DNA from: Seonamhaeicola sediminis | GTDB taxonomy: Bacteria > Bacteroidota > Bacteroidia > Flavobacteriales > Flavobacteriaceae | Assembly: GCF_004358095.2 (NCBI RefSeq) | Contig: NZ_SMZJ02000001.1 | Location: 248,001 to 312,000, forward strand | DNA length: 64,000 nt | Direction: 5' to 3' | Shown: one piece after another, positions 1 to 64,000 of the stretch | Position numbering within the stretch: position 1 is the first letter of the stretch | Layout of the letters: each line of letters starts with the position of its first letter | Translations under genes and position numbers: made by a program | Notes under the pieces: model-generated | What the model was told of the DNA's origin: nothing | What the model saw: the letters and a program-made list of their open reading frames with translations, nothing else | Databases searched by the model: none

Positions 1-919
1 AGGTTTCTGGCCAAATATCCCCTTCATTTTTATAATTTTTAACCATAACATTTAACGCATCTTGGTTCTCTGTACTTTCTGTTAAAAAATAAGACAACCA
101 TTGTTCTCGGTCGGTATCGTCATCCATTGCTAAGGCATTAAACACCAAACTGGGTGCTTCTAAAGCACAATGGTTTGAACCTGTTTGCCCGTAATTTACT
201 GTTATGTTTGCGTAAGCCTTAAATACCTTTTGAGCGTCTTCAAAAGGGAAACTCACTTTATTGTTTTTAAATATATCAAACGCCTTTCCTTCTTGTTTTA
301 GATACGGATGAATAAAATCATAAATTAATGGTAGTTTATATCCTATAACACGTACCTCCCGAAAACCATCATACGGAAATAACCAACCACCTCTACCTCG
401 CCAAGTAGATACTTCAGATTGCTGAACCGACTTCAAAAATGAATATAAAATGCTACTTGCAACATAGGCATATTTTTCATCCTCGGTTAAGTAATACATA
501 ACACCGCAGTTTAAAGCTACTTGTAAATTGTTAATTAAAAGTTCGGCGGGTCGCCATTCTTCATCTGTGGCATTATCCAAATTCTCTTGAACACCATTGG
601 CAACATGAGTTGTTTTTAAAAATGGAGGAAATTGATTTTGTTGCTTTTTAGACCAATCGAAGGGTAATTTTTTAATAAAGGCTTCAGGATTTTTATAGAA
701 AATATCTACTCGCCTGTTGGTTTCCTTTTGTAGGTTGGTATAAATCTCATTTGCCCAATCTTGTTTTTCTATTTTATCAAGTATTTTTTCACGCTCAGAA
801 GCTTTTACCAATATAAATGGACGTTCTTGGGTTTGAGACCATGCCTTAAATTGAGTTATTGTAATCCATACCAAAAATACGTAGCAAGCTGTTATTTTTA
901 CTTGTTTTAATAGTGTCAT
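1..919 (-). CDS. Heparinase II/III-like polysaccharide lyase, 3' end cut by window edge
   Basis: The reading frame opens at an ATG at 919-917 and stays open to base 1, giving about 306 residues, so the C-terminal part is outside the window. An N-terminal hydrophobic stretch ending in WSQTQ looks like a Sec signal peptide. The rest is rich in alpha-helix with the segments NHCALEAPSLVFNALA and a final GDIWPET, which resemble the (alpha/alpha) toroid of heparinase II/III-type lyases. Proteins of this shape include the ulvan lyase family PL40, which would fit the locus, but the family call is from recalled resemblance only. The gene lies 25 bp downstream of the GH106-like gene and should be the distal part of the same transcript. 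It would cleave uronate-containing chains by beta-elimination. An alternative is an alginate-lyase-like enzyme of another heparinase-fold family. Confidence 0.6.
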   Translation of the reverse strand, partial: MTLLKQVKITACYVFLVWITITQFKAWSQTQERPFILVKASEREKILDKIEKQDWANEIYTNLQKETNRRVDIFYKNPEAFIKKLPFDWSKKQQNQFPPFLKTTHVANGVQENLDNATDEEWRPAELLINNLQVALNCGVMYYLTEDEKYAYVASSILYSFLKSVQQSEVSTWRGRGGWLFPYDGFREVRVIGYKLPLIYDFIHPYLKQEGKAFDIFKNNKVSFPFEDAQKVFKAYANITVNYGQTGSNHCALEAPSLVFNALAMDDDTDREQWLSYFLTESTENQDALNVMVKNYKNEGDIWPET

Positions 920-944
920 GTGCTTTACTATTACGTAATTTCTA

Positions 945-3800
945 TTACTCATATTTCATCAGTTTAATAGGCCCCGCAAGACCTACCGATGTTAAAGGCT
1001 CATCTTTATATCTAAATGTCCATCTATTAATAGCTGGAATATTTAAAGATAGGCAATAATTTGCCAAAACTGTAGTATAGTGAATTTCAATAGCATTTTC
1101 GCCTTCTTCTAAAACATCAGATATAGGATATATTGCTCTCCCATACCAACGTTTACCAATTTTTTTTCCGTTTATATATAGTTCTGTAATCCCTTCATTC
1201 ACATTACCTAAATCCAAATGCGTAATCGCATCTTCAACAGTAATTTTGGTTTTATAAATTAGAGTTCCTGCAAACGTATTTTGTGTTTTATCTTTTGATG
1301 CACCAAAATCGTGTAAAGCAGTCATATTCCATGTAAAACTTTCACCATCTACCCTTTTCCCTTCTACCGTCCAATTTGTATGTATTTCTTTTGAAAACAC
1401 CAATTTACTTTTAGTATCCTCAGATTTTATCTTTGGTCGTTCATCTTCAAATACTAACAGTAAAGATTGAAGTGGCTCTAAATTGATGTCTAATTCATTT
1501 GAAGCTTTTTCAAAAAAATAAGGCTTGCGTTCACCTGTTTCAGGATTCCAGAGGTATGGATATTTATTTTGAAATGGAAATTTCGCTGTAAAATTTGAAA
1601 TCTCGTAACGATTAACATTCGTGAAGAAATAAATGATTTCTTTTGAAGTTTTTTGATGGATTTGAAATACATTCTTACTGGGGCTACTAATTTCAACATC
1701 AGGTGAAAGTTCAGATTTATTTAAAATTTTCTTTGTCCATGAGAATAGTTCCTCAATAGAATTTGGTGGGTTCACATCAATTATTGATGTTGCATAATTA
1801 CTTTGAATATCAGTCATAATATCTGAAACAACTGCATCATTAGCCTGATAATTACTATATCCTAAAGACTTATCTGGTAAACCATCTATAACTACAATTT
1901 TACCACCAGAAACTACAAAATCTTTCAATGTTTTGGCTACTTTAACATCTACTGATTCTAAATTGGCTAATACCAGCAATTTAAAGTTCATTTCGCCATA
2001 GGTTAAAACCCCATCGTTTACCGTAGCATTAGCCAATACATTTTGGTTGATATAATCGCAGGAATATCCTAACTGACTAATAGGTTCCCATAACTTATAC
2101 AAATACTCTGGCTCTAAATGAAATGGCTCTCTTGCCAAACCTTTATCGCCCCAAATATCAGATGTTGGCCCTAAGATGGCAATAGATTTTTCAGCTTTTG
2201 AGTTTTGAAATACATAAGACAATCGTGCATTATAATCTACCCAACTGCTTAAATGTTTCCACCATGGGTTTTGCTCACTGAAATAAGCACCATAGCGAAT
2301 CCAACCGGGAAACGATGCATCTTTTGGCGAATAATTATAACCATGTAAAACAGAGTGATTAATACCCGTAATAAAGTTCATATCATCATGCTGTTTAATC
2401 TCCTCCAATGTCGTTCTAAATACACCGTTGGTATTGGTCATAGTTTCACAACTTGTTATTTTTTTACCTGTTAAATGTGCTGCGGAAGATGCATATAAAT
2501 TCCATATCATATACCCATGAGACTGTCGCCATTGCCACAGTGAATCTTTCATCTTTGCCGAATAAATCCAATTATTGCTTTCTGGAATATCAGGAATTAA
2601 ATACCCATCTAGCATCCCCATTAAAAATGGGGTTCCATAGGCCTGATAGCGACATAAAATACCATTCTCATCACAGAACGCTTTATAGGTCTTCGTAAAA
2701 TTCTCTAGAAACGTTTCCACCAACATATTGTTATAATCGAAACGCACACGCTTTACCTGTGCTTTAAAATCTTCTGAAAATTTATCTAAATATCTACTTC
2801 TAGAATAGTCGTGATGCCCCTCATAGAACACGAAAGCTAACCAAGGCTCAAGTTTATAGCCATACGTTTTGAAAAATAATTCAGAAAAACCATCACTCCA
2901 ATTGGCACCAGATACTTCAATACTATCACAAAATAACGCTCGAATTAATTGATTTAAAGGTATCCCTGAACGTTCAGAAATTTTCTTCATCCTGTTTAAA
3001 TAGGCCAAAGTCATTTCCTTTTTATAATGGTCTATTACTGGACCAGCGCCTCCTGGTGCTCCTAAAGTAACATCTCTAAAATCTTGTTGTAATAATTGAT
3101 ACGACAGATAATAATTTCCTTCTCCATTGATGGTATATGAAATATTACCTGAGTCATCTTGGTGTTCGGTAAGGTTAATTATTTGAGCTGAAGAACTGCA
3201 GTTGGTAGGTACTAATGAGACACTTGACAAACGCCATGTTGTACGTTTACTGTTGCGTTTTTCTTCTCGGCTGTTCTTATATTTATTTTTATAATAGTTA
3301 ATTAAATAGTCTTCACTTACCTTAATAATATCCCCCGATTGGTACAAAATCTTATCTGAGACCATGCGTTGACAGGTTTGGTCTTCAGTTAGAAACTCTC
3401 CACCAAAAGGCCAACCCGTTCCTGCAATAATATCGGTAATCATGCCTAAGTCTTGCGACTTTTTACAGGCATGCACCACAAGGTCTATCCATTCATCACT
3501 CATCCAAACCAAAGATTTTTCGTCTGTTGGCGTCGCATTAGGCATCGCAATTGGATTTATTTCAACACCACCAAACCCCACACTTTTTAAAGATTCTAGC
3601 TGTCTATCTAATTCTTCCTGTTTAATTTTGTTACCATTCCACCACCAGCGCACAAAAGGTCTTGCTTCGGCTGGTGGATTTTGAAAACCTGAGAATAAAT
3701 CTTGAGTTGAACTATCTGGTTGATCTGTTTTAGTTGCATCATTAGAATTACAACTAAAAAATATACAAACACTTAAAATTAAAAACCTTCGTAAAAACAT
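945..3800 (-). CDS. GH106-like alpha-L-rhamnosidase, lipoprotein
   Basis: The 951-residue protein starts with a lipoprotein-type signal (hydrophobic stretch ending FFSC at about residue 17). The mature N-terminus carries the GH106-type start: a GFQNPP segment, then RPFVRWWWNG and LKSVGFGGVEI, which form the first strands of a (beta/alpha)8 barrel. A C-terminal part around residues 850-900 with LYINGKKIG and LEEGENAIEI reads as a galactose-binding-like beta-sandwich, as in GH2 and GH106 enzymes. It is shorter and more diverged than the two other GH106 proteins here, so it may remove rhamnose from a different linkage or act on another sugar. It is 3 bp from the phosphodiesterase-like gene upstream and 25 bp from the lyase downstream, so it sits inside one operon. 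Activity is inferred from the family. Confidence 0.7.
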   Translation of the reverse strand: MFLRRFLILSVCIFFSCNSNDATKTDQPDSSTQDLFSGFQNPPAEARPFVRWWWNGNKIKQEELDRQLESLKSVGFGGVEINPIAMPNATPTDEKSLVWMSDEWIDLVVHACKKSQDLGMITDIIAGTGWPFGGEFLTEDQTCQRMVSDKILYQSGDIIKVSEDYLINYYKNKYKNSREEKRNSKRTTWRLSSVSLVPTNCSSSAQIINLTEHQDDSGNISYTINGEGNYYLSYQLLQQDFRDVTLGAPGGAGPVIDHYKKEMTLAYLNRMKKISERSGIPLNQLIRALFCDSIEVSGANWSDGFSELFFKTYGYKLEPWLAFVFYEGHHDYSRSRYLDKFSEDFKAQVKRVRFDYNNMLVETFLENFTKTYKAFCDENGILCRYQAYGTPFLMGMLDGYLIPDIPESNNWIYSAKMKDSLWQWRQSHGYMIWNLYASSAAHLTGKKITSCETMTNTNGVFRTTLEEIKQHDDMNFITGINHSVLHGYNYSPKDASFPGWIRYGAYFSEQNPWWKHLSSWVDYNARLSYVFQNSKAEKSIAILGPTSDIWGDKGLAREPFHLEPEYLYKLWEPISQLGYSCDYINQNVLANATVNDGVLTYGEMNFKLLVLANLESVDVKVAKTLKDFVVSGGKIVVIDGLPDKSLGYSNYQANDAVVSDIMTDIQSNYATSIIDVNPPNSIEELFSWTKKILNKSELSPDVEISSPSKNVFQIHQKTSKEIIYFFTNVNRYEISNFTAKFPFQNKYPYLWNPETGERKPYFFEKASNELDINLEPLQSLLLVFEDERPKIKSEDTKSKLVFSKEIHTNWTVEGKRVDGESFTWNMTALHDFGASKDKTQNTFAGTLIYKTKITVEDAITHLDLGNVNEGITELYINGKKIGKRWYGRAIYPISDVLEEGENAIEIHYTTVLANYCLSLNIPAINRWTFRYKDEPLTSVGLAGPIKLMKYE

Positions 3801-3803
3801 TTT

Positions 3804-4874
3804 TTAATTATTTATAAAATTTAGCATCGCCTCTCTATAATGAAGGTAATCATTAGGTGGAGATCCAGCGTTCTCATCTAGATATGTTTTTATCCATTTA
3901 GGGTGATCTATACTTTCAGAGTTTTCTTCAAAAATATTTTTAAGAAAAACACCTGTTGTTTCTATTTTATTTAGGCTCTCAACTTTTGAATTATAACCTT
4001 TTAGTGGTGGTAAGCCCATAAAATGATTGGTCATTATAGCTACATCAGGAGATTCTGCATAAGGTATGGTTGCTCCTTTTTTAATACCTGGTCCATAAAA
4101 ATTCATATAAATCTGCCAAGAAGAAAGTTGTTCAGAAAGATGATTACTTTTCTTCAAAATTCCCATGCCATGATCGGCAGAAATAATAAAAAATGTATTT
4201 TCCCATAAACCTTCATTTTTTAAAAACGCTATTAGTTTTCCTAATTCAGCATCTGCATTTAAAATGGCTTTTATGTATTCTGAATCTGGATTTGTTTTAC
4301 CTTCTGGCCCTTTCCAGAAATCTCTAATCTGCTGCAAATGTAAGCGAACCAGTCTTACATTATCTTCTTTGATATGTTTTATACCCAATTCTACAACCTT
4401 TTGGTCTGGCATAATTTCTGCATAATGTGTATCTGCTGTGGTAAACACATCATACAACGTATGTCCGCCTACATAAACCGATTTTATGCCTTTTCTTCTT
4501 GCTGATAAAAAGATATCATCTAACTGTTGTGTTTCAAAAACATGAGTCCCAGTATGCATTCCAATATTTGGTGGTGATGCGCCTCTCCATGGTTCACTTC
4601 CATCAGGTAATTTCACTCTTCCTACGGGACTATTAGAATAGGCATCTTCAACAACCACTCCGTTTTCTGCAAAATACTTTAAGTTTTTTGCTCCGGCAGC
4701 AATAGCAGTTTCTGCTGCGTCTTTCATCAGTCCATCAATAATAAACTGTACGACTATAGGTTGTTTTTCCTCTAATGAGTCAGATTCCAAATTCGAAATT
4801 TGTTTTGTTTGCTTAGGTTGTTTACAACCCAATAACAAAACACTAATAAGTAATAAACCTAAAACGCTTTTCAT
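3804..4874 (-). CDS. Alkaline-phosphatase-superfamily phosphodiesterase-like lipoprotein
   Basis: A 356-residue lipoprotein (signal ending LLLGC). It has the alkaline phosphatase superfamily layout: an early Asp in QFIIDG, a later Asp in ILNADAELG and the metal-binding SADHGMG, as in type I phosphodiesterases/nucleotide pyrophosphatases and sulfatases. The sulfatase signature CxPxR is absent; the corresponding loop reads SNSPVGR and has no cysteine. It is therefore probably not a formylglycine sulfatase, and a Ser could be the nucleophile, giving a phosphodiesterase or phosphatase-type enzyme. It sits 56 bp after the DUF1961 gene and 3 bp before the GH106-like gene. Its substrate is unknown. 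A role on a sulfate or phosphate ester of the polysaccharide is possible but not shown by the sequence. Confidence 0.6.
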   Translation of the reverse strand: MKSVLGLLLISVLLLGCKQPKQTKQISNLESDSLEEKQPIVVQFIIDGLMKDAAETAIAAGAKNLKYFAENGVVVEDAYSNSPVGRVKLPDGSEPWRGASPPNIGMHTGTHVFETQQLDDIFLSARRKGIKSVYVGGHTLYDVFTTADTHYAEIMPDQKVVELGIKHIKEDNVRLVRLHLQQIRDFWKGPEGKTNPDSEYIKAILNADAELGKLIAFLKNEGLWENTFFIISADHGMGILKKSNHLSEQLSSWQIYMNFYGPGIKKGATIPYAESPDVAIMTNHFMGLPPLKGYNSKVESLNKIETTGVFLKNIFEENSESIDHPKWIKTYLDENAGSPPNDYLHYREAMLNFINN

Positions 4875-4930
4875 TTTTGCCTAGTTTTTCTTAATAATTC
4901 ATTTATTTAAAAAGATATCATTCCATTACA

Positions 4931-5716
4931 CTACTTCGTATAAATTTTGAAGTTTTTATAAATAGCTGTACGCGTGTACATATGTCGTAACCCTATTCTT
5001 CCCTCTGAAATTGGAGCTTCTTTGGTAATATCCCATTCAAAATATTGCGCTTTACCTTCATGCTCCATTTTAAAACTGAGTTTTTCTGAAGTTTTAATGG
5101 CAGTTATATGATACCTTTTTCCAGTTTCAAATAAACCTTTCATATCGTACGATGGTTCTACCACAATGCTATTAAAGGGTTTGTTTTTTGGTTTGGGATA
5201 ACGTCGTGCGCGCACATAGTGTAAGCCAGCACCATCATTACCAAAAGCCGAAAAACTGATATGAAACGTGTTCATATTTTCAAAATACAGCTTCATTTTA
5301 GGTACCTCTCGTAAGTGCTTCCAATTAGCAATATCTTTCTCGTAAACATCTTCTTCATCTCCAGTTGCTTGAATGTAAATTATATTTACATACTTATTGG
5401 CATCATCGGTTTTAATGTAATCAAACTCAATTTTCACATCCCCTGAAAACGATTCCTTCGTCCATAAAACCGCATGATGCGCATCATTTCCAGCTTCGGG
5501 ACCTGCTTTAAAATGCATACCGTTATTAGAGTGTTCCACCATGGCTATTAAACCATCTAATGTCCATTGTTGAGTCCAATCTTTGGTACAATCATCCTGA
5601 AAAGCTAATTTCCAATTGTCTTGAGTTTCGCTATTCTTTTCGTTAAGGGACTTGTTTGTCTTGCAGGAAACTACAAGGACTAAAAAAAACACTAATAGGC
5701 ATACGTTCCACTTCAT
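4931..5716 (-). CDS. DUF1961-like concanavalin A-fold lipoprotein
   Basis: A 261-residue protein with a lipoprotein signal ending VVSC. I take the ATG at 5716; an in-frame GTG at 5722 would add two residues and overlap the sulfatase stop by one base. The body reads as a jelly-roll: DDCTKDWTQQW near the start, SGDVKIEFDY and a late RIGLRHMYTR followed by KNFKIYTK, which match my memory of the DUF1961 family (concanavalin A-like). Several His and Tyr residues (HHAVLW, WKHLRE) could be catalytic. Members occur in carbohydrate loci, and a lyase or hydrolase role is plausible, but I know of no proven activity for this one. It is tightly coupled to the sulfatase upstream. Confidence 0.55.
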   Translation of the reverse strand: MKWNVCLLVFFLVLVVSCKTNKSLNEKNSETQDNWKLAFQDDCTKDWTQQWTLDGLIAMVEHSNNGMHFKAGPEAGNDAHHAVLWTKESFSGDVKIEFDYIKTDDANKYVNIIYIQATGDEEDVYEKDIANWKHLREVPKMKLYFENMNTFHISFSAFGNDGAGLHYVRARRYPKPKNKPFNSIVVEPSYDMKGLFETGKRYHITAIKTSEKLSFKMEHEGKAQYFEWDITKEAPISEGRIGLRHMYTRTAIYKNFKIYTK

Positions 5717-5721
5717 GAACA

Positions 5722-7137
5722 CTATTTACTTAAGAAATCTTTTCCCCATTTTTCTCTAAGCTCCACAGCAAGTTGATTTACAGTATCTTGATATTCTGGT
5801 TTTTCGGCTAAATTATCTAATTCTAAAGGATCTGTTTTATGGTCGAATAACATACGCGCATAAGCTATCCCATCATCTTTAGTCCATTCGGTATAAAACA
5901 AATCACCTTTTATTAAGGTAACCATATCTCTAAATTTAGAAACTCCCCAATCCTTTTGTGGTGTTTCTCCATTTATAACGGGTACAAAACTTTGTCCCTC
6001 AACGGTTTCAGGACTATTCAAACCAACTAACTCCGCTAAACTTGGGTAAATATCTATGTATTCTGTTATCGCATCTGTTTGTTGCCCGCTGGTTTTACCT
6101 GGCACTTTAATGATAAGTGGTGTTCTCAGCGCTGTTTCAAACGTTACGTGCTTACACCATAATTTATGGTCGCCCAAATTCCAACCATGGTCACCCCATA
6201 AAATTACGATGGTATCGTCTTCTAACTCTAAACGCTTTAGTTCATCTAAAACCAAACCAATCTGTGCATCCACATAGCTAACACAGGCATAATAGCCATG
6301 AATCATCTCTTTTGCCATATCTTCTGAAACGTCACCCTTTTTAGGGATATTACTATATTTACGTAATTCCCCAAATTTATGAAAGGCCTGTTTAGGTGTC
6401 GTTTTTGGTTGCACGTAGCTTTCAGGAAGTTCAATCGCACTTCTATCATACAAATCCCAATACTTTTTTGGCGCATTGAACGGTAAATGAGGTTTCATAA
6501 AACCAAGTGCCAGAAAAAACGGTTGGTTTCCTTCTTTTAGTTTTTGTAAATCTTCTATTCCTTTATTAGCAATTTTGCCGTCAAAATAGGCACCGTCTTC
6601 AACAGCTATATTTTCAAAAGGTGGACCATATCCTGTTGCTATTGCTTGCTCTTTACTTTCAGTTAATTGATAATCTCTAACATTTCCTTTAGGGAACCAC
6701 CTCGAATCCCAAGCAGCATTATCATCTTTACCACTATGATAAATTTTACCAATTGATATTGTTTTATATCCATTCTGTTTTAAAAGCATGGGCAATGATA
6801 CTGCCTCGGGGTAATCATGGTCTTTCTCTGTTTTTGCATCAATAAAACGATGACGTGTTGGTCTTGCACCCGTAAGCAAACTTGCTCTTGAAGCTCCACA
6901 AACTGGTACGTTACAGTAGGCTTTATTAAATACCAAACTTTCGCTAGCCAATTTATCTAAATTGGGCGATTGGATATGATTGGCGCCGTAGAAATTTAAT
7001 TCTGGACGCAAATCGTCAACGGCGATGAATAAAATATTAGGTTTTTTGTTCTCGGAAGATATTTTTGTAGTTTGACTGAAACTATATCCAGTAAAAACTA
7101 GACTGCACAGCAACATTCTTAATAGTAATGCTTTCAT
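5722..7137 (-). CDS. Type I sulfatase, S1_7-like (iduronate-2-sulfatase type)
   Basis: A 471-residue exported sulfatase with a Sec signal ending about SFSQ at residue 22. Metal-binding Asp41-Asp42 lie in [11 protein letters not shown]. The formylglycine signature is [11 protein letters not shown] with Cys80, i.e. CxAxR rather than CxPxR; formylglycine-generating enzyme accepts this variant. A second metal site is [12 protein letters not shown]. The VDDLRPEL and [13 protein letters not shown] pattern is that of iduronate-2-sulfatase relatives (SulfAtlas S1_7), a subfamily found in ulvan loci, so removal of sulfate from rhamnose or uronate is likely. The start overlaps the serpin stop by 4 bp (ATGA), suggesting translational coupling with the inhibitor gene upstream. 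Confidence 0.85.
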
Positions 7138-8708
7138 TTTATGGTTTTCCTCTTTATTTTCTTAGTTTTTCCCTTTTTAAGGGTGATTACAATAAGGCCT
7201 TCATAACCTTTGGATGCTAACTGTATGGCATCTACTTTATAAGATTTCATATCCTCAACATCGTTAAAATCAATATCATTCAAATCTACTGCAATCAAAT
7301 CATTTCCATCAGAAATCACAGTTAAAGGTTGGGTATAACTAAAACTTGTCCGCTTATTAGGTTTTATCTCATTTATAATTCTTTGCAGCAAATCAGCTGA
7401 AAAATCATCTTCTTCAATCATTTCGCCGTTTTTCGGTTTAGTAAAACGCCCGACAAACAATATAGTTCGAGTATAATTATCAAAAATGAAAAACATGAAC
7501 GGATGGTCGGCTACAACATCTTTGCGTTTGGGTATTCCACGAATATATGCTACGGCTACAGTAGCTGCTGCAGCTTCAGTATATTTTTCGTTAAGGTCTA
7601 TTTGTGTTTTATGTATAACTTCACTAAAGTGCAGACTATCGTTTCGATTAATTCCAGAAAAATCAGCCTCATTAGTAAACATTGTTTCTAAGCCCATTTT
7701 CTTTAAAACTGGTTTTAATTTAAGATTAGACTCCAGCTTTATCTTTGGTATTGAAAGCCAGATATTAGTGGTATCGGCCTTTTCCAAAAGTTCATTAAAT
7801 AATTTATCATTTAATTGATTTTCCAAGGCTTCTAGACCAAAAAAATCTTTTGGTAAAATCATTCCAAACGATAAGTTTGATTGCTTATAAGGTTTGGCTA
7901 CAAACTGAAATGCTTCATTTTCAAAATACATTAGCTTTTCAGTTTTATTCATAAAATCTGTACGATATTGGTTAATACTATCGGTAAAAAATACATTTTT
8001 ACGAGTTGCACTCTTTTTAAACGCTTCAAGCCATTCGCCTTTAAAATAAACTGCATTGGAAATCACTAATTTAGTGTCGGCATTTAAATCTGACTGATTT
8101 AGAATATTTTGTATTCGATTATTAGTATTATTAGAAACCCATTCATTGATTTGTGAAACCGCCAAAGCTGTGTTTTTAAACTCGATTTGATTAACATCTG
8201 AACCGTACTTATGACATACTGAATTTCTATAAGCTTTATCTACATGAAACGCTTTGTCTAACCAAAGGGCATTTGCCACTTTAAAGCCATATAAGCTGTC
8301 TGATTGCTGTTTTTGGTTAACTGATTTTGTGTTTGGAACGTCTTCAGAATTTTCAATGTATAAAACGTTTTCAAATTCTTTCTTAGTTGTATTGCTAGCA
8401 CCTTCATAAGCCATTAAAAGTGCATAATACGTACTTAAAGGCGAGATAAAAAGATTTTCATTTTCAACTTTTGACTGGTTGTACAAATCAAAGGAATACT
8501 TGTTTAAAGATGTACTACTCACTTTATCTTGAGCTCCTAGATGGCAACAAAAACTGGCAATAAATGTTAAAAAAAACAAATTGTAATTGAATTTCAAATT
8601 TAGACTCTTAATTTTTAAAAATAGGTTACTTTGTAAAATGTTGACGTAATTCTCGATGTTTTTCATTGGTCTAGTTTTTATGAATAATTCATCGAAACTA
8701 TCCATCAA
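7134..8708 (-). CDS. Serpin (serine protease inhibitor) with SusC-plug-like C-terminal tail
   Basis: A 524-residue protein (510 if the Met15 start at 8666 is used). A hydrophobic segment at about residues 42-57, ending HLGAQ, looks like a signal peptide. Residues about 65-424 are a full serpin: [32 protein letters not shown] and [11 protein letters not shown]. The reactive loop hinge TEAAAAT (P14-P8, from Thr377) has small residues as in inhibitory serpins, and by alignment with alpha1-antitrypsin P1-P1' is Arg390-Gly391, so a trypsin-like target is predicted. P15 is Tyr instead of the usual Gly. After the fold, about 100 extra residues include [12 protein letters not shown] and [11 protein letters not shown], resembling the plug segment of SusC/TonB receptors. 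It probably protects secreted or surface enzymes from proteases. A separate promoter is possible (97-bp gap upstream with a direct repeat). Confidence 0.85.
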
Positions 8709-8729
8709 CCAATTATCTTTAAAGCTATA

Positions 8730-8762
8730 TTTAGTAAACCTTACTTATCATTTAGTAAACCT
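8730..8762. repeat. 12-bp direct repeat upstream of the serpin gene
   Basis: The sequence TTTAGTAAACCT occurs at 8730-8741 and again, identical, at 8751-8762, start to start 21 bp, about two helical turns. It lies in the 97-bp gap between the sulfatase stop and the serpin start, 22 bp upstream of the first possible serpin ATG. Such spacing is typical of a site bound by a regulator on one face of the DNA. I did not find the same repeat in front of the other operons, so the serpin may have its own control. Function is inferred. Confidence 0.45.
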
Positions 8763-8805
8763 ATTCAATATTCCCAATAACATTCATTTTAGCAGAAAAC
8801 CTTAT

Positions 8806-10302
8806 TTAATTTTCTAAACTAGTTCTCGCCTTCTGCTCAACAAAATAAGGTTGAAATTTATAGACAGATTTCTCGTCCCATTTTACATTTGTAGTAGGCA
8901 ACAATTGTTTTAATTCTTCAATTTTTTCATTGTACTCCTTGATTCCTGCAACATTCGTCCACTCGTTAGGGTCGTTACTATGGTCGTACAATTCTTGAGT
9001 ACCATCTTCATACTGAATGTATCTGTACTGCTGTGTTCTTACAGCATGATTGTTCATCCCATAAGTAGTTAACGCATACGATTCATCAACACCTTCATCC
9101 TTAGTCATCATTGACACTAAGCTTTTAGCTTCATTTCTGGGGTAAGCAGGAAGTCCACTTAACTCCAATAATGTTGGATAAATTGACAAGAATTCTACTG
9201 GCGCATCAATCTTCTTCCCTTTTGGTAAGTTAGGTGCTGCAAACATTAGCGGTGCTTTTGTGGCAGTTTCCCAAAGGCCGTGTTTTGCAAAGGTTTCTTT
9301 TTCGCCTAAACGATACCCGTGGTCTGACCATAAAACAATTATAGTATTATCGGCATATTTACTATTTTCCAAGGCATCTAAAACACGCCCTAATTGGTTA
9401 TCTACAAAACTGATACAGGCTAAATAAGCTTGTACAATTTTTTTCCACTCACCACTTTCAATCGCCCAATTTGTTGTTGGCATCATGGGCAAATCATTAA
9501 TTTGTAAACCAACATTGGGGATATCAGCTAAATCATCTGCTTTATAAGGAGGTGTTTCGATTTCTTCTAAAGGATATAAATCAAACCATTTTTGAGGTAC
9601 ATATAATGGCACGTGTACCCTTAAAAATCCAACCCCTAAAAAGAAAGGTTGGTCATATTCTCTTTGTAAACGTTCAATGGCCCAATTTGCAGAAGCATAG
9701 TCAGGCATCAGGCTATCTGTTTCAGGAAAGGCACCCCAATCGGTACTCGTTCTACCATGAACACCTTTGATACCTTTTCCGTAGCCATCCCAAACAAATC
9801 GTTTTTTAGGCAATGGACCAAAACCTTTAACTCGTCCACCAGACTCATGAAACACACTATCAGGCGCATGATTATGAAACAACTTTCCTATTCCCATTGT
9901 GTGATAGCCGTTATTTCCAAAATATTCAGGAAGAAACGTGATATCTTTTGTTGCTGGATTTCCATCTCGTCTTACGTCATTATCGTGCGCCATTCCGTAG
10001 ATACCAGTATTAGATGGTCGTAACCCCGTCATAATTGAAGCTCTTGAGGGCCCACAAAGTGGTGCTTGAACATGGGCATTGGTAAAAGTAACACCCATGT
10101 TTGCCAACCTATCAAAATTTGGTGTTTTTACATTTGAAAAGTTATCGATTGGCCCAATCATATTGTTCAAATCATCAACAGCGATAAACAATACATTTGG
10201 TTTTGAATTTCCTTCAGAAGTTGCTTGTTCTGATGAAGATTTAGTTTTACAAGAACTAAAGCATAGGCCAAAAACAGCGATTACAACGAGTAGTTTTCTC
10301 AT
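8806..10302 (-). CDS. Type I sulfatase lipoprotein (CGPSR), S1_7-like
   Basis: A 498-residue lipoprotein; the signal ends CFSSC with the lipidated Cys at 18. Asp43-Asp44 in FIAVDDLNNM bind the metal, and the canonical formylglycine motif is LCGPSRASIMTG with Cys83. The other metal half-site is LWSDHGYRLGEK, followed by a His-containing loop (FAKHGLWE). The overall pattern is that of iduronate-2-sulfatase-like enzymes. It is 14 bp downstream of the GH2 glucuronidase gene, which suggests the two act on the same oligosaccharide, with sulfate removed before or after the uronate. The serpin gene follows after 97 bp. Which sugar position it desulfates cannot be read from the sequence. Confidence 0.85.
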   Translation of the reverse strand: MRKLLVVIAVFGLCFSSCKTKSSSEQATSEGNSKPNVLFIAVDDLNNMIGPIDNFSNVKTPNFDRLANMGVTFTNAHVQAPLCGPSRASIMTGLRPSNTGIYGMAHDNDVRRDGNPATKDITFLPEYFGNNGYHTMGIGKLFHNHAPDSVFHESGGRVKGFGPLPKKRFVWDGYGKGIKGVHGRTSTDWGAFPETDSLMPDYASANWAIERLQREYDQPFFLGVGFLRVHVPLYVPQKWFDLYPLEEIETPPYKADDLADIPNVGLQINDLPMMPTTNWAIESGEWKKIVQAYLACISFVDNQLGRVLDALENSKYADNTIIVLWSDHGYRLGEKETFAKHGLWETATKAPLMFAAPNLPKGKKIDAPVEFLSIYPTLLELSGLPAYPRNEAKSLVSMMTKDEGVDESYALTTYGMNNHAVRTQQYRYIQYEDGTQELYDHSNDPNEWTNVAGIKEYNEKIEELKQLLPTTNVKWDEKSVYKFQPYFVEQKARTSLEN

Positions 10303-10316
10303 ATTTATCTTTTAAT

Positions 10317-12137
10317 TTATTTGATGTTTTTATAAAACGATTGCAACGTATAAAAGGCTTTCTTTTTGTTTCCTGTTTCTGATATCAAACCTTTTCTGTT
10401 CCAGCCATCTTGGTAAGGAATTAAGGTACGTCTTGGTGACCTAAAATCTACCAACGTCCATGGAGTTATACCGCTTATTCCCGGTATTTTAGCCAACGTT
10501 GGTAAGGTTTCTTGGTATAATAATTCCTGAAATTCTTCACTCCATCGAGTCATGTTATCGGCATGATACCCTTGAAGCGCACCTGCACCAAACTCTGAAA
10601 TAATGACTGGTTTATCAATATCTATTTCCCAACGTATGTTTTTGATATTATCAATTTTACCACCATACCAACCATAATATTGGTTAAAGCTTAATACGTC
10701 TACCACTTTTGCAAATTCGTCTTCTACAATCATGATATTTTTATTTTCTTTTTTACCATGGTCTTCTAAAGCGGCGCTAATCAATCGTGTATCGTCTAAT
10801 TTTCTTGCTGTAGTAGCTAAATTGGTTAAAAACGTTAAACGCTCTTTAGAGGTGGGTGTTTCATTAGCCATAGACCAAATGATAGAACAGGCTCTGTTTT
10901 TATCGCGTTGAATTAATTCTGATAACTGTGTTTCAGCCTTGTTATAGGTTTCGGTGTTTGTCCACTGTATGGTCCAATATACCGGTATTTCTTCCCAAAC
11001 TAAGATACCCATTTGGTCTGCTAAACGAATCATGTTTTCGTTATGTGGGTAATGTGCTAAACGTACATAATTACATCCCAATTCTTTGGCCCAACCCAAT
11101 AATACCTGAGCATCTTCCATAGACCAAGCTCTACCACCACGCATGACGTTTTCTTCATGAATGGAAATACCTTTCAGAAATATTTTTTCGCCATTTAGTA
11201 AAATTTGCTTCCCACTAGTTTCAATAGTTCTAAATCCGATTTTATCTGAAACTTTATCCTTTGAAATGGTAATGTTTACATCGTATAATTTCGGATTTGT
11301 ATCACTCCAATACGACACACGTTTCACAGGAAATTTTACAACTACAAATCCATTAGCATCCGTTGTAAAGGTTTTGTCAATTTTCAATTCTGGAATAGTC
11401 AGGTTTACTTTTTGAGCTCCTTTATTTTCCCCATTTAATTGAATATATCCAGAAACCTCTTTATTGTTATTTTTAGTCAGTTGAATTTTATAATCTTCAA
11501 TAAACGTGTCATCTAACTCATAAATGGTAACATCTCTCGTAATTCCGCCGTAATTCCACCAATCTGTACTTAATGTTGGTACTTCATCGGCAGCACGTTT
11601 ATTATCTACCTTTACAATTAAAAAGTTGTCTTTTTCTTGTAAAAGATGCGTCATTTCGAAATTGAAAGGTGTAAAACCACCAACATGCACACCCAGTTTC
11701 TTACCATTTAAATACACGTCTGCTTTGTAGTTAACCGCACCAAAATGTAAATAGTAACGTTTGGAAGCATCATAATTTTCAACATTAAAAGACTTTTTGT
11801 ACCAAACGGTGCCTTCGTAATAAAACAGTTTTTCTTCTTGCGAATTCCAATCACCGGGAACAACCATCGTTGGAGCAGCATCAAAATCGTACTCTACCCT
11901 ATCGGTTTTATTTTGTGGCTTCTTATTTAAAAAATAGGCGCTAGAACCTGGATTTTCGGTTCCATCATGAGGTTCCATTCGGTAGTTGTAATACCCCGTT
12001 TCGTAAACATCTACAATGTAATGCCACCTACCGTTAAGGCTTTGTCCGTTTCTTAAGTAACTATTCTGTAACAATTGTTCATTTGCAAACGTGAAAATTG
12101 AAATGAACAGTAGACTTAGGTTAACAATATATTTCAT
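10317..12137 (-). CDS. GH2 beta-glucuronidase-like enzyme
   Basis: A 606-residue exported protein, the length of classical beta-glucuronidases, with a Sec signal ending TFAN. An N-terminal sugar-binding domain (WYKKSFNVE, VYLNGKKLGVHVGGF), an Ig-like domain and a (beta/alpha)8 barrel follow. The acid/base is Glu426 in WSMANE and the nucleophile Glu515 in VIISEFGAG. Near the end is Asn580-Arg581-Lys582, the NxK motif that in E. coli GUS contacts the uronate carboxylate, and the flanking sequence GLISETGNKKKAF aligns with the same part of GUS. This makes beta-glucuronidase more likely than beta-galactosidase. It sits 6 bp after the Tat-exported gene and 14 bp before a sulfatase. In an ulvan pathway it would remove terminal GlcA. 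Confidence 0.8.
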   Translation of the reverse strand: MKYIVNLSLLFISIFTFANEQLLQNSYLRNGQSLNGRWHYIVDVYETGYYNYRMEPHDGTENPGSSAYFLNKKPQNKTDRVEYDFDAAPTMVVPGDWNSQEEKLFYYEGTVWYKKSFNVENYDASKRYYLHFGAVNYKADVYLNGKKLGVHVGGFTPFNFEMTHLLQEKDNFLIVKVDNKRAADEVPTLSTDWWNYGGITRDVTIYELDDTFIEDYKIQLTKNNNKEVSGYIQLNGENKGAQKVNLTIPELKIDKTFTTDANGFVVVKFPVKRVSYWSDTNPKLYDVNITISKDKVSDKIGFRTIETSGKQILLNGEKIFLKGISIHEENVMRGGRAWSMEDAQVLLGWAKELGCNYVRLAHYPHNENMIRLADQMGILVWEEIPVYWTIQWTNTETYNKAETQLSELIQRDKNRACSIIWSMANETPTSKERLTFLTNLATTARKLDDTRLISAALEDHGKKENKNIMIVEDEFAKVVDVLSFNQYYGWYGGKIDNIKNIRWEIDIDKPVIISEFGAGALQGYHADNMTRWSEEFQELLYQETLPTLAKIPGISGITPWTLVDFRSPRRTLIPYQDGWNRKGLISETGNKKKAFYTLQSFYKNIK

Positions 12138-12143
12138 GTGATT

Positions 12144-14066
12144 TTAAATAACTTTGATTGTAATTTTAACTTGATTTTCATCTTCAAAAGGCATCATTAA
12201 TGGCACTGCTTCTACGCCAGGTACCATATTAAACAATCTACCTTTTGGCGTGTCTTTTATTTTTATAACTGAATTTGAGGTGATTTTTACTACGCCGTCG
12301 GGCTTTTCAATGGTAATTTCATGTTCTGAAACTTGCGTTACTTTTTCCCCAGTTGGAGAAACAATTGGCAACACAAAAGCGGTTGATGTTTTTATAGCCT
12401 CATTGGTACTCGCAATTATTTCTAATTTTTCAGAAGTTGCGGTATAATTTAAATTGAAATTTGAAGCCGTTTCAGTTATCGCCTCAAAAGTTTCGTTTTT
12501 TAATTGCACTTTAGCACTGTATTCCAAAATATTGGTCTCATCTTTGGATGTAAAAGTGGCTTCTAAATCAAATAAATTAGTATACCAAACCCCATCTTTT
12601 AACGTTTCAATTCTTGGGGTTAACGCAAAATCCTCTCCCGGTTGGGGTTGTTGATTATAGGCTTCTAGCATTTTATAAATTGCCGTACTAGCTGCACAAA
12701 GCAATCCTACTTTATTATGATACAATACCCCAATTGATACTCCTGAAGCTTGCCTCACATCATTTGTTGGACTGTATATAGAATCGTAGGCTGAAATTGT
12801 ACCTCTCCAATCGCCTTTACCAAAAAGAGAAACATCTAGTTCTTCAAAATAAGTCTCACCCTTAGCAATGACTCTAGGTAATGGTGTAGTTTTATCTATT
12901 TTAGGTAAATGCTCCCAATGATCAAGTAACATCGCCAATGGTTTGGCATGTGCAAAAGTATGATGTACACAAGGTTGAATACCATGAGACACGTAGTGTG
13001 GCCCGCCATGTAATAATCCGTTATGAGTACATTGTTTTAAAAGCTCAGTATTTTTAAAGCTTGCTGTCCCTAAAGCCGGATTATGATTAGCCATGAAACT
13101 AAATGCCGGTTGCATACCGTCGCTTGTTCTACTGCCCCAATAGGTCCATTTAAACATACGGTTACCAAAGCTATTATCTATGCCTCCATCTGGTAAAACA
13201 AACTGCAAATGGGTATCTAAAGATTTTTTTAGGAGTTGTAGTAATTCCTCATCCTTTTCTTCTAAAGCATATAAGACTAAATTATTTAAAGACTCCTCTA
13301 TATTATAACCTAAATCTATTCCTAGTAAACCTTTTGGACTCAATTTTTTCTTATTCTTACCTTTTATCTCACCAAATAAAAGCGCATTGGGCTCAGTAAA
13401 ATGGCTTTTAACTTGTGCTACCAATTCTTTACTTCTTGATATATACTTGGTATTATCTATCAACTTACCAATTAAATTTAACGCATAAATGGTTGTTGCG
13501 CCATAATTGATATTAGACGCATCCACTTTATAAAATCGATTATAAACAAATTTGGTGGCCGAATCTAAACGATTATACCATTGTTCTCGAGTGGTTTCAT
13601 CCAATAAATCGCCATGATACTTTAAGGTTTCAGCCAAGGCTATGACTCCAAAAACGGTGGTACCATCCCATGATTTTGGATCTAAATCGTTAGTCCATGC
13701 CCCATCTTCTCTTGTTACGTTTTTACCCCATTCAAAAGCTAAAATACCAGCATTAAGATATTTTTTTTCTCCGGTGGCTTTAGCTATATAGAAAAATGGA
13801 TACACGGCATCCATAATTCTAGCATGCACTGTTTCGCAAGCAGGGCAATCCAATAGTCCATGAGTTTTAGGGTCTGATGGATTTACGATTTGAGTTTTTA
13901 TCATACCATCACACCAATCCTTCAATAAATCAAAAACTAAATTTCTATATTCAGGTGAATGAAATTCTTTCACCTCATTGGTACAGGAACTTAACAAACT
14001 AGTTGCTGAAAGCGATAGCCCAACACCTGTTATGGTTGATAATTGAATAAAATCTCTTCTTTTCAT
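12144..14066 (-). CDS. Tat-exported toroid-like protein of unknown activity
   Basis: A 640-residue protein whose N-terminus MKRRDFIQLS is a twin-arginine signal; a lipobox (LLSSC, Cys28) suggests a Tat-exported lipoprotein. Residues about 35-420 are helix-rich with repeated hairpin-like segments (AVYPFFYIAKATGEKKY, GVIALAETLKYHGD) and invariant-looking His/Trp/Tyr motifs: CPACETVHARI, FKWTYWGSRTSDG, HGGPHYVSHG and CVHHTFAHAK. The C-terminal 200 residues are beta-rich. This combination of an (alpha/alpha) barrel plus beta-sandwich is common in polysaccharide lyases and six-hairpin hydrolases, but I do not recognise a named family. It lies between a sulfatase (29 bp) and the GH2 glucuronidase (6 bp), so a lyase or uronate-processing role is a fair guess. 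Confidence 0.6.
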   Translation of the reverse strand: MKRRDFIQLSTITGVGLSLSATSLLSSCTNEVKEFHSPEYRNLVFDLLKDWCDGMIKTQIVNPSDPKTHGLLDCPACETVHARIMDAVYPFFYIAKATGEKKYLNAGILAFEWGKNVTREDGAWTNDLDPKSWDGTTVFGVIALAETLKYHGDLLDETTREQWYNRLDSATKFVYNRFYKVDASNINYGATTIYALNLIGKLIDNTKYISRSKELVAQVKSHFTEPNALLFGEIKGKNKKKLSPKGLLGIDLGYNIEESLNNLVLYALEEKDEELLQLLKKSLDTHLQFVLPDGGIDNSFGNRMFKWTYWGSRTSDGMQPAFSFMANHNPALGTASFKNTELLKQCTHNGLLHGGPHYVSHGIQPCVHHTFAHAKPLAMLLDHWEHLPKIDKTTPLPRVIAKGETYFEELDVSLFGKGDWRGTISAYDSIYSPTNDVRQASGVSIGVLYHNKVGLLCAASTAIYKMLEAYNQQPQPGEDFALTPRIETLKDGVWYTNLFDLEATFTSKDETNILEYSAKVQLKNETFEAITETASNFNLNYTATSEKLEIIASTNEAIKTSTAFVLPIVSPTGEKVTQVSEHEITIEKPDGVVKITSNSVIKIKDTPKGRLFNMVPGVEAVPLMMPFEDENQVKITIKVI

Positions 14067-14095
14067 CTGTATATTTTTAGCGATATATTTTTGAA

Positions 14096-15430
14096 TTATT
14101 CCGCCCTAAATGCTGTGATTTTTGAGGTTAAATCGGCAACAATATCAGGGTGGCTTTCGGCAATATTATTTTTTTCAAAAGGATCTTCTACAATATTAAA
14201 TAATTGTACCTCTTCGTCCTTCTTTCTCTCAGGGTCTGGAATGATAATTTTGTAAGGAGGAAAAATAGCCATGTTGTAGAACATACTATTTTCTATGGTA
14301 TCAAAATCGTGTGCATATACCTCTCCAAAAACACCTTTTCTTTCATTCAGCGCCTCGTCATCTAAAACACTAATCCCTGGCAAATTTTCTGGTTTTTCAA
14401 TATCAAGAATATCAAGAACTGTTGGTACCATATCAATACTACTTGTTATTGTGTTTTTATCCATTTTAGGTGTAATTTTACCTTTCCATTTATACATAAT
14501 TGGTGTTCTAATCCCTAAATCGTAAGGCGCTCTTTTTGAAGTTTTTACGTAAGTGTTCTTATTTGGTTCTTGTACCCAACCATTATCACAAACATATACA
14601 AAAAGGGTATTTTCCATTTGTCCTTTGGCTTCAATCATATCAAATAACTGTCCGCAAGTTTCATCAAACCACTCACACATGGCCCAATACTTAGCCACAT
14701 ACTCGGTTGGTGCTTTGGGCAAATATTTATCTAACAAACGTTGCGGTGGTGTATGCGGTTGGTGTGGTAAAAATGGCGCATACCATAAAAAGAAAGGTTT
14801 CTTTTCTTTAGCAGCCAAATTTAAATAGCTATTAATGGTATCCAATCCTTTTCTACCAATTTGTAAACCAAAATCACCATGACGCCCCCCTCGTTCTGGG
14901 TCACCGTGGGTCATACCATAATCAAAACCACCAATTTTATGATTACCATGCCACCATTTACCTGTTTGAAACGATAAGTATCCTTTTTCCTTTAAAATTT
15001 CTGGAAGTGTTGTTTGTTTTTCAAAAGCAGTAATTACTGGTTTATAGGCTTCAGCTCTTGCTTTTCCACGAATATTACCACGTTCATAAACTTTATCATT
15101 TCCTAAAATACCATGATCTTTTGGATACAGACCTGTAATAATGGTTGCTAACGAAGGTGAACATAACGGCGTTGGAACATAGGATTGAGTAAAGGTTAAA
15201 CTTTCTGAAGCAAACTGATCTAATCGAGGGGTTTCAATGTGCTCATGCCCCATGAAACTGTAATCGGTCCATGCTTGGTCGTCTGATAATATGAATACTA
15301 TATTTGGCGGCTGCTCTGAAGATTCAGATATGTCACTATTTTTTTCTGCATTGTTCTTCGCTTTATTCCCACAAGAAAAAACTAAGACAGCAATTAAAAA
15401 TATTAAGCAGGTGTTTTTTACTTTTTTCAT
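14096..15430 (-). CDS. Type I sulfatase lipoprotein with CSPSL motif (S1_16-like)
   Basis: A 444-residue lipoprotein (signal ending LVFSC, Cys20). Metal-binding Asp50-Asp51 lie in FILSDDQAW. The signature reads LCSPSLATIITGLYP: Cys90 is followed by Pro92, but residue 94 is Leu (codon TTA, bases 15151-15149) where most sulfatases have Arg. As I remember it, this CxPSLA form recurs in the S1_16 subfamily, so the protein need not be inactive. The later half contains VCDNGWVQEP instead of the common SDHG metal motif, another sign of a distinct subfamily. It follows the BNR_4 gene by 22 bp. The position desulfated is unknown. Confidence 0.75.
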   Translation of the reverse strand: MKKVKNTCLIFLIAVLVFSCGNKAKNNAEKNSDISESSEQPPNIVFILSDDQAWTDYSFMGHEHIETPRLDQFASESLTFTQSYVPTPLCSPSLATIITGLYPKDHGILGNDKVYERGNIRGKARAEAYKPVITAFEKQTTLPEILKEKGYLSFQTGKWWHGNHKIGGFDYGMTHGDPERGGRHGDFGLQIGRKGLDTINSYLNLAAKEKKPFFLWYAPFLPHQPHTPPQRLLDKYLPKAPTEYVAKYWAMCEWFDETCGQLFDMIEAKGQMENTLFVYVCDNGWVQEPNKNTYVKTSKRAPYDLGIRTPIMYKWKGKITPKMDKNTITSSIDMVPTVLDILDIEKPENLPGISVLDDEALNERKGVFGEVYAHDFDTIENSMFYNMAIFPPYKIIIPDPERKKDEEVQLFNIVEDPFEKNNIAESHPDIVADLTSKITAFRAE

Positions 15431-15452
15431 TATTGTTTTAATTATTTATTTG

Positions 15453-16871
15453 TTAATTGTTTTTTAGTATTTGAGCTTCGGTTTTAGAACGTTTTATTGG
15501 TCCACTATCTCCTAAAAGATACATTTTTCTAAAATCTGTTCCCCTTTCTTTTTCTCCTACAATAATTCTAGCATCTGGATGAGGATTATCAATAAGAGAT
15601 GATATTACAAAACTGGAATTTTTTCGACTTAACAAAACAGATTCTTTCTTAAAAGTATTACCCCCATCAAAACTATCCCATCGGCTTATTTCACCAACAT
15701 TACCATTACTTTCATGTTCTAAATATAGACTTACTTCTTTTGCTGACGTTACTTCTAAATCTCCATTGCCTTTGGGAATATCTATATTCTCACTTTGTAG
15801 CCACTCTTGTCCATCCCATCTAAAAAGTTGTATGCGTTTAGGGGCACTTCTTTTTTCGCCGACGTCTGAACCAACCAATATTCCAACATGCGGATTTCCA
15901 TTGGGGTCTACATCTGCTATCCCTTGAAATGTCCAATCCTCAGCTATTGTACTTACCAAAGTTTTTTCATCAGCCATTTCTTTGGTTAAGGGTATTGTTA
16001 AAGGTTCGTTTTTAACATTTTTCCAAACACCTGTTTTTGTATCAAAAACCATATAATACAAATTATGCCGTTCAGGGATATGTCCTCGTGAATCTTGCGC
16101 ATTGTTGTTATCTCTACAAATGTGATAATCAAAGGCCACAATAATATCATCGCCATTACCTTTAGAAACCCAAGGATACCAAGAATCTTCAGCTTCTATA
16201 TCTGTTCTGCGTTTATGCTTTAAAAAGGAAACAGGTGCTCCAAAATTTTTTCCATTATCGGTTGATTTTTGATATACCCAATTGCTTCTGTGTGCGCCGT
16301 GACGATAAAATAAATAGATGTCTCCATTATCCATTTTTATAAACTGACTGTAAGTTCCAAACAAAGAAATATTATCTAGAGTTTCCCATTCAGAAATATC
16401 TAGCGGTTTTTTAGAAACTGCATGTAAATTTTTTCCATAATGATGATTTCCTAATGGATTAGGACCATCTTCTCGCGTTCCTCCATGACCTCCAAAAGCT
16501 ATATGAATATAGCCTGCATCATCAATAAGCAATGCAGGTTTACCATGATTGTCAATTTTCTTCTTACGGTTTGGGTCTTTTCCCATTTCACTCACACCTG
16601 CTTTAAAAGGGCCTTTCCATTCTTTAGTAGTATGATTGTATGAAGCTACATAAGGATCTTCTAAAGCACCTTGATAAGCCACATAAGTAATTCCTTCGTG
16701 ATAAACTCCTGATGGATGTTGTACAATGGCCACCGCATTTCCGAAGCCATTATCGGCAAAATAATCTACCATTTTGCTACCCGCGTCAATTGTCTTTTGT
16801 TTTTTGGTTTTATTAGCACAACCCAACAAACAAAAACAAATAAAGAGGTGTATATAAACATATTTAGTCAT
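15453..16871 (-). CDS. BNR_4 propeller lipoprotein, ulvan-lyase (PL24/PL25)-like
   Basis: A 472-residue lipoprotein (signal ending LLGC). Repeated blades with the patterns YHEGITYVAYQGALEDPYV, HGKPALLIDDAGYIHIAFGG and NWVYQKSTDNGKNFG mark a BNR_4 seven-bladed propeller, the fold of the PL24 and PL25 ulvan lyases. The two His-containing segments around residues 108-130 (DNHGKPALL, FGGHGG) and Tyr/Arg residues (YRHGAHRSNW) are where such enzymes keep catalytic residues. It has no T9SS domain, so it would act in the periplasm or on the membrane, probably on oligosaccharides. An oligosaccharide dehydratase or other uronate-processing activity is an alternative. Its start overlaps the upstream GH106 stop by one base, and a sulfatase follows after 22 bp. 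Confidence 0.7.
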   Translation of the reverse strand: MTKYVYIHLFICFCLLGCANKTKKQKTIDAGSKMVDYFADNGFGNAVAIVQHPSGVYHEGITYVAYQGALEDPYVASYNHTTKEWKGPFKAGVSEMGKDPNRKKKIDNHGKPALLIDDAGYIHIAFGGHGGTREDGPNPLGNHHYGKNLHAVSKKPLDISEWETLDNISLFGTYSQFIKMDNGDIYLFYRHGAHRSNWVYQKSTDNGKNFGAPVSFLKHKRRTDIEAEDSWYPWVSKGNGDDIIVAFDYHICRDNNNAQDSRGHIPERHNLYYMVFDTKTGVWKNVKNEPLTIPLTKEMADEKTLVSTIAEDWTFQGIADVDPNGNPHVGILVGSDVGEKRSAPKRIQLFRWDGQEWLQSENIDIPKGNGDLEVTSAKEVSLYLEHESNGNVGEISRWDSFDGGNTFKKESVLLSRKNSSFVISSLIDNPHPDARIIVGEKERGTDFRKMYLLGDSGPIKRSKTEAQILKNN

Positions 16872-19800
16872 TAGTTCTCTAGCTTTACAGTTTCAAAAAA
16901 TGTAAGTTTTACAGGTCCTAGCAGACCAGACTTTAGTAAATCATCACTCTTATTATAATGATTCCAACTGGCAAATGTTGTTCTTTTAGATGGTCGTTCT
17001 GTATGATTTAACAACCAATCTGGAAGTGGTTTTGCGCGTTTACCTTGTCTTGGATAATCTAATTTAAGTTTTTCGTCACCAATCAATCGATTGGGCCACA
17101 GGTTGGTCACTTTTACTTCTAAAGTATTTTTACCTTTTTGCACAAAATCTGAAATATTAATTCTGAAAGGTGCTTTCCATAAAGTTACAACATTTTGACC
17201 GTTAACAATGACCTCTGCAATGACTGCAACGTTTCCTAAATCAAGTTCTATAATTTTATCTGATTGAAGTAAATCATCAGACAACATAAATTCTTTTATA
17301 TAAGTTGCAGTTCCTGAAAAATATTGAATAGCCTCATCTTGAGCATTGGTCCAAGACATCAAATCATTGAACGTTTCCTTTTTAGCAACTTTTGAATTTA
17401 ATGGAAATGTAACCTCCCAATCATTAGATAATTCAATTGGTTTTGGCACAGACTTTACTTCTACCACTTTTGTTTCTCCTGATGCGAGCGTATAATTAAC
17501 TTTTCCTGGATAAGGTGTTGTCCAATTTATTGTACCATCTTCAAATTCTAATTTTGGTTGTGGTCTGTCTTTAGATAATTTTAAAATTTGTCCTTTTGGA
17601 ATAAACAACGTACGTTCTTCGCCATCTGTTTTATACGTAATCTTTAAAACGGGTTTATTGCCTTCTGGAATTATACTGTTAATCAATTGATTAGATACCA
17701 AAATATCATACGTTCCCGAATTTACTACCTTTTGTATCTTATCGGTAACATCAAATGTTTCATAATTTTCAGGAATGCCCACAGTTTCAGCCTTAAACTT
17801 TCCAAAAACAGCTTTTAAAATTTTTAACGATTTATTTCTAGCATCAATATGAATATGCTCGCGTTCTTCAGCATGTAATTGCTTTTTGGTTTCGCCTATT
17901 TGATACTCCATTCTGAACTCCTTTTTGTAGCCCATGGCAGGGTCGCAATCGCAAAAAGCTCTGCTCATGTTAAAATCCAGTTTCCCATCTTTTATGGTGT
18001 TGGAAACCTTATCGGTTATATCAACCAAACCTTCTTGTAAAAAGGTACCATATTCTGCTTTTACAATCTCTAAATTTGACAATGGTTCTAATTGAGAAGG
18101 TTGTAATTTTGTTGAAACTTCTACTAAATGATTCGAATTTGCAGGCTTTTTAAAGACAACAAAAACCGATTCTTCCATTCCTAGTTGTAAAGGTACTGTG
18201 GTTGTGCCATCTTCATTTTCTTTAAAAACAACCACATCTTTTATAGTTCCCTTTTCTGAATTCCAAAGTTCTGGTTGCTTACCTGAAACTCGAAAACGCG
18301 CTGTTATTTCTCTGACTTCTTTTCTAGCATTCGCTATAAAATAAATATCTGTATCAGCAGTTTTTCTATGGATGAAACTTAGATCGGTTTTATCACTACT
18401 TTCAATTTCAACATCAGGTATTGCGCCACTTAAAGCTTCTATAATAGTAATGTCTTTTACCAAACTACTTCCCCACAATTCATCAACATAAGTTGTAACT
18501 TCCTTATCACAATTTGGATAATCAGTTAAACTTGGCGATTGCATTGGTTTTTTTCCAATGACTTTTGCGCCACCATCAACCAATGCTTTTATTTTTTCTA
18601 AAGTTTCTGGTTTTATAAAATCCGATTCTGGCAACACCAAAAGTTGATACGTATTTCCAACAGACGAGAAGATTGTTCCATTTTTAACGGTTAAGTCTTT
18701 CAACTTATTCGCACCAATCAAATCGTAATCAAAGCCCATTTGTTTAATCTCAGGTTTAATAAAGCCTGTATTTGGAGAGGATTCTCCTGTAAACACTAGA
18801 ACATCAGCTACATTTTTACCTTCTTGCAATAAAAACTGAGACCGAGCTAAATAATCCATATAAGATTTACTTTGGTACCACCACGTATTCAAACGGTTAA
18901 AATCAAATCCATGATAACTTAAGGCTAAACCTGGAGCTACATCCCAAGGTTGATGCACATAGGTATGAAAGATGAATCGTGTAATGCCTTCTGCCCAAGC
19001 TCTATCTCCAATTGATTTGATGTTTGCTGGATGTTTATCCCAACCACCAATTCCTGTAAAAGACTCTGCACCAACAATGGCACTTCCATTTAAATGCGCT
19101 ATAGATGACACAAATTTTGGAGAATCAAAAAACGGATAGCCTCCGCTCCAAAATTCGCACATCACAATATCACCTTGAGCACCAACTTGCATATTATCGA
19201 AAGGACCCCAATAAGGTTCTACAGAAAATTTCATTCCGTTTTCATGGCATAATTGTGCAAAGTGTGCATAGTAGTTTTCGGCAATTAAATCACCTATAGT
19301 TCTTCTAAAATCCCAAAGAAAGCGTTCTGAAACTTCGCCACTTTCTACATAATAGCCTGCTAAAGTTGGTAAATATGCTGTTAAATCATAACCTCTTAAA
19401 CTTTCAAACTGTGTATCGAAACCGGTTGTCCAATTAGTAGTTTCTACCTCGTAGCTATCAATCAAACAATTATTTACAGTTGTTCCAACTAAATCGCCAA
19501 GTTTATCAATAATCGGTTGAATACCAGATTCCCAATAGGCATCTACCCCTTTTTTACTCATTTTATCCACCTCTAAACCTTTAGCTTCTGGCGGTGCTGG
19601 CCTGTTGGTTGTTCCAATTGGTGTATGTCCTAAACGTAATACAACCCAGTCGCCTTTAGGTACGTCCCAATTTAAAACACCATCTTCGGACAATTTTGAA
19701 GTTAGATTGATGATCGTTTCTTTTTGAATTATAGCTTCTTTTGCAATCGTTTTTGTATCTGGTAACAGATGATTTCGAATACGTTCGGAAAGCATTTTAT

Positions 19801-20362
19801 AGTCTAAACCATCAATCTTTATCGCTTTTTTAGGCTTTGGAAAAGCTAATACTATAATGTCTTTGTAATAATCAAATTTGGTTTTAGGTTTTGGCAAAGC
19901 TTGTTTGATTGGTTTTCCGCCTTTAACCGTAAGTTCGCTAAAAACAACCGTTTGCATTGCGTTTTCTTCGGTAACCCAAGGCCCACCAGAAGACGACCAA
20001 CCAGCGCTATTGTGAAATGCTAATTCTAAATCCAAACGTTTGGCTTCTTCAGCAGAAAACTTAAATAAGTCTAGCCAGTCTTTGCTTAAATATTTTACAG
20101 GTCCTTGGGGAAAACCAAGATGCACATTAAACAATTGTGCTTCTTGAATACCAACAGCTTTCATGGCTTCTAAATCTTTGGTGATGCCCGATTTAGATAC
20201 ATTTCCGCTAATCCAATGCCACCATGTTCTAGCTTTTGCTTGGTTTGGAGGGTTTTTGAAACCTTTAAGCAGTACATCTTTATCATTTTTCTGGTTAGTC
20301 TGAGCAACAGAAAAACAAATGCTTAAAAAGCAAAAAAGTAATACAAAAAGGTTTTGTTTCAT
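16871..20362 (-). CDS. GH106 alpha-L-rhamnosidase
   Basis: A 1163-residue exported enzyme with a Sec signal ending SVAQ, the usual length for GH106 (BT0986 type). The start FKNPPNQAKARTWWHWISGNVSKSGITKDL and the segment HNSAGWSSSGGPWV are characteristic of the family. Candidate catalytic carboxylates lie in LIDSYEVETTNW (about residue 302) and GAESFTG (about residue 433), followed by FIFHTYVHQPWD. The C-terminal 250 residues hold a galactose-binding-like domain (VAVIAEVIVNGQNV, LWPNRLIGD). It should release terminal rhamnose from oligosaccharides in the periplasm. It is 12 bp downstream of the GH2 gene that heads the operon, and its stop overlaps the BNR_4 start. Confidence 0.88.
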   Translation of the reverse strand: MKQNLFVLLFCFLSICFSVAQTNQKNDKDVLLKGFKNPPNQAKARTWWHWISGNVSKSGITKDLEAMKAVGIQEAQLFNVHLGFPQGPVKYLSKDWLDLFKFSAEEAKRLDLELAFHNSAGWSSSGGPWVTEENAMQTVVFSELTVKGGKPIKQALPKPKTKFDYYKDIIVLAFPKPKKAIKIDGLDYKMLSERIRNHLLPDTKTIAKEAIIQKETIINLTSKLSEDGVLNWDVPKGDWVVLRLGHTPIGTTNRPAPPEAKGLEVDKMSKKGVDAYWESGIQPIIDKLGDLVGTTVNNCLIDSYEVETTNWTTGFDTQFESLRGYDLTAYLPTLAGYYVESGEVSERFLWDFRRTIGDLIAENYYAHFAQLCHENGMKFSVEPYWGPFDNMQVGAQGDIVMCEFWSGGYPFFDSPKFVSSIAHLNGSAIVGAESFTGIGGWDKHPANIKSIGDRAWAEGITRFIFHTYVHQPWDVAPGLALSYHGFDFNRLNTWWYQSKSYMDYLARSQFLLQEGKNVADVLVFTGESSPNTGFIKPEIKQMGFDYDLIGANKLKDLTVKNGTIFSSVGNTYQLLVLPESDFIKPETLEKIKALVDGGAKVIGKKPMQSPSLTDYPNCDKEVTTYVDELWGSSLVKDITIIEALSGAIPDVEIESSDKTDLSFIHRKTADTDIYFIANARKEVREITARFRVSGKQPELWNSEKGTIKDVVVFKENEDGTTTVPLQLGMEESVFVVFKKPANSNHLVEVSTKLQPSQLEPLSNLEIVKAEYGTFLQEGLVDITDKVSNTIKDGKLDFNMSRAFCDCDPAMGYKKEFRMEYQIGETKKQLHAEEREHIHIDARNKSLKILKAVFGKFKAETVGIPENYETFDVTDKIQKVVNSGTYDILVSNQLINSIIPEGNKPVLKITYKTDGEERTLFIPKGQILKLSKDRPQPKLEFEDGTINWTTPYPGKVNYTLASGETKVVEVKSVPKPIELSNDWEVTFPLNSKVAKKETFNDLMSWTNAQDEAIQYFSGTATYIKEFMLSDDLLQSDKIIELDLGNVAVIAEVIVNGQNVVTLWKAPFRINISDFVQKGKNTLEVKVTNLWPNRLIGDEKLKLDYPRQGKRAKPLPDWLLNHTERPSKRTTFASWNHYNKSDDLLKSGLLGPVKLTFFETVKLEN

Positions 20363-20374
20363 TGTTAAATAAAT

Positions 20375-23300
20375 TTAATCAATGAACAACTCGTCAATGT
20401 AAGGTGCGCTCTCTCCTGTAGTTTCTAATTTGATATTATTAGCTCCAGATTGCAGTACAATAATGGTGGGTACAAACTTCCATTCTTTTTCCCAACCACC
20501 TGTGGCTTTGAACTCTATACTTCTAACATATTCATCATTCACATAGAGTTTCATAGGGTGTAATTTCCCCTCATTATTATGCATATATCTAAAGCGAATG
20601 CTATAATCACCAGGTTCTCCATCATTCTCTTGATACCAAGTAATAGACCCTTCACCTCCTTTAAAATCCACAAAACCACTTCCTTTAAAACGGTGCGCCT
20701 CTCTACTTGGTTTAGCTGTTCCAGTTAAGGCGCCATCTTCTGCAGAAATATTAACACCTCTACCAATCCACATATCTGCAGAGTGTTCATCTCCCCAGAA
20801 AAGACCTTCGTTTTTACCGAATGTTTCTTCCATAGATAAAATAAGAACGTCGTTTTGTTTCACGACAGTTTTTACCGTAGTACCATCTTCAACTTTAAAA
20901 GGTTGGGTGTAAGCTAAACCATCTGTTTCTGGGTTTTTGCCATCTATCGTGTAAAGTACTTCAAAATCGTTGGAAGCATCATTTCCAAATAACGATACAG
21001 ATTGTACATCAATAGTAATTTCATTGGAAACATATAAGGCTTTATCTCCTAAAATAGAACCTACAATTACAGAGGCCTCTTTTGCATTTTGACCTTCTTC
21101 TAAAAACAATCTGGTTTTCCCGAAAAACATACTTCTGTAATCGGCTTTTGTTCTGCTGGTTGGGTCTATAGGATTTCCGTTTTCCATAGACACTTTATCC
21201 ACATCACCAACGATGTTGTAATACACCCTATTTTCTGCGTAGGGATTCAAATTATCGTCGGCATCCATCCCTTCTGAAGTTAGGATATAGCTCGCTCTAA
21301 AATCGCCTTCTGCTTCCAACTTAGTTACTGTGTTTTGTAAAGTAGATGGTTGTTTTGCCGTTGAAAAAGACGTTCTATTTACTTCCTTTCCATCAATATA
21401 CCCCACTGCTTCTATGGTTCCTTCTTCATAAGGCACTAACCACTCACATTGCATTTCGTTCCAAACCGTTCCTGGTTTGTCTTTACCTAAAGATTTTCCA
21501 TTTAAGAATAGCTCTACCTCATCGGTGTTAGAATAGACCCAAACCGGAATTTTAGTACCTTTTTCCATTCTTGGATGCGTCCAATGTGGTAGCATATGTA
21601 TCATTGGTTCTCTGGTCCACTGACTTTTATAGAAATAGTATAAATCCTTTTCAAAACCAGCCACATCAAGAGCACCGCCCATAAATAGGTTAAACGGTAA
21701 ACCACCATGAACCAAACCTGCTTCTCCGTAATAATCGAAACCTGTCCAACGAAAATGCCCACTATGCCATGGGGTATCGCGCATCACTTCCCAATATTTT
21801 CTTGCTGAAACTCGTACCGTAGCATTATCGTACGATGAGTTATAACGTTGTTTTCTATTTCTCCAATTTTTAGGATTTAAGCCTTCGTAAAAGAAAATTT
21901 CCTTTTCTGTAAGATTAGGCAATTCGTAGGTTCCTGGTAATTCATTATCGCGCCACCAAGTGTGGGTACGATAATACCCTCTAGTCTGCCATGTGTGAGG
22001 TGCTTCGGTGGAAATGAATGGTTTCTCTAATTCTTTTTCGTTTTGTTTATCTATAAAAGATTTTGTTTCAGAACCGCCATTAACCCCCTGAATATCCATA
22101 TCTTCAGGATTCCCTGCTCCTGAGGTAAACAAACGGGTTGGGTCTAAACTTTTTCCAAAGCTCACTAATTCTGGTGCCACATCGCTATGGGTTTCATTCC
22201 CTAAACTCCATACAAAAATACTTGGGTGATTACGGTCTCTAGTAATCCATTCTTTTACATCAGCTTGCCACCATTCGTCAAAGGCTTGTTTTCCGTAATC
22301 CTCTGGTGCCTTTTTATGCCAACCATCAAAAATTTCATCCATGACCAACAGGCCAATTTCATCACAGATATCATAAAACATGGGTGGTGCTGGATTATGA
22401 GACGGACGAATGGCATTGATACCCATACCTTTAAGTAACTCTAACTTCCATCGTAACATAGGTTTCGTCCATGCACCTCCAACAGGGCCACCTTCCCAGT
22501 GTTCGCAAACACCTTTTAGTTTTACGTTTTCACCGTTTAACCAAAAGCCAGTTTCAGTTTTCCACTCCACGGTTTTAAATCCGAAAACGGTTGTTTTTTC
22601 ATCTAATACTTCTTCACCATCAAGAATTTGAGTTACTGCTTTATATAAATTTGGTGATTCTGGGCTCCATAACTTAGGTGTTTCAACTTCTAAGTTTGCT
22701 TCTGATTTTGCTGCCTCAACGTCACTTGTTATCGATGTTAAAACAGTACCATCCGAACCTAGAATTGTAATTTTACTTTCTAAATTGTCAGAAGCGTTTA
22801 CAACATTAAGCTTTACATTTACAGAAGCCTTATCTGTGGCAATACTGGGCGTCGTGATAAAAATACTGTTAAGCTCAATGTGTGTTGGGTTCTTTTCAAT
22901 TAAAGAGACACCTGCATAAATACCACAGGGGTGATACCAACGGGCCGAGGGCTCTAAACTATTATCTACACGTACGGCAATAGTGTTTTGTCCAGCTTTT
23001 AAATGTTTTGAAATATCATACCGAAAACTAATATAACCGTAAGGTCTTTTACCCAGACGGTTCCCATTTACCCAAACTTCGCTATTCATATATACCCCAT
23101 CAAAATTGATATATGTGGTTTTAGACAAACTTTCTTTTGAAACATGGAAGTACTTACGGTACCAACCGATTCCGCCATCATGATAACCACCGCCTTGTCC
23201 TTGGTCACCTCCTTTTCTAACCCCTTTTTCGAAGGACCAATCATGAGGTAAATCCAAAGCTGTCCAAGAACTGTCGTCTAGTTCTTCTTGAGAAAAGGCT

Positions 23301-23425
23301 TCTTGGTCTTCATCTAAGATAAAAAGCCAATTATCATTGAAATTTGTACTTGTTGTTTTTTCTTGATTAGCACAAGAAACCAGCATTAAAAAGGCCAGCG
23401 AAAGAATAGAAAAAATAGTTTTCAT
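20375..23425 (-). CDS. GH2 beta-galactosidase-like glycosidase with C-terminal CBM-like domain, lipoprotein
   Basis: I start it at the ATG at 23425, because only that start gives a proper lipoprotein signal (MKTIFSILSL to LVSC, Cys18); an upstream in-frame Met at 23536 would put the signal 37 residues in and swallow the promoter. The resulting 1016 residues hold the GH2 domains: sugar-binding (PHDWSFEKG, VWVNGNRLGKRPYGY), Ig-like and barrel (RPSHNPAPP). The acid/base is Glu411 in SLGNE, and the probable nucleophile is Glu474 in ISTEAPHTW. After the barrel come further beta-domains, one with a chitobiase-C-like YTIDGKNPE, and a last CBM6/35-like module (about 890-1016). The NxK glucuronidase motif is not evident, so the sugar removed is uncertain. 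This is the first gene of a 13-gene transcript. Confidence 0.82.
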   Translation of the reverse strand: MKTIFSILSLAFLMLVSCANQEKTTSTNFNDNWLFILDEDQEAFSQEELDDSSWTALDLPHDWSFEKGVRKGGDQGQGGGYHDGGIGWYRKYFHVSKESLSKTTYINFDGVYMNSEVWVNGNRLGKRPYGYISFRYDISKHLKAGQNTIAVRVDNSLEPSARWYHPCGIYAGVSLIEKNPTHIELNSIFITTPSIATDKASVNVKLNVVNASDNLESKITILGSDGTVLTSITSDVEAAKSEANLEVETPKLWSPESPNLYKAVTQILDGEEVLDEKTTVFGFKTVEWKTETGFWLNGENVKLKGVCEHWEGGPVGGAWTKPMLRWKLELLKGMGINAIRPSHNPAPPMFYDICDEIGLLVMDEIFDGWHKKAPEDYGKQAFDEWWQADVKEWITRDRNHPSIFVWSLGNETHSDVAPELVSFGKSLDPTRLFTSGAGNPEDMDIQGVNGGSETKSFIDKQNEKELEKPFISTEAPHTWQTRGYYRTHTWWRDNELPGTYELPNLTEKEIFFYEGLNPKNWRNRKQRYNSSYDNATVRVSARKYWEVMRDTPWHSGHFRWTGFDYYGEAGLVHGGLPFNLFMGGALDVAGFEKDLYYFYKSQWTREPMIHMLPHWTHPRMEKGTKIPVWVYSNTDEVELFLNGKSLGKDKPGTVWNEMQCEWLVPYEEGTIEAVGYIDGKEVNRTSFSTAKQPSTLQNTVTKLEAEGDFRASYILTSEGMDADDNLNPYAENRVYYNIVGDVDKVSMENGNPIDPTSRTKADYRSMFFGKTRLFLEEGQNAKEASVIVGSILGDKALYVSNEITIDVQSVSLFGNDASNDFEVLYTIDGKNPETDGLAYTQPFKVEDGTTVKTVVKQNDVLILSMEETFGKNEGLFWGDEHSADMWIGRGVNISAEDGALTGTAKPSREAHRFKGSGFVDFKGGEGSITWYQENDGEPGDYSIRFRYMHNNEGKLHPMKLYVNDEYVRSIEFKATGGWEKEWKFVPTIIVLQSGANNIKLETTGESAPYIDELFID

Positions 23426-23457
23426 TTGGTTAAAAAAATATAGGATTGTAATACCTA

Positions 23458-23503
23458 CAAACTTAACCTTAAAAACAGATAAAATAATCCTGTAGTGTCC
23501 TGC
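23458..23503 (-). promoter_or_regulatory. Promoter and candidate operator of the 23425-1 operon
   Basis: On the minus strand GCAGGACACTACAGGAT (bases 23503-23487) holds two CAGG half-sites 10 bp apart. After 23 bp comes TAAGTTTG (23465-23458), a perfect match to the Bacteroidetes -7 element TAnnTTTG, and the ATG of the GH2 gene follows 32 bp later. The same arrangement precedes four other transcription units in this window. The binding protein is inferred to be the hybrid two-component regulator encoded next to it. Confidence 0.7.
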
Positions 23504-23588
23504 ACCATCACGTTTTTTAAATGAATTGAAACTCACCTATTTTTAGACTAAAAACTAATAAAATAAAATAGTTGAATAAGATAACACT

Positions 23589-26500
23589 TTAGTTACTAAC
23601 TGTAACTTTTTCTTGATATTCGGATGGTGTTATCCCATATTTCTTGTGAAAACATTGGCTAAAATATTTAGGTCTTTTAAACCCTACTTCGTATGAAACC
23701 TCTGAAATATTTAGTTTATTTAGCTCTAGGAGCTTAGCTGCGTGATTTAGCCTTATTTCCTGAATAAAATCATTGGGAGTTGAATTAGTCCACGCCTTAA
23801 TTTTATTAAAAAGCATAGAACGACTAACACCCAAATCTTCAGAAAACTGAGTTACATTAAAATCTTGATTAGATATATTATCTTTTACAATTTTGATAGA
23901 CTTTTTTAATAATTGTTCATCAAGTGATGTGAGAGAAACATCAATAGAGGTAAAATCATCATTAGACGAAAACTTATTTTTTAATCGCTGTTTAGATTCT
24001 AATAAATTATGAATTCTAAGACTGAATTCCTTTAAGTTAAACGGCTTACTAATGTAATCATCTGCACCACTTTCTAAACCTTCAAATTTATAAACTAAAG
24101 ACGACCTGGATGTTAAAAGAATGACGGGAATATGGCTTGTTGCCAAGGTTGTTTTTATTTTTGAGCAGAGTTCTGTTCCTACCATTTTTGGCATAATCAC
24201 ATCACTAATAATCAAATCAGGCAAATGCTTTAATGTTTTTTCAAATGCTTCTTTTCCGTTTTCTGCTTGAATAATATTGTAATTTGGTTTCAAAATCTCT
24301 TTAATAAAGGATCTTAACACCACATTATCTTCTGCGATAAGAATTGTATACTTTGTTTTTTCTAATAGTAAATCTTCTGGGTTACCAAGTAACTCAATAT
24401 CCTCAATATTAATCTGGGCAGCATATTGCGAGACATCATCACTCATTTTGAAATTTTCCAGTATATCACTTTCTGATAAATGCTTCTTCCCTAATTTAAG
24501 CTTGACAGTAAAAACGGAACCCTTAGGACTTAAATTCTTAGCAAATATTTCTCCGTGGTGTAACTTGACAATATTGCTGGCAATAGAAAGCCCAATTCCT
24601 GTACCTTTCTTGTATTCTTCAATTTCGTTGTTTTTTGAAACTTCAAAAAAGCGATCAAAAATTTTATCTAGGTGTTGCTCCGGGACACCAATTCCAGTGT
24701 CTTTAACCTCTACAATTAGGTTAGTATCATCTTTAGAAACATGAATACTAATAGCACCTCCTGCTTTGGTAAACTTGAATGCATTCGATATTAAATTATA
24801 AAAAACCCTTTCTAATTTATATCTGTCGTAATACACAAAAATTTCTTCTTCAGAGGCATGAAACTCATAGTTATAATGACCATTTTTGGCATGCTCTGAA
24901 AACGATAAAAATATTTCTTGTAAAAACTTTACTATATTTCCTTCTGCTACTTCCAGTTTTAATTGATTACTTTCAAGTTTTCTAAAATCCATCAATCTAT
25001 TAATAAGTCTTAATAATTGATTAGCACTACCCTCTATTATTTTTAGTTTCTTATAGATGAGATTAGGCCCATTATAATTCTCTAAAATATTTTGAAGTGG
25101 TCCTAAAATGAGTGTTAGAGGTGTTCTAAATTCATGTGAAATGTTCGTAAAGAATTGCAGTTTAGCTTTATTTAACTCTTCAGTTCTTTTCTTCTCGGCA
25201 AATTCAAACTCCAGTTTTTGTTTTAATCTTGATTTAGATTGAAGCATCCAAGAAATACTAAAAAACAATCCGAATGCTAATACAAAATAAATAGCATAAG
25301 CCCACCATGTAAACCAAGGTGCAGGTTGTATTGTTATATCAAGCTCAGTTATTTCATTATTCCAAACACCATCATAACCCACAGCTTTGACTTGAAACGT
25401 ATAAGTACCTGCATTTTGCAGGGTATAAAATGCTTCGTTTTGTTTAGTATATAACCAGTTATTATCTAACCCTTTAAGTCTATACGCATATTGATTGGTA
25501 TTGGAATTGATATAATTAGGAAACGCATAATTTATAGAAAAACTAGCATTATTATGAGGTAGAACAATTTCCTTTGAATAACTTATATTTTTAAATACGG
25601 TTTCATTTTTATTTAAAGTGTCAATTTTATTATTCTTAATTTTAAGATACGATAAAATTACCCTTGGGACGTTGGTCAATTTCACAATATTATCTGCTTG
25701 GAAAGTTATAACCCCTTGCTTTCCTCCAAAATAGAATTTATCATTTTCTTTAAGAGCAGCATTTACTCTAAAATCGTTATCCTGAGCTAGTGTTTGTTGG
25801 TTGTAAATTATACTTTCTTGCTTTATAGGATCATACTCTACAATTCCTTGATCTGTACTTAACCAAAGTAAGCCTTTGCTGCTTTCTAAAATTGCATTGA
25901 CCGTAAAAATTCTATTCTTTGCAGAAACAATAACAGTTTCAAATCTCTTATCTTCTGTGAATTTATAAAGCCCTCTAGTTCTTGAACCTACCCAAATCAC
26001 TCCTCGTGAATCTTTATGCACCGAAACTATATCTAATCTGCTAGAATCTACAATAGTTGGGTAATTTGATATCTTAAAATTTCCTTTCTTTTCTGCTTCT
26101 AAAAAGCTCAAATGGTCTGAACCAACAACAATTAAATTCCTTTTGTCTTTCAGAATAACTTTAACGTAACTGCTTTTTAATTGACGGGAGTTAAAAGCCC
26201 TCATTTTTTTTTGTTTGGTATCGTATTTTATTAAACCTCTACCTATAGTTGCTATCCAAATAGTATTACCAAAACCCTTTTTAATATCCAATACAGATAC
26301 GTCTTTTAAAAAATTTTTCAACTCAGAAGAAAGATAATTTTCGTACTCTTTTTGTGATTGTAAATCATAAATCTTGATACCATTTTTCATGGCACCAATC
26401 CAGAGTAAATTTCCATCCCTATATAAAGTCTTGATAGGATAAACTGTTGTTTTTGTTTTGTTTTGAACATCAAAAAGTTTTGTAACTATACCACTACTAT

Positions 26501-27626
26501 CTATTTTATTTAAATCTCCACCCTCTGTACCATAGTAAATATTTTTTTCGTCATCAGAGGCTATACAATTGGCAATATTATTATAGGTTCCAGAATTTTT
26601 AAATCTCCTAAAATTCTGATTGGCTTTGTGCCATGTCATCACTCCAACATCTTGAGTAGCTAACCAAATGGAACCATTTTTATCTTTATATATTTTTTTA
26701 AAATGATTTTTTACACTTCCAATATCTTCGTAAATACTACTATTAACAGTGGTTATTTCTTTTGAAGGTGTTACGATGAAAAGCCCTGTTGTTGTTGCTA
26801 ACCAAAGGTTTTCACTTTCATCTTTATACAAATCTTTAATCTCTATATTTTTAAAAAAATCAAATTCCTCAGGAGAACTAAATTGTTTTGTTTTTTTATT
26901 GAATAGTAAAAATCCGTGATACTTTGTAGCTAGAGCAATGATATCTGGTTCTACTTCTAATATTTTGTAAATAAAAAACCGCTTATTCAAATTCCTTGGG
27001 CGGTATGTTTGATGTTTAAATTTTCCTTCCTTACTCCTGCTTACTTGTATAATTCCATTAAAAGTAGCCAACCAAACGGTTTTTTTCTTGTCAACATGTA
27101 TATCTAATATCAGTGTAGGTTTTTTACTGTTTTTTAGAAATCTTATAAAACTGTCATGTTTCTTTGTATAAATGGAAATACCATCTTCTGTTCCAAACCA
27201 TATATTTCCATTTTTCATTTCAAAACTGGAAAAAATTCTATTACCACTTAAGGAATTTTCATCGGAAGTTTTGAAATATCTTTTAAATTGATCTTTTTGA
27301 GGTTCGTATTTGTTTAACCCGTTGAAAGTTCCTATCCATAAATTCCCATCTTTATCTTCTAGGATGTTATGCACATTATTACTACTTATTGTTGATTTAT
27401 CTTCAGGTAAACTTCTATAAACAACAACTTCTTCTCCATTAAATTTATTCAACCCATTATTTGTAGCTAACCATATTTGCCCAAGTTTATCTTGCTTTAT
27501 ATAATTTACGGTACTACTAGATAAACCATCAGATAGATTGAAATTTTTGAAATTAAAATCACCAATCTGAGATTGTACTAAACCAATCTGAAATAATAAG
27601 AAAAAATAAAATATCCTATGCCTCAT
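23589..27626 (-). CDS. Hybrid two-component system regulator (HTCS)
   Basis: A 1345-residue one-protein sensor-regulator typical of Bacteroidetes PULs. A signal peptide (ending LVQS) leads a periplasmic sensor made of two-bladed propeller repeats with the recurring pattern LWIGTFNGLNKY or IWLATNNGLNKF, then a Y_Y_Y domain (YAYRLKGLDNNW). A membrane span covers about residues 772-795. The histidine kinase has His831 in NISHEFRTPL and the ATP-binding DTGIGVPE and GTGIGLSIA. The receiver has the phospho-acceptor Asp1142 in IISDVIMP, and an AraC-type DNA-binding domain covers about 1240-1340 (VSYEVGFKRPKYFSQCF). It would sense an oligosaccharide of the target polymer and activate the operons. It has a 225-bp gap upstream and a 163-bp gap downstream, where the GH2 promoter lies. 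Confidence 0.93.
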   Translation of the reverse strand: MRHRIFYFFLLFQIGLVQSQIGDFNFKNFNLSDGLSSSTVNYIKQDKLGQIWLATNNGLNKFNGEEVVVYRSLPEDKSTISSNNVHNILEDKDGNLWIGTFNGLNKYEPQKDQFKRYFKTSDENSLSGNRIFSSFEMKNGNIWFGTEDGISIYTKKHDSFIRFLKNSKKPTLILDIHVDKKKTVWLATFNGIIQVSRSKEGKFKHQTYRPRNLNKRFFIYKILEVEPDIIALATKYHGFLLFNKKTKQFSSPEEFDFFKNIEIKDLYKDESENLWLATTTGLFIVTPSKEITTVNSSIYEDIGSVKNHFKKIYKDKNGSIWLATQDVGVMTWHKANQNFRRFKNSGTYNNIANCIASDDEKNIYYGTEGGDLNKIDSSGIVTKLFDVQNKTKTTVYPIKTLYRDGNLLWIGAMKNGIKIYDLQSQKEYENYLSSELKNFLKDVSVLDIKKGFGNTIWIATIGRGLIKYDTKQKKMRAFNSRQLKSSYVKVILKDKRNLIVVGSDHLSFLEAEKKGNFKISNYPTIVDSSRLDIVSVHKDSRGVIWVGSRTRGLYKFTEDKRFETVIVSAKNRIFTVNAILESSKGLLWLSTDQGIVEYDPIKQESIIYNQQTLAQDNDFRVNAALKENDKFYFGGKQGVITFQADNIVKLTNVPRVILSYLKIKNNKIDTLNKNETVFKNISYSKEIVLPHNNASFSINYAFPNYINSNTNQYAYRLKGLDNNWLYTKQNEAFYTLQNAGTYTFQVKAVGYDGVWNNEITELDITIQPAPWFTWWAYAIYFVLAFGLFFSISWMLQSKSRLKQKLEFEFAEKKRTEELNKAKLQFFTNISHEFRTPLTLILGPLQNILENYNGPNLIYKKLKIIEGSANQLLRLINRLMDFRKLESNQLKLEVAEGNIVKFLQEIFLSFSEHAKNGHYNYEFHASEEEIFVYYDRYKLERVFYNLISNAFKFTKAGGAISIHVSKDDTNLIVEVKDTGIGVPEQHLDKIFDRFFEVSKNNEIEEYKKGTGIGLSIASNIVKLHHGEIFAKNLSPKGSVFTVKLKLGKKHLSESDILENFKMSDDVSQYAAQINIEDIELLGNPEDLLLEKTKYTILIAEDNVVLRSFIKEILKPNYNIIQAENGKEAFEKTLKHLPDLIISDVIMPKMVGTELCSKIKTTLATSHIPVILLTSRSSLVYKFEGLESGADDYISKPFNLKEFSLRIHNLLESKQRLKNKFSSNDDFTSIDVSLTSLDEQLLKKSIKIVKDNISNQDFNVTQFSEDLGVSRSMLFNKIKAWTNSTPNDFIQEIRLNHAAKLLELNKLNISEVSYEVGFKRPKYFSQCFHKKYGITPSEYQEKVTVSN

Positions 27627-27805
27627 TTGTAGCTCTTATAACCTATAGCACAAGTTAAAAAATGTTTTAGAGTTATCGATAATATATTCTCAAAATGAAT
27701 AGGCGAAGTGTCATAATTCTAAAAATGCTACCTCAATATCATTTCACTATTATGGTTAATATTTTATTTTCTATAAAACTTAAAAGCAAAAAAAGTTTAA
27801 ATAAG

Positions 27806-27831
27806 AAAGGGAAGCCCAAGAGCTTCCCTTT
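27806..27831 (-). terminator. Hairpin terminator after the GntR gene
   Basis: A perfect 10-bp inverted repeat, AAAGGGAAGC at 27806-27815 and GCTTCCCTTT at 27822-27831, with a 6-base loop, lies 20 bp beyond the stop of the GntR gene (27852). On the minus strand it is followed by a T-rich stretch. It separates the regulator gene from the hybrid sensor gene downstream. Confidence 0.75.
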
Positions 27832-27851
27832 GGTAATAAAATAACTAAATT

Positions 27852-28895
27852 CTATGCTGATTCTCTATCAATATAAAAGAAAGGTGCTTTAACCTTATCC
27901 TTAACATTTTCTGTTATCATTTTTGCAGCCTGTACTCCCATAGCCTCAAAATCACATGAAATCACTGTGATGCCTAAAACTTGTTTTAAGGGTGTATCAT
28001 TATAAGATATAACTCCAACATTAACACCTAATTTATAGTCACTTTTCCTCACTAGATTCATTACTGCCACTAAATCATCTTCCTCTATAGTAATATATAA
28101 ACTTTTATTTTCTAATTGAAATTCATTAGAAATCTCCTCTACAATTTCGAAATCAAAACAAAATTTGGAACAAAACGCCCTAAAACCATCTACTATTTCT
28201 GAAGGATATGGGTAAAATGTGGTTTTTGGATAAACAAGTGTTAACTTATTATACTTATTGGCTATTTTCTCTTTACCACTTTCTAAAGCTGAAAAAATAT
28301 CATTTTCATAATCCTGATAGACTTCTATAAATTCACCTTCTATTTGCGAGCTTTTACTATCTAATAGAATTAAATTTTCCTTAGGCAATTCATTTATTAC
28401 TGCTTCTACCTTCTTTGTAAAACTTCTATGAGATAAGTTTTCTGTCCTAAAATGGGGCATGATTACAAAATAATCATACACCGATTTATACTTTGTCATT
28501 AATTCTAAAAAAAGTGTTTCATCGGAATGATAACTTTGAAGATCTACATGACAGTTATCGCCCATTTCTTTTAAAAAAGAATTGTAAACCTGTGTTTTAT
28601 AAGGACTCAGTTTATTAACAAAAAACAAAATATTCAATTTTGATATTAACTGAGTTTTGGCAATGTAGGTTCCTTTTCCAGGAACTGAAACTATAACTTT
28701 ACGCTTCTTTAAAACCCTGTAAGCTCTTTCAACTGTATCTCTTGATAAATAAAATTCTTTACTTAGACTATTTATTGAAGGTACTTGGTCTCCAAACTTA
28801 GCATTGCCTTTGGAAACATTATTAATTACAGAGTTAATAATCTGCAAGTATTTGGGCACTATAGAGTTTGTGTCTAGTTTTATAAGGTCTAACAT
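27852..28895 (-). CDS. GntR-family regulator with a LacI-type sugar-binding domain
   Basis: A 347-residue cytoplasmic protein without signal peptide. Residues about 10-75 form a GntR winged helix-turn-helix (VPKYLQIINSVINNV, DQVPSINSLSKEFYLSRDTVERAYRVL, GKGTYI). The remaining 270 residues have the alternating pattern of a periplasmic-binding-protein-like effector domain (LNILFFVNKLSPYK, LGVNVGVISYNDTPL, ITVISCDFEAMGVQAAKMI). Such regulators respond to a free sugar, and in this locus rhamnose or a uronate derivative is the obvious candidate. It is monocistronic, with a terminator behind it and a 142-bp gap before the sulfatase stop upstream. Its operator is not identified. Confidence 0.85.
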   Translation of the reverse strand: MLDLIKLDTNSIVPKYLQIINSVINNVSKGNAKFGDQVPSINSLSKEFYLSRDTVERAYRVLKKRKVIVSVPGKGTYIAKTQLISKLNILFFVNKLSPYKTQVYNSFLKEMGDNCHVDLQSYHSDETLFLELMTKYKSVYDYFVIMPHFRTENLSHRSFTKKVEAVINELPKENLILLDSKSSQIEGEFIEVYQDYENDIFSALESGKEKIANKYNKLTLVYPKTTFYPYPSEIVDGFRAFCSKFCFDFEIVEEISNEFQLENKSLYITIEEDDLVAVMNLVRKSDYKLGVNVGVISYNDTPLKQVLGITVISCDFEAMGVQAAKMITENVKDKVKAPFFYIDRESA

Positions 28896-29037
28896 GGCTT
28901 AAATAGTTTTAGTCATTTCAAAATTATGAAAGCCAGTTGAACTAAAAATCTAAATTATGGTAACCAAAAGTTTTTTAACATAGCTTAAGGCAAAACTACC
29001 TTTAAGTTATGTTTTTGAAAATTAATACAATTAATTA

Positions 29038-30468
29038 TTAATTTCTGGGCATATCGTTTTGTGGAAATGGTTTAGCATCTCTTGGAAATTGTGATTCCAA
29101 AACTGTTTTCATTCTTTCCTCAACGTCTTTATAACCTTCCTTACCAGAGAGGTTTTCAAAAGACAACAAACTGTTTTTATGTTCATATAATTCTGTTCCT
29201 AAAATTTCATGGGTATTAGAATCTCGCCATTCTGTATAACGCCAATTACCATCTGTGGCTGTACATCCCATGATGTTTTTACCTCTAGCATATACACTTG
29301 TTGCCACCTCATCCCATTTTATATCTGGATTATGTAAAACAGGAACTAAACTTTTGCCATCAGATTTTGGACTCTCTAATCCACAAATTTCTGTTAATGT
29401 AGAAAAGATATCTACATTTTCTACCAATGCATTTGATACTTCTCCCGATACACGATTTTTATCATTGGTTTCACGACTTATAATTAAAGGTACTCTAACA
29501 TCAATTTCTACATTAGAGTGTTTACACCATGCGCCATATTCGCCAATTTTATAACCATGGTCACTCATAAAAACAATCATAGTATTTTTACGTAAATCTA
29601 ATTCTTCAAGTGTTTGCATGACTTTACCCACTTGGGCATCCATATAGCTTACACAAGCATGATACCCATGAATTAAAGTTCTGGTTAATTCGTTATTTAA
29701 AGGGTCTTCATCAGGTATGCCATGATAACCTTTTAATTCGCCCCATTTGCTTAGTGCCAAGTTGTACATATCTTTAGGCTTCTTCTTTGATGGGATTTCA
29801 AACTTGCTTTTGTCATGCATATCCCAATATGTTTTTGGTGCGTTAAACGGTAAATGCGGCTTCATAAAACCAACAAACATTAAAAATTTGTCATCTTTAT
29901 ATTGATGTAACATTCTAATAGCATCGTTTGCAACAATGCCATCTTTGTATCCGTCATCGGCTACATCGGCATCTTCATAAGCAGGACCTTTGGCTCCTTT
30001 GTTACTCAGAACTGCAAGACTCTCTGGTTTTAGGTATATATTAGAAGGTCTTTTTACCAATTCTGTCCAACTATCTTTATCATCTACAAAATGATGATAT
30101 ACTTTACCTGTGCTTATGGTTTTATACCCATTTTGCTTAAACAGTTGAGGGAGGGTAACCACCTCTTTATGAATCTTTCGTAGAGGCGTGAAAATACTAT
30201 AGATACCTAAAGTTTCAGGTCGTAAACCAGTTAAGGTGCTCATTCTAGAAGGTGCACAAATAGCCTGTTGCGTGTAAGCCTTGTTGAACATTACACCCTC
30301 AGAAGCGAGTTTATCAATATTAGGCGTAATTGCGGTTTCACTGCCATAACACCCTAATTCGGCCCTTAAATCATCAATGTAAAATACTAATATATTAGGT
30401 TGATTGGTTTGAGCCTGACTACTTAAAAAAGTTAATACTAACAACAATAAAATTGTAATACTTCTCAT
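29038..30468 (-). CDS. Type I sulfatase (CAPSR), S1_7-like, exported
   Basis: I use the ATG at 30468, which gives a clean Sec signal ([10 protein letters not shown] to SSQAQ) and a 22-bp gap to the preceding gene; an upstream Met at 30528 would overlap the ThuA gene and bury the signal. The 476 residues hold Asp32-Asp33 in [10 protein letters not shown], the formylglycine motif [12 protein letters not shown] with Cys71, and the second metal site [21 protein letters not shown] and the overall pattern resemble the sulfatase at 5722-7137, i.e. iduronate-2-sulfatase-like S1_7. It is the last gene of the GH78/GH43 operon, so its product presumably trims sulfate from rhamnose or uronate in the periplasm. 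Confidence 0.85.
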
Positions 30469-30490
30469 TTTAATAAAAATATTTTTATTA

Positions 30491-31225
30491 TTAATTACTA
30501 AGACCACTTGCCCAATGAATGCCACCAATTAAATGTTTTCTAAAAATCGGGTCTTGATAAAGTTCTGAACGATGTCCTAATTGCGTTTGAAAAATACGTC
30601 CGCCATCAAAGTGATGATACCATGCTATAGGGTGATCTCCCATTGCCATACTTTTATTTTGAAATTCTTTAGTTTCTATTGATGTTTCATCTAAAGAGAT
30701 AAGCACATTAACGTCCTCACGAGGACTATGATCTAAAGAATACCATTCGTCTTCCCAAATAAGCGTATTAGCTTCTATGTGTTGGGTTGAAGCGTGTTCT
30801 TTATTTTCTATTACAATTCTACCTTTTTGAACCCCTGAATGACCAATAAACCGAGCGCCTATTAATTGACCGTACCAAAACCATTCCATTTCGGTTACAG
30901 TGGCTGAATGAACTCCTACAAATCCACCTCCCGATTGAATAAAGTTCTTAAACGCTTTCTTTTGCTCATCTGATAAGATATTTTTATTTGTTAACAAAAA
31001 TACCACTACATCATACTTTGCTAAAATCTCCTTAGTAAAAAAGGATGAATCTTCGGTAAAAGTAGATTTCCAACCATTTTCTTCACTCATTTCCACAAAA
31101 GCCTTAATGGCATCAGGTAGTGATGCGTGTCTGTAATGCCCTGTTTTTGTCAAGATTAAAAGGTTTTGAGAACTAGCACAAAAACCAAAACTTAGCATCA
31201 ATAGTATTAGAGTTATAAGTCTCAT
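30491..31225 (-). CDS. ThuA-like protein, exported
   Basis: A 244-residue protein with a Sec signal ending CASSQ. It has the ThuA pattern: an initial [19 protein letters not shown], then [37 protein letters not shown] and a late [20 protein letters not shown]. This is a class I glutamine-amidotransferase-like fold without the catalytic Cys. ThuA proteins occur in trehalose and other sugar loci, and their chemistry is not settled; a sugar dehydrogenase-linked or lyase-like role has been suggested for relatives. It lies between two sulfatase genes in one operon (gaps 22 and 26 bp), so it probably handles a product of desulfation. Confidence 0.82.
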
Positions 31226-31251
31226 AAATATTATTAAATATCACATATATT

Positions 31252-32775
31252 TTATTCTATAATAGGCTTAGGCGACTGTACTGTTCTAATATCCCCGACA
31301 TTCTTAAGTTTTCCATCGCCTTCATTGAAACCCCAATGTGGTATGGCCTTTTTCTTTTCGTCCAAAATGTAGTTATACTTCTTTAAATAAAAATCGCGTG
31401 TTCCAAACTCATCATTAATTTCAGCTAAAGCCATGTTCAGTTTTTCATCCAAATCTTTTTGCAAATCACTTAATTCAGGATTTCCCAATAAATTATTTTG
31501 TTGAAAAGGATCTGCAATATTATCATAAAACATACTAGGCCCATTAGGCGTTCTTGCATAGGTATATTGTTTGGTTTTAATAGCTCTGTAAGGTTCATCT
31601 TTGAAGTTAGCACCAAATGGTGCAGGATTCATAACCAAAGCTGCTCTGTCAACGTTTGAATCTGGATTTTTGATTAAGCCCTTTAAGTTGTCACCTTCAA
31701 TCCCTTCTGGAATTTTTATATCTGAAAGCCCTAATAGTGAAGGTAGTATATCTGGAGTAGTTATTGGCGCATTAACTGTAGCCCCTTTGTTTACATCAAT
31801 ATTAGGATAACTAATTAGAAAAGGTACTCTAATAGATTCATCCCATGCCAATTGTTTTACAAAAGGTTTAACACCATGAGCGCCCATCATTTCGCCGTGG
31901 TCTGCTGAGAATACAACAATGGTGCTATCCATCAAATTAAGTTCTTTTAGTTTATTGAGCACTAGCCCAATAGCCTCATCGGTGGCTGTGGCATGTGCGT
32001 AATACCCTTGTAACTCTTCTCGACAGCGGTCTTCAAATTCCTTAGGAATATTTGGACCCAATGTTAAAGACTCTGGCTTGTACATGGCCTTATATTTCTT
32101 GGGAGCACTATTATGCGGATAATGTGGCGTTGCTATTGATAGGAATGCCAAAAATGGTTGCTCATCGTTGGCGTGTTTTGCTATATAAGCATTGGCATCT
32201 TTTACAATGGCAAATGGCGAATACTCTTCCCAAATTTTCATTTCTGTATCTTCGTTATCGTAATAAGGCATTTTGGTATAATTATGAGAGCACTCTAATG
32301 CCTTCCAGTAGTCAAAACCTTGACGTCTTTCCTTTGGAATAAAACTAGACCTACCATGACCATCTAAATGCCATTTTCCCCAATACGCTGTATTATAACC
32401 TGCTTCCTTATAAATTTCTGCCATACATAATTCTTCACTTGGCAAATACAAATCGTTTAAAAACATCCCTGTTGTTGTTGGAAACTTGCCTGTTAATAAG
32501 GATGCTCTGTGGGGCGTACAAACAGGTAGTACCGAAACCGCATTTGTAAAATTTATGGCTTCTTTGGCAAAAGTATCCAAATTGGGAGTTTTAACATCGG
32601 GGTTCCCAGCATAGCCTAAAGCCGAACCACGCCATTGGTCTGTTAGGATATAAACAATATTGGGTTTTTTGGTTTCTAGAGGATTATTATTTTCTACCTG
32701 TTTCTTTTCAGATTTACAACTCACTAAATAAATTGATGTCAGAAATAAATAACCTAGTACTCGTTTAATTGTCAT
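31252..32775 (-). CDS. Type I sulfatase lipoprotein (CTPHR)
   Basis: A 507-residue lipoprotein (signal ending YLVSC, Cys20). The first metal site is TDQW (Asp46), with Gln in place of the second Asp. The formylglycine motif is VCTPHRASLLTG with Cys86, and the second metal half-site is SADHGEMMGAHG. The CTPHRASLLTG form with TDQWR differs from the three S1_7-like enzymes in the window, so it should desulfate another position or sugar; I cannot assign the subfamily from memory. It is 16 bp downstream of the GH43 gene and 26 bp upstream of the ThuA-like gene. Confidence 0.85.
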   Translation of the reverse strand: MTIKRVLGYLFLTSIYLVSCKSEKKQVENNNPLETKKPNIVYILTDQWRGSALGYAGNPDVKTPNLDTFAKEAINFTNAVSVLPVCTPHRASLLTGKFPTTTGMFLNDLYLPSEELCMAEIYKEAGYNTAYWGKWHLDGHGRSSFIPKERRQGFDYWKALECSHNYTKMPYYDNEDTEMKIWEEYSPFAIVKDANAYIAKHANDEQPFLAFLSIATPHYPHNSAPKKYKAMYKPESLTLGPNIPKEFEDRCREELQGYYAHATATDEAIGLVLNKLKELNLMDSTIVVFSADHGEMMGAHGVKPFVKQLAWDESIRVPFLISYPNIDVNKGATVNAPITTPDILPSLLGLSDIKIPEGIEGDNLKGLIKNPDSNVDRAALVMNPAPFGANFKDEPYRAIKTKQYTYARTPNGPSMFYDNIADPFQQNNLLGNPELSDLQKDLDEKLNMALAEINDEFGTRDFYLKKYNYILDEKKKAIPHWGFNEGDGKLKNVGDIRTVQSPKPIIE

Positions 32776-32791
32776 GGTTTATTTTTATAGT

Positions 32792-33757
32792 TTATAATTG
32801 AACATTTTTAACACCTTCTTGAGTGGCATTTATCTCTTGAATGGTACCATCTTCATTATAATACAAATACTCAATAGCGGTATTTCTACTAAATTTAGAA
32901 CCGCCTTTCCAATTTTGCCAATGGTAAAAGAAATAATCTTGCCCTTTATAATTGATAATAGAGTGATGATCTTGTCTTTGTTTTGGGTTAATTCCTCCTT
33001 TGTATTCAAATGGTCCATAAGGACTATCTGCCATTCCGTAAAAACCACCTAAACCTGCATTGTAAGAAAAATAATAGACACCATTACGTTTGTGCATATA
33101 ACTGGCTTCAAAAAAGTTATCGCTTCCGTATTCAATGGTTCTTGGTGCTTCGGCCAACTCTAAAAGATTGTCTTTTAAACGTGCTACTTTAGGTTCTCTT
33201 ACACCCCAATACAAATACACTTTCCCATCGTCATCCTCAAACACACAAGGGTCTAACCATTGCCCTTCCACACCTTCAATCCAACCTAAATCTTTAAAAG
33301 GCCCTTCTGGAACATCACTAACGGCAACGCCACATCTCATATCGTCTTTTGAACCTTTTACTGAATGCGGATAGAGTAAATAATACTTATTATTCTTGTA
33401 GATAGCCGTTGGCGCCCACATCCATCCGCTCGCACCCCAAGGAATATCTTTAGAATGTAATACTTCACCGTGGTCCGTCCAATTTACCATATCAATTGAA
33501 GAAAACGCACGATAACCATCCATAGAATCATAGAATGTTGCATACTCCATATCACGAGAGGTGTACATCCAAACTTTACCATCGTTCCAAATGTGAGCAG
33601 AAGGGTCTGCCGTTCGTATATGGCGAATTACTGGATTATTTTTACTAACCTCGACAACGTCTTCTTTTGTTTCCTCCTCTTTTTTTGATTGGTCTTTACT
33701 GTTTTTACAGCCCATAAAAGTGGCAATGAGGCAGAACAATAAAAATTTTAATTTCAT
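32792..33757 (-). CDS. GH43 beta-xylosidase-like lipoprotein
   Basis: A 321-residue lipoprotein (signal ending TFMGC, Cys17). The five-bladed propeller of GH43 is recognised by its three catalytic carboxylates: Asp51 in TADPSAHIW (base), Asp169 in QWLDPCVF and Glu217 in NFFEASYM (acid). It is a single-domain member without a C-terminal beta-sandwich. GH43 enzymes remove xylose or arabinose; xylose is the better guess because ulvan carries xylose in place of some uronate. It lies 4 bp after a GH78 gene and 16 bp before a sulfatase, tightly inside the operon. Confidence 0.85.
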   Translation of the reverse strand: MKLKFLLFCLIATFMGCKNSKDQSKKEEETKEDVVEVSKNNPVIRHIRTADPSAHIWNDGKVWMYTSRDMEYATFYDSMDGYRAFSSIDMVNWTDHGEVLHSKDIPWGASGWMWAPTAIYKNNKYYLLYPHSVKGSKDDMRCGVAVSDVPEGPFKDLGWIEGVEGQWLDPCVFEDDDGKVYLYWGVREPKVARLKDNLLELAEAPRTIEYGSDNFFEASYMHKRNGVYYFSYNAGLGGFYGMADSPYGPFEYKGGINPKQRQDHHSIINYKGQDYFFYHWQNWKGGSKFSRNTAIEYLYYNEDGTIQEINATQEGVKNVQL

Positions 33758-33761
33758 AAGA

Positions 33762-36512
33762 TTATAGTTTGGATACGAACTTATAGTGCCCTGGTTGTAC
33801 TAAGAATTCATTTTTATTACCTTGGTTTGAAATCGTTTCAATGCCATCAGTTCCATCAAAAGAGCCGGTAGTTCCAGGTAGAATCACTTGAGCTGTTGTA
33901 TTTGGAGGGATCATAATTTCCAACTGAAATTCGTCTCCATTGATTTCCCAAGAAGACGATGCTTCACCATAAGGCGTGTTTAATGATGCTGACGCCGAAC
34001 TAAGGGGTTGCCTTGGTTCTGGAGCTATACGAATAACTTTATAACCTGCTTCTAAAGGTGCAATGGCTCCAATTCTTTCATACATCCACTCACCTATGGC
34101 ACCATACGCATAATGATTTAAACTATTCATGTTTTGAGGGTTGAAACCCTCGACTTTACTGTAACTGTTCCAACGTTCCCAAATGGTGCTTGCACCTTGA
34201 TTAATAGAGTAAAACCATGATGGATACGTTTCATTAAACAGTAATTTGTACATTAAATCTATTTCACCGGTTTCATCTAAAACTTGGGACAATAATGGCG
34301 TTCCCAAAAAACCTGTTCTTAAATGATTGTCGGCTTCTGCAATCTTTTTTAGTAAATTTTGTTTTGCACCTTCATGTTTTTCCTCTGGTAATAATTTGAA
34401 TGCTAAAGCCAACAAATAGGAGGTTTGCGTTTCTGTAGCATTTTTTATAGTACCATCGGTATTAAAAAACTGATTACTAAACTGCTCCGAAACACTTTTA
34501 TACAGCTTATAGTATGTATTATAATCGTCATTATTCCCTAAAATTTTTGCGGTTTTGGCGGTTATATGAGCCGATTGCGCAAAAAATGCGGTACCTATTA
34601 CATTTAATTTAGTATCGCCTTTATTATCACCATTTTCTGGATAAGGCTGTAGCCAATCTGCAAAAAAGCCCATTTTAGAAATTAAATTCTCAGAACTTTC
34701 TTGATGGTAAGCCACCCAAGCTTTCATCATTTCAAAATTATCTTCTAAAATTTTTACATCTCCAGTCCTTTGGTAAATTTTATAAGGTATAATGGTGCAG
34801 ACATCGCCCCAACCTGCACTTACTTTACCATCAAACAAAACATCGGGCACTACCCAAGGAATAGCTCCATTTTCAAACTGAGATTCACGCACACTTTGTA
34901 ACCAGCTGGCCCAGAATTTATAAACATCTGCATTAAACATGGATGTTGGTCCAAACACCTGTGCATCTCCTGTCCAACCCATACGCTCATCGCGTTGCGG
35001 ACAATCGGTGGGGATATCAAAAAAGTTGCCTCTCATACCCCAAACAATATTGCTTTGTAATTGATTTAATTTTTCGTGAGACGAGGTAAAGGTGCCATTT
35101 TCATCAAAATCTGAATATTGCACTATACCTGTAACCCAGTCATTTGTTGGTTCTACAGTTGTATCAAACCCACTCAACTCTACATATCTAAAGCCATGAA
35201 ATGTGAATTTAGGCATCCACTCAATCACACCATCTTGTGATGCTGTGTAGTAATTTGTCGATAGCGCACTTCGGTAATTTTTGGTATAAAACGCACCATC
35301 TGGAGATAGCATTTCTGCAAAACGCACTTTTAAGGTTTCCCCTTTTTTCATAGGAACTTTCAAAAGCGGAACACCTACCATGTTCTGTTTTAAATCAAAA
35401 ATTATAGTGCCATCTTTTTGAATAATCTCTTGTGTTGCTAATTCAATTTTAGACTTAACTTTAGTGTGGCGCTTAGGCTCTAAACGAATATTGTTTGTAA
35501 TAGGAAAGCTGTTGACTGAACTCCAATCTTTATCGCTAAAATTATTGGTTGTCCATCCTTCCATTTCTAAATTGGCATCATAAGTTTCACCATCATAAAT
35601 TTCTGAAAGACGAATGGGGCCATTGGTAGTCCCCTTCCAACTGTTATCTGAAACAATTATTTCTTTAGTGCCATCTTTCATAGTTAATTCTAACTGACAT
35701 AAGACTTTAGGCGTTTCTGTATCAACCCACAATGCTTTTTTCCACCCTAATCTACTGGAATGCCACCCAGAAGCCAGTTCCACACCTATGGTGTTTTGAC
35801 CAGATTCTATAACACTGGTAACATTGTAAGTAATGGTTTCTATACGCTCTTTGTAAGGTGTATAACCGGGAGGCATCACATCATCACTTACATCTTCGCC
35901 ATTAATGGCTACATCAAAAACCCCTTTTGCTGTAATATACAATCTTGCAGATTCCACATCGTTAGATAACTCAAAACCTTTTCTTAAATATTGTGGTCTG
36001 TGGATAATGTTGTCCTGACTTCCCAGAATACCCTCAGCCTTCGTATCTAAACCTATCCATTGTGCTTTCCAATCATCATTGGATAATAACCCTAATTCAA
36101 AATGATTTATAGCACTCCATTCTGAAGGAGCTTCATCTTGATTCCAATACTTCACTTGCCAATATACTTTTTGGCGCGATTCCAGAGGCTTACCCTCGTA
36201 TTTTACCCAAACGGACTGGTCTGTGTTTTGTTTCTCAGAATCCCATAAATCAGCATTGTTGGGTAATAAATCTTTACTAGATGCTACTACAATTTGGTAT
36301 GCTGACTGATGTTTAACACCCTCTGTAGCTGGTAATTTCCAAGAAAATGTTGGAGTTGCATCATAAAATCCTAACGGATTTTTAAAACCTTCCGAAATAG
36401 TTAAATCCTTTGGTTTTTCTAGGGTAGTCTTTTCTTTGCAAGAAATAAAACTAAAAAAGACAACAGATAAGAGCGTTAATAAAATTGTTTTTTGTTTTGA
36501 TTTAGTATTCAT
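33762..36512 (-). CDS. GH78 alpha-L-rhamnosidase, lipoprotein (copy 2)
   Basis: A 916-residue lipoprotein (signal ending SFISC). The domain order is that of GH78: an Ig-like N-terminal domain (FKNPLGFYDATPTFSWKLP), a sugar-binding domain (ARLYITAKGVFDVAINGE), the toroid with the signature DCPQRDERMGWTGDAQ and the late GASTIWERWNSY, then a beta-sandwich ending with APEPRQPL. The acidic residues in DERMGWTGD are the usual catalytic candidates. It is a tandem paralogue of the next gene upstream, from which it is separated by 6 bp. Together the pair would remove terminal alpha-rhamnose from two different contexts. Confidence 0.9.
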   Translation of the reverse strand: MNTKSKQKTILLTLLSVVFFSFISCKEKTTLEKPKDLTISEGFKNPLGFYDATPTFSWKLPATEGVKHQSAYQIVVASSKDLLPNNADLWDSEKQNTDQSVWVKYEGKPLESRQKVYWQVKYWNQDEAPSEWSAINHFELGLLSNDDWKAQWIGLDTKAEGILGSQDNIIHRPQYLRKGFELSNDVESARLYITAKGVFDVAINGEDVSDDVMPPGYTPYKERIETITYNVTSVIESGQNTIGVELASGWHSSRLGWKKALWVDTETPKVLCQLELTMKDGTKEIIVSDNSWKGTTNGPIRLSEIYDGETYDANLEMEGWTTNNFSDKDWSSVNSFPITNNIRLEPKRHTKVKSKIELATQEIIQKDGTIIFDLKQNMVGVPLLKVPMKKGETLKVRFAEMLSPDGAFYTKNYRSALSTNYYTASQDGVIEWMPKFTFHGFRYVELSGFDTTVEPTNDWVTGIVQYSDFDENGTFTSSHEKLNQLQSNIVWGMRGNFFDIPTDCPQRDERMGWTGDAQVFGPTSMFNADVYKFWASWLQSVRESQFENGAIPWVVPDVLFDGKVSAGWGDVCTIIPYKIYQRTGDVKILEDNFEMMKAWVAYHQESSENLISKMGFFADWLQPYPENGDNKGDTKLNVIGTAFFAQSAHITAKTAKILGNNDDYNTYYKLYKSVSEQFSNQFFNTDGTIKNATETQTSYLLALAFKLLPEEKHEGAKQNLLKKIAEADNHLRTGFLGTPLLSQVLDETGEIDLMYKLLFNETYPSWFYSINQGASTIWERWNSYSKVEGFNPQNMNSLNHYAYGAIGEWMYERIGAIAPLEAGYKVIRIAPEPRQPLSSASASLNTPYGEASSSWEINGDEFQLEIMIPPNTTAQVILPGTTGSFDGTDGIETISNQGNKNEFLVQPGHYKFVSKL

Positions 36513-36518
36513 TAGGTA

Positions 36519-39251
36519 TTAATTTAGCTTCGTTTGAAATGTATGAGTGCCCGCACCAACAATTTTTACATTGTCTGTGTCATTTTTTAATGAATTTGGT
36601 AAATGAATTTCTGCAGTTGTATTAGGAGGTATAACTACGTCTAGATTAAATATATTACCTTCTACCACCCAAGAAGATGATGCTTTTCCATAAGGCGTAT
36701 TTAAACTAGCTGATGCCGATGTTAAGAAATCTACATTTGGCACAGGTGCAATCTTTATTTTTTTATAGCCTGGTTCCAAAGATGAAAGTCCTGCAATACG
36801 CTCGTACATCCATTGCCCAATAGCACCATAGGCGTAATGGTTCAGGCTGTTCATGGGTTGCTTGTTATATCCTTCTTCTATGCTATAGCTATTCCAACGT
36901 TCCCACATGGTTGTTGCCCCTTGATTGATGGAATAAAACCAAGATGGATAGGTTTCCTTAAACAGAATGTCGTACATCAAATCAATTTCTCCTATATCAT
37001 CTAAGACCTTAGGCAAAATGGGAGTTCCTAAAAAACCAGTTCCTAAATGATTGTCTGCTTTTTTAATTTCTGCTAATAAATGTTGTTGCGCTTTTACTTT
37101 AGATTCTGGTTTTAACAAATCAAAATATATGGCAAGCAAGTAACTGGTTTGTGTTTGTTTTTCACCTTTATATTTACCATTATTGTCAAAAAACTTAGTT
37201 TCAAAAGCAGAAGCAACAGAACCATATAAAGCTTTGTATTTTTTTTCATCTTCTTTATTTCCTAATACACCAGCTATTTTAGATACTAAATGTGCTGAAT
37301 GTGCAAAAAAAGCAGTATTAATAAACTCTTTGGGCGTATCTCCTCTGTTCCCTATTTTCCCTTCTTTAGTTGGGTAAGGCTGTAACCAGTCAGCAAAAGA
37401 ATGCATATTGGGTATATAGGGTTTATCTTTCACTTTAGTTTGATAGTAACCCACCCATTTTTTTGCAGATTTATAGCTTTCTTCAAGTACGGTCTTATCA
37501 CCAGTTATGTTATAAATATCCCAAGGAATGATAACACTGGCATCTCCCCAACCTGAACTAGCATTATCTCGTTGCAATACATCAGGCACTACAAAAGGCA
37601 CTAAGCCATCATCATGCTCCGTTTGTGTTTCTCTTAAACTTTGTAACCAAGCAGTCCAAAAAGAATGCACATTATAATTGAACAATGACGTTGGTGCAAT
37701 TACTTGAGCATCTCCCGTCCAACCTAAACGTTCGTCTCGTTGCGGACAATCAGTTGGAATATCAAAGAAATTATCTCTTAATCCCCAAGTAATATTGCTT
37801 TGTAGTTGATTTAGCTTATCATGTGAGGAAGTAAACGTTCCGTTTTTATCAAAATCAGAATGTTGCGCTAAACCTTGCACCCAACTGGCATCTGGTTTTT
37901 GTTTATCATCAAAACCACTTAACTCTAAAAATTGAAAACCATGAAATGTAAACTTAGGAGTATAGTCAATAACGCCATCTTTTGAAGCTATATAAAAATC
38001 GGTTGATTTTGCTGAACGATAATTAGTTGTATAAAATGTGCCATCTTTGAGCAACATTTCAGAAAAACGGATTGTTAAAGTATCTCCTTTTTTCATGGGA
38101 ACTTTCACTTTAGGAACTCCAACTATATTTTGCTGTAAGTTAAAAATAGCCGTATTATTTTTTGCAGAGACCAATTTTACATTATCAATTGTAGTCTTAG
38201 TTTTAACTGTGTTGTGCCTTTTGGGTTGTAACTTTACAGAATCTACAATTGCCTCTGTTTCCGTTTGAATCCATGTTAAGTCATCGAAATTGGTTGTTGT
38301 CCAATTTGGCATTTCAAAGTTCGCATTATACATTTCTCCATCATAAATACTTGCTAATCGTATAGGACCATCTGTAGTGCCTTTCCAAGTTTCATCAGAA
38401 ATAATGGTTTGTTTGGAACCATCTTTTAAGGTAATTTCTAACTGACATAAAATTTTTGGTGAAGCAAAATTTTCGTAAAGAGCGGTACCTCTACTAATTC
38501 GCCCTGAATGCCAACCTGATGCCAATTCTACAGCCAGAGCATTTTTTCCTGAAACCAAAACATCAGACACATCATAAGTTAATGTTTCTATGCGGTGGTT
38601 GTAGGGTGTCCAACCAGGAGGCATGACATCATTACTCACGTCCTTTCCGTTTAAGTGCACATCAAAAACACCTTTTGCTGTGATATATAATCTAGCTGAT
38701 GTTACTTCAGAAGAAATTTCAAACCCCTTTCTTAAATATTGTGGCCTATGCATTAAAAATTTACGAACTCCCTTAATGCTGTCTTTAGCCGTATCTAAAC
38801 CTATCCATTTTGCTTTCCAATCTGAATTATTTAACAATCCTAGTTCAAAAGTGTTAATCTCACTCCATTCTGAAACATTGCCGTCTTGATTCCAATAACG
38901 CACCTGCCAGTATACGTTTTGACGCGACTGTAACTCAGTTCCCGCATATTTTACAAAAGTAGAGTTTGAACTTTCTTGTATTTTAGAATCCCATAAATCA
39001 GGATTATTAGGTAATAAATTCTCAGAAGATGCTACAACAATTTGATACGCTTTCTGAGATTTTATATCTTCAGAAACAGGAAGTTGCCATGAAAAAGTTG
39101 GATTAGCATCGTAAAATCCAATGGGGTTTTTAAACCCCTCTGAAATTGTTAGTAATTCTGGTGCTTGATTTACTTCGTTATTACACGACAAGAAAAAAAA
39201 AGCAAAAGCCACACATAAAAATATTAAAAAAGGGAGTTTAGATTTTGTCAT
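36519..39251 (-). CDS. GH78 alpha-L-rhamnosidase, lipoprotein (copy 1)
   Basis: A 910-residue lipoprotein (signal ending FFLSC), first gene of the operon that runs to 29038. It shares domain order and long stretches with its neighbour: SEGFKNPIGFYDANPTFSW, LYITAKGVFDVHLNGKDVS, the signature TDCPQRDERLGWTGDAQ and GATTMWERWNSYS. The differences are spread evenly along the protein rather than in blocks, which points to an old tandem duplication with later specialisation. A candidate operator and promoter lie in the 212-bp gap upstream. Confidence 0.9.
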   Translation of the reverse strand: MTKSKLPFLIFLCVAFAFFFLSCNNEVNQAPELLTISEGFKNPIGFYDANPTFSWQLPVSEDIKSQKAYQIVVASSENLLPNNPDLWDSKIQESSNSTFVKYAGTELQSRQNVYWQVRYWNQDGNVSEWSEINTFELGLLNNSDWKAKWIGLDTAKDSIKGVRKFLMHRPQYLRKGFEISSEVTSARLYITAKGVFDVHLNGKDVSNDVMPPGWTPYNHRIETLTYDVSDVLVSGKNALAVELASGWHSGRISRGTALYENFASPKILCQLEITLKDGSKQTIISDETWKGTTDGPIRLASIYDGEMYNANFEMPNWTTTNFDDLTWIQTETEAIVDSVKLQPKRHNTVKTKTTIDNVKLVSAKNNTAIFNLQQNIVGVPKVKVPMKKGDTLTIRFSEMLLKDGTFYTTNYRSAKSTDFYIASKDGVIDYTPKFTFHGFQFLELSGFDDKQKPDASWVQGLAQHSDFDKNGTFTSSHDKLNQLQSNITWGLRDNFFDIPTDCPQRDERLGWTGDAQVIAPTSLFNYNVHSFWTAWLQSLRETQTEHDDGLVPFVVPDVLQRDNASSGWGDASVIIPWDIYNITGDKTVLEESYKSAKKWVGYYQTKVKDKPYIPNMHSFADWLQPYPTKEGKIGNRGDTPKEFINTAFFAHSAHLVSKIAGVLGNKEDEKKYKALYGSVASAFETKFFDNNGKYKGEKQTQTSYLLAIYFDLLKPESKVKAQQHLLAEIKKADNHLGTGFLGTPILPKVLDDIGEIDLMYDILFKETYPSWFYSINQGATTMWERWNSYSIEEGYNKQPMNSLNHYAYGAIGQWMYERIAGLSSLEPGYKKIKIAPVPNVDFLTSASASLNTPYGKASSSWVVEGNIFNLDVVIPPNTTAEIHLPNSLKNDTDNVKIVGAGTHTFQTKLN

Positions 39252-39314
39252 GAAACTGAAGTTAATTTATTAAAAACTGAGTTAAAACTGAATTCTATAA
39301 AGTTGATAAAACAG

Positions 39315-39364
39315 CAAAGCAAGATGCTTCTTTTTTGAAAAAAAACTATCCTGTACTGTCATTA
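39315..39364 (-). promoter_or_regulatory. Candidate operator and promoter of the 39251-29038 operon
   Basis: On the minus strand GACAGTACAGGAT (bases 39360-39348) matches the proximal half of the repeat seen before the other operons, with the CAGGAT half intact and the distal half degenerate (AATG). A TTGCTTTG at 39322-39315 is the closest -7-like element, 27 bp away, which is longer than in the other four cases. This is the weakest of the five sites. Confidence 0.5.
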
Positions 39365-39463
39365 AAAAAGGTATTTCTAAAGACAAAATATTAGTACTTT
39401 AAATAATTGTTTCATGGATTTTGGAAACATTTCAAGAGCAAGGAACCTATCATGTTGTAGTCT

Positions 39464-41029
39464 TTAATAATTAGTAACAATAATTACCAAGCGCCTATAA
39501 TCTACTAAGGGCACAATACTGTTATTATCGAATACCTCTAATATTACATGTAACTCTTTGGTTGCTGCTTCCATAGGAATTTTAAACGACGTTTTAATAT
39601 TGGTGTCATTCTTTATTTTTAAGGGTTTATTATATGGTTTTTTTCCAGCTTCGGGGTATATCCACCATTTGTAGCTCAAATTATCTCCATCTGGATCTGT
39701 AGAACCCGTAGCATCTAATATCACCTCTTCATTGTAATTATATTTTGCCTTTACAATTTGATTGGAAGTATCTCCATTCAATACAGCAACAGGACGATGA
39801 TTCGCTTTACTAAAAGGATGAACGCACCAATCTATTCTTGCCTTAAAATCGCTCCAAATAGCCTTTCGCCAACGCCAACCAGCAGTATATTCATCAGCAT
39901 ATATTTTTCCATCATCGGGGTTTGTCCAAGTATCAATAATTGTGTTTCCATCACTATAGGCTTTATAAGGCAAGTAGGGCTGTTCATCAGCTTCAACAAT
40001 TGAAAACCCTGAAGGTGGATTTGGTAATTTATTAGCAGAGTAGCGACCTCCCCAACCTCCCCATGAAGGTTCTGAAATATCAGATAATGCTGGATTAACA
40101 AGTACCAGCCAAGGTATGGTGCCGCCACCCCCAATAAAATGAAAGGTATCATCTACTTTTCTATCTGGATATAACGCGCCCAATTTACCATGATTGGTTT
40201 GCAAATTTTCTTTAAACCACTGGTGTTGCCCAAAAGGTGTGTATTCATAAGGATGCCAAATGTGAGGTCCCAAATTAGCATTGGATGGCCCTCCAAAACT
40301 TTTATTCTGATGGGTAGCCCGAATATAAAATAAGTCCGGAAATTCATGGCAAATCCAAGCACCACTTTCATCTTGTCCGGAATTATCGTAAACCCTTAAT
40401 TTAGAAACAAGTGTTTTTAATTTTTCTTTTTGATGATTATTTCTTAGGTCGAATAAAGCTTGCGCCAGCGTATTCATACCGCCATTTGAAAGCACAAAAA
40501 TAGGTCTATCATCATCTTTTAAAACAGCCTCTACTATTAATTTAGCCCCTTCACTTGTTTTTCCCGCTCCTACATCTTTCATTCCATTGCCTTCTTGACC
40601 CGAAGCTACAATACTATGCAGATACTCTGGCGTTTTCCATCCTTTTTCGTGTAATTGAAGATTCGAGTATACCTTTTTATAACCATCAATATAATAATGA
40701 AACAACTCGGGCATTAATACTTTTACGGTATCTTTGGGGTTTGGTCTAAAATAGCGACCAGTTACGGCTATTAAGCCTTCTAAATCAAACTTATTTGAGT
40801 ACATTAACAGATGTACAAGTTGTTGTTCATCGTCTGGATCGTGACCTATATCAGACATTAAAATGAATCTATTTTTGTTCGAATTTTGGTCTATTTCTGT
40901 TACGGACGACGATATTTCAGGATTGGTATTGATATCTTCTTTGTTTCCATCTTTTTCTTGGTTGTTATCCTTACAAGAGCACAACACAACTATTAAAAGA
41001 CTATAAATAATAAATCTGTCAACCATCAT
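39464..41029 (-). CDS. DUF1593 (nucleoside-hydrolase-like) lipoprotein, cassette copy 2
   Basis: A 521-residue lipoprotein (signal ending VVLCSC). Residues about 55-370 contain DIGHDPDDEQQ, which resembles the Asp-rich calcium site of nucleoside hydrolases, then IFVLSNGGMNTLAQAL, ESGAWICHEFPD and SDISEPSWGGWGGRYS, the hallmarks of DUF1593. The last about 110 residues form a beta-sandwich with ILDATGSTDPDGDNLSYKWW, as in the Sde_0182-type C-terminal domain. No activity is established to my knowledge; the fold suggests N- or O-glycoside hydrolysis. It is 3 bp downstream of the barrel gene at 41033-43189, and the same gene pair is repeated directly upstream. Confidence 0.78.
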   Translation of the reverse strand: MMVDRFIIYSLLIVVLCSCKDNNQEKDGNKEDINTNPEISSSVTEIDQNSNKNRFILMSDIGHDPDDEQQLVHLLMYSNKFDLEGLIAVTGRYFRPNPKDTVKVLMPELFHYYIDGYKKVYSNLQLHEKGWKTPEYLHSIVASGQEGNGMKDVGAGKTSEGAKLIVEAVLKDDDRPIFVLSNGGMNTLAQALFDLRNNHQKEKLKTLVSKLRVYDNSGQDESGAWICHEFPDLFYIRATHQNKSFGGPSNANLGPHIWHPYEYTPFGQHQWFKENLQTNHGKLGALYPDRKVDDTFHFIGGGGTIPWLVLVNPALSDISEPSWGGWGGRYSANKLPNPPSGFSIVEADEQPYLPYKAYSDGNTIIDTWTNPDDGKIYADEYTAGWRWRKAIWSDFKARIDWCVHPFSKANHRPVAVLNGDTSNQIVKAKYNYNEEVILDATGSTDPDGDNLSYKWWIYPEAGKKPYNKPLKIKNDTNIKTSFKIPMEAATKELHVILEVFDNNSIVPLVDYRRLVIIVTNY

Positions 41030-41032
41030 ATA

Positions 41033-43189
41033 TTAGTTTAATTCTTTAATTGATTTAATGTCTAATGCCTTTAACCAATGTAATTCCGCTTCCACTTCTT
41101 CCTGAACAATAGACCAATGGAATACATTACTATCTACTCGATATCCCTTATGCTCTATGGTAACAGGTTGATAAACAGGTTTAGTAACATCAACTAATTT
41201 TGACCAATTTTTTGTGGCCTTTTCTAACCACAAGATAGCCTCTTGATGAAACACTTTGTTTTTTGTATTTACATATTGCTGATATGCCACAGCAGATTTT
41301 AATTTATCGGAAAAATAAAGTCCTAAATAAGCCCATGCTTGAATATCTGATTTTTCATAAAGCAGATCTATATCAGTCTCAGGATATATTGGTTCTACTA
41401 TTTTTAAAGCTTCATTACAGAATACATTTAAAGAATCAGCCAATTGGATGGGTGTGATTTTTCCAGGAGCCACATTCTTTCCAGATTCGATAAATTCTTT
41501 GACACCAACATAACGCGGGTCCATAGGCGTTCTATTGGCCAAAGTTTTCAATGATAACAATTTTACAGCAGGAGGGCCATCATTAAAACCTAACATACCT
41601 TCTGAATATAGGGTGAAATCCCATTTGGCATTCCAGTATGAGGCTATAATTAGCGGTACTTTGCTAGCTTTAGACTGTCCTTCAAATAAATCTTTTCCGT
41701 AGTTAGGAAAACGATTTTCAAAAGCTTTAATAAAATAAGTATCTGGTGTGCTAGGATTATAAAGTAAATGCCCCCATACTTTATAAAACATCCATTGTCT
41801 TTCGAAGGCATACTTAGCAGAAGCGCCGTCTAGTGAGGTTATAAAATCTTTGGCAGGAATGTATGTTTCTGAACCCACGTAATAACCATTAACATAAGGG
41901 TGCACATTCTCAGCAATATGTTGTCTTATAAAATCAGGTTGCCCCCAGCGAAGAATAAAAAAATCTTCATTGCGAATCATCCACGCCAAATAATAATTTT
42001 TAGGCATTGGGTTCCAGTAAGTATCTTTAAGCTCACCACCATGTACTTTCACTAATTTAGGTGTTGAATGTCCGTGAGACCAATTAAATTTCAGTTCTAT
42101 ATTTATGGGACCATCAAAACAGGTTAAGGTATCTAAAGTTCGGCGAGTTAACCTTTCAACCGATACATCTGTAGAACCACCACTACCCATGCCTGCCGAA
42201 AGTGGTACTCGATGTATAAATTTTATTTTACGCTTAGCTTGCCTTGCACCTTCAACCACCGTTTCCAAAACCCACTTTTCTCTTTTCTCTGCTGTCATCC
42301 CACCCATGCCTTCACCTAGGGTAATTCCCAAACCGGTAAGGTCTGGATATTTATCAATGGTTGCTCTGACGCATTCACGCATGTAATCTTTTACTATTTC
42401 GGAGGTATCACCAACACCTACATGGGTTTCTTTCTTGATAGAAATTTGAGACACCTTGTGATGCTCAGCAAATTCTTTAGAAACGAAAATATTCCAGTTG
42501 ACCATATAAGTTTCAATACCACGGTCTTTAGCCATTCTAAAAAGTGTATGCCATAAAGTTTCCCATGTCTTCATCTCTTCGTCTGAAAGACTACAGGCTT
42601 CAGGATATTTTTCGGTTTTAACCATTCTACTAAATGGATGTAAATTCCATAAGGTTAACTTGTTAAAACGATTTTCAGCCATCATATCTAAAAAATCCCT
42701 CCAAAACAGTGTGTCTTTACAAGTTTGGGTATGCTCTCGTAATGTTTTACTACTACGATAGGCTTCCCAAGGCAAATTAAATTTTAGCGCTCTAAAAGCT
42801 AAATTTGGTACTTCTTCTTTGTTTTTAATGGTTCTGTTACCGGTTGCTAGTTGTTCTTTAATATCTAATAAACCGTACATAATGCCCGTAGCATCACCTC
42901 CAGTAACCGTGACCAAATTGTCATGCGCTCTTATAGAAAAAGCTTCTGGTTTTAAAGCTGAAGAGTCTAAGACCGTTTTTATAATTAACGCATCTTTATT
43001 TTTAGCTATGGTAATGGTATTTTTTTCTGAGAAATCTATCAGCTTATCAATACCATGCAATACTTGTGGGGAATTGATAGTATTTTGGATATTAATGGTG
43101 AATGCTGATTCTTTTTTACAACCAATGCATAGCACAAGCACCATGAATGCAATGATTAGTAAGCTTAGATTTTTTTGGATGAACTTCAT
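41033..43189 (-). CDS. GH20/GH67-like barrel glycosidase candidate, cassette copy 2
   Basis: I use the ATG at 43189 (718 residues), which gives a lipoprotein signal MKFIQKNLSL to VLCIGC and a 13-bp gap to the upstream gene; a Met at 43210 would overlap it. Residues about 25-130 look like the small N-terminal domain of GH20/GH67 enzymes (VTVTGGDATGIMYGLLDIKEQ). A (beta/alpha)8 barrel follows with ENRFNKLTLWNLHPF, GLGITLGEGMGG (candidate catalytic Glu) and FFILRWGQPDF. The C-terminal 150 residues are helical. I cannot place it in a numbered family. An alpha-glucuronidase-like role would fit the locus but is a guess. Confidence 0.65.
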   Translation of the reverse strand: MKFIQKNLSLLIIAFMVLVLCIGCKKESAFTINIQNTINSPQVLHGIDKLIDFSEKNTITIAKNKDALIIKTVLDSSALKPEAFSIRAHDNLVTVTGGDATGIMYGLLDIKEQLATGNRTIKNKEEVPNLAFRALKFNLPWEAYRSSKTLREHTQTCKDTLFWRDFLDMMAENRFNKLTLWNLHPFSRMVKTEKYPEACSLSDEEMKTWETLWHTLFRMAKDRGIETYMVNWNIFVSKEFAEHHKVSQISIKKETHVGVGDTSEIVKDYMRECVRATIDKYPDLTGLGITLGEGMGGMTAEKREKWVLETVVEGARQAKRKIKFIHRVPLSAGMGSGGSTDVSVERLTRRTLDTLTCFDGPINIELKFNWSHGHSTPKLVKVHGGELKDTYWNPMPKNYYLAWMIRNEDFFILRWGQPDFIRQHIAENVHPYVNGYYVGSETYIPAKDFITSLDGASAKYAFERQWMFYKVWGHLLYNPSTPDTYFIKAFENRFPNYGKDLFEGQSKASKVPLIIASYWNAKWDFTLYSEGMLGFNDGPPAVKLLSLKTLANRTPMDPRYVGVKEFIESGKNVAPGKITPIQLADSLNVFCNEALKIVEPIYPETDIDLLYEKSDIQAWAYLGLYFSDKLKSAVAYQQYVNTKNKVFHQEAILWLEKATKNWSKLVDVTKPVYQPVTIEHKGYRVDSNVFHWSIVQEEVEAELHWLKALDIKSIKELN

Positions 43190-43202
43190 AATTTCAAAAC
43201 TA

Positions 43203-44696
43203 TTACTCAACGCTTAGTACGATACGTCTATAATCGTGTAAGGAAGCAATTTTATTATTGTCTTCAATTTCGAGAATGATATGAATGGTTTTACCTGAAG
43301 CATCCTCTGGGACCGTAATCTCAGTAATAGCCTTCGAAGGATGCTTAATAATTTTACTGTTGCCTGTATAAGTTCCTGCCTCATTATAAACCCACCATTT
43401 AAAGGTAATATTATCACCATCTGGGTCGAATGAAGCGGACGCGTCTAATGACATGACCTCTCCTGCAGCTGCTTGTATAAAATGAATCTTTTCAGTTTTA
43501 TCAGAATTTATTGCAGCAACTGGATGATGATTTGCATTTTCATAGGATTCTATGCACCAATCCATTCTGCATTGAAAATCGTTATAATAGGCTTGTCGCC
43601 ATCTCCAAACTGGAGTGTAAATTGAATTGTAGATTTCTTTTGTTTCAGGATCTTTCCATTCATCTGAAACTTCAGTATATAAATAATAATCTCCATAAGT
43701 AACCTCATCTGCCCTTACACTTTCGTGTCTAGAAGGCACATTCTTAATAGGTTTTTCTGAAAATCTACCGCTCCAGCCACCCCAACTGGGTTGACTAATA
43801 TCAGATAAACCCTGATGCATAAGTCCTAACCAAGGAATAGTGCCTCCGCCCTCTATAAAAGCCAATCTACCTGTTGGTGTTTGCCTTAAAGGAAATAATC
43901 TACCTAATGCGCCATGATTTTTAATATGCTCTAGCGCCCACTGATGTTGCCCTGTGGCATTATAAGCATAAGGTTTCCAAGTGTGAGGACCTTTTTTATC
44001 AGCGTCTGGGTCATTTCCCCAGGCCCAAGCAGGCCCACCATAAGCATAGGTTTGATAGTTGCTTCGTGTCCAGTGTATTTCTGGATAATGAGCACAAATC
44101 CATGCACCTGCATTATCTTGCGCCCCATTTTCAAATACTCTGAGTTTATTTAATATCTTCTTTAAAGCTACTGCCGAATGGCTTGCCTTAAAATCATTTA
44201 AGGCCTGTGCTAATGTGTTAGAACCGGCATTCACTACAATATAAATTAAACGCGAATCCTTCTTTTTAAAAATTTCAATTAATAACTCTGACCCCTTAGT
44301 ACTTTTGCCTTCACCAACATCGCCCATACCATATCCAGGTTGCCCCGGGGCCACAATAGTTCTTAAATAGGCTGGTTCTGGATAACCCTTGGCATGTATT
44401 TTCAAGTTTTCAAAAACCTGTTCATAGCCGTTAATTAGGTTTTCAAACAAATCTGGATAAAGTCTTTGTCTTTCAACTAATCTATGTTGATTATGCAAAT
44501 ACTTGCCGCTTACGGCAATGAGTCCTTCAAGGTCAAATTCATTGGAACACATAAGCATGTGAGCCATTTGTTGTTCTTCATCGGGTTCATTACCCATATC
44601 TGCTAATATCACCAACCGGTGCTTTGAAGATTGACTCAAAGCATACTGTCCCAAACAAATAAGAAAACCAAATGCTATTATTTTTAAAACATTCAT
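43203..44696 (-). CDS. DUF1593 (nucleoside-hydrolase-like) exported protein, cassette copy 1
   Basis: I use the ATG at 44696 (497 residues), one base after the stop of the upstream gene, giving a Sec signal MNVLKIIAFG to YALSQ; an earlier Met at 44723 would overlap by 26 bp and precede the signal. The protein parallels the one at 39464-41029: DMGNEPDEEQQMAHMLM, YIVVNAGSNTLAQAL, NAGAWICAHYPE, SDISQPSWGGWSGRFS and the C-terminal SLDASASFDPDGDNITFKWW. The acidic site reads NEPDEEQQ here versus HDPDDEQQ in the other copy. It lacks a lipobox, so it should be free in the periplasm while its paralogue is membrane-anchored. Confidence 0.78.
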   Translation of the reverse strand: MNVLKIIAFGFLICLGQYALSQSSKHRLVILADMGNEPDEEQQMAHMLMCSNEFDLEGLIAVSGKYLHNQHRLVERQRLYPDLFENLINGYEQVFENLKIHAKGYPEPAYLRTIVAPGQPGYGMGDVGEGKSTKGSELLIEIFKKKDSRLIYIVVNAGSNTLAQALNDFKASHSAVALKKILNKLRVFENGAQDNAGAWICAHYPEIHWTRSNYQTYAYGGPAWAWGNDPDADKKGPHTWKPYAYNATGQHQWALEHIKNHGALGRLFPLRQTPTGRLAFIEGGGTIPWLGLMHQGLSDISQPSWGGWSGRFSEKPIKNVPSRHESVRADEVTYGDYYLYTEVSDEWKDPETKEIYNSIYTPVWRWRQAYYNDFQCRMDWCIESYENANHHPVAAINSDKTEKIHFIQAAAGEVMSLDASASFDPDGDNITFKWWVYNEAGTYTGNSKIIKHPSKAITEITVPEDASGKTIHIILEIEDNNKIASLHDYRRIVLSVE

Positions 44697-44697
44697 A

Positions 44698-46875
44698 TCA
44701 TGGCTCATTTCTTGCAATTTCAATATCCTGTTTTACCCATTCGGTGATTTGTTTCCAATCTACAACACCTACTCTATTGGTCCATAAAGGGTTATGGTTT
44801 TGCAACATGGCTTGCGAGACATATTGGTTCCAAAACTCAAAAGCATTTTCTAAAGCTTTTACTGCCATTTCTTGATACTCGTTTTTATTAGAATCTCTAA
44901 ATAAAGCTAGATACGTGGCGCCCTCAATTTTATAAGCGTAATATTTTCCTAAAAATGACACTGTTTTAATATCGTTTAAAGTGAATTGTAATTCTTTATC
45001 GTTGGTTTTTTCAATTCCCTCCAATTCTTTCAAAGCACTTTCTGCAACAGTAATAAGTTTTTCTGAAACCTGTAAAGGAGATTTTAAAGTAGTGGTGCTT
45101 CCTTCAGAAATCATTTTTACATAGTCTGGAATGGATTGATTTCCTGATTTAGGATGCACACCTAGCGAGATAAAACGGTTTACATCATGAAATCCAGTTT
45201 CATTTTCTGCTTGCTGGGGCCTACTTTTACAACCTTCTATATACCACTGAAAATCAAGGCTTCCCCAATGAAATCCAGTAGTTATCGGATAAACCATAGA
45301 CGCATTTTGCCATGCAGAAAATAATTTGTCAGCATCAATACCCGAAAACCGACTTGATAATATATCTCTAAATCGTTCATTGGATATTGTAGGGTCATAA
45401 CTTAACCTGCCCCATAACAACCATTGATACCAATGTTTAACCACCTCAATTTGATTGGGTGTTTCAGGTACTTTAGTTAAAAAGTCTCGCCCCCAAATCC
45501 ATTGGTCTGAACCAAAATAAATACCTTTAGCAACATCCTCATAGGGTAAATTATTAATAAATTCCCGGGTAAAATCTGGAGCGCCCCATCTAAAGTAAAA
45601 GGTGTCGTCATTACGCAAGCCCCATAACGTTTTCATGCCTTCTATTTGTTGTAAATAATTGGCATTTTCATGATACGGTTGCTGGGTAGCACTATATACA
45701 TGGGCTTTAGCATATTTGAAACAGAATAAAAATTCTATATTTTCAGCCTCAACAACAGCCTTAAACTTTTCTGCAATTTCTTTGGCTCCTGATTGATGTT
45801 GCCGGTGTATAAATTTAAATTGTCGCTCTGGCATTTCCTTAGCTACATCTAAAATTCCCTTGGCATAGGTATCATAGGCCCAATCTTCCTTTTCTTCCCA
45901 TGAAGCTCCATGCATATTTTCTCCAGTGGTGAGTCCAATTCCGGCCAAATCTGGATAGGTGATAAACATCTGCTTGATGCTTTTTCTGAAATAATCCGTG
46001 GTAACTTCATTATCTCTATCATCTGTAATACCATATTTTCCTTGGGTGCCGTAGTCAAAAATATTCCATGTGATGATATGGAAATCAATGTTTCTACGCT
46101 TACCATAGGCCATTACTTTTTTCCAAAACTCAATTTTCTCATCTATAGTAATATTTTTTAACACCTCTACATTTTCTAAAATTTCTGGTGCATCAAAGCC
46201 AATACCCATCAAATTATAATATTCCTTCCAATCTGTTGTAGAACGTTGTACATCATCCAAAGCAACGTCTTCATATCCTGGCACTTTTACTAACGAGGGA
46301 AACGGGTGCAAACTCCATAATGAAATATAGTTATATCGATACCGCGCCATAGTATCTATATAATCTTTCCAAAAGTTGAAATCCCACATGTGCGGTATAT
46401 TATGCTGTGCCGCATCACAAACATCGGTATAACTGGGTGTGCGTACATCTAAGGGTATGTTAAATTTAGGTCCACGCATTTCCAAATAAGGATTCCTAAT
46501 CATAGATTTTACGCCTTCCAGCCCGTAAAGCCTTATTTGTTCAGCAAGTTCTAAAGTTCCGTACATTAATCCTGCTTCGTCGTATCCAATGACTTCTAGT
46601 TTGTTTTTAGAATTATTAATCCGAAAGCCTTCAGAAACCAATGTATCTAAAGCTTGAATCCTTAGAATTATATCAGGCTCAACCTTACTTGTAGAATCGA
46701 TAATCTTGCAAAACCCTTCCAATACAGATTCAACATCCTGTAGGGCAAATGACACTTGTGGCGCATCTGATAGCGTGGTAATATTTACTATGGTTTGTTT
46801 GCTGTTACAGGAAAAAAATAAAAGACATTGAACTAAACAAAAAACAACATAAGTCTGGAAAGTATTTTTTCTCAT
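44698..46875 (-). CDS. GH20/GH67-like barrel glycosidase candidate, cassette copy 1, lipoprotein
   Basis: A 725-residue lipoprotein (signal ending LLFFSC), head of the four-gene unit 46875-39464. An N-terminal domain with EVIGYDEAGLMYGTLELAEQ precedes a barrel with RYRYNYISLWSLHPFP, GIGLTTGENMHGASWEEKE (candidate catalytic Glu) and YFRWGAPDFTREF, plus SDQWIWGRDF. It is a clear paralogue of the gene at 41033-43189 by motif order and length. The activity is unknown. The upstream gap contains a candidate operator and the terminator of the previous unit. Confidence 0.65.
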   Translation of the reverse strand: MRKNTFQTYVVFCLVQCLLFFSCNSKQTIVNITTLSDAPQVSFALQDVESVLEGFCKIIDSTSKVEPDIILRIQALDTLVSEGFRINNSKNKLEVIGYDEAGLMYGTLELAEQIRLYGLEGVKSMIRNPYLEMRGPKFNIPLDVRTPSYTDVCDAAQHNIPHMWDFNFWKDYIDTMARYRYNYISLWSLHPFPSLVKVPGYEDVALDDVQRSTTDWKEYYNLMGIGFDAPEILENVEVLKNITIDEKIEFWKKVMAYGKRRNIDFHIITWNIFDYGTQGKYGITDDRDNEVTTDYFRKSIKQMFITYPDLAGIGLTTGENMHGASWEEKEDWAYDTYAKGILDVAKEMPERQFKFIHRQHQSGAKEIAEKFKAVVEAENIEFLFCFKYAKAHVYSATQQPYHENANYLQQIEGMKTLWGLRNDDTFYFRWGAPDFTREFINNLPYEDVAKGIYFGSDQWIWGRDFLTKVPETPNQIEVVKHWYQWLLWGRLSYDPTISNERFRDILSSRFSGIDADKLFSAWQNASMVYPITTGFHWGSLDFQWYIEGCKSRPQQAENETGFHDVNRFISLGVHPKSGNQSIPDYVKMISEGSTTTLKSPLQVSEKLITVAESALKELEGIEKTNDKELQFTLNDIKTVSFLGKYYAYKIEGATYLALFRDSNKNEYQEMAVKALENAFEFWNQYVSQAMLQNHNPLWTNRVGVVDWKQITEWVKQDIEIARNEP

Positions 46876-46902
46876 TTGATAGTGGTATGATTTTTAATTT
46901 CT

Positions 46903-46948
46903 TAAATCTATTACTTAAAAAAAAGATGTTCATCCTGCTCTTTACTGT
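46903..46948 (-). promoter_or_regulatory. Candidate operator and promoter of the 46875-39464 operon
   Basis: On the minus strand ACAGTAAAGAGCAGGAT (46948-46932) has CAGt and CAGG half-sites 10 bp apart. TAGATTTA (46910-46903) lies 23 bp downstream and matches TAnnTTTG except for the last base. The gene start is 27 bp beyond it. This is the same geometry as at 23458-23503. Confidence 0.6.
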
Positions 46949-46967
46949 AATACTATTTTTTAAAAGA

Positions 46968-47000
46968 AAAAGCCATACAATTTTAAATTGCATGGCTTTT
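46968..47000 (-). terminator. Hairpin terminator after the beta-helix gene
   Basis: AAAAGCCAT at 46968-46976 pairs with ATGGCTTTT at 46992-47000; the interior (CAAT/ATTG) can extend the stem. It lies about 60 bp past the stop of the gene at 47059 and upstream of the promoter for 46875, so it closes the 52781-47059 unit. Confidence 0.75.
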
Positions 47001-47058
47001 AAAGCTATTTAGTTATGTATACTAGTATTATATCAAGAAAACATTTTTATGTTTCAAA

Positions 47059-49698
47059 TTAATGTTTTACTAGTTTAACAAAAACTGGTTTCTCTAAGTT
47101 TAATTTTACAAAGTAAATCCCATTAGGTTTATCCGTAATATTTATGAAAAATTTTCCAGAATTGAGTTGCTGTTTATTTACACCAATTAATTGCGAATGC
47201 ATATTGTAGATTTCTACATCAACAACTTTTATATTATTTGGCACAAAAATTTCAAACATTCCAGATGATGGGTTAGGGTAAGCCCTAAGATCTTCAAGCA
47301 AATTGATGGTTTTAGACATTTTTCCTTGACATGCATCCTTACCTTTAACTTCAAGATTATCTCCATGATTCACATCAATAGTGAAATGAGATTGATAGGT
47401 CTCTAATATTTTTTCACCATTCTTGTATACGGTGTAAGGAGCAGCACCAGAATTAACCGAAACCTGAACAGACTTTTTAACCACTTGTATTTTTCCGGTT
47501 AAATTTACGCCACTAGCAATAGTAACTTCATAACACTGCTCAAACTCTTCACCATCAACGGTTATACATAAATCATAAGTTCCTGGTGAAAGATTTTCAA
47601 TGGTGGTAGTATCATTGAAATTGTAAGTTACTCCATTAATAGTTGCTATATAGTCAAAGGTAGCATTAGCACTAATAAGAACTTTACCATTTTGTTTATT
47701 TACACAAGTTTCCCCCACCGTTTCAATAGTGAAGTTATTAGCTGGTAATTCCAAAGGTCCAGGTACTATCTCAAATGCCGCAATGGATGCCGAAGCAGAT
47801 TCTTGACCTGCTAACATATTCACAATATTAAAGCGAAGTTTACGGGTAACAATAAGGTCAAAATTAACAATCTTTTCAGTACCAATTTCAGATTCTGTAA
47901 CAAGTTCTGTCCACTGGTTATTATCCCAATATTCTAATGTCCAATCTTTAATTCGCGTAGAAGCTTCTTTTAGAGTTATCCCTTTAACCGTTTTGTTAAT
48001 ACCTAAATCTAACATGAGCCACTCTCCAGTTCCAGGATTTTCAGATTCCCAAAATGTAGCATCTTTGCTATCATTTGCTAATTTAGCTTCGGCATTCATC
48101 TTAGATGACGATGCCGACATATACCCATTATAAAGTCGCAATTGCAACTGGGCATCGAATAAAGAATTAGGATACACTTGCTGACCACGCAACTCATCTA
48201 AACCTTCATTTTTAAACGTTATATTTTCTCCTGCACCTACCTGAAAACCAATAAAAAGAGGGTTTGGAAACGTATGGGTTCTTCTTTCCGATGTGTTGGA
48301 AATAAACCAAAAATCGTAAAGCCTACTGGTAAAAAAAGCATCATGCTTAAAGTTCCAAAATGTTAAATAGGGGCCACTATTGGGGTAAGAGGTCTCTGCA
48401 CCACCATTACCTAGAAGCTTTCCTCCCTGAATATTATCCAATAAATTGGCATATGGGTGAGAGGCATGACAATCTATGGATTGATCGGGTTGCATGGGAC
48501 AATTTGTAAAAACTGAACTTGTGGTACTCCACCGCATTCCTGGTCCATGCAACATACCTTTTCTACCATTAACAAGACCTTGATCTGCATTATCAAAACA
48601 ATTCTCGAAAAGCACACCATAACTATATCTAGAAAAATAGCTTGTATGACCTCTTTTACCAGAAATATCAATATTTTTAACAGTTACTGCCATACTTCTA
48701 TCAATAAAAATATCTTCATTCCAATCTTTAAAATGGCAATTTTTAATCCATCCATTTACAACATTTGTAAAAAACAAAGCTTGCCAAGCATAGTCTACGA
48801 TATCATTAGCATGGTGTACGAAGTTTTCAGGATAATCTTTCCAACCACTTGTAAATAATATATCTTCTACCCCAACCTCTTCTATGGTTTGAAAAGTTTT
48901 AAGTACCGTTGTAGAAGACACTGGCATATTTAGTTGTACTGGGTTTTTAAAGGTTACTTTATTACCAGATATTTTGGTAATTAAATGTTTTTCAAAAGGA
49001 CGAATACCATCTCTATTAATAATGGTCCATCTTGTATTAGGTATTAACCCAGGCATATTGGCCTCTAGATTATCTGTTGTTTTTTGAAATAAATCTACAT
49101 ATTGCCCTACTGATAGATTGGCAGTATTGGCCACCTGAACTTCAAAATCACCCTTTTTTATCTCTGCAGTTACCTGGGTGATATCATTTGAATCTGTATT
49201 GGATGGTTTAAACATAAAGCGATAATGCGTTGAACCACTACCAAATTTATTTTCATTAAATTTATCTGCATATATCTCTGTACCTCCAACTCCTGTTCCT
49301 GCTCCTTTCAAAACAATATTACTACCACTAATAATGATGGGTTGCGTTTTTGTAGTTTCGCTAGAAACGATGTATCTGCCAGCTGGAAAAAAGACCACTG
49401 TGGGTTGAGTACTTGCCTCAGCAGCATCAATAGCTGCTTGTATCCCTGCATCGTCATAACCTGTATCATCAGGAATGGCTCCATAATCGGTTACGCTTAT
49501 CGTATTCCAACCAGATACATCGGGCAATTCTTTTTCTGAAAAGTGATACCCCGTATATGAAAAGTCGTTTAATGTTGCTTCAGACAGGTTTCCTGTTAAC
49601 TTTTTTTCTGCAAAGTCAACCCAAGAAGGTGCCTCTATATTTTGCGCATAACTAACAATCCCCAATAAAAAGAAAACGAAATAAGTTAATTTTTTCAT
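47059..49698 (-). CDS. T9SS-secreted beta-helix protein with F5/8-type module (lyase or hydrolase candidate)
   Basis: An 879-residue protein with a Sec signal (ending SYAQ). Residues about 40-480 form a right-handed parallel beta-helix starting with VTDYGAIPDDTGYDDAGIQAA, the pectate_lyase_3-type opening, followed by FFPAGRYIV and rungs such as NGWIKNCHFKDWNEDIFI. Residues about 520-650 form a discoidin/F5-8-like sugar-binding module (FWESENPGTGEWLMLDLG). Residues 654-879 are a 226-residue C-terminal module shared with the protein at 50586-52781, ending in a T9SS type A sorting signal (AYPNPSSGMFEIF to VFVKLVKH). It should act outside the cell on the polymer. Beta-helix families include lyases and hydrolases; the exact class is not readable. 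Confidence 0.75.
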   Translation of the reverse strand: MKKLTYFVFFLLGIVSYAQNIEAPSWVDFAEKKLTGNLSEATLNDFSYTGYHFSEKELPDVSGWNTISVTDYGAIPDDTGYDDAGIQAAIDAAEASTQPTVVFFPAGRYIVSSETTKTQPIIISGSNIVLKGAGTGVGGTEIYADKFNENKFGSGSTHYRFMFKPSNTDSNDITQVTAEIKKGDFEVQVANTANLSVGQYVDLFQKTTDNLEANMPGLIPNTRWTIINRDGIRPFEKHLITKISGNKVTFKNPVQLNMPVSSTTVLKTFQTIEEVGVEDILFTSGWKDYPENFVHHANDIVDYAWQALFFTNVVNGWIKNCHFKDWNEDIFIDRSMAVTVKNIDISGKRGHTSYFSRYSYGVLFENCFDNADQGLVNGRKGMLHGPGMRWSTTSSVFTNCPMQPDQSIDCHASHPYANLLDNIQGGKLLGNGGAETSYPNSGPYLTFWNFKHDAFFTSRLYDFWFISNTSERRTHTFPNPLFIGFQVGAGENITFKNEGLDELRGQQVYPNSLFDAQLQLRLYNGYMSASSSKMNAEAKLANDSKDATFWESENPGTGEWLMLDLGINKTVKGITLKEASTRIKDWTLEYWDNNQWTELVTESEIGTEKIVNFDLIVTRKLRFNIVNMLAGQESASASIAAFEIVPGPLELPANNFTIETVGETCVNKQNGKVLISANATFDYIATINGVTYNFNDTTTIENLSPGTYDLCITVDGEEFEQCYEVTIASGVNLTGKIQVVKKSVQVSVNSGAAPYTVYKNGEKILETYQSHFTIDVNHGDNLEVKGKDACQGKMSKTINLLEDLRAYPNPSSGMFEIFVPNNIKVVDVEIYNMHSQLIGVNKQQLNSGKFFINITDKPNGIYFVKLNLEKPVFVKLVKH

Positions 49699-49797
49699 AG
49701 CTATAATACCAATATTGATTTATTCAAGGTTACAATCTAAACATAAAAGCACTCCACTTTAATAGTTTGTTAGAAATGCGAGTCCTATTTCTAAAAA

Positions 49798-50508
49798 TTA
49801 CTTCGTAGTAAAACTCCAAATTTGCCCTATTGTAGTACCACCATTACCATCTTTAACTACTATCTTGAAATAATAGGTAGATGCTGCACTTAATCCTGTG
49901 GCCTCATAGGTAGTCCCTGATTGACCCTCTGATACTTTGGTGGTTGGGTTGCTATTGGTATCTAAATACACATCATAACTCAAAGTATCACCATCGACAT
50001 CACTAGCGGTCCAACTCAAGGTGGTACTCGTGCCATCTATCTCTGAATTCAATGCTGGCCCTACTAACTCTGGTGCAAATGGTAAATGATTAGACACACC
50101 ATCGCCCTCAGTCAAAAACTGACTAACCGATGAATAAGCACTCTCTGCGCCTTTAATGTCTCTGGCCTTTAAGCGCCAATAATAGGATTTACCCTTGTCT
50201 AAAGTTATAACCCTAGAGGTTGAGGAACTGGATACATCATGTGCCAACGATGAGAAATCACTGCTCTCTGATACTTCAACTCTATAGGTTATCGCATTGC
50301 CTTCACTATCGGTAGAAGCATTCCATTCAAATACCACATTGTTGTCTATACACAAGGTATTACTCAATGGGTACACCTGCGTTGGAACCGTGGGCGCCGT
50401 GTTTTCTACATCTGGATCTGGTCCTGGTCCGCCATCGCCATCACCGCCGCCACTACAGGACATTAAAACACTTATTAATACGCCTAAATATAAATATGCC
50501 TTTTTCAT
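49798..50508 (-). CDS. Surface lipoprotein with two FN3-like domains
   Basis: A 236-residue lipoprotein: the signal ends LMSC and is followed by SGGGDGDGG, an acidic Gly-rich stretch like the surface-export signals of Bacteroidetes lipoproteins. Two fibronectin type III-like domains follow, about residues 40-130 (VVFEWNASTDSEGNAITYRVEV, YYWRLKARD) and 145-236 (TLSWTASDVDGDTLSYDVYL, YYFKIVVKDGNGG). No catalytic motif is visible. It lies between two T9SS-secreted enzymes (gaps 77 and 99 bp), so it is probably a surface glycan-binding or scaffold protein for the same polymer. Confidence 0.75.
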   Translation of the reverse strand: MKKAYLYLGVLISVLMSCSGGGDGDGGPGPDPDVENTAPTVPTQVYPLSNTLCIDNNVVFEWNASTDSEGNAITYRVEVSESSDFSSLAHDVSSSSTSRVITLDKGKSYYWRLKARDIKGAESAYSSVSQFLTEGDGVSNHLPFAPELVGPALNSEIDGTSTTLSWTASDVDGDTLSYDVYLDTNSNPTTKVSEGQSGTTYEATGLSAASTYYFKIVVKDGNGGTTIGQIWSFTTK

Positions 50509-50585
50509 CTTTTTAAGTTTATTGTTTTTCTTAGGTAAAATGGAATTCGCTATAAGCTTACTATTGCTTATAACTCATTTCATCT

Positions 50586-52781
50586 TTACTTCTTTATTAA
50601 TTTTATGAATACTGGTTTTTTTGAATTTATTTTTACAAAATAGATACCTCTGGGTTTATCTGATATATCTAAATGAACTTTTCCTCCATTGACCTTACTG
50701 GTATTTGTGCTTATTAATTGTGAATGGATATTGTAAACCTCTAAATCTATGGTCTCCATACCACTAGGAATGTATAACTCAAACACACCACTGGATGGGT
50801 TGGGATACGCTTTTATATCTTCTAGTAAATTGATGGTTTTTGACATGAGGCCTTGGCAGGCTGCTTTACTCTTTACCTGAATCTCATCGCCATGGTCTAC
50901 CGCTATTGTAAAATTAGTTTGAGTAGTCTCAAATAATTCTACACCATTTTTATAAACCTTGTACGGGCCTGCACCTGAGGTTACGGATACACTGGCTGAT
51001 TGCTTCACAACCGATATTTTACCAGTCATACTGACGCCACCTTCAATAGTTACTTCATAGCAATGGCTGTAATTTTCGCCAACCACGTCAATACAAAAAT
51101 CATAAGTGCCTGGAGTTACATCCTCAATCGTCAATTCCTTAGTAAAATTATAATCTACTCCATTGATGGTGGTTGCATAATCATGTGTAGCATGGCCTGT
51201 AATAATAAGCTTTCCGTTGTTCTTATCTGCACAGGTCTCCCCAACTGCCTGAATGGTAAAGTTATTAGCCGCTAAGGGGTCTTGAGGTACGATGCCTAAA
51301 TCTATGATTTGTAGGTACAAGGGCATTGCACTGCCTGAGGTATCCTCCATAAGATAATAGTACACTTTACCATCCTTTATATTTACTACACCATGATCAA
51401 AAGTTCTACCTGTTGTAGCCTCATAAACTCTTTGAAAGTTATTGGTGCCTCCTGCTGTTTTATCTACAAAAACACGTCCATTATTTAATCCGATTAGGTA
51501 AACATCGTTACCTGACGTATACAACGCTGACCCTCCCGAAAAATCCTCTGAAGTAATAAAATCTCCCGTTCCTGATGGTTGATAGGTGTGCAAATATTTT
51601 GTAACGTTATTTTCATTGTCTCTAACTCTACTAATAAAATGTACATCGCCATTACCCGTAACCGTCCAATCAAAATTACCTACAATATGTACTTTATCTT
51701 TTTGAGTTGTTGCTACATAATCTCCTGGTTCCATTACCTTTATAACATCAGCATCCCATAATGGTAGGTCAAATGGTTCTCCTTTGTAATTTTTCCACCC
51801 TGTGGCTCCACTAGGATCATCTGAATACGCATAATAAATACCGTTTTGGTACTGATATTTATCATCATTGTTAGAAGATCTACGCTGGAAACCGATTCGT
51901 ATTTTTCCATTGGCATATTTAATATCGCCATACAAGCCCCAGTTATAAGTTATCCCAGATTGACTTTTTGCATTTAATCTATTAAAATCTATGAAATTAC
52001 CCCAAGTACCTGAAGCCGCATCATATTTGCTAAACTTGTACATACCATTATTGTTTCCCCCTTCTCGCATAAAAAATAGAAGATCGCCTTCGTCATTAAG
52101 AAAAAAGCTTGGGTAAGTTAAGGCTACAAATTCAGATTGTGCTACGCTTCCGGGTGTGCGCAAATGCTTGTAATCTCCATCCACCCCATTATCTTTCACA
52201 AACTTATCCAAAGTAAATTCACTATCTGCTACGGTAGCAGCGTTTGGAACCGAATAGGAATATCTAAAATAATCATTAGCTAGACTTCCATCTGAAGGCC
52301 TAGAGGCACTGTAAGCGTGCATATCATATAACAGATGAATAGTTCCATCTTTAGGGCTTATACCTACAGCACAGGTATTATGAGATTCACCAATCCAGTA
52401 TCTATTTTGATAGCCTGTGTGCCTATGCGGAAATTCTATTGTAGCAACAACTCCAGTAACTTTATTGTATCGAGAAAGCATTAAATGACGGTCTGCCTTA
52501 GGACCACGATACCAAGTCATGAACACAAAATCCCCAAAAGATTTCACAGCATCACCATGTGCCGAAATGTTGCGCCCAAAGAAAAAATCATAAGGTGCAT
52601 TATCTCCAGTATTTGGAGCACCGCCTGTGACCTTACTACCATTAAAATGCAAACCTAAATCGGTTATTTTGACTTCGGTTTCTAAGACAACTTGGGCTCT
52701 TAGCATACTTGAAGATACCAGTAGCATCCACAAAAATACCATCGCCTTTATTCTCCAATGGAATGTGCAATTTTTTTTCAT
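50586..52781 (-). CDS. T9SS-secreted BNR_4 propeller protein, ulvan-lyase-like
   Basis: A 731-residue protein with a Sec signal ending MLRAQ. Residues about 30-490 are a BNR_4 propeller: FVFMTWYRGPKADRHLMLSR, GESHNTCAVGISPKDGTIHL, LTYPSFFLNDEGDLLFFMRE and KIRIGFQRRSSNN. Several His, Tyr and Arg residues (RHTGYQNRYWIG, LLYDMHAYS) could serve a beta-elimination mechanism as in PL24/PL25-type ulvan lyases. Residues 506-731 are the 226-residue module also present at the end of the beta-helix protein, with a T9SS type A end (AYPNPSSGVFELY). Because it is secreted and heads its own operon under a candidate operator, it is the best candidate for the extracellular endo-acting lyase here. Sequence comparison would be needed to fix the PL family. 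Confidence 0.75.
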   Translation of the reverse strand: MKKNCTFHWRIKAMVFLWMLLVSSSMLRAQVVLETEVKITDLGLHFNGSKVTGGAPNTGDNAPYDFFFGRNISAHGDAVKSFGDFVFMTWYRGPKADRHLMLSRYNKVTGVVATIEFPHRHTGYQNRYWIGESHNTCAVGISPKDGTIHLLYDMHAYSASRPSDGSLANDYFRYSYSVPNAATVADSEFTLDKFVKDNGVDGDYKHLRTPGSVAQSEFVALTYPSFFLNDEGDLLFFMREGGNNNGMYKFSKYDAASGTWGNFIDFNRLNAKSQSGITYNWGLYGDIKYANGKIRIGFQRRSSNNDDKYQYQNGIYYAYSDDPSGATGWKNYKGEPFDLPLWDADVIKVMEPGDYVATTQKDKVHIVGNFDWTVTGNGDVHFISRVRDNENNVTKYLHTYQPSGTGDFITSEDFSGGSALYTSGNDVYLIGLNNGRVFVDKTAGGTNNFQRVYEATTGRTFDHGVVNIKDGKVYYYLMEDTSGSAMPLYLQIIDLGIVPQDPLAANNFTIQAVGETCADKNNGKLIITGHATHDYATTINGVDYNFTKELTIEDVTPGTYDFCIDVVGENYSHCYEVTIEGGVSMTGKISVVKQSASVSVTSGAGPYKVYKNGVELFETTQTNFTIAVDHGDEIQVKSKAACQGLMSKTINLLEDIKAYPNPSSGVFELYIPSGMETIDLEVYNIHSQLISTNTSKVNGGKVHLDISDKPRGIYFVKINSKKPVFIKLIKK

Positions 52782-52819
52782 AAGTAGTTTTTTTCTTATT
52801 ATAGCTTAGGATAACTTTG

Positions 52820-52864
52820 TAAAATTACAAATTTTAATATTCAAATTATCCTGTAGTGTGCTGC
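52820..52864 (-). promoter_or_regulatory. Candidate operator and promoter of the 52781-47059 operon
   Basis: On the minus strand GCAGCACACTACAGGAT (52864-52848) differs from the site at 23503-23487 by a single base. TAATTTTA (52827-52820) lies 22 bp downstream and fits TAnnTTTG except for the last base. The ATG is 38 bp further. Confidence 0.65.
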
Positions 52865-52875
52865 TTAGAAATATT

Positions 52876-52886
52876 GGGGGGGGGGG
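52876..52886. repeat. Homopolymeric G11 tract next to the operator
   Basis: Eleven consecutive G on the plus strand, 11 bp upstream (in the sense of transcription) of the candidate operator of the BNR_4 gene. Such a run is striking in DNA this AT-rich and is prone to slipped-strand length change. It may be a phase-variable element or an assembly-sensitive spot. Confidence 0.9.
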
Positions 52887-53074
52887 AAATCTAAGAACGC
52901 ACGTAATCAAAGATAATACAAACTGAAAATTATTTGAACATATCATCCATAAAAAACCATAATACTCTTTTATTTACTGAATAAACACGCTAGAATAACT
53001 TAACTGAACTCCATTTGAAAATACAACTCAAAAAATTTCATAAACTCGTACACGGTTGTAAATATCTTAAAAAC

Positions 53075-53434
53075 CTATCGCACCACTAGCTTTGAATGAT
53101 GTACTCTTTGGAAATCATCAATCACCTTTATAAAGTATACACCAGAAGTAAAGTGTCCGTTGTTTTCAATAACTAGTCTACCTTCAGTCATGTTCCTTAC
53201 ATAAATCACTTTTCCGAGCATATTGTGTATCACAATATTGGCTTTATCAATACCGTTTAGGGTTATGGTAAAATTTTTGGACGTAGGGTTAGGAAATACA
53301 CTAATATTAGCAGGGTTTACTTCAATGTCTTCTGTACTTAAAGTTGTTGACTCTACAACCCATTTAGATCTGTCGTCACTCGCGTTTGTGAGCATATTGA
53401 ATTTTGTCAAAATGCACAATGGGTGTAACTCCAT
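53075..53434 (-). pseudogene. Orphan T9SS sorting domain, probable gene remnant
   Basis: The 119-residue frame starts at an ATG that overlaps the rhamnose mutarotase stop (TAATG). It has no signal peptide. Residues about 1-40 (NASDDRSKWVVES) look like the tail of a lost secreted domain. Residues about 43-119 are a complete T9SS type A sorting domain: ISVFPNPTSKNFTITL, VIHNMLGKVIY and SGVYFIKVIDD. A sorting domain without an exported cargo has no evident use, so I read it as the 3' end of a gene whose front was deleted. The first codons coincide with a 19-bp sequence repeated at 55095-55113, which may mark the breakpoint. A small functional protein is possible but unlikely. Confidence 0.65.
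53401..53419. repeat. 19-bp repeat, copy 1 (second copy at 55095-55113)
   Basis: ATTTTGTCAAAATGCACAA is identical at 53401-53419 and 55095-55113. Similarity continues beyond it towards the end of the gene next to it (AACTCCATTATT versus CACTCTATTATT), so each copy starts just past a stop codon. The core contains the palindrome ATTTTG-T-CAAAAT. It could be a duplicated 3' flank or a recombination joint. Confidence 0.7.
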
Positions 53435-53748
53435 TATTCCATATAAAACACCTCTTCTAAAGGTATAGAAACGGGTGAATTATCTGGGTTTACTTCCATG
53501 ATATCTGCCATAAAATCCCACCATTTTTTCACAATGGGATTATTAGCTAAATCTTGCGAACCTCCTTCACCAGACACCTTTTGAAACGCAAATAAGGTAC
53601 TGGTTTCTTCATCTAAAAAAATAGAATACTCACTTACACCACTATCTTTTAATAGTTTTTTTAACTCTGGCCAAAGTTGGTCATGCCTGGTCTTATAAGC
53701 TTCTTTTTGACCTTTATTTAATTTCATTTTAAATGCTAATCTTTGCAT
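53434..53748 (-). CDS. rhaM: L-rhamnose mutarotase
   Basis: A 104-residue cytoplasmic protein of the standard length for RhaM, which interconverts the alpha and beta anomers of L-rhamnose. The active-site residues known from the E. coli enzyme fall at the same numbers: Tyr18 and His22 in AYKTRHDQLWPEL and Tyr41 in VSEYSIFLD, with the Trp pair in VKKWWDFMADIM. It shows that rhamnose is the sugar released by this locus. No rhamnose isomerase, kinase or aldolase is in the window. It stands after a 139-bp gap with a hairpin terminator, so it probably has its own start, and its stop overlaps the remnant behind it. Confidence 0.93.
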   Translation of the reverse strand: MQRLAFKMKLNKGQKEAYKTRHDQLWPELKKLLKDSGVSEYSIFLDEETSTLFAFQKVSGEGGSQDLANNPIVKKWWDFMADIMEVNPDNSPVSIPLEEVFYME

Positions 53749-53823
53749 AATGTCATAACGCTTTTATTTCTTAGTTTAAAATCCTTTTAAAGATACGTTA
53801 GATTTTTGATTTTTGGTTTAAAA

Positions 53824-53858
53824 AAAACATTCTATCTTAAACTAAGATAGAATGTTTT
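53824..53858 (-). terminator. Strong hairpin terminator between the 53888 gene and rhaM
   Basis: A perfect 16-bp stem: 53824-53839 pairs with 53843-53858 around a 3-base loop (AAC); the core is CATTCTATCTTA and TAAGATAGAATG. A-rich and T-rich edges make it work in both directions. It lies 30 bp past the stop of the secreted protein gene. Confidence 0.82.
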
Positions 53859-53887
53859 AATAAAAATTATTTTAAGTAAAGCCTTAT

Positions 53888-54679
53888 TTATTGCTTTACA
53901 ATCTTTTTAGTAAATGAAGAACCATTATCACCTTTCATTTTAACAAGATACATACCGCTAGCTAATGGGCTTACGTTTAAGTTAAGTGAAGACACACCAT
54001 TTACCTTTTTTTCCATAACCTCTTTACCAATTAATGAGTATACAGAAACCTGCTTTACATTAGTAGTTAAACCTTTAATGGACAACACGTCATTTACTGG
54101 GTTAGACACAAATATTGAGCTTGTATCAAAACTTTCATTACTTAATGATGTTTCAAGAATAAAATCAAAGACCATTTTAGTTCCTCCACCAAAAAACATG
54201 TTAGTACCTGCTGAAGTGCCATTGTTTTGAATTCTTCTAAAAACACTTGAGCCTTCCCATCCTGTACCAGTATTATCACTTGTAAGAAAGATTGTTGTTC
54301 CTCCATCTCTAAACTGCCACCTGTCTTGTTGTCCTGATGCCATTGCTTCAGTTCCAAAACCAAGAGTACCACTAGTACCGCTAGTATCATTTGGCTGAAG
54401 TGCTCCTTCTCCAGGCATTTGAGACGTAATAGACCAATCGGTACCGCTTGGATGGGCTACAATTGTAAACAACTGTGTATCCTCATTACCAGCAGTTGCT
54501 GCCGCCTGATACTTTGCGTTGTTAACTCCACTGTCTTGTGTGAGAAAAGTTTCTGGACTTGTTCCATTAACTTTGATTTTGTAAATACCTGGTGTACCAT
54601 CAAAAGCCTGCCCTTGCACCTGCAACGCAAACGTAGTTAGTAATAAAAAAGCAATAGCTTTAAGAGTAGTTTTTTTCAT
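53888..54679 (-). CDS. Small T9SS-secreted protein, beta-trefoil-like, unknown function
   Basis: A 263-residue protein with a Sec signal ending VQGQA. Residues about 25-170 are beta-rich with the spacing of ricin-type trefoil repeats: GIYKIKVNGTSPETFLTQD, QLFTIVAHPSGTDWSITSQ, DRWQFRDGGTTIFLTSD. Residues about 185-263 are a T9SS sorting domain (IFVSNPVNDVLSIKGL, SGMYLVKMKGDNGSSF). There is no catalytic motif that I recognise, so a secreted carbohydrate-binding role is the likeliest. It is monocistronic: a candidate operator precedes it and a strong terminator follows. Its own PUL-type promoter suggests high, substrate-dependent expression. Confidence 0.65.
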   Translation of the reverse strand: MKKTTLKAIAFLLLTTFALQVQGQAFDGTPGIYKIKVNGTSPETFLTQDSGVNNAKYQAAATAGNEDTQLFTIVAHPSGTDWSITSQMPGEGALQPNDTSGTSGTLGFGTEAMASGQQDRWQFRDGGTTIFLTSDNTGTGWEGSSVFRRIQNNGTSAGTNMFFGGGTKMVFDFILETSLSNESFDTSSIFVSNPVNDVLSIKGLTTNVKQVSVYSLIGKEVMEKKVNGVSSLNLNVSPLASGMYLVKMKGDNGSSFTKKIVKQ

Positions 54680-54713
54680 AATAAAAATGTTTTAATTAGT
54701 AAACTGGATTAAT

Positions 54714-54759
54714 AATACTTAAATTTAATTGATTAACAAACTATCCTGCCGCATCCTGT
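54714..54759 (-). promoter_or_regulatory. Candidate operator and promoter of the small secreted protein gene
   Basis: On the minus strand ACAGGATGCGGCAGGAT (54759-54743) contains two full CAGGAT half-sites exactly 10 bp apart, the cleanest direct repeat of the set. TAAGTATT (54721-54714) is 23 bp downstream, a partial match to TAnnTTTG at the position seen in the other promoters. The ATG is 34 bp further. Confidence 0.6.
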
Positions 54760-55020
54760 AAAACAGATTATAAAAACATCATTATCAGAAAATTACATTA
54801 TTAAAATGTTGTTTATTTCTTACAAAAAGTTTTTACAAACCCCTTAATATATGGTTTTATTTGGAGTTATTCTTGTAGTATGTATCACAAAACCTTAGTG
54901 TTTTGAAATGCTATTATTTTCTGCGCAAAAAAATTGTTGGAAACTTTTAAAAACAATACCACTCTAACCTGTAGTGCATTTTGATTTAAAACAGATAGCA
55001 CAATGTGAGTTCAAGAGTTA

Positions 55021-55060
55021 TTTTTTCCTCTTTCGACTATGCTCGAGGTGACGAAAAAAT
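55021..55060. repeat. Flavobacterial dispersed intergenic repeat (TTTCGACTATGCTCGAGGTGAC type)
   Basis: The core TCGACTATGCTCGAGGTGAC between T6C and GA6 forms an imperfect hairpin (CCTC/GAGG and TTTTTTC/GAAAAAA). From memory, short elements of this kind (TTCGACTnnGCTCnAGnTGAC) are scattered between genes in many flavobacterial genomes. It has no protein-coding content and may shape the end of the transcript from the gene at 55118. Confidence 0.55.
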
Positions 55061-55094
55061 CATTTGGTAAGGTCATAGAAATAGAATTGACAGC

Positions 55095-55113
55095 ATTTTG
55101 TCAAAATGCACAA
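55095..55113. repeat. 19-bp repeat, copy 2
   Basis: This is identical to 53401-53419. Here it lies directly behind the TGA of the barrel gene (55118-55120) and is part of the longer palindrome GCATTTTG-T-CAAAATGC (55093-55109), which can fold as a hairpin. Confidence 0.7.
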
Positions 55114-55117
55114 CAAG

Positions 55118-57757
55118 TCACTCTATTATTTTTACAATGTAATAGGGCGTTAACTGCTGTTCGTGAAATAATCTGGGATGCATTATTACATGACCATGAT
55201 TATCTATTGAAGTGAAGTAGACTAATAGATCAAATTCTGGATTCAAATCCTTTGAGGGTATGTTGGCAATGTAGTTATTACCATTCCAAGTCATGGTTAA
55301 TTTCTTAAACTTACCTGCAGCCATATTAGCAACCCTGTAATGCACTATAGGGGTTTGGCTGGTTCCCAACTGCGTATCTGTAATTAAAGTTACTTGTATT
55401 GGCTTGTTTTTTGGCACCAAACTAGGCACCACAGCCTTAAAGTTAACTTGACTTTGATTATTAGCGTTTTCAAAGGCATTCCAATGGCTCTTATTATTAA
55501 TAGCTTCTGAATCAGCTCCTAAAAGCGTTTTAAGTTTTGCTATGTCTTTATCTATCTCTACCAGCCTATCTTGCCAGGTGCCATTATCATGTAAAAACTT
55601 TGGGGAATTATTATATAAACTACCCGCTAGGTTTATTATATGCTTCCAACTATCTTTTGCATTATCAAGACTTTTGAGACTAGACTTTAAATATCCGTGT
55701 TGCTCTGTTTCCTGATAAAAAACAACATCTGTTGCCGCCTTATTTTTATATGAATGATATTTGGCAAGTGCTGCAGTTACCAGGATATCTATTGTATTGG
55801 TTTTGAATTCTATGACATTTTCCTTGGGAATATCGGCCTCATTAACTTTTGCCAAAGCATTTAAAGTATTATTAGAAAGGGAGTCATATAAGGCTGCCAA
55901 CTGCACTGGGTTCACCTTACGTTTTACTTTATTTTTTAAAACATCTTTCACATAATCATCAATACTATAAAACAAGCCGGGGTCACCAGGTTCGGCAGAT
56001 TGGTAGGTTCTTCCTTTTTCAATATGATACGGATTGGCATTATGTTCTACAAACAGAGCCCCCCCACTATCCATTTCTGCCCAATTATAATTAGCGGGGT
56101 GAAACGTAAGGTGAGACGATGTGATTAACGGTAGTATTTTACCAGACCAACTATAAGCTTCTAAAACCTCCTTAAAGGCGTCTCCATAATGTGTTTTAAA
56201 CGCTCTTTCCCATACCTCAGAAGGGGTGGTTGTTGAATACCCTAACCTTCCGTACAGCTTATACCACGACCAATAGCGTTGGTCTTCCCATGTAAAATAG
56301 TTTAAGGAATCGCTGTTAAAAAGAGGCCATGTATTTTGTTTTCTTGCCATAGGCGGTGTGGCCTGAAAGCCCTTTGCATTTCCAAAACTTGTAGTTGAAG
56401 AGAAACGTTTTACATAGTCTGGGTCTGCCCATGTAAACAGTCTTATGGTGCCAATACCCCATAGCCGATTTATGTAATCAAAATTGCGAGATTTATTCAA
56501 AAAATCGGCGTACCCGTACCTTTGGCGTAAATCGATATTATCTAAATTAGATAATTCCCGGTGTCGCATTTGGGTAGGGTGAAATGGTAACCCAACACCT
56601 TCCCAGGAGTATTTACTAGTAACTGTAATGTTCATACCAGTTTCTATAGCCCATTCCCTAATTTGTTCTGTAAGTCCTTTGGCTCTTAAATCTAAAAAGA
56701 GTTGTCCGTTACGTTCTTTATAGGCATGTCCTATGGCTTCAATGATGGCTTTCCAAAATAATTCGGCCGTATTACCAAAGCCACCAACTCCAGATTCGTA
56801 ATTTACCCTTAACTGAATACCATCAATTTCCTTGACTTCACGCAACAACATGTGCATGCCTTTAGAGCAGTAGTTGGTATAAGCCTCAACATCTTCAGGG
56901 AGGTTAGCAACCAATCCATCACTTCTGCCATGTCCCCAAATACCAAACACAAACTCCAGCCCATAGTGATCACATAGTTGCCCTATACGCCTCAATTGGT
57001 CTAAATATTCTTGAGGTGTTCTATTCAGGTTTTCTCTTATGGACACGTCTTCAAATCCAGGTATTTTAAAAAGATACGGATACACTGGAATCATAAAATC
57101 CTCTTGTTTACCATCATTATACCCCGTTATCAAGGTAAGCCTGTTAAACCTATTATTGGCTAAATTTTTTAAATAGTATTGCCAATAATCTTCAGAAAAA
57201 AACCAAGTGTCATCATTCTGGTCTGTTAAAAACTTGTCCAGTCCCCTAACGTTGTTTTCAGGATACTCAACCGTATTTTTAACCTCCGATAGCGCTTCAA
57301 GTCCATAAACGTTAATACGTTCTGAAAATTCATTAAGTGCATACATGAGTCCTTTAGCATCGGTTCCCCCAATTACTAGCGCTGTTCCAGTTTCGGTTTT
57401 CTGCCATTGGTAAAAAACGCCTTCGGGTTTGTTTGGTTGTATCTCTGGATTTTTTGAAACGAATTTTGCGACTGTCTCATTTTCTAAAGAACCTATAATA
57501 AGGCTTCTATTTGGAAAGGTTTCTCCTATTTCTTGAGTTAAATTGATGCGTCCTCCAGACTGCTTGATGGCTTCAAATAAATTCTGCTTACCAAAAGCTA
57601 TTGGGCTGTTGGGATTGTTAGAAATCTCAGTTAAATCAATAATATTTATGTCACCATAATTAACTAGTTTACTTTTTTCAAATGATTGTGACTTCATTGA
57701 AAGGGTTAAGAAAAAAACACTAGTAAACGCTAAATATTTTATAATGTCAAATCTCAT
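55118..57757 (-). CDS. GH20/GH67-like barrel glycosidase candidate, third and longest paralogue
   Basis: An 879-residue exported protein with a signal ending MKSQS at about residue 25. An N-terminal domain with LVIGGTDAKGLMYALNEFSERI is followed by a barrel: NLANNRFNRLTLITGYNDG, YYLEFVFG-like strand LEFVFGIWGHGRSDG, LRVNYESGVGGFGN (candidate catalytic Glu) and IRLFTWADPDYVKRF. The helical part (NPVQLAALYDSLSNN) and a final beta-sandwich (about 780-879, VTLITDTQLGTSQTPIVHYR) extend it beyond the two 718-725 residue paralogues. It shares their domain order but is clearly diverged. Activity unknown. It has 161 bp upstream with a possible terminator and 438 bp downstream, so it may be transcribed alone. 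Confidence 0.6.
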   Translation of the reverse strand: MRFDIIKYLAFTSVFFLTLSMKSQSFEKSKLVNYGDINIIDLTEISNNPNSPIAFGKQNLFEAIKQSGGRINLTQEIGETFPNRSLIIGSLENETVAKFVSKNPEIQPNKPEGVFYQWQKTETGTALVIGGTDAKGLMYALNEFSERINVYGLEALSEVKNTVEYPENNVRGLDKFLTDQNDDTWFFSEDYWQYYLKNLANNRFNRLTLITGYNDGKQEDFMIPVYPYLFKIPGFEDVSIRENLNRTPQEYLDQLRRIGQLCDHYGLEFVFGIWGHGRSDGLVANLPEDVEAYTNYCSKGMHMLLREVKEIDGIQLRVNYESGVGGFGNTAELFWKAIIEAIGHAYKERNGQLFLDLRAKGLTEQIREWAIETGMNITVTSKYSWEGVGLPFHPTQMRHRELSNLDNIDLRQRYGYADFLNKSRNFDYINRLWGIGTIRLFTWADPDYVKRFSSTTSFGNAKGFQATPPMARKQNTWPLFNSDSLNYFTWEDQRYWSWYKLYGRLGYSTTTPSEVWERAFKTHYGDAFKEVLEAYSWSGKILPLITSSHLTFHPANYNWAEMDSGGALFVEHNANPYHIEKGRTYQSAEPGDPGLFYSIDDYVKDVLKNKVKRKVNPVQLAALYDSLSNNTLNALAKVNEADIPKENVIEFKTNTIDILVTAALAKYHSYKNKAATDVVFYQETEQHGYLKSSLKSLDNAKDSWKHIINLAGSLYNNSPKFLHDNGTWQDRLVEIDKDIAKLKTLLGADSEAINNKSHWNAFENANNQSQVNFKAVVPSLVPKNKPIQVTLITDTQLGTSQTPIVHYRVANMAAGKFKKLTMTWNGNNYIANIPSKDLNPEFDLLVYFTSIDNHGHVIMHPRLFHEQQLTPYYIVKIIE

Positions 57758-57834
57758 GGAAACTTTTAATTAGTTATTTTTGATTACAATAAGATAATGA
57801 TATTTTAACAGTCTTATTGTTTAAAAAACTATTT

Positions 57835-57900
57835 AGGAGGTCGGTTAAAAGCCAACCAAAAAAATTACCGAGGGGACAATCCTCTGAATTTTTAAATATT
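57835..57900 (-). terminator. Possible terminator after the six-hairpin gene
   Basis: On the minus strand GAGGATTGTCCCCTC followed by GGTAATTTTTTT can form a short stem with a T run, and GGTTGGCTTTTAACC behind it can form a second one. Both lie within about 85 bp after the stop at 57919. The stems are short, so this is tentative. Confidence 0.4.
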
Positions 57901-57918
57901 GTTTCTAAGTAGCACTAA

Positions 57919-59823
57919 CTATTCTTTACCCGATTCCTTTTCCTGCAACTCTAGTTCTTTCAGTATTGCTAAGCCAAAAAAGCCTGTTGAATACGCACAT
58001 GTGGCATCGTAGTAAAAGCGGTATCCAACCATGGATGCGTTGGTTCGTCCAACAATACTACCAATAGCTTCTGGATCTGGCCCGAGGTATTGGTTTTCCA
58101 GGCACCAAGTAAGCGCTTTACGAGCCGACTCCAAATACTTTACATTGTTGGTGGTTTCATATATCCTGTACATCAACAAACTCCACAGCGGTGTTCCCTT
58201 ATCTGTAGGAATGGCAGTTCGATCACCTTCACGCGAATCGAACACAAAATTCCATGAGCCATCAGGGTTTTGGTTTTCCACCAATTGGTCTGCAAGTTTT
58301 TTGGCATACTCCAGATAAATGGTATCAGGGAACATTTCGTTCATTGCCAACATGCCTTCCATGGTCCAACCGGTTCCTCGTGTCATTTTTAGCGGAGGCA
58401 CAGCCATCTTCTTTTCTAAGGACCAGCTTCTGTTCCATAAACCATTGTCATTTTGGAATTTAGCCATGTGCTTATCCATATAACGTTTGGCTACTTCTTT
58501 AAAGCTTTCGTCACCAGTAATTCTATAAAATACACTGTGGCCCTCTGGATCCCAACCCGTTTCATCTAAGATATTTTTGTGAAACTTATTAATGTCATAC
58601 AAATAGTTGTGCGGTAAAATGTCGTGCTGTTCTATTAATTTGCCCTTTTCGGTATTCCAAAAATTGGCGGCTTCTACGTACGCACTATCACCTGTTGTTT
58701 CATATAAAGGTGCCAAAGCCCATTTATACATTATTCCAGAATCGGATGTTCCTACCCATTTTTCATAGCCACTTGGCGACCTAAGCCAAATCACTAGAAA
58801 TGACCCCCGAGATGGATGGTTTTCCTCGCGAACCTGATATTTTAGATAAAGTTTCCCAATCAGGTCCATGCGCTGAATCAGTTCTTCCGTATCATATTTA
58901 TTAGCAATTTCTGGAACTTTTATGGCATCTAAAACCATTTTTACGATTGGGGAACCACCCCATAGCCAGTAGACTGAACGGTGGAGACGAGCCTCTAAAT
59001 CGTAAAAAGTGAAAAATGAGCCGTAAGTAGGACTATCTGGATTTAAGTTTTGTCGCCTCAAACCATTGTCAATCACCGCACTCAACGATGTTATCAAACG
59101 CTCTTTAGACAAGCCTTCATGCATAAGCTGTTCGAGTTCTGTATTTTTCCATGCTGTATTTTCAGGAGCAATAGTTTTTCTAGCAAACTCATAAGGTCCG
59201 TCTTCACTATCAATGAATATACTTACTGACCCACTCCAGTCTTCAGAAAGTAAAGCTATTTCATGCCTGAATTCCTTCAATAATACCGGATAGATTTTTC
59301 TTAAATAAAAGTGCTCAATTTCAATTTCCTTGGAACTTACCCTTAATGAGTTTTCCCAGTGCTCTAACCTACCCGAGGGAAAAATAATTTGTTTTTTTAG
59401 TTCATGCGAGTCATCGTAATATGGCCCACCAAAGGTGTAAGTCCCTGTGGGATTGCCTTTAAATACACAGACACCTTCCATTCCCAGCTCTGGACTTATA
59501 TCAACCACAGGAAACCAAGTTTCATGGTCTGTTTTATTATATAATGTCTTGCGGATTAAACTATCTGGATCAAATGGCGAAACGGAGGAAAACCTAGTCA
59601 TGGGCTTATTTCGAGAACTTTCAATACGAAGCTCAAATTGCCTTACATTGTCAGGCAACATGGCTTCAACAATAAGGCTCTTACCTTTTATTTTTAGGTC
59701 TAAAGTTGGTTTTTCAACAACCTGTGCAGATAAAAAACTAACATGTAATGTTAAAACCAAAATCAGCATGATTTTAGCTACTAGAATCATTTTTTTAAGA
59801 TTTACCTTTTCGATACGTTTCAT
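57919..59823 (-). CDS. Six-hairpin glycosidase-like protein (GH88/GH105-type candidate)
   Basis: A 634-residue exported protein; the signal ends VSFLSAQ, and Met12 (59790) is an equally good start. Residues about 35-190 are a beta-rich domain. From about 200 an (alpha/alpha) barrel follows, with helical-hairpin motifs seen in unsaturated uronyl hydrolases and related enzymes: SDSGIMYKWALAPLYETTGD, WDPEGHSVFYRITGD, TRGTGWTMEGMLAMNEMFPD, NPDGSWNF and GTPLWSLLMYRIYETT. Asp and Trp residues in these loops are the usual catalytic and binding positions. In this locus it would remove the unsaturated uronate left by the lyases, a step for which I see no other clear GH88/GH105 enzyme. Assignment is by fold-level resemblance, not a sure family match. 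Confidence 0.55.
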   Translation of the reverse strand: MKRIEKVNLKKMILVAKIMLILVLTLHVSFLSAQVVEKPTLDLKIKGKSLIVEAMLPDNVRQFELRIESSRNKPMTRFSSVSPFDPDSLIRKTLYNKTDHETWFPVVDISPELGMEGVCVFKGNPTGTYTFGGPYYDDSHELKKQIIFPSGRLEHWENSLRVSSKEIEIEHFYLRKIYPVLLKEFRHEIALLSEDWSGSVSIFIDSEDGPYEFARKTIAPENTAWKNTELEQLMHEGLSKERLITSLSAVIDNGLRRQNLNPDSPTYGSFFTFYDLEARLHRSVYWLWGGSPIVKMVLDAIKVPEIANKYDTEELIQRMDLIGKLYLKYQVREENHPSRGSFLVIWLRSPSGYEKWVGTSDSGIMYKWALAPLYETTGDSAYVEAANFWNTEKGKLIEQHDILPHNYLYDINKFHKNILDETGWDPEGHSVFYRITGDESFKEVAKRYMDKHMAKFQNDNGLWNRSWSLEKKMAVPPLKMTRGTGWTMEGMLAMNEMFPDTIYLEYAKKLADQLVENQNPDGSWNFVFDSREGDRTAIPTDKGTPLWSLLMYRIYETTNNVKYLESARKALTWCLENQYLGPDPEAIGSIVGRTNASMVGYRFYYDATCAYSTGFFGLAILKELELQEKESGKE

Positions 59824-60053
59824 TGAAGTTAATTTTTATTTTAATTCTTAAAATTTGTCAAGTAACACAAAAGTTTTAACCAATGTTTTACTTCTTTTTA
59901 TGTTTTCTAGTAATTTCTATGCTTAGATTACACTTGCCAAATAACAAATACAAACAGACTTTTTTAAATAAATTTTGCTAATGACATTTATAACCGCACT
60001 TTGTCAATTCGTGGTACTTCTTAAAAAAACATTTTATCTTATAATCTAATTTT

Positions 60054-63000
60054 CTAATCAATTACTTGAGATACCCATTTTTTTAATACCACTTTCCCAA
60101 ATAATCCCGATGAGGGTAAAGCATCGTCTTTTGTGTAAAACCGATTTGAAGTAAATGCAACACGCTTCTTCTGTGGTCTATTATCAATCTTACCTTCTCG
60201 TACCCAATTTGGAATAGGTCCTACTGTAGCACCTTCTGCATTTTGTTCCAATTCTGTTGGAAAATATTCATCGCCAATTAATCTATTTGACCAAGAATTG
60301 GCTACTTGAATAACAAAGACATTTTTTCCTTTTTTTAAGGCTTTTGATACATCAACAACATACGGTTTTGCCCAAACAATACCACAATCAATGCCATTGA
60401 CTTGAACTGATGCGATATTTGCAATATTCTCAAACTCTATTTTAATACATGCATTGTTTTTGATAAATTTTCTAGGAACTTTCATAACAGTCTCATATTC
60501 AATAATACCTGAAAAATGCCTAATGTTAAAATCAGAATGTTCCGATAGATTTGTTAATTCATCTAATATGATTGATTCTTTGGAGACACCTCTACCCTTT
60601 TGAAAAGAGACCTTCCAAGGCGAGTTTAACTCTAATTCATTTTTGTAAGAGGGAATAGCAACTGTTAACGATTCTCCATCAGACTTTTTAAGTGTATAAT
60701 TACCAGATTCACCTGTAAGCAATTGTATTTCCCCGTTTATATGTCTTACTTCGGCTCCTAATGAGGTAGCCTCAGCATCACCAGCATCTAAATGAATACC
60801 TTCATTTGCCCAACGCATATAATACATCATTTCATTATTGATTTTATAGTGAGCAATGGCCAGCTTTCCTTCTCCAGGAATTGAATCAACCGATAAGGCA
60901 TTATCCTTAATCATTGGTTTTAACTGTGATGTAATATCTACATTATTTTCAGGACTAGGGTCGAATATTTTACCTCTTACTACTTTGTATAATTTAAATT
61001 CTGGTAAGGTGGATTCCTGAGTAGGCTTATCAGATTTTAATTTTGTAAAATGTGGTTCTTGGTTATTAATAGGTTCAATGACCACAAAAAGCGATTGCCA
61101 TGGAGCCATTTCTAATTGTACATTGGTGACCCCAGCATATTGAGAATAAACTAGATTATTATTTATGCTCCCATCCATTGGATTCCATAATGATGGTTTA
61201 CCATGCCCCTCTCTAAAACGAAAGTTTCCACACATGCGCTTTGGAGATTCATTGGCAATAAAATAAACGTTTTTACCAGAAACACGATGATGAATATAAT
61301 TTATTTTAGCGTCAGAAGGAATGGCATTAACAACTTGAAAATCTTTTATTATACCCAACTCAGTTAGCACATCCAAGGGGGCTTTATCTAAATAGTAATT
61401 TGGTAGCTTTCCGTTCTTAGTATCTAATATTAAGGATTGACTTATATTTTTAACCAAGTCATCACTTTCGGCACCACCTTCCAAACTAGGTGATTTTTGA
61501 TAGTCATATCCAATAGTTTGGATACCTTTCCGAACTGTTTTATCAATACTTTCCATAAACTTTGGAGTGACCCATTTCGAATTGGGAAAAACAACCAACT
61601 CGTAAGACGTACCTCCGGGAAGATGTACTTTTCCGTTTATAATAGTTGCGTTCTCCATAAAAAATTTAGGACTGATAATATCATAGTCGTAACCTGAAGT
61701 TTTTAATTCAGGATATGTTTTTATGTCAGGATTGGGCAAATGTTCGTGCGTAACAAAAAGAACATCACCAACAAAATCGCCATTTCTTAAAAGGTATTGG
61801 CAACGTGCTAGATAGGTCATATATGCCGATGCCATAGGCCACCAAGTTTGTTTACGGCTTATCATAGCACCCCAACGTCCCATACTCATACCAGGAACGA
61901 TATTATCTGGATAAGGCTGGTGGGCGTATGAGTGAAATGCCATACTATTTACTCCCGAGCAGAAGGCTTTATCTCCAATCATTTTGTATTGCCATGGATG
62001 GTCTCGCCACCCGCCATTAAAATAGTTAGTGGTAAAAGTCTCAGCTCTATGCTCTTTCGCACCTTTTGCATGTGCTATAGAGGCTACGCTTTTAATACGT
62101 TCAAAATTGTGCCCGCCCTTCCAGAACTCGCTAACTACAACATCGGTGTGTAAACCATAATCAAAGGAGTGAAATCCCCCTTGGCGATAAGGTTCCACCA
62201 TATACCTTTTACCGTGCTTATTTGACAAACGCTTCATGGTTTTGGCATAATTATCAATAATTAGTTCGCCATAGGTTAAGCGACAATCCCAAAGAAATCG
62301 TCTTGAAGTTTCAGGTGAATCAACAATAAAACCAGCTAAAACTGGCAAATATTTGTTCATATTGTAACCTCGGCGTTTTTTGAACTCTTCTGGTAACACC
62401 TCACTCCAATTTTGGTAACCAACCTCCCAACTATCTAAAAAAATATCTTTAAATGCATTGGTCCCACTTTTAGTTTCCATTGCTAATGCATGCCCACAAA
62501 AACCATCATAAAAAGCTTTCTCAATTGCAAGAACATCATATTTATCCGGTTCGAGTCCGGAGCCAAAAATTTGGCGGGCAACTCTATTCTTTTGTCCTGT
62601 ACTTGTAAAACCTGCGCGTAAAACCGTCCAATCGCCTTTCGGAGCATTCCAAACTAAGCTATCACCTTTAAATTTATTGGAAATATCGATAATATCTTCA
62701 GTATTCAAAATAGATAAATCAGGTACAGAAATATCCATTTGTTTTATCCAATCTGCACCAAAACCACCTCCCGAGGTTTCCTTTTCGGAAATAGTTTTTA
62801 GATTATGCCCCTTAATGGCATAAACAAATAAATCCCTATAAAAATCTTTGTAGTGCTTTGGTTTTTCCAGTTCAATGTTAATAATTCTTCCTCCAGTAAT
62901 CTCTTTGGTTAAACACACCATTTTCTTCATGGAGTTTTCTACTGGTACCCATGGCCCTCCTGAACCCGACCAACCAGGTGCATTATGCACGCCAATATCC

Positions 63001-63326
63001 AAACCTAAACGATCTGCTTCTTTTAAAGTATGTGTGAAAAACGCATTCCATTCATCACTAAACAGAATATTCTTACCTTCATCAGAAATATGCTGACCTA
63101 AATCGAATAGGATAGCGCCTCCTATTCCAGCAGCTTTCATGCCTTCCAGATCTTTGGTGATGCCTTCTTTTGAAATTTCACCACTTAACCAATACCAAAG
63201 ACATAGTGGTTTGTATTCATCTGGTGGATTTTTAAATTTAGCTTCTAGATGCTTTTTGTTCTGTGCTTGAATATTGACTAAAACAAAAATTATTAGAAAA
63301 AAGAAAAAGAAGTCCTTTCTACGCAT
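60054..63326 (-). CDS. GH106 alpha-L-rhamnosidase
   Basis: A 1090-residue exported enzyme with a Sec signal ending NIQAQ. It has the GH106 pattern: FKNPPDEYKPLCLWYWLSGEISKEG at the start of the barrel, then VHNAPGWSGSGGPWV, candidate catalytic segments DSWEVGYQNWSEVLP and RAETFTTNYFNGGW, FHSYAHQPYPDN, and C-terminal beta-domains (IASVQVNGIDCG, ANSWSNRLIGDEYFP). It is closer in motif set to the protein at 16871-20362 than to the one at 945-3800. It has no lipobox, so it is periplasmic. It follows the GH3 gene by 77 bp and is followed by 230 bp without a gene. Confidence 0.87.
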   Translation of the reverse strand: MRRKDFFFFFLIIFVLVNIQAQNKKHLEAKFKNPPDEYKPLCLWYWLSGEISKEGITKDLEGMKAAGIGGAILFDLGQHISDEGKNILFSDEWNAFFTHTLKEADRLGLDIGVHNAPGWSGSGGPWVPVENSMKKMVCLTKEITGGRIINIELEKPKHYKDFYRDLFVYAIKGHNLKTISEKETSGGGFGADWIKQMDISVPDLSILNTEDIIDISNKFKGDSLVWNAPKGDWTVLRAGFTSTGQKNRVARQIFGSGLEPDKYDVLAIEKAFYDGFCGHALAMETKSGTNAFKDIFLDSWEVGYQNWSEVLPEEFKKRRGYNMNKYLPVLAGFIVDSPETSRRFLWDCRLTYGELIIDNYAKTMKRLSNKHGKRYMVEPYRQGGFHSFDYGLHTDVVVSEFWKGGHNFERIKSVASIAHAKGAKEHRAETFTTNYFNGGWRDHPWQYKMIGDKAFCSGVNSMAFHSYAHQPYPDNIVPGMSMGRWGAMISRKQTWWPMASAYMTYLARCQYLLRNGDFVGDVLFVTHEHLPNPDIKTYPELKTSGYDYDIISPKFFMENATIINGKVHLPGGTSYELVVFPNSKWVTPKFMESIDKTVRKGIQTIGYDYQKSPSLEGGAESDDLVKNISQSLILDTKNGKLPNYYLDKAPLDVLTELGIIKDFQVVNAIPSDAKINYIHHRVSGKNVYFIANESPKRMCGNFRFREGHGKPSLWNPMDGSINNNLVYSQYAGVTNVQLEMAPWQSLFVVIEPINNQEPHFTKLKSDKPTQESTLPEFKLYKVVRGKIFDPSPENNVDITSQLKPMIKDNALSVDSIPGEGKLAIAHYKINNEMMYYMRWANEGIHLDAGDAEATSLGAEVRHINGEIQLLTGESGNYTLKKSDGESLTVAIPSYKNELELNSPWKVSFQKGRGVSKESIILDELTNLSEHSDFNIRHFSGIIEYETVMKVPRKFIKNNACIKIEFENIANIASVQVNGIDCGIVWAKPYVVDVSKALKKGKNVFVIQVANSWSNRLIGDEYFPTELEQNAEGATVGPIPNWVREGKIDNRPQKKRVAFTSNRFYTKDDALPSSGLFGKVVLKKWVSQVID

Positions 63327-63403
63327 ACTTATTATTAATTATCTCACCCTAGGGTAATACTACAATATATTGTAGTTACCTTAAGCCTATGTTCAAAAGG
63401 TCT

Positions 63404-64000
63404 TTACTTAACCATTAAGGTCACTTTCTGTAAATCTTCTTCTGAAGACGATGTACCAACAGAAATGGTAAAGGTTCCAGGTTCAACCACTTTTACCATG
63501 TCCTTATTTAAAAGATTTAATTCATCAAATCCAAGATTAAAGCTAACAGTTTTTGTTTCGCCCGGTTTTAGGCTAATGCGTTCAAAACCTTTTAATAGTT
63601 TTAAATATCTACCTACCGAGGCAAAATCGTCACGCACATATAGTTGTACTACTTCATCACCATCTCTTTCTCCAGTGTTTGTGATCTCTACAGAAACTGT
63701 TGTACTTCCATTGGGAGCAATACTACCATCTTGAAGCTTTGGCTCAGATATTTCAAAAGTGGTATAACTTAATCCATAGCCAAAGGGGAATAACGGTGAT
63801 TTATCACTAAAACGATACTTTCCTTTTCCAGAACCTATAAAGTCTGGACGTTCTAAATACGTTACTGGCACCTGCCCAACAGAGCGTGGAAATGACATGG
63901 TTAATTTACCACCGGGGTTAACATCGCCAAAAAGAACATTAGCAACAGCATCACCGGCATGCATACCACCATACCATGTTTCCAATACAGATGGTATATT
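63404..64000 (-). CDS. GH3 glycosidase, C-terminal part only (5' end outside window)
   Basis: The frame enters at base 64000 and ends at 63404, about 198 residues. The TTG at 63985 is an internal Leu codon (VLETWYGGM), not a start. The segment ETWYGGMHAGDAVANVLFGD is the end of the GH3 second domain; PGGKLTMSFPRSVGQVP, FPFGYGLSYTTFEI and the fibronectin type III-like C-terminal domain (VSVEITNTGERDGDEVVQLY) follow. GH3 enzymes are beta-glucosidases, beta-xylosidases or N-acetylglucosaminidases; beta-xylosidase would suit this locus. The nucleophile region is not visible. Confidence 0.9.
   Translation of the reverse strand, partial: NIPSVLETWYGGMHAGDAVANVLFGDVNPGGKLTMSFPRSVGQVPVTYLERPDFIGSGKGKYRFSDKSPLFPFGYGLSYTTFEISEPKLQDGSIAPNGSTTVSVEITNTGERDGDEVVQLYVRDDFASVGRYLKLLKGFERISLKPGETKTVSFNLGFDELNLLNKDMVKVVEPGTFTISVGTSSSEEDLQKVTLMVK

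Follow-up and report, generated by a model that had tools for sequence, protein, structure and literature searches.

A direct-repeat motif before rhamnose and polysaccharide-degradation operons of marine Flavobacteriaceae, and its candidate GntR-family regulator

Several operons in the stretch of Seonamhaeicola sediminis DNA analysed here (64 kb, hereafter the window) are preceded by the same short repeated motif, which raises the question of which protein reads it. In Bacteroidota, the regulation of polysaccharide loci is mostly ascribed to hybrid two-component sensors (HTCSs), SusR, or ECF systems, which detect extracytoplasmic glycans, and a sequence-only reading of the window had named an HTCS encoded beside one of the sites as the binder. 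Our analysis points instead to a one-component regulator of the GntR family. The features concerned are these:

23487..23502, minus strand: site CAGGACACTACAGGAT, preceding the GH2-GH106 operon (PWM score 23.8)
23458..23465, minus strand: -7 element TAAGTTTG, 21 bp past site 23487
20375..23536, minus strand: GH2-type glycoside hydrolase (Pfam), first gene past site 23487
16871..20362, minus strand: GH106 alpha-L-rhamnosidase (PF17132, 659.6 bits), next gene, in the same direction as the GH2 gene
39348..39363, minus strand: degenerate site AATGACAGTACAGGAT, distal half lost, preceding GH78 genes (PWM score 12.9)
33762..39251, minus strand: two GH78-type alpha-L-rhamnosidase genes (Pfam Bac_rhamnosid models), past the degenerate site
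46932..46947, minus strand: site CAGTAAAGAGCAGGAT, preceding 44698-46875 (PWM score 20.9)
46903..46910, minus strand: -7 element TAGATTTA, 21 bp past site 46932
52848..52863, minus strand: site CAGCACACTACAGGAT, preceding 50586-52781, a BNR_4 protein (PWM score 24.3)
52820..52827, minus strand: -7 element TAATTTTA, 20 bp past site 52848
54743..54758, minus strand: site CAGGATGCGGCAGGAT, preceding 53888-54679 and a mutarotase gene (PWM score 22.1)
54714..54721, minus strand: -7 element TAAGTATT, 21 bp past site 54743
53434..53748, minus strand: L-rhamnose mutarotase (TIGR02625, 120.9 bits against a cut-off of 99.6), downstream of site 54743
23589..27626, minus strand: HTCS with an AraC-type domain (Pfam domains)
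27852..28895, minus strand: GntR-family regulator with a LacI/periplasmic-binding-like sensor, candidate binder of the motif or paralogue of the binder at C1:244012 (Pfam, structure model, co-occurrence)

The four complete sites and the fifth, which retains only its proximal half, lie where the sequence-only reading had found them, and they are shared, stand in front of operons, and cluster at a polysaccharide locus, as a single activator would give. Site 23487, said to precede its gene set, falls within the GTG-started open reading frame 20375-23536 as annotated; an in-frame ATG at about 23425 comes after the -7 element and is the likelier true start, which would leave the site upstream of the gene. 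The degenerate site 39348 is weak on both counts, since it has the proximal half alone and only CATCTTGC where the -7 element is expected; its degenerate form recurs in Seonamhaeicola aphaedonensis (L131:1747).

The window contains four exact matches to CAG-N7-CAGGAT against 0.20 expected (at most two in 100 dinucleotide shuffles), and the 3.54-Mb genome contains 20, against three for the backwards pattern used as a control. When one mismatch is allowed, the window alone yields eight matches against 7.59 expected, no excess above chance, and the case therefore rests on the exact sites, their clustering in the genome, and their conservation. Clustering was what the earlier reading had predicted for a genome-wide scan, and 14 of the 20 exact matches do fall within a single 187-kb glycan-degradation cluster (C1:271487-458395), where about 1.06 would be expected. 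The five operons to which that reading confined the motif are too small a set: sites extend about 150 kb past the window end, and another (C1:243590) precedes the rhamnose operon. The same element was found in 82 of 299 Flavobacteriaceae genomes. The motif is real, common to many marine bacteria, and located upstream of seaweed-degrading genes.

Refinement gave the form RCAGKAYASWRCAGGATRS-N19-TAnnTTTR, a direct repeat with a 10-bp period. The direct repeat scored 147 at this period, against 79 for the best inverted repeat; the fixed CAG columns favour the direct reading, but the free columns repeat as well. No further conserved half-site of the kind expected for an AraC dimer was seen upstream as far as -60. 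A -7 element, TAnnTT, emerges at a fixed 21-bp spacing from the motif, although it was not used in selecting sites: 89 of 132 matrix sites have it at this offset and no more than eight at any other, and the spacing holds at 10 of the 14 cluster sites. The fixed distance claimed earlier thus stands, whereas the figure of 22-23 bp does not; the spacer is 21 bp at three of the four complete window sites and one off this rule at 52848. The motif lies over the -33 region at a fixed distance, as do sites of Class II-type activators. A TTG 22-26 bp upstream was seen in 2% of the 103 promoters with a site and, for comparison, in 11% of 140 TAnnTTTG sites taken generically; the off-position gave the same 2% and 11%, and the comparison therefore says nothing about a missing -33 TTG.

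Which regulator accompanies the motif is best seen across genomes. Close relatives of GntR 27852-28895 are encoded in all 42 motif-rich genomes (those with at least three sites) and in none of 38 motif-free genomes. Over the 299 genomes, the exact motif is present in 58 of 60 GntR carriers and 24 of 239 noncarriers, with 4.3 exact hits per carrier against 26 in total among the noncarriers, where the 24 genomes have one or two each; the two carriers that lack an exact match have the near-match CGGTACAGTACAGGACAG in register. Beyond the Flavobacteriaceae, the GntR is present in five genomes of the class whose sites resemble the consensus. In three other tested genomes of the class (G376, G343, G441) two or three hits lie scattered and no GntR reaches E ≤ 1e-20, and two (G573, G377) encode the GntR but show no exact hit.

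We rejected the idea that the motif merely hitch-hikes with rhamnose genes: seven genomes encode the aldolase and, as their only GntR of this kind, a diverged one (236-260 bits); exact hits are absent from six of them, and the seventh has a single hit. In four of these genomes (G108, G222, G020, G064) a diverged site retains the frame and the 21-bp spacing; no site was seen at the aldolase promoters of G037 and G247, and the G024 promoter was left out. These are too few genomes to claim that the diverged GntR and its site change together.

Residues 16-78 of GntR 27852-28895 match the PF00392 winged helix of the GntR family (40.6 bits against a cut-off of 27). The structure model (mean pLDDT 93.1) predicts a LacI/periplasmic-binding fold after the winged helix, and its top PDB matches include LacI, CcpA, CelR, and RbsR; in a 91%-identical relative, Peripla_BP_3 scores 21.3, below its cut-off of 26.5. 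A second copy (C1:244012), 52% identical to the window copy, adjoins the rhamnose operon.

Such an arrangement is common. In the fetched stretches the GntR gene mostly adjoins a rhamnose operon, and the first gene of that operon is preceded by the site with its usual spacing. Of 64 GntR copies in loci that were chosen around GntR genes or sites, 48 lie within 1.5 kb of a site (16 do not) and 43 within 2.5 kb of an aldolase gene. Among 51 promoters of the aldolase gene (identified by NF006191, score over its cut-off), 43 have a site scoring at least 10, which places the rhamnose catabolic operon among the targets, and 47 have TAnnTT exactly 21 bp past the site frame. Putative regulon members include aldolase, isomerase-type, mutarotase, RhaT, PL28, sulfatase-GH78 fusion, and SusC-type proteins.

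We consider it likely that a clade of one-component GntR regulators, of which 27852-28895 would be the window member, uses the motif as its operator and senses sugar through a LacI-like domain, and that this clade activates rhamnose catabolism and rhamnose-rich (ulvan-type) polysaccharide loci in response to rhamnose. A GntR dimer would contact a pair of CAGKAYRS-like half-sites that are arranged head to tail, 10 bp from each other and hence on the same face of the DNA; it would be centred at about -40 and would cover the -33 region. When L-rhamnose or a rhamnose metabolite is present, the dimer may aid RNA polymerase at the TAnnTTTG -7 element, which lies 21 bp further on. The original target would be the rhamnose catabolic operon (rhamnulose-1-phosphate aldolase/dehydrogenase, isomerase, and kinase); in polysaccharide degraders the regulon may have spread to rhamnose-rich (ulvan-type) loci encoding SusC-type receptors, rhamnosidases, sulfatases, RhaT, and mutarotase.

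It is possible, if doubtful, that the window GntR is a diverged paralogue that senses or binds something else and leaves the sites to the C1:244012 copy. Where a locus has a GntR of the window-type clade, there is often no site close by (none at the cut-off in L132, L139, or L149, and a distance of 4.4 kb in L131 and 1.7 kb in L167), but the recognition-helix regions of the two copies are nearly identical (LSRDTVERAY and LSRDTVEKAY), and in L176 a weak site (13.4) lies 50 bp from a window-type gene.

Where GntR proteins regulate sugar genes, they often do so as repressors, and one is reportedly a repressor of alginate catabolism in the flavobacterium Zobellia galactanivorans, to judge by the title of that study. 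An operator over the -33 region could also repress. The same clade might thus block RNA polymerase from a site that overlaps this region and be released by rhamnose; we think this unlikely, since a repressor does not need the single-base phasing seen at the aldolase promoters, cluster sites, and matrix sites alike.

The HTCS proposed earlier, which would respond to an oligosaccharide by binding through its AraC-type domain and activating the locus, is very unlikely to be the binder. Its gene adjoins the site that had been called the strongest in the window, and the association is real, with close relatives of its DNA-binding domain (E < 1e-40) in 15 of the 42 motif-rich genomes and none of the 38 motif-free ones. 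However, this distribution argues against a general binder, because 27 of the motif-rich genomes lack a close relative: one with five sites (G268) has no HTCS match at E ≤ 1e-12, and the best match in another with nine (G265) is 2.6e-18. The same sites also precede the rhamnose operon, away from HTCS genes. The earlier argument from direct repeats fares no better, as the motif has a 10-bp period, whereas in the motifs predicted for Bacteroides HTCSs the directly repeated sites are 12-16 bp long and 5-9 bp apart (PMC3878776), and the periodicity of AraC-type rhamnose regulators is 21 bp (PMC3870299). The HTCS may give additional input at some promoters. Another conserved regulator is highly improbable. 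For the DeoR family, taken as the example because its rhamnose regulators elsewhere are reported to use imperfect direct repeats of 10-11-bp periodicity (PMC3870299), a search with DeoRC (PF00455) gave no match here, and the domain occurs in 25 of 42 motif-rich (missing from 17) and 18 of 38 motif-free genomes.

The GntR regulator would then be a one-component link between the catabolism of a monosaccharide and a large group of operons for ulvan-type degradation, and its operator could be recognised straight from genome sequence. It would give many Flavobacteriaceae a candidate regulator of their rhamnose operon, predict regulon members among unannotated secreted proteins, and offer a clean setting in which to test whether a GntR protein can activate a Bacteroidota -7 promoter from a direct repeat. 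On balance we favour the broader proposal that it is a previously undescribed rhamnose master activator of the Bacteroidia, acting from head-to-tail 10-bp half-sites 21 bp from the -7 element, which senses an intracellular monosaccharide or metabolite and controls both central rhamnose catabolism and the ~190-kb ulvan-type cluster, replacing HTCS sensors or standing above them. Among the matches listed from the open-licence literature, no title concerned a GntR regulator of rhamnose or ulvan.

Among known systems, AraR of the Bacillus subtilis type has the same layout of GntR DNA-binding domain and LacI-like sensor, and the GntR profile matches both parts of AraR, the DNA-binding domain at E 4.7e-12 and the sensor weakly at E 0.009. 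AraR represses arabinose genes from palindromic operators, the form expected of GntR operators of this type, whereas the motif associated with the present clade appears to be no palindrome, a point against the proposed binder; the direct repeat, locked to the -7 element, scores higher. The Zobellia regulator, compared by title alone, is likewise a GntR protein of a marine flavobacterium and serves a locus for an algal polysaccharide, but the substrate is alginate and the protein is, by that title, a repressor. The bacterial rhamnose regulators described so far in that survey, RhaR of Bacteroides thetaiotaomicron among them, belong to the AraC (21-bp periodicity), DeoR, and LacI families (PMC3870299), and GntR 27852-28895 lies outside all three, only its sensor fold being LacI-like. 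The survey also describes control of the rhamnose pathway, in some lineages of rhamnose-oligosaccharide genes, and a RhaEW-type aldolase/dehydrogenase target (PMC3870299), all shared with the regulator proposed here, which differs in its GntR family, in its motif, and in the large number of polysaccharide genes in its putative regulon. FucR and ManR of B. thetaiotaomicron are also GntR regulators of monosaccharide pathways in Bacteroidota, ManR controlling a SusC/SusD operon as well (PMC3878776, Table 2), but they act in fucose and mannose rather than rhamnose. Bacteroides HTCS regulons share with the present one the activation of polysaccharide loci and direct-repeat motifs; HTCSs, though, are two-component hybrids that span the membrane, the repeat units and spacers of their motifs are longer (PMC3878776), and their distribution is unlike that of the motif, which the GntR clade follows closely.

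The putative operator, the direct repeat CAG-N7-CAGGAT, is present in the window as the four complete copies and one half-site (39348-39363) that had been described from the sequence alone. The four exact matches stand against 0.20 expected and a maximum of 2 across 100 shuffles; with one mismatch allowed, the window count of 8 shows no excess over the 7.59 due to chance. The whole genome (3,537,147 bases, 50 contigs) contains 20 exact matches, compared with 3 for a backward-pattern control. Clustering at the polysaccharide locus had been proposed as a check by whole-genome scan, and an exact-pattern search finds it: 14 of the 20 lie in one stretch of contig C1 (C1:271487-458395; ~1.06 expected by length, binomial P ~4e-14), on which the window spans C1:248001-312000. 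All 14 are upstream of genes in a large carbohydrate-degradation cluster, and the 2 that overlap a called ORF do so solely through an over-long ORF start. Just ahead of the site at 52863-52848, at a distance of 12 bp, there is an 11-C run (window 52886-52876, minus strand) that could change length by slippage or be a sequencing artefact.

The 14 cluster sites were aligned on CAG-N7-CAGGAT alone, the -7 block forming no part of the selection. A block TAnnTT begins 21 bp after CAGGAT (T in 12/14, A in 13/14, T in 13/14, T in 13/14) and is complete at that exact offset in ten sites (chance P ~4e-17); the 60 bp upstream of the aligned sites hold no block of comparable conservation. The fixed distance to a -7 element claimed in the sequence-only reading is borne out by an unselected block. 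A refined motif was derived from 71 distinct sites, obtained by a -7-constrained search of 51 fetched loci and the joined own-genome region; because these were preselected with TAnnTT at the offset, the 14-site alignment is the unbiased test of the -7 element. Its free columns read RCAGKAYASWRCAGGATRS-N19-TAnnTTTR, a direct repeat with period 10. When the matrix was run over 1.42 Mb of fetched sequence, 132 sites scored at least 12 (4 in the reversed-matrix control); TAnnTTK starts at offset 37 in 89 of them, and any other single offset accounts for at most 8. Nearly all (127/132) overlap a called gene start or lie no more than 250 bp ahead of one, and 6 fall within a called ORF. Some fetched loci carry tandem arrays of half-sites in 10-bp steps (L133:2818-2858, L209:4594-4614, L155:3727-3737); the array in L133, which precedes a SusC-like gene, comprises five registers that overlap.

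We surveyed 299 Flavobacteriaceae genomes (236 genera) for the pattern including the -7 element; 82 carry it, with up to 10 copies per genome, and the backward control gave matches in 4 table rows. The 42 genomes with at least three exact matches (motif-rich) were compared with 38 taken from the genomes that had no match (motif-free). The GntR regulator encoded in the window at 27852-28895 (C1:275852) has a close relative over its full length (328 bits or more, identity at least 47%) in 42/42 motif-rich and 0/38 motif-free genomes, the best match among the latter being 259.5 bits. Over the whole survey, GntR exceeds 300 bits in 60 genomes, including all 42 motif-rich ones; the exact motif occurs in 58 of these 60 carriers and in 24 of the 239 others (4.3 matches per carrier versus 26 in total; Fisher p ~1e-39, without correction for relatedness). 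In G190 and G256, the two carriers that lack an exact match, CGGTACAGTACAGGACAG lies upstream of the rhamnulose-1-phosphate aldolase/dehydrogenase-type gene ("aldolase gene") that heads the rhamnose operon, in register with a -7 element.

The hybrid two-component sensor beside the strongest site (window 23589-27626), favored as binder in the sequence-only reading, fares less well: close relatives of its DNA-binding domain (E<1e-40) occur in 15/42 motif-rich and 0/38 motif-free genomes, the best match in nine-site G265 is 2.6e-18, and five-site G268 has none at E<=1e-12. DeoR-type regulators, the other family reported with 10-11-bp repeats at rhamnose genes (PMC3870299), are rejected, being present in 25/42 motif-rich and also 18/38 motif-free genomes, with zero matches in our genome.

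The motif might instead follow the rhamnose pathway, the aldolase gene being present in 42/42 motif-rich genomes. Among 32 motif-free genomes checked, three (G037, G108, G222) have a full-length close copy; in G207 there are also two fragments at contig ends, and in G135 a protein with 33% identity. Seven genomes combine the aldolase gene with only a diverged GntR (236-260 bits), and since six of them lack any exact motif (G064 has one), the motif is tied more tightly to this clade of GntR regulators than to the pathway. At the aldolase gene, G108 and G222 read CAGAAC with frame and 21-bp spacing kept, and no site was found in G037 or G247.

Across the class, 39/295 genomes (a set including our own and a few relatives) have a match, mostly single and not consensus-like. 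GntR was sought in 26. Among 12 tested non-family genomes with a match, the five judged consensus-like have GntR (G319, 335 bits; G333, 277; G407, 255; G551, 247; G502, 223), G382 has only a 116-bit match, and six lack it at E<=1e-20 (G555, G338, G441, G397, G376, G343), with three scattered matches in G376 and two each in G441 and G343. GntR is present in two of 13 tested genomes without a match (G573, G377). Judged by sequence likeness, sites precede an aldolase-like gene in G333 and G319, a SusC-like gene in G319, and, in G551, a gene set whose end adjoins GntR.

In the fetched loci, which had been picked around GntR genes or sites, the ~702-residue aldolase gene has its nearest end at most 2.5 kb from GntR in 43 of 64 copies, and a site is at most 1.5 kb away in 48. 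Its product exceeds the NCBIfam cut-offs for bifunctional aldolase/short-chain dehydrogenase (1341 bits) and bifunctional rhamnulose-1-phosphate aldolase/dehydrogenase (945.5 bits). Downstream are genes for a protein of rhamnose-isomerase type (502.9 bits with its best model, TIGR02629, short of the cut-off of 646.75) and for an FGGY kinase (rhamnulokinase is its best model, but the score falls far short of the cut-off), then for a class II aldolase-type protein and an aldehyde dehydrogenase. Of 51 aldolase promoters, 43 have a site scoring at least 10 and 47 have TAnnTT exactly 21 bp past the best frame, including four with diverged sites. Tandem GntR pairs at the operon in several genomes (L152:15816-18092, L170:7855-10056, L148:6502-8907, L164:8239-10476) suggest repeated duplication of the regulator.

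Site-bearing and related features of the Seonamhaeicola sediminis genome
C1:241417-243522, aldolase gene, site at 243590
C1:244012, second GntR gene, adjoining the aldolase operon, 52% identical to the window GntR
C1:327161-327730, beyond the window, ECF sigma factor gene, site 193 bp upstream (326968, + strand)
RhaT symporter (PF06379, 239 bits), site-bearing
PL28 ulvan lyase (PF22826), weak site (14.6)
Sulfatase-GH78 fusion, SusC-type receptor, GH39, GH5 and sulfatases, site-bearing

Within the window, GH2 then GH106 lie behind a site, two GH78 genes behind a degenerate site, and another site-bearing gene set includes L-rhamnose mutarotase (TIGR02625, over cut-off). Through the ECF sigma factor gene, a further tier of regulation may lie under GntR. 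Three proteins encoded in the gene sets and without a Pfam match at E<=0.001 (window 44698-46875 and 41033-43210, 725 residues each; C1:414367-416280, 637) are candidates for unknown pathway enzymes.

In the predicted structure of the window GntR (mean pLDDT 93.1, 68-sequence alignment), the GntR winged helix is followed by a domain with the LacI/periplasmic-binding fold, and LacI-family regulators make up most of the best PDB matches. Three close paralogues in the genome (C1:275852, C1:244012, C23:51605) are candidates for action at the window's promoters; in Seonamhaeicola aphaedonensis, the nearest named genome found, GntR is 91% identical and two sites are kept. A third GntR type beyond the window (C1:458744-459745; only 166 bits against the window GntR) lies upstream of a SusC-type gene with a site at 458380 and has its own weak site (13.3).

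These data show the motif, its fixed phasing to the -7 element, its co-occurrence with a single clade of GntR regulators and the location of that clade next to the rhamnose operon. A GntR dimer would occupy the two half-sites, with rhamnose or a metabolite as probable ligand, and would activate transcription. With the TA of that element placed near -12, the repeat would be centered near -40, where class II activators usually bind. A repressor would not need such strict phasing, but that does not prove activation.

The GntR profile picks up AraR through its DNA-binding domain and, with a weak match (E 0.009), through its sensor. A reconstruction of rhamnose regulons across bacteria assigns regulators to the AraC, DeoR and LacI families, and neither "GntR" nor "Flavobacteri" occurs in its main text (PMC3870299); searches of an open-access library turned up no GntR regulator of rhamnose or ulvan. 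Motifs of hybrid sensors in Bacteroides are longer repeats with spacers (PMC3878776), unlike the 10-bp-period direct repeat here. The predicted regulator would be a sugar regulator of the known GntR/LacI-sensor type, set apart by a sugar pathway new to it, by its unusual operator and by the breadth of its polysaccharide regulon.
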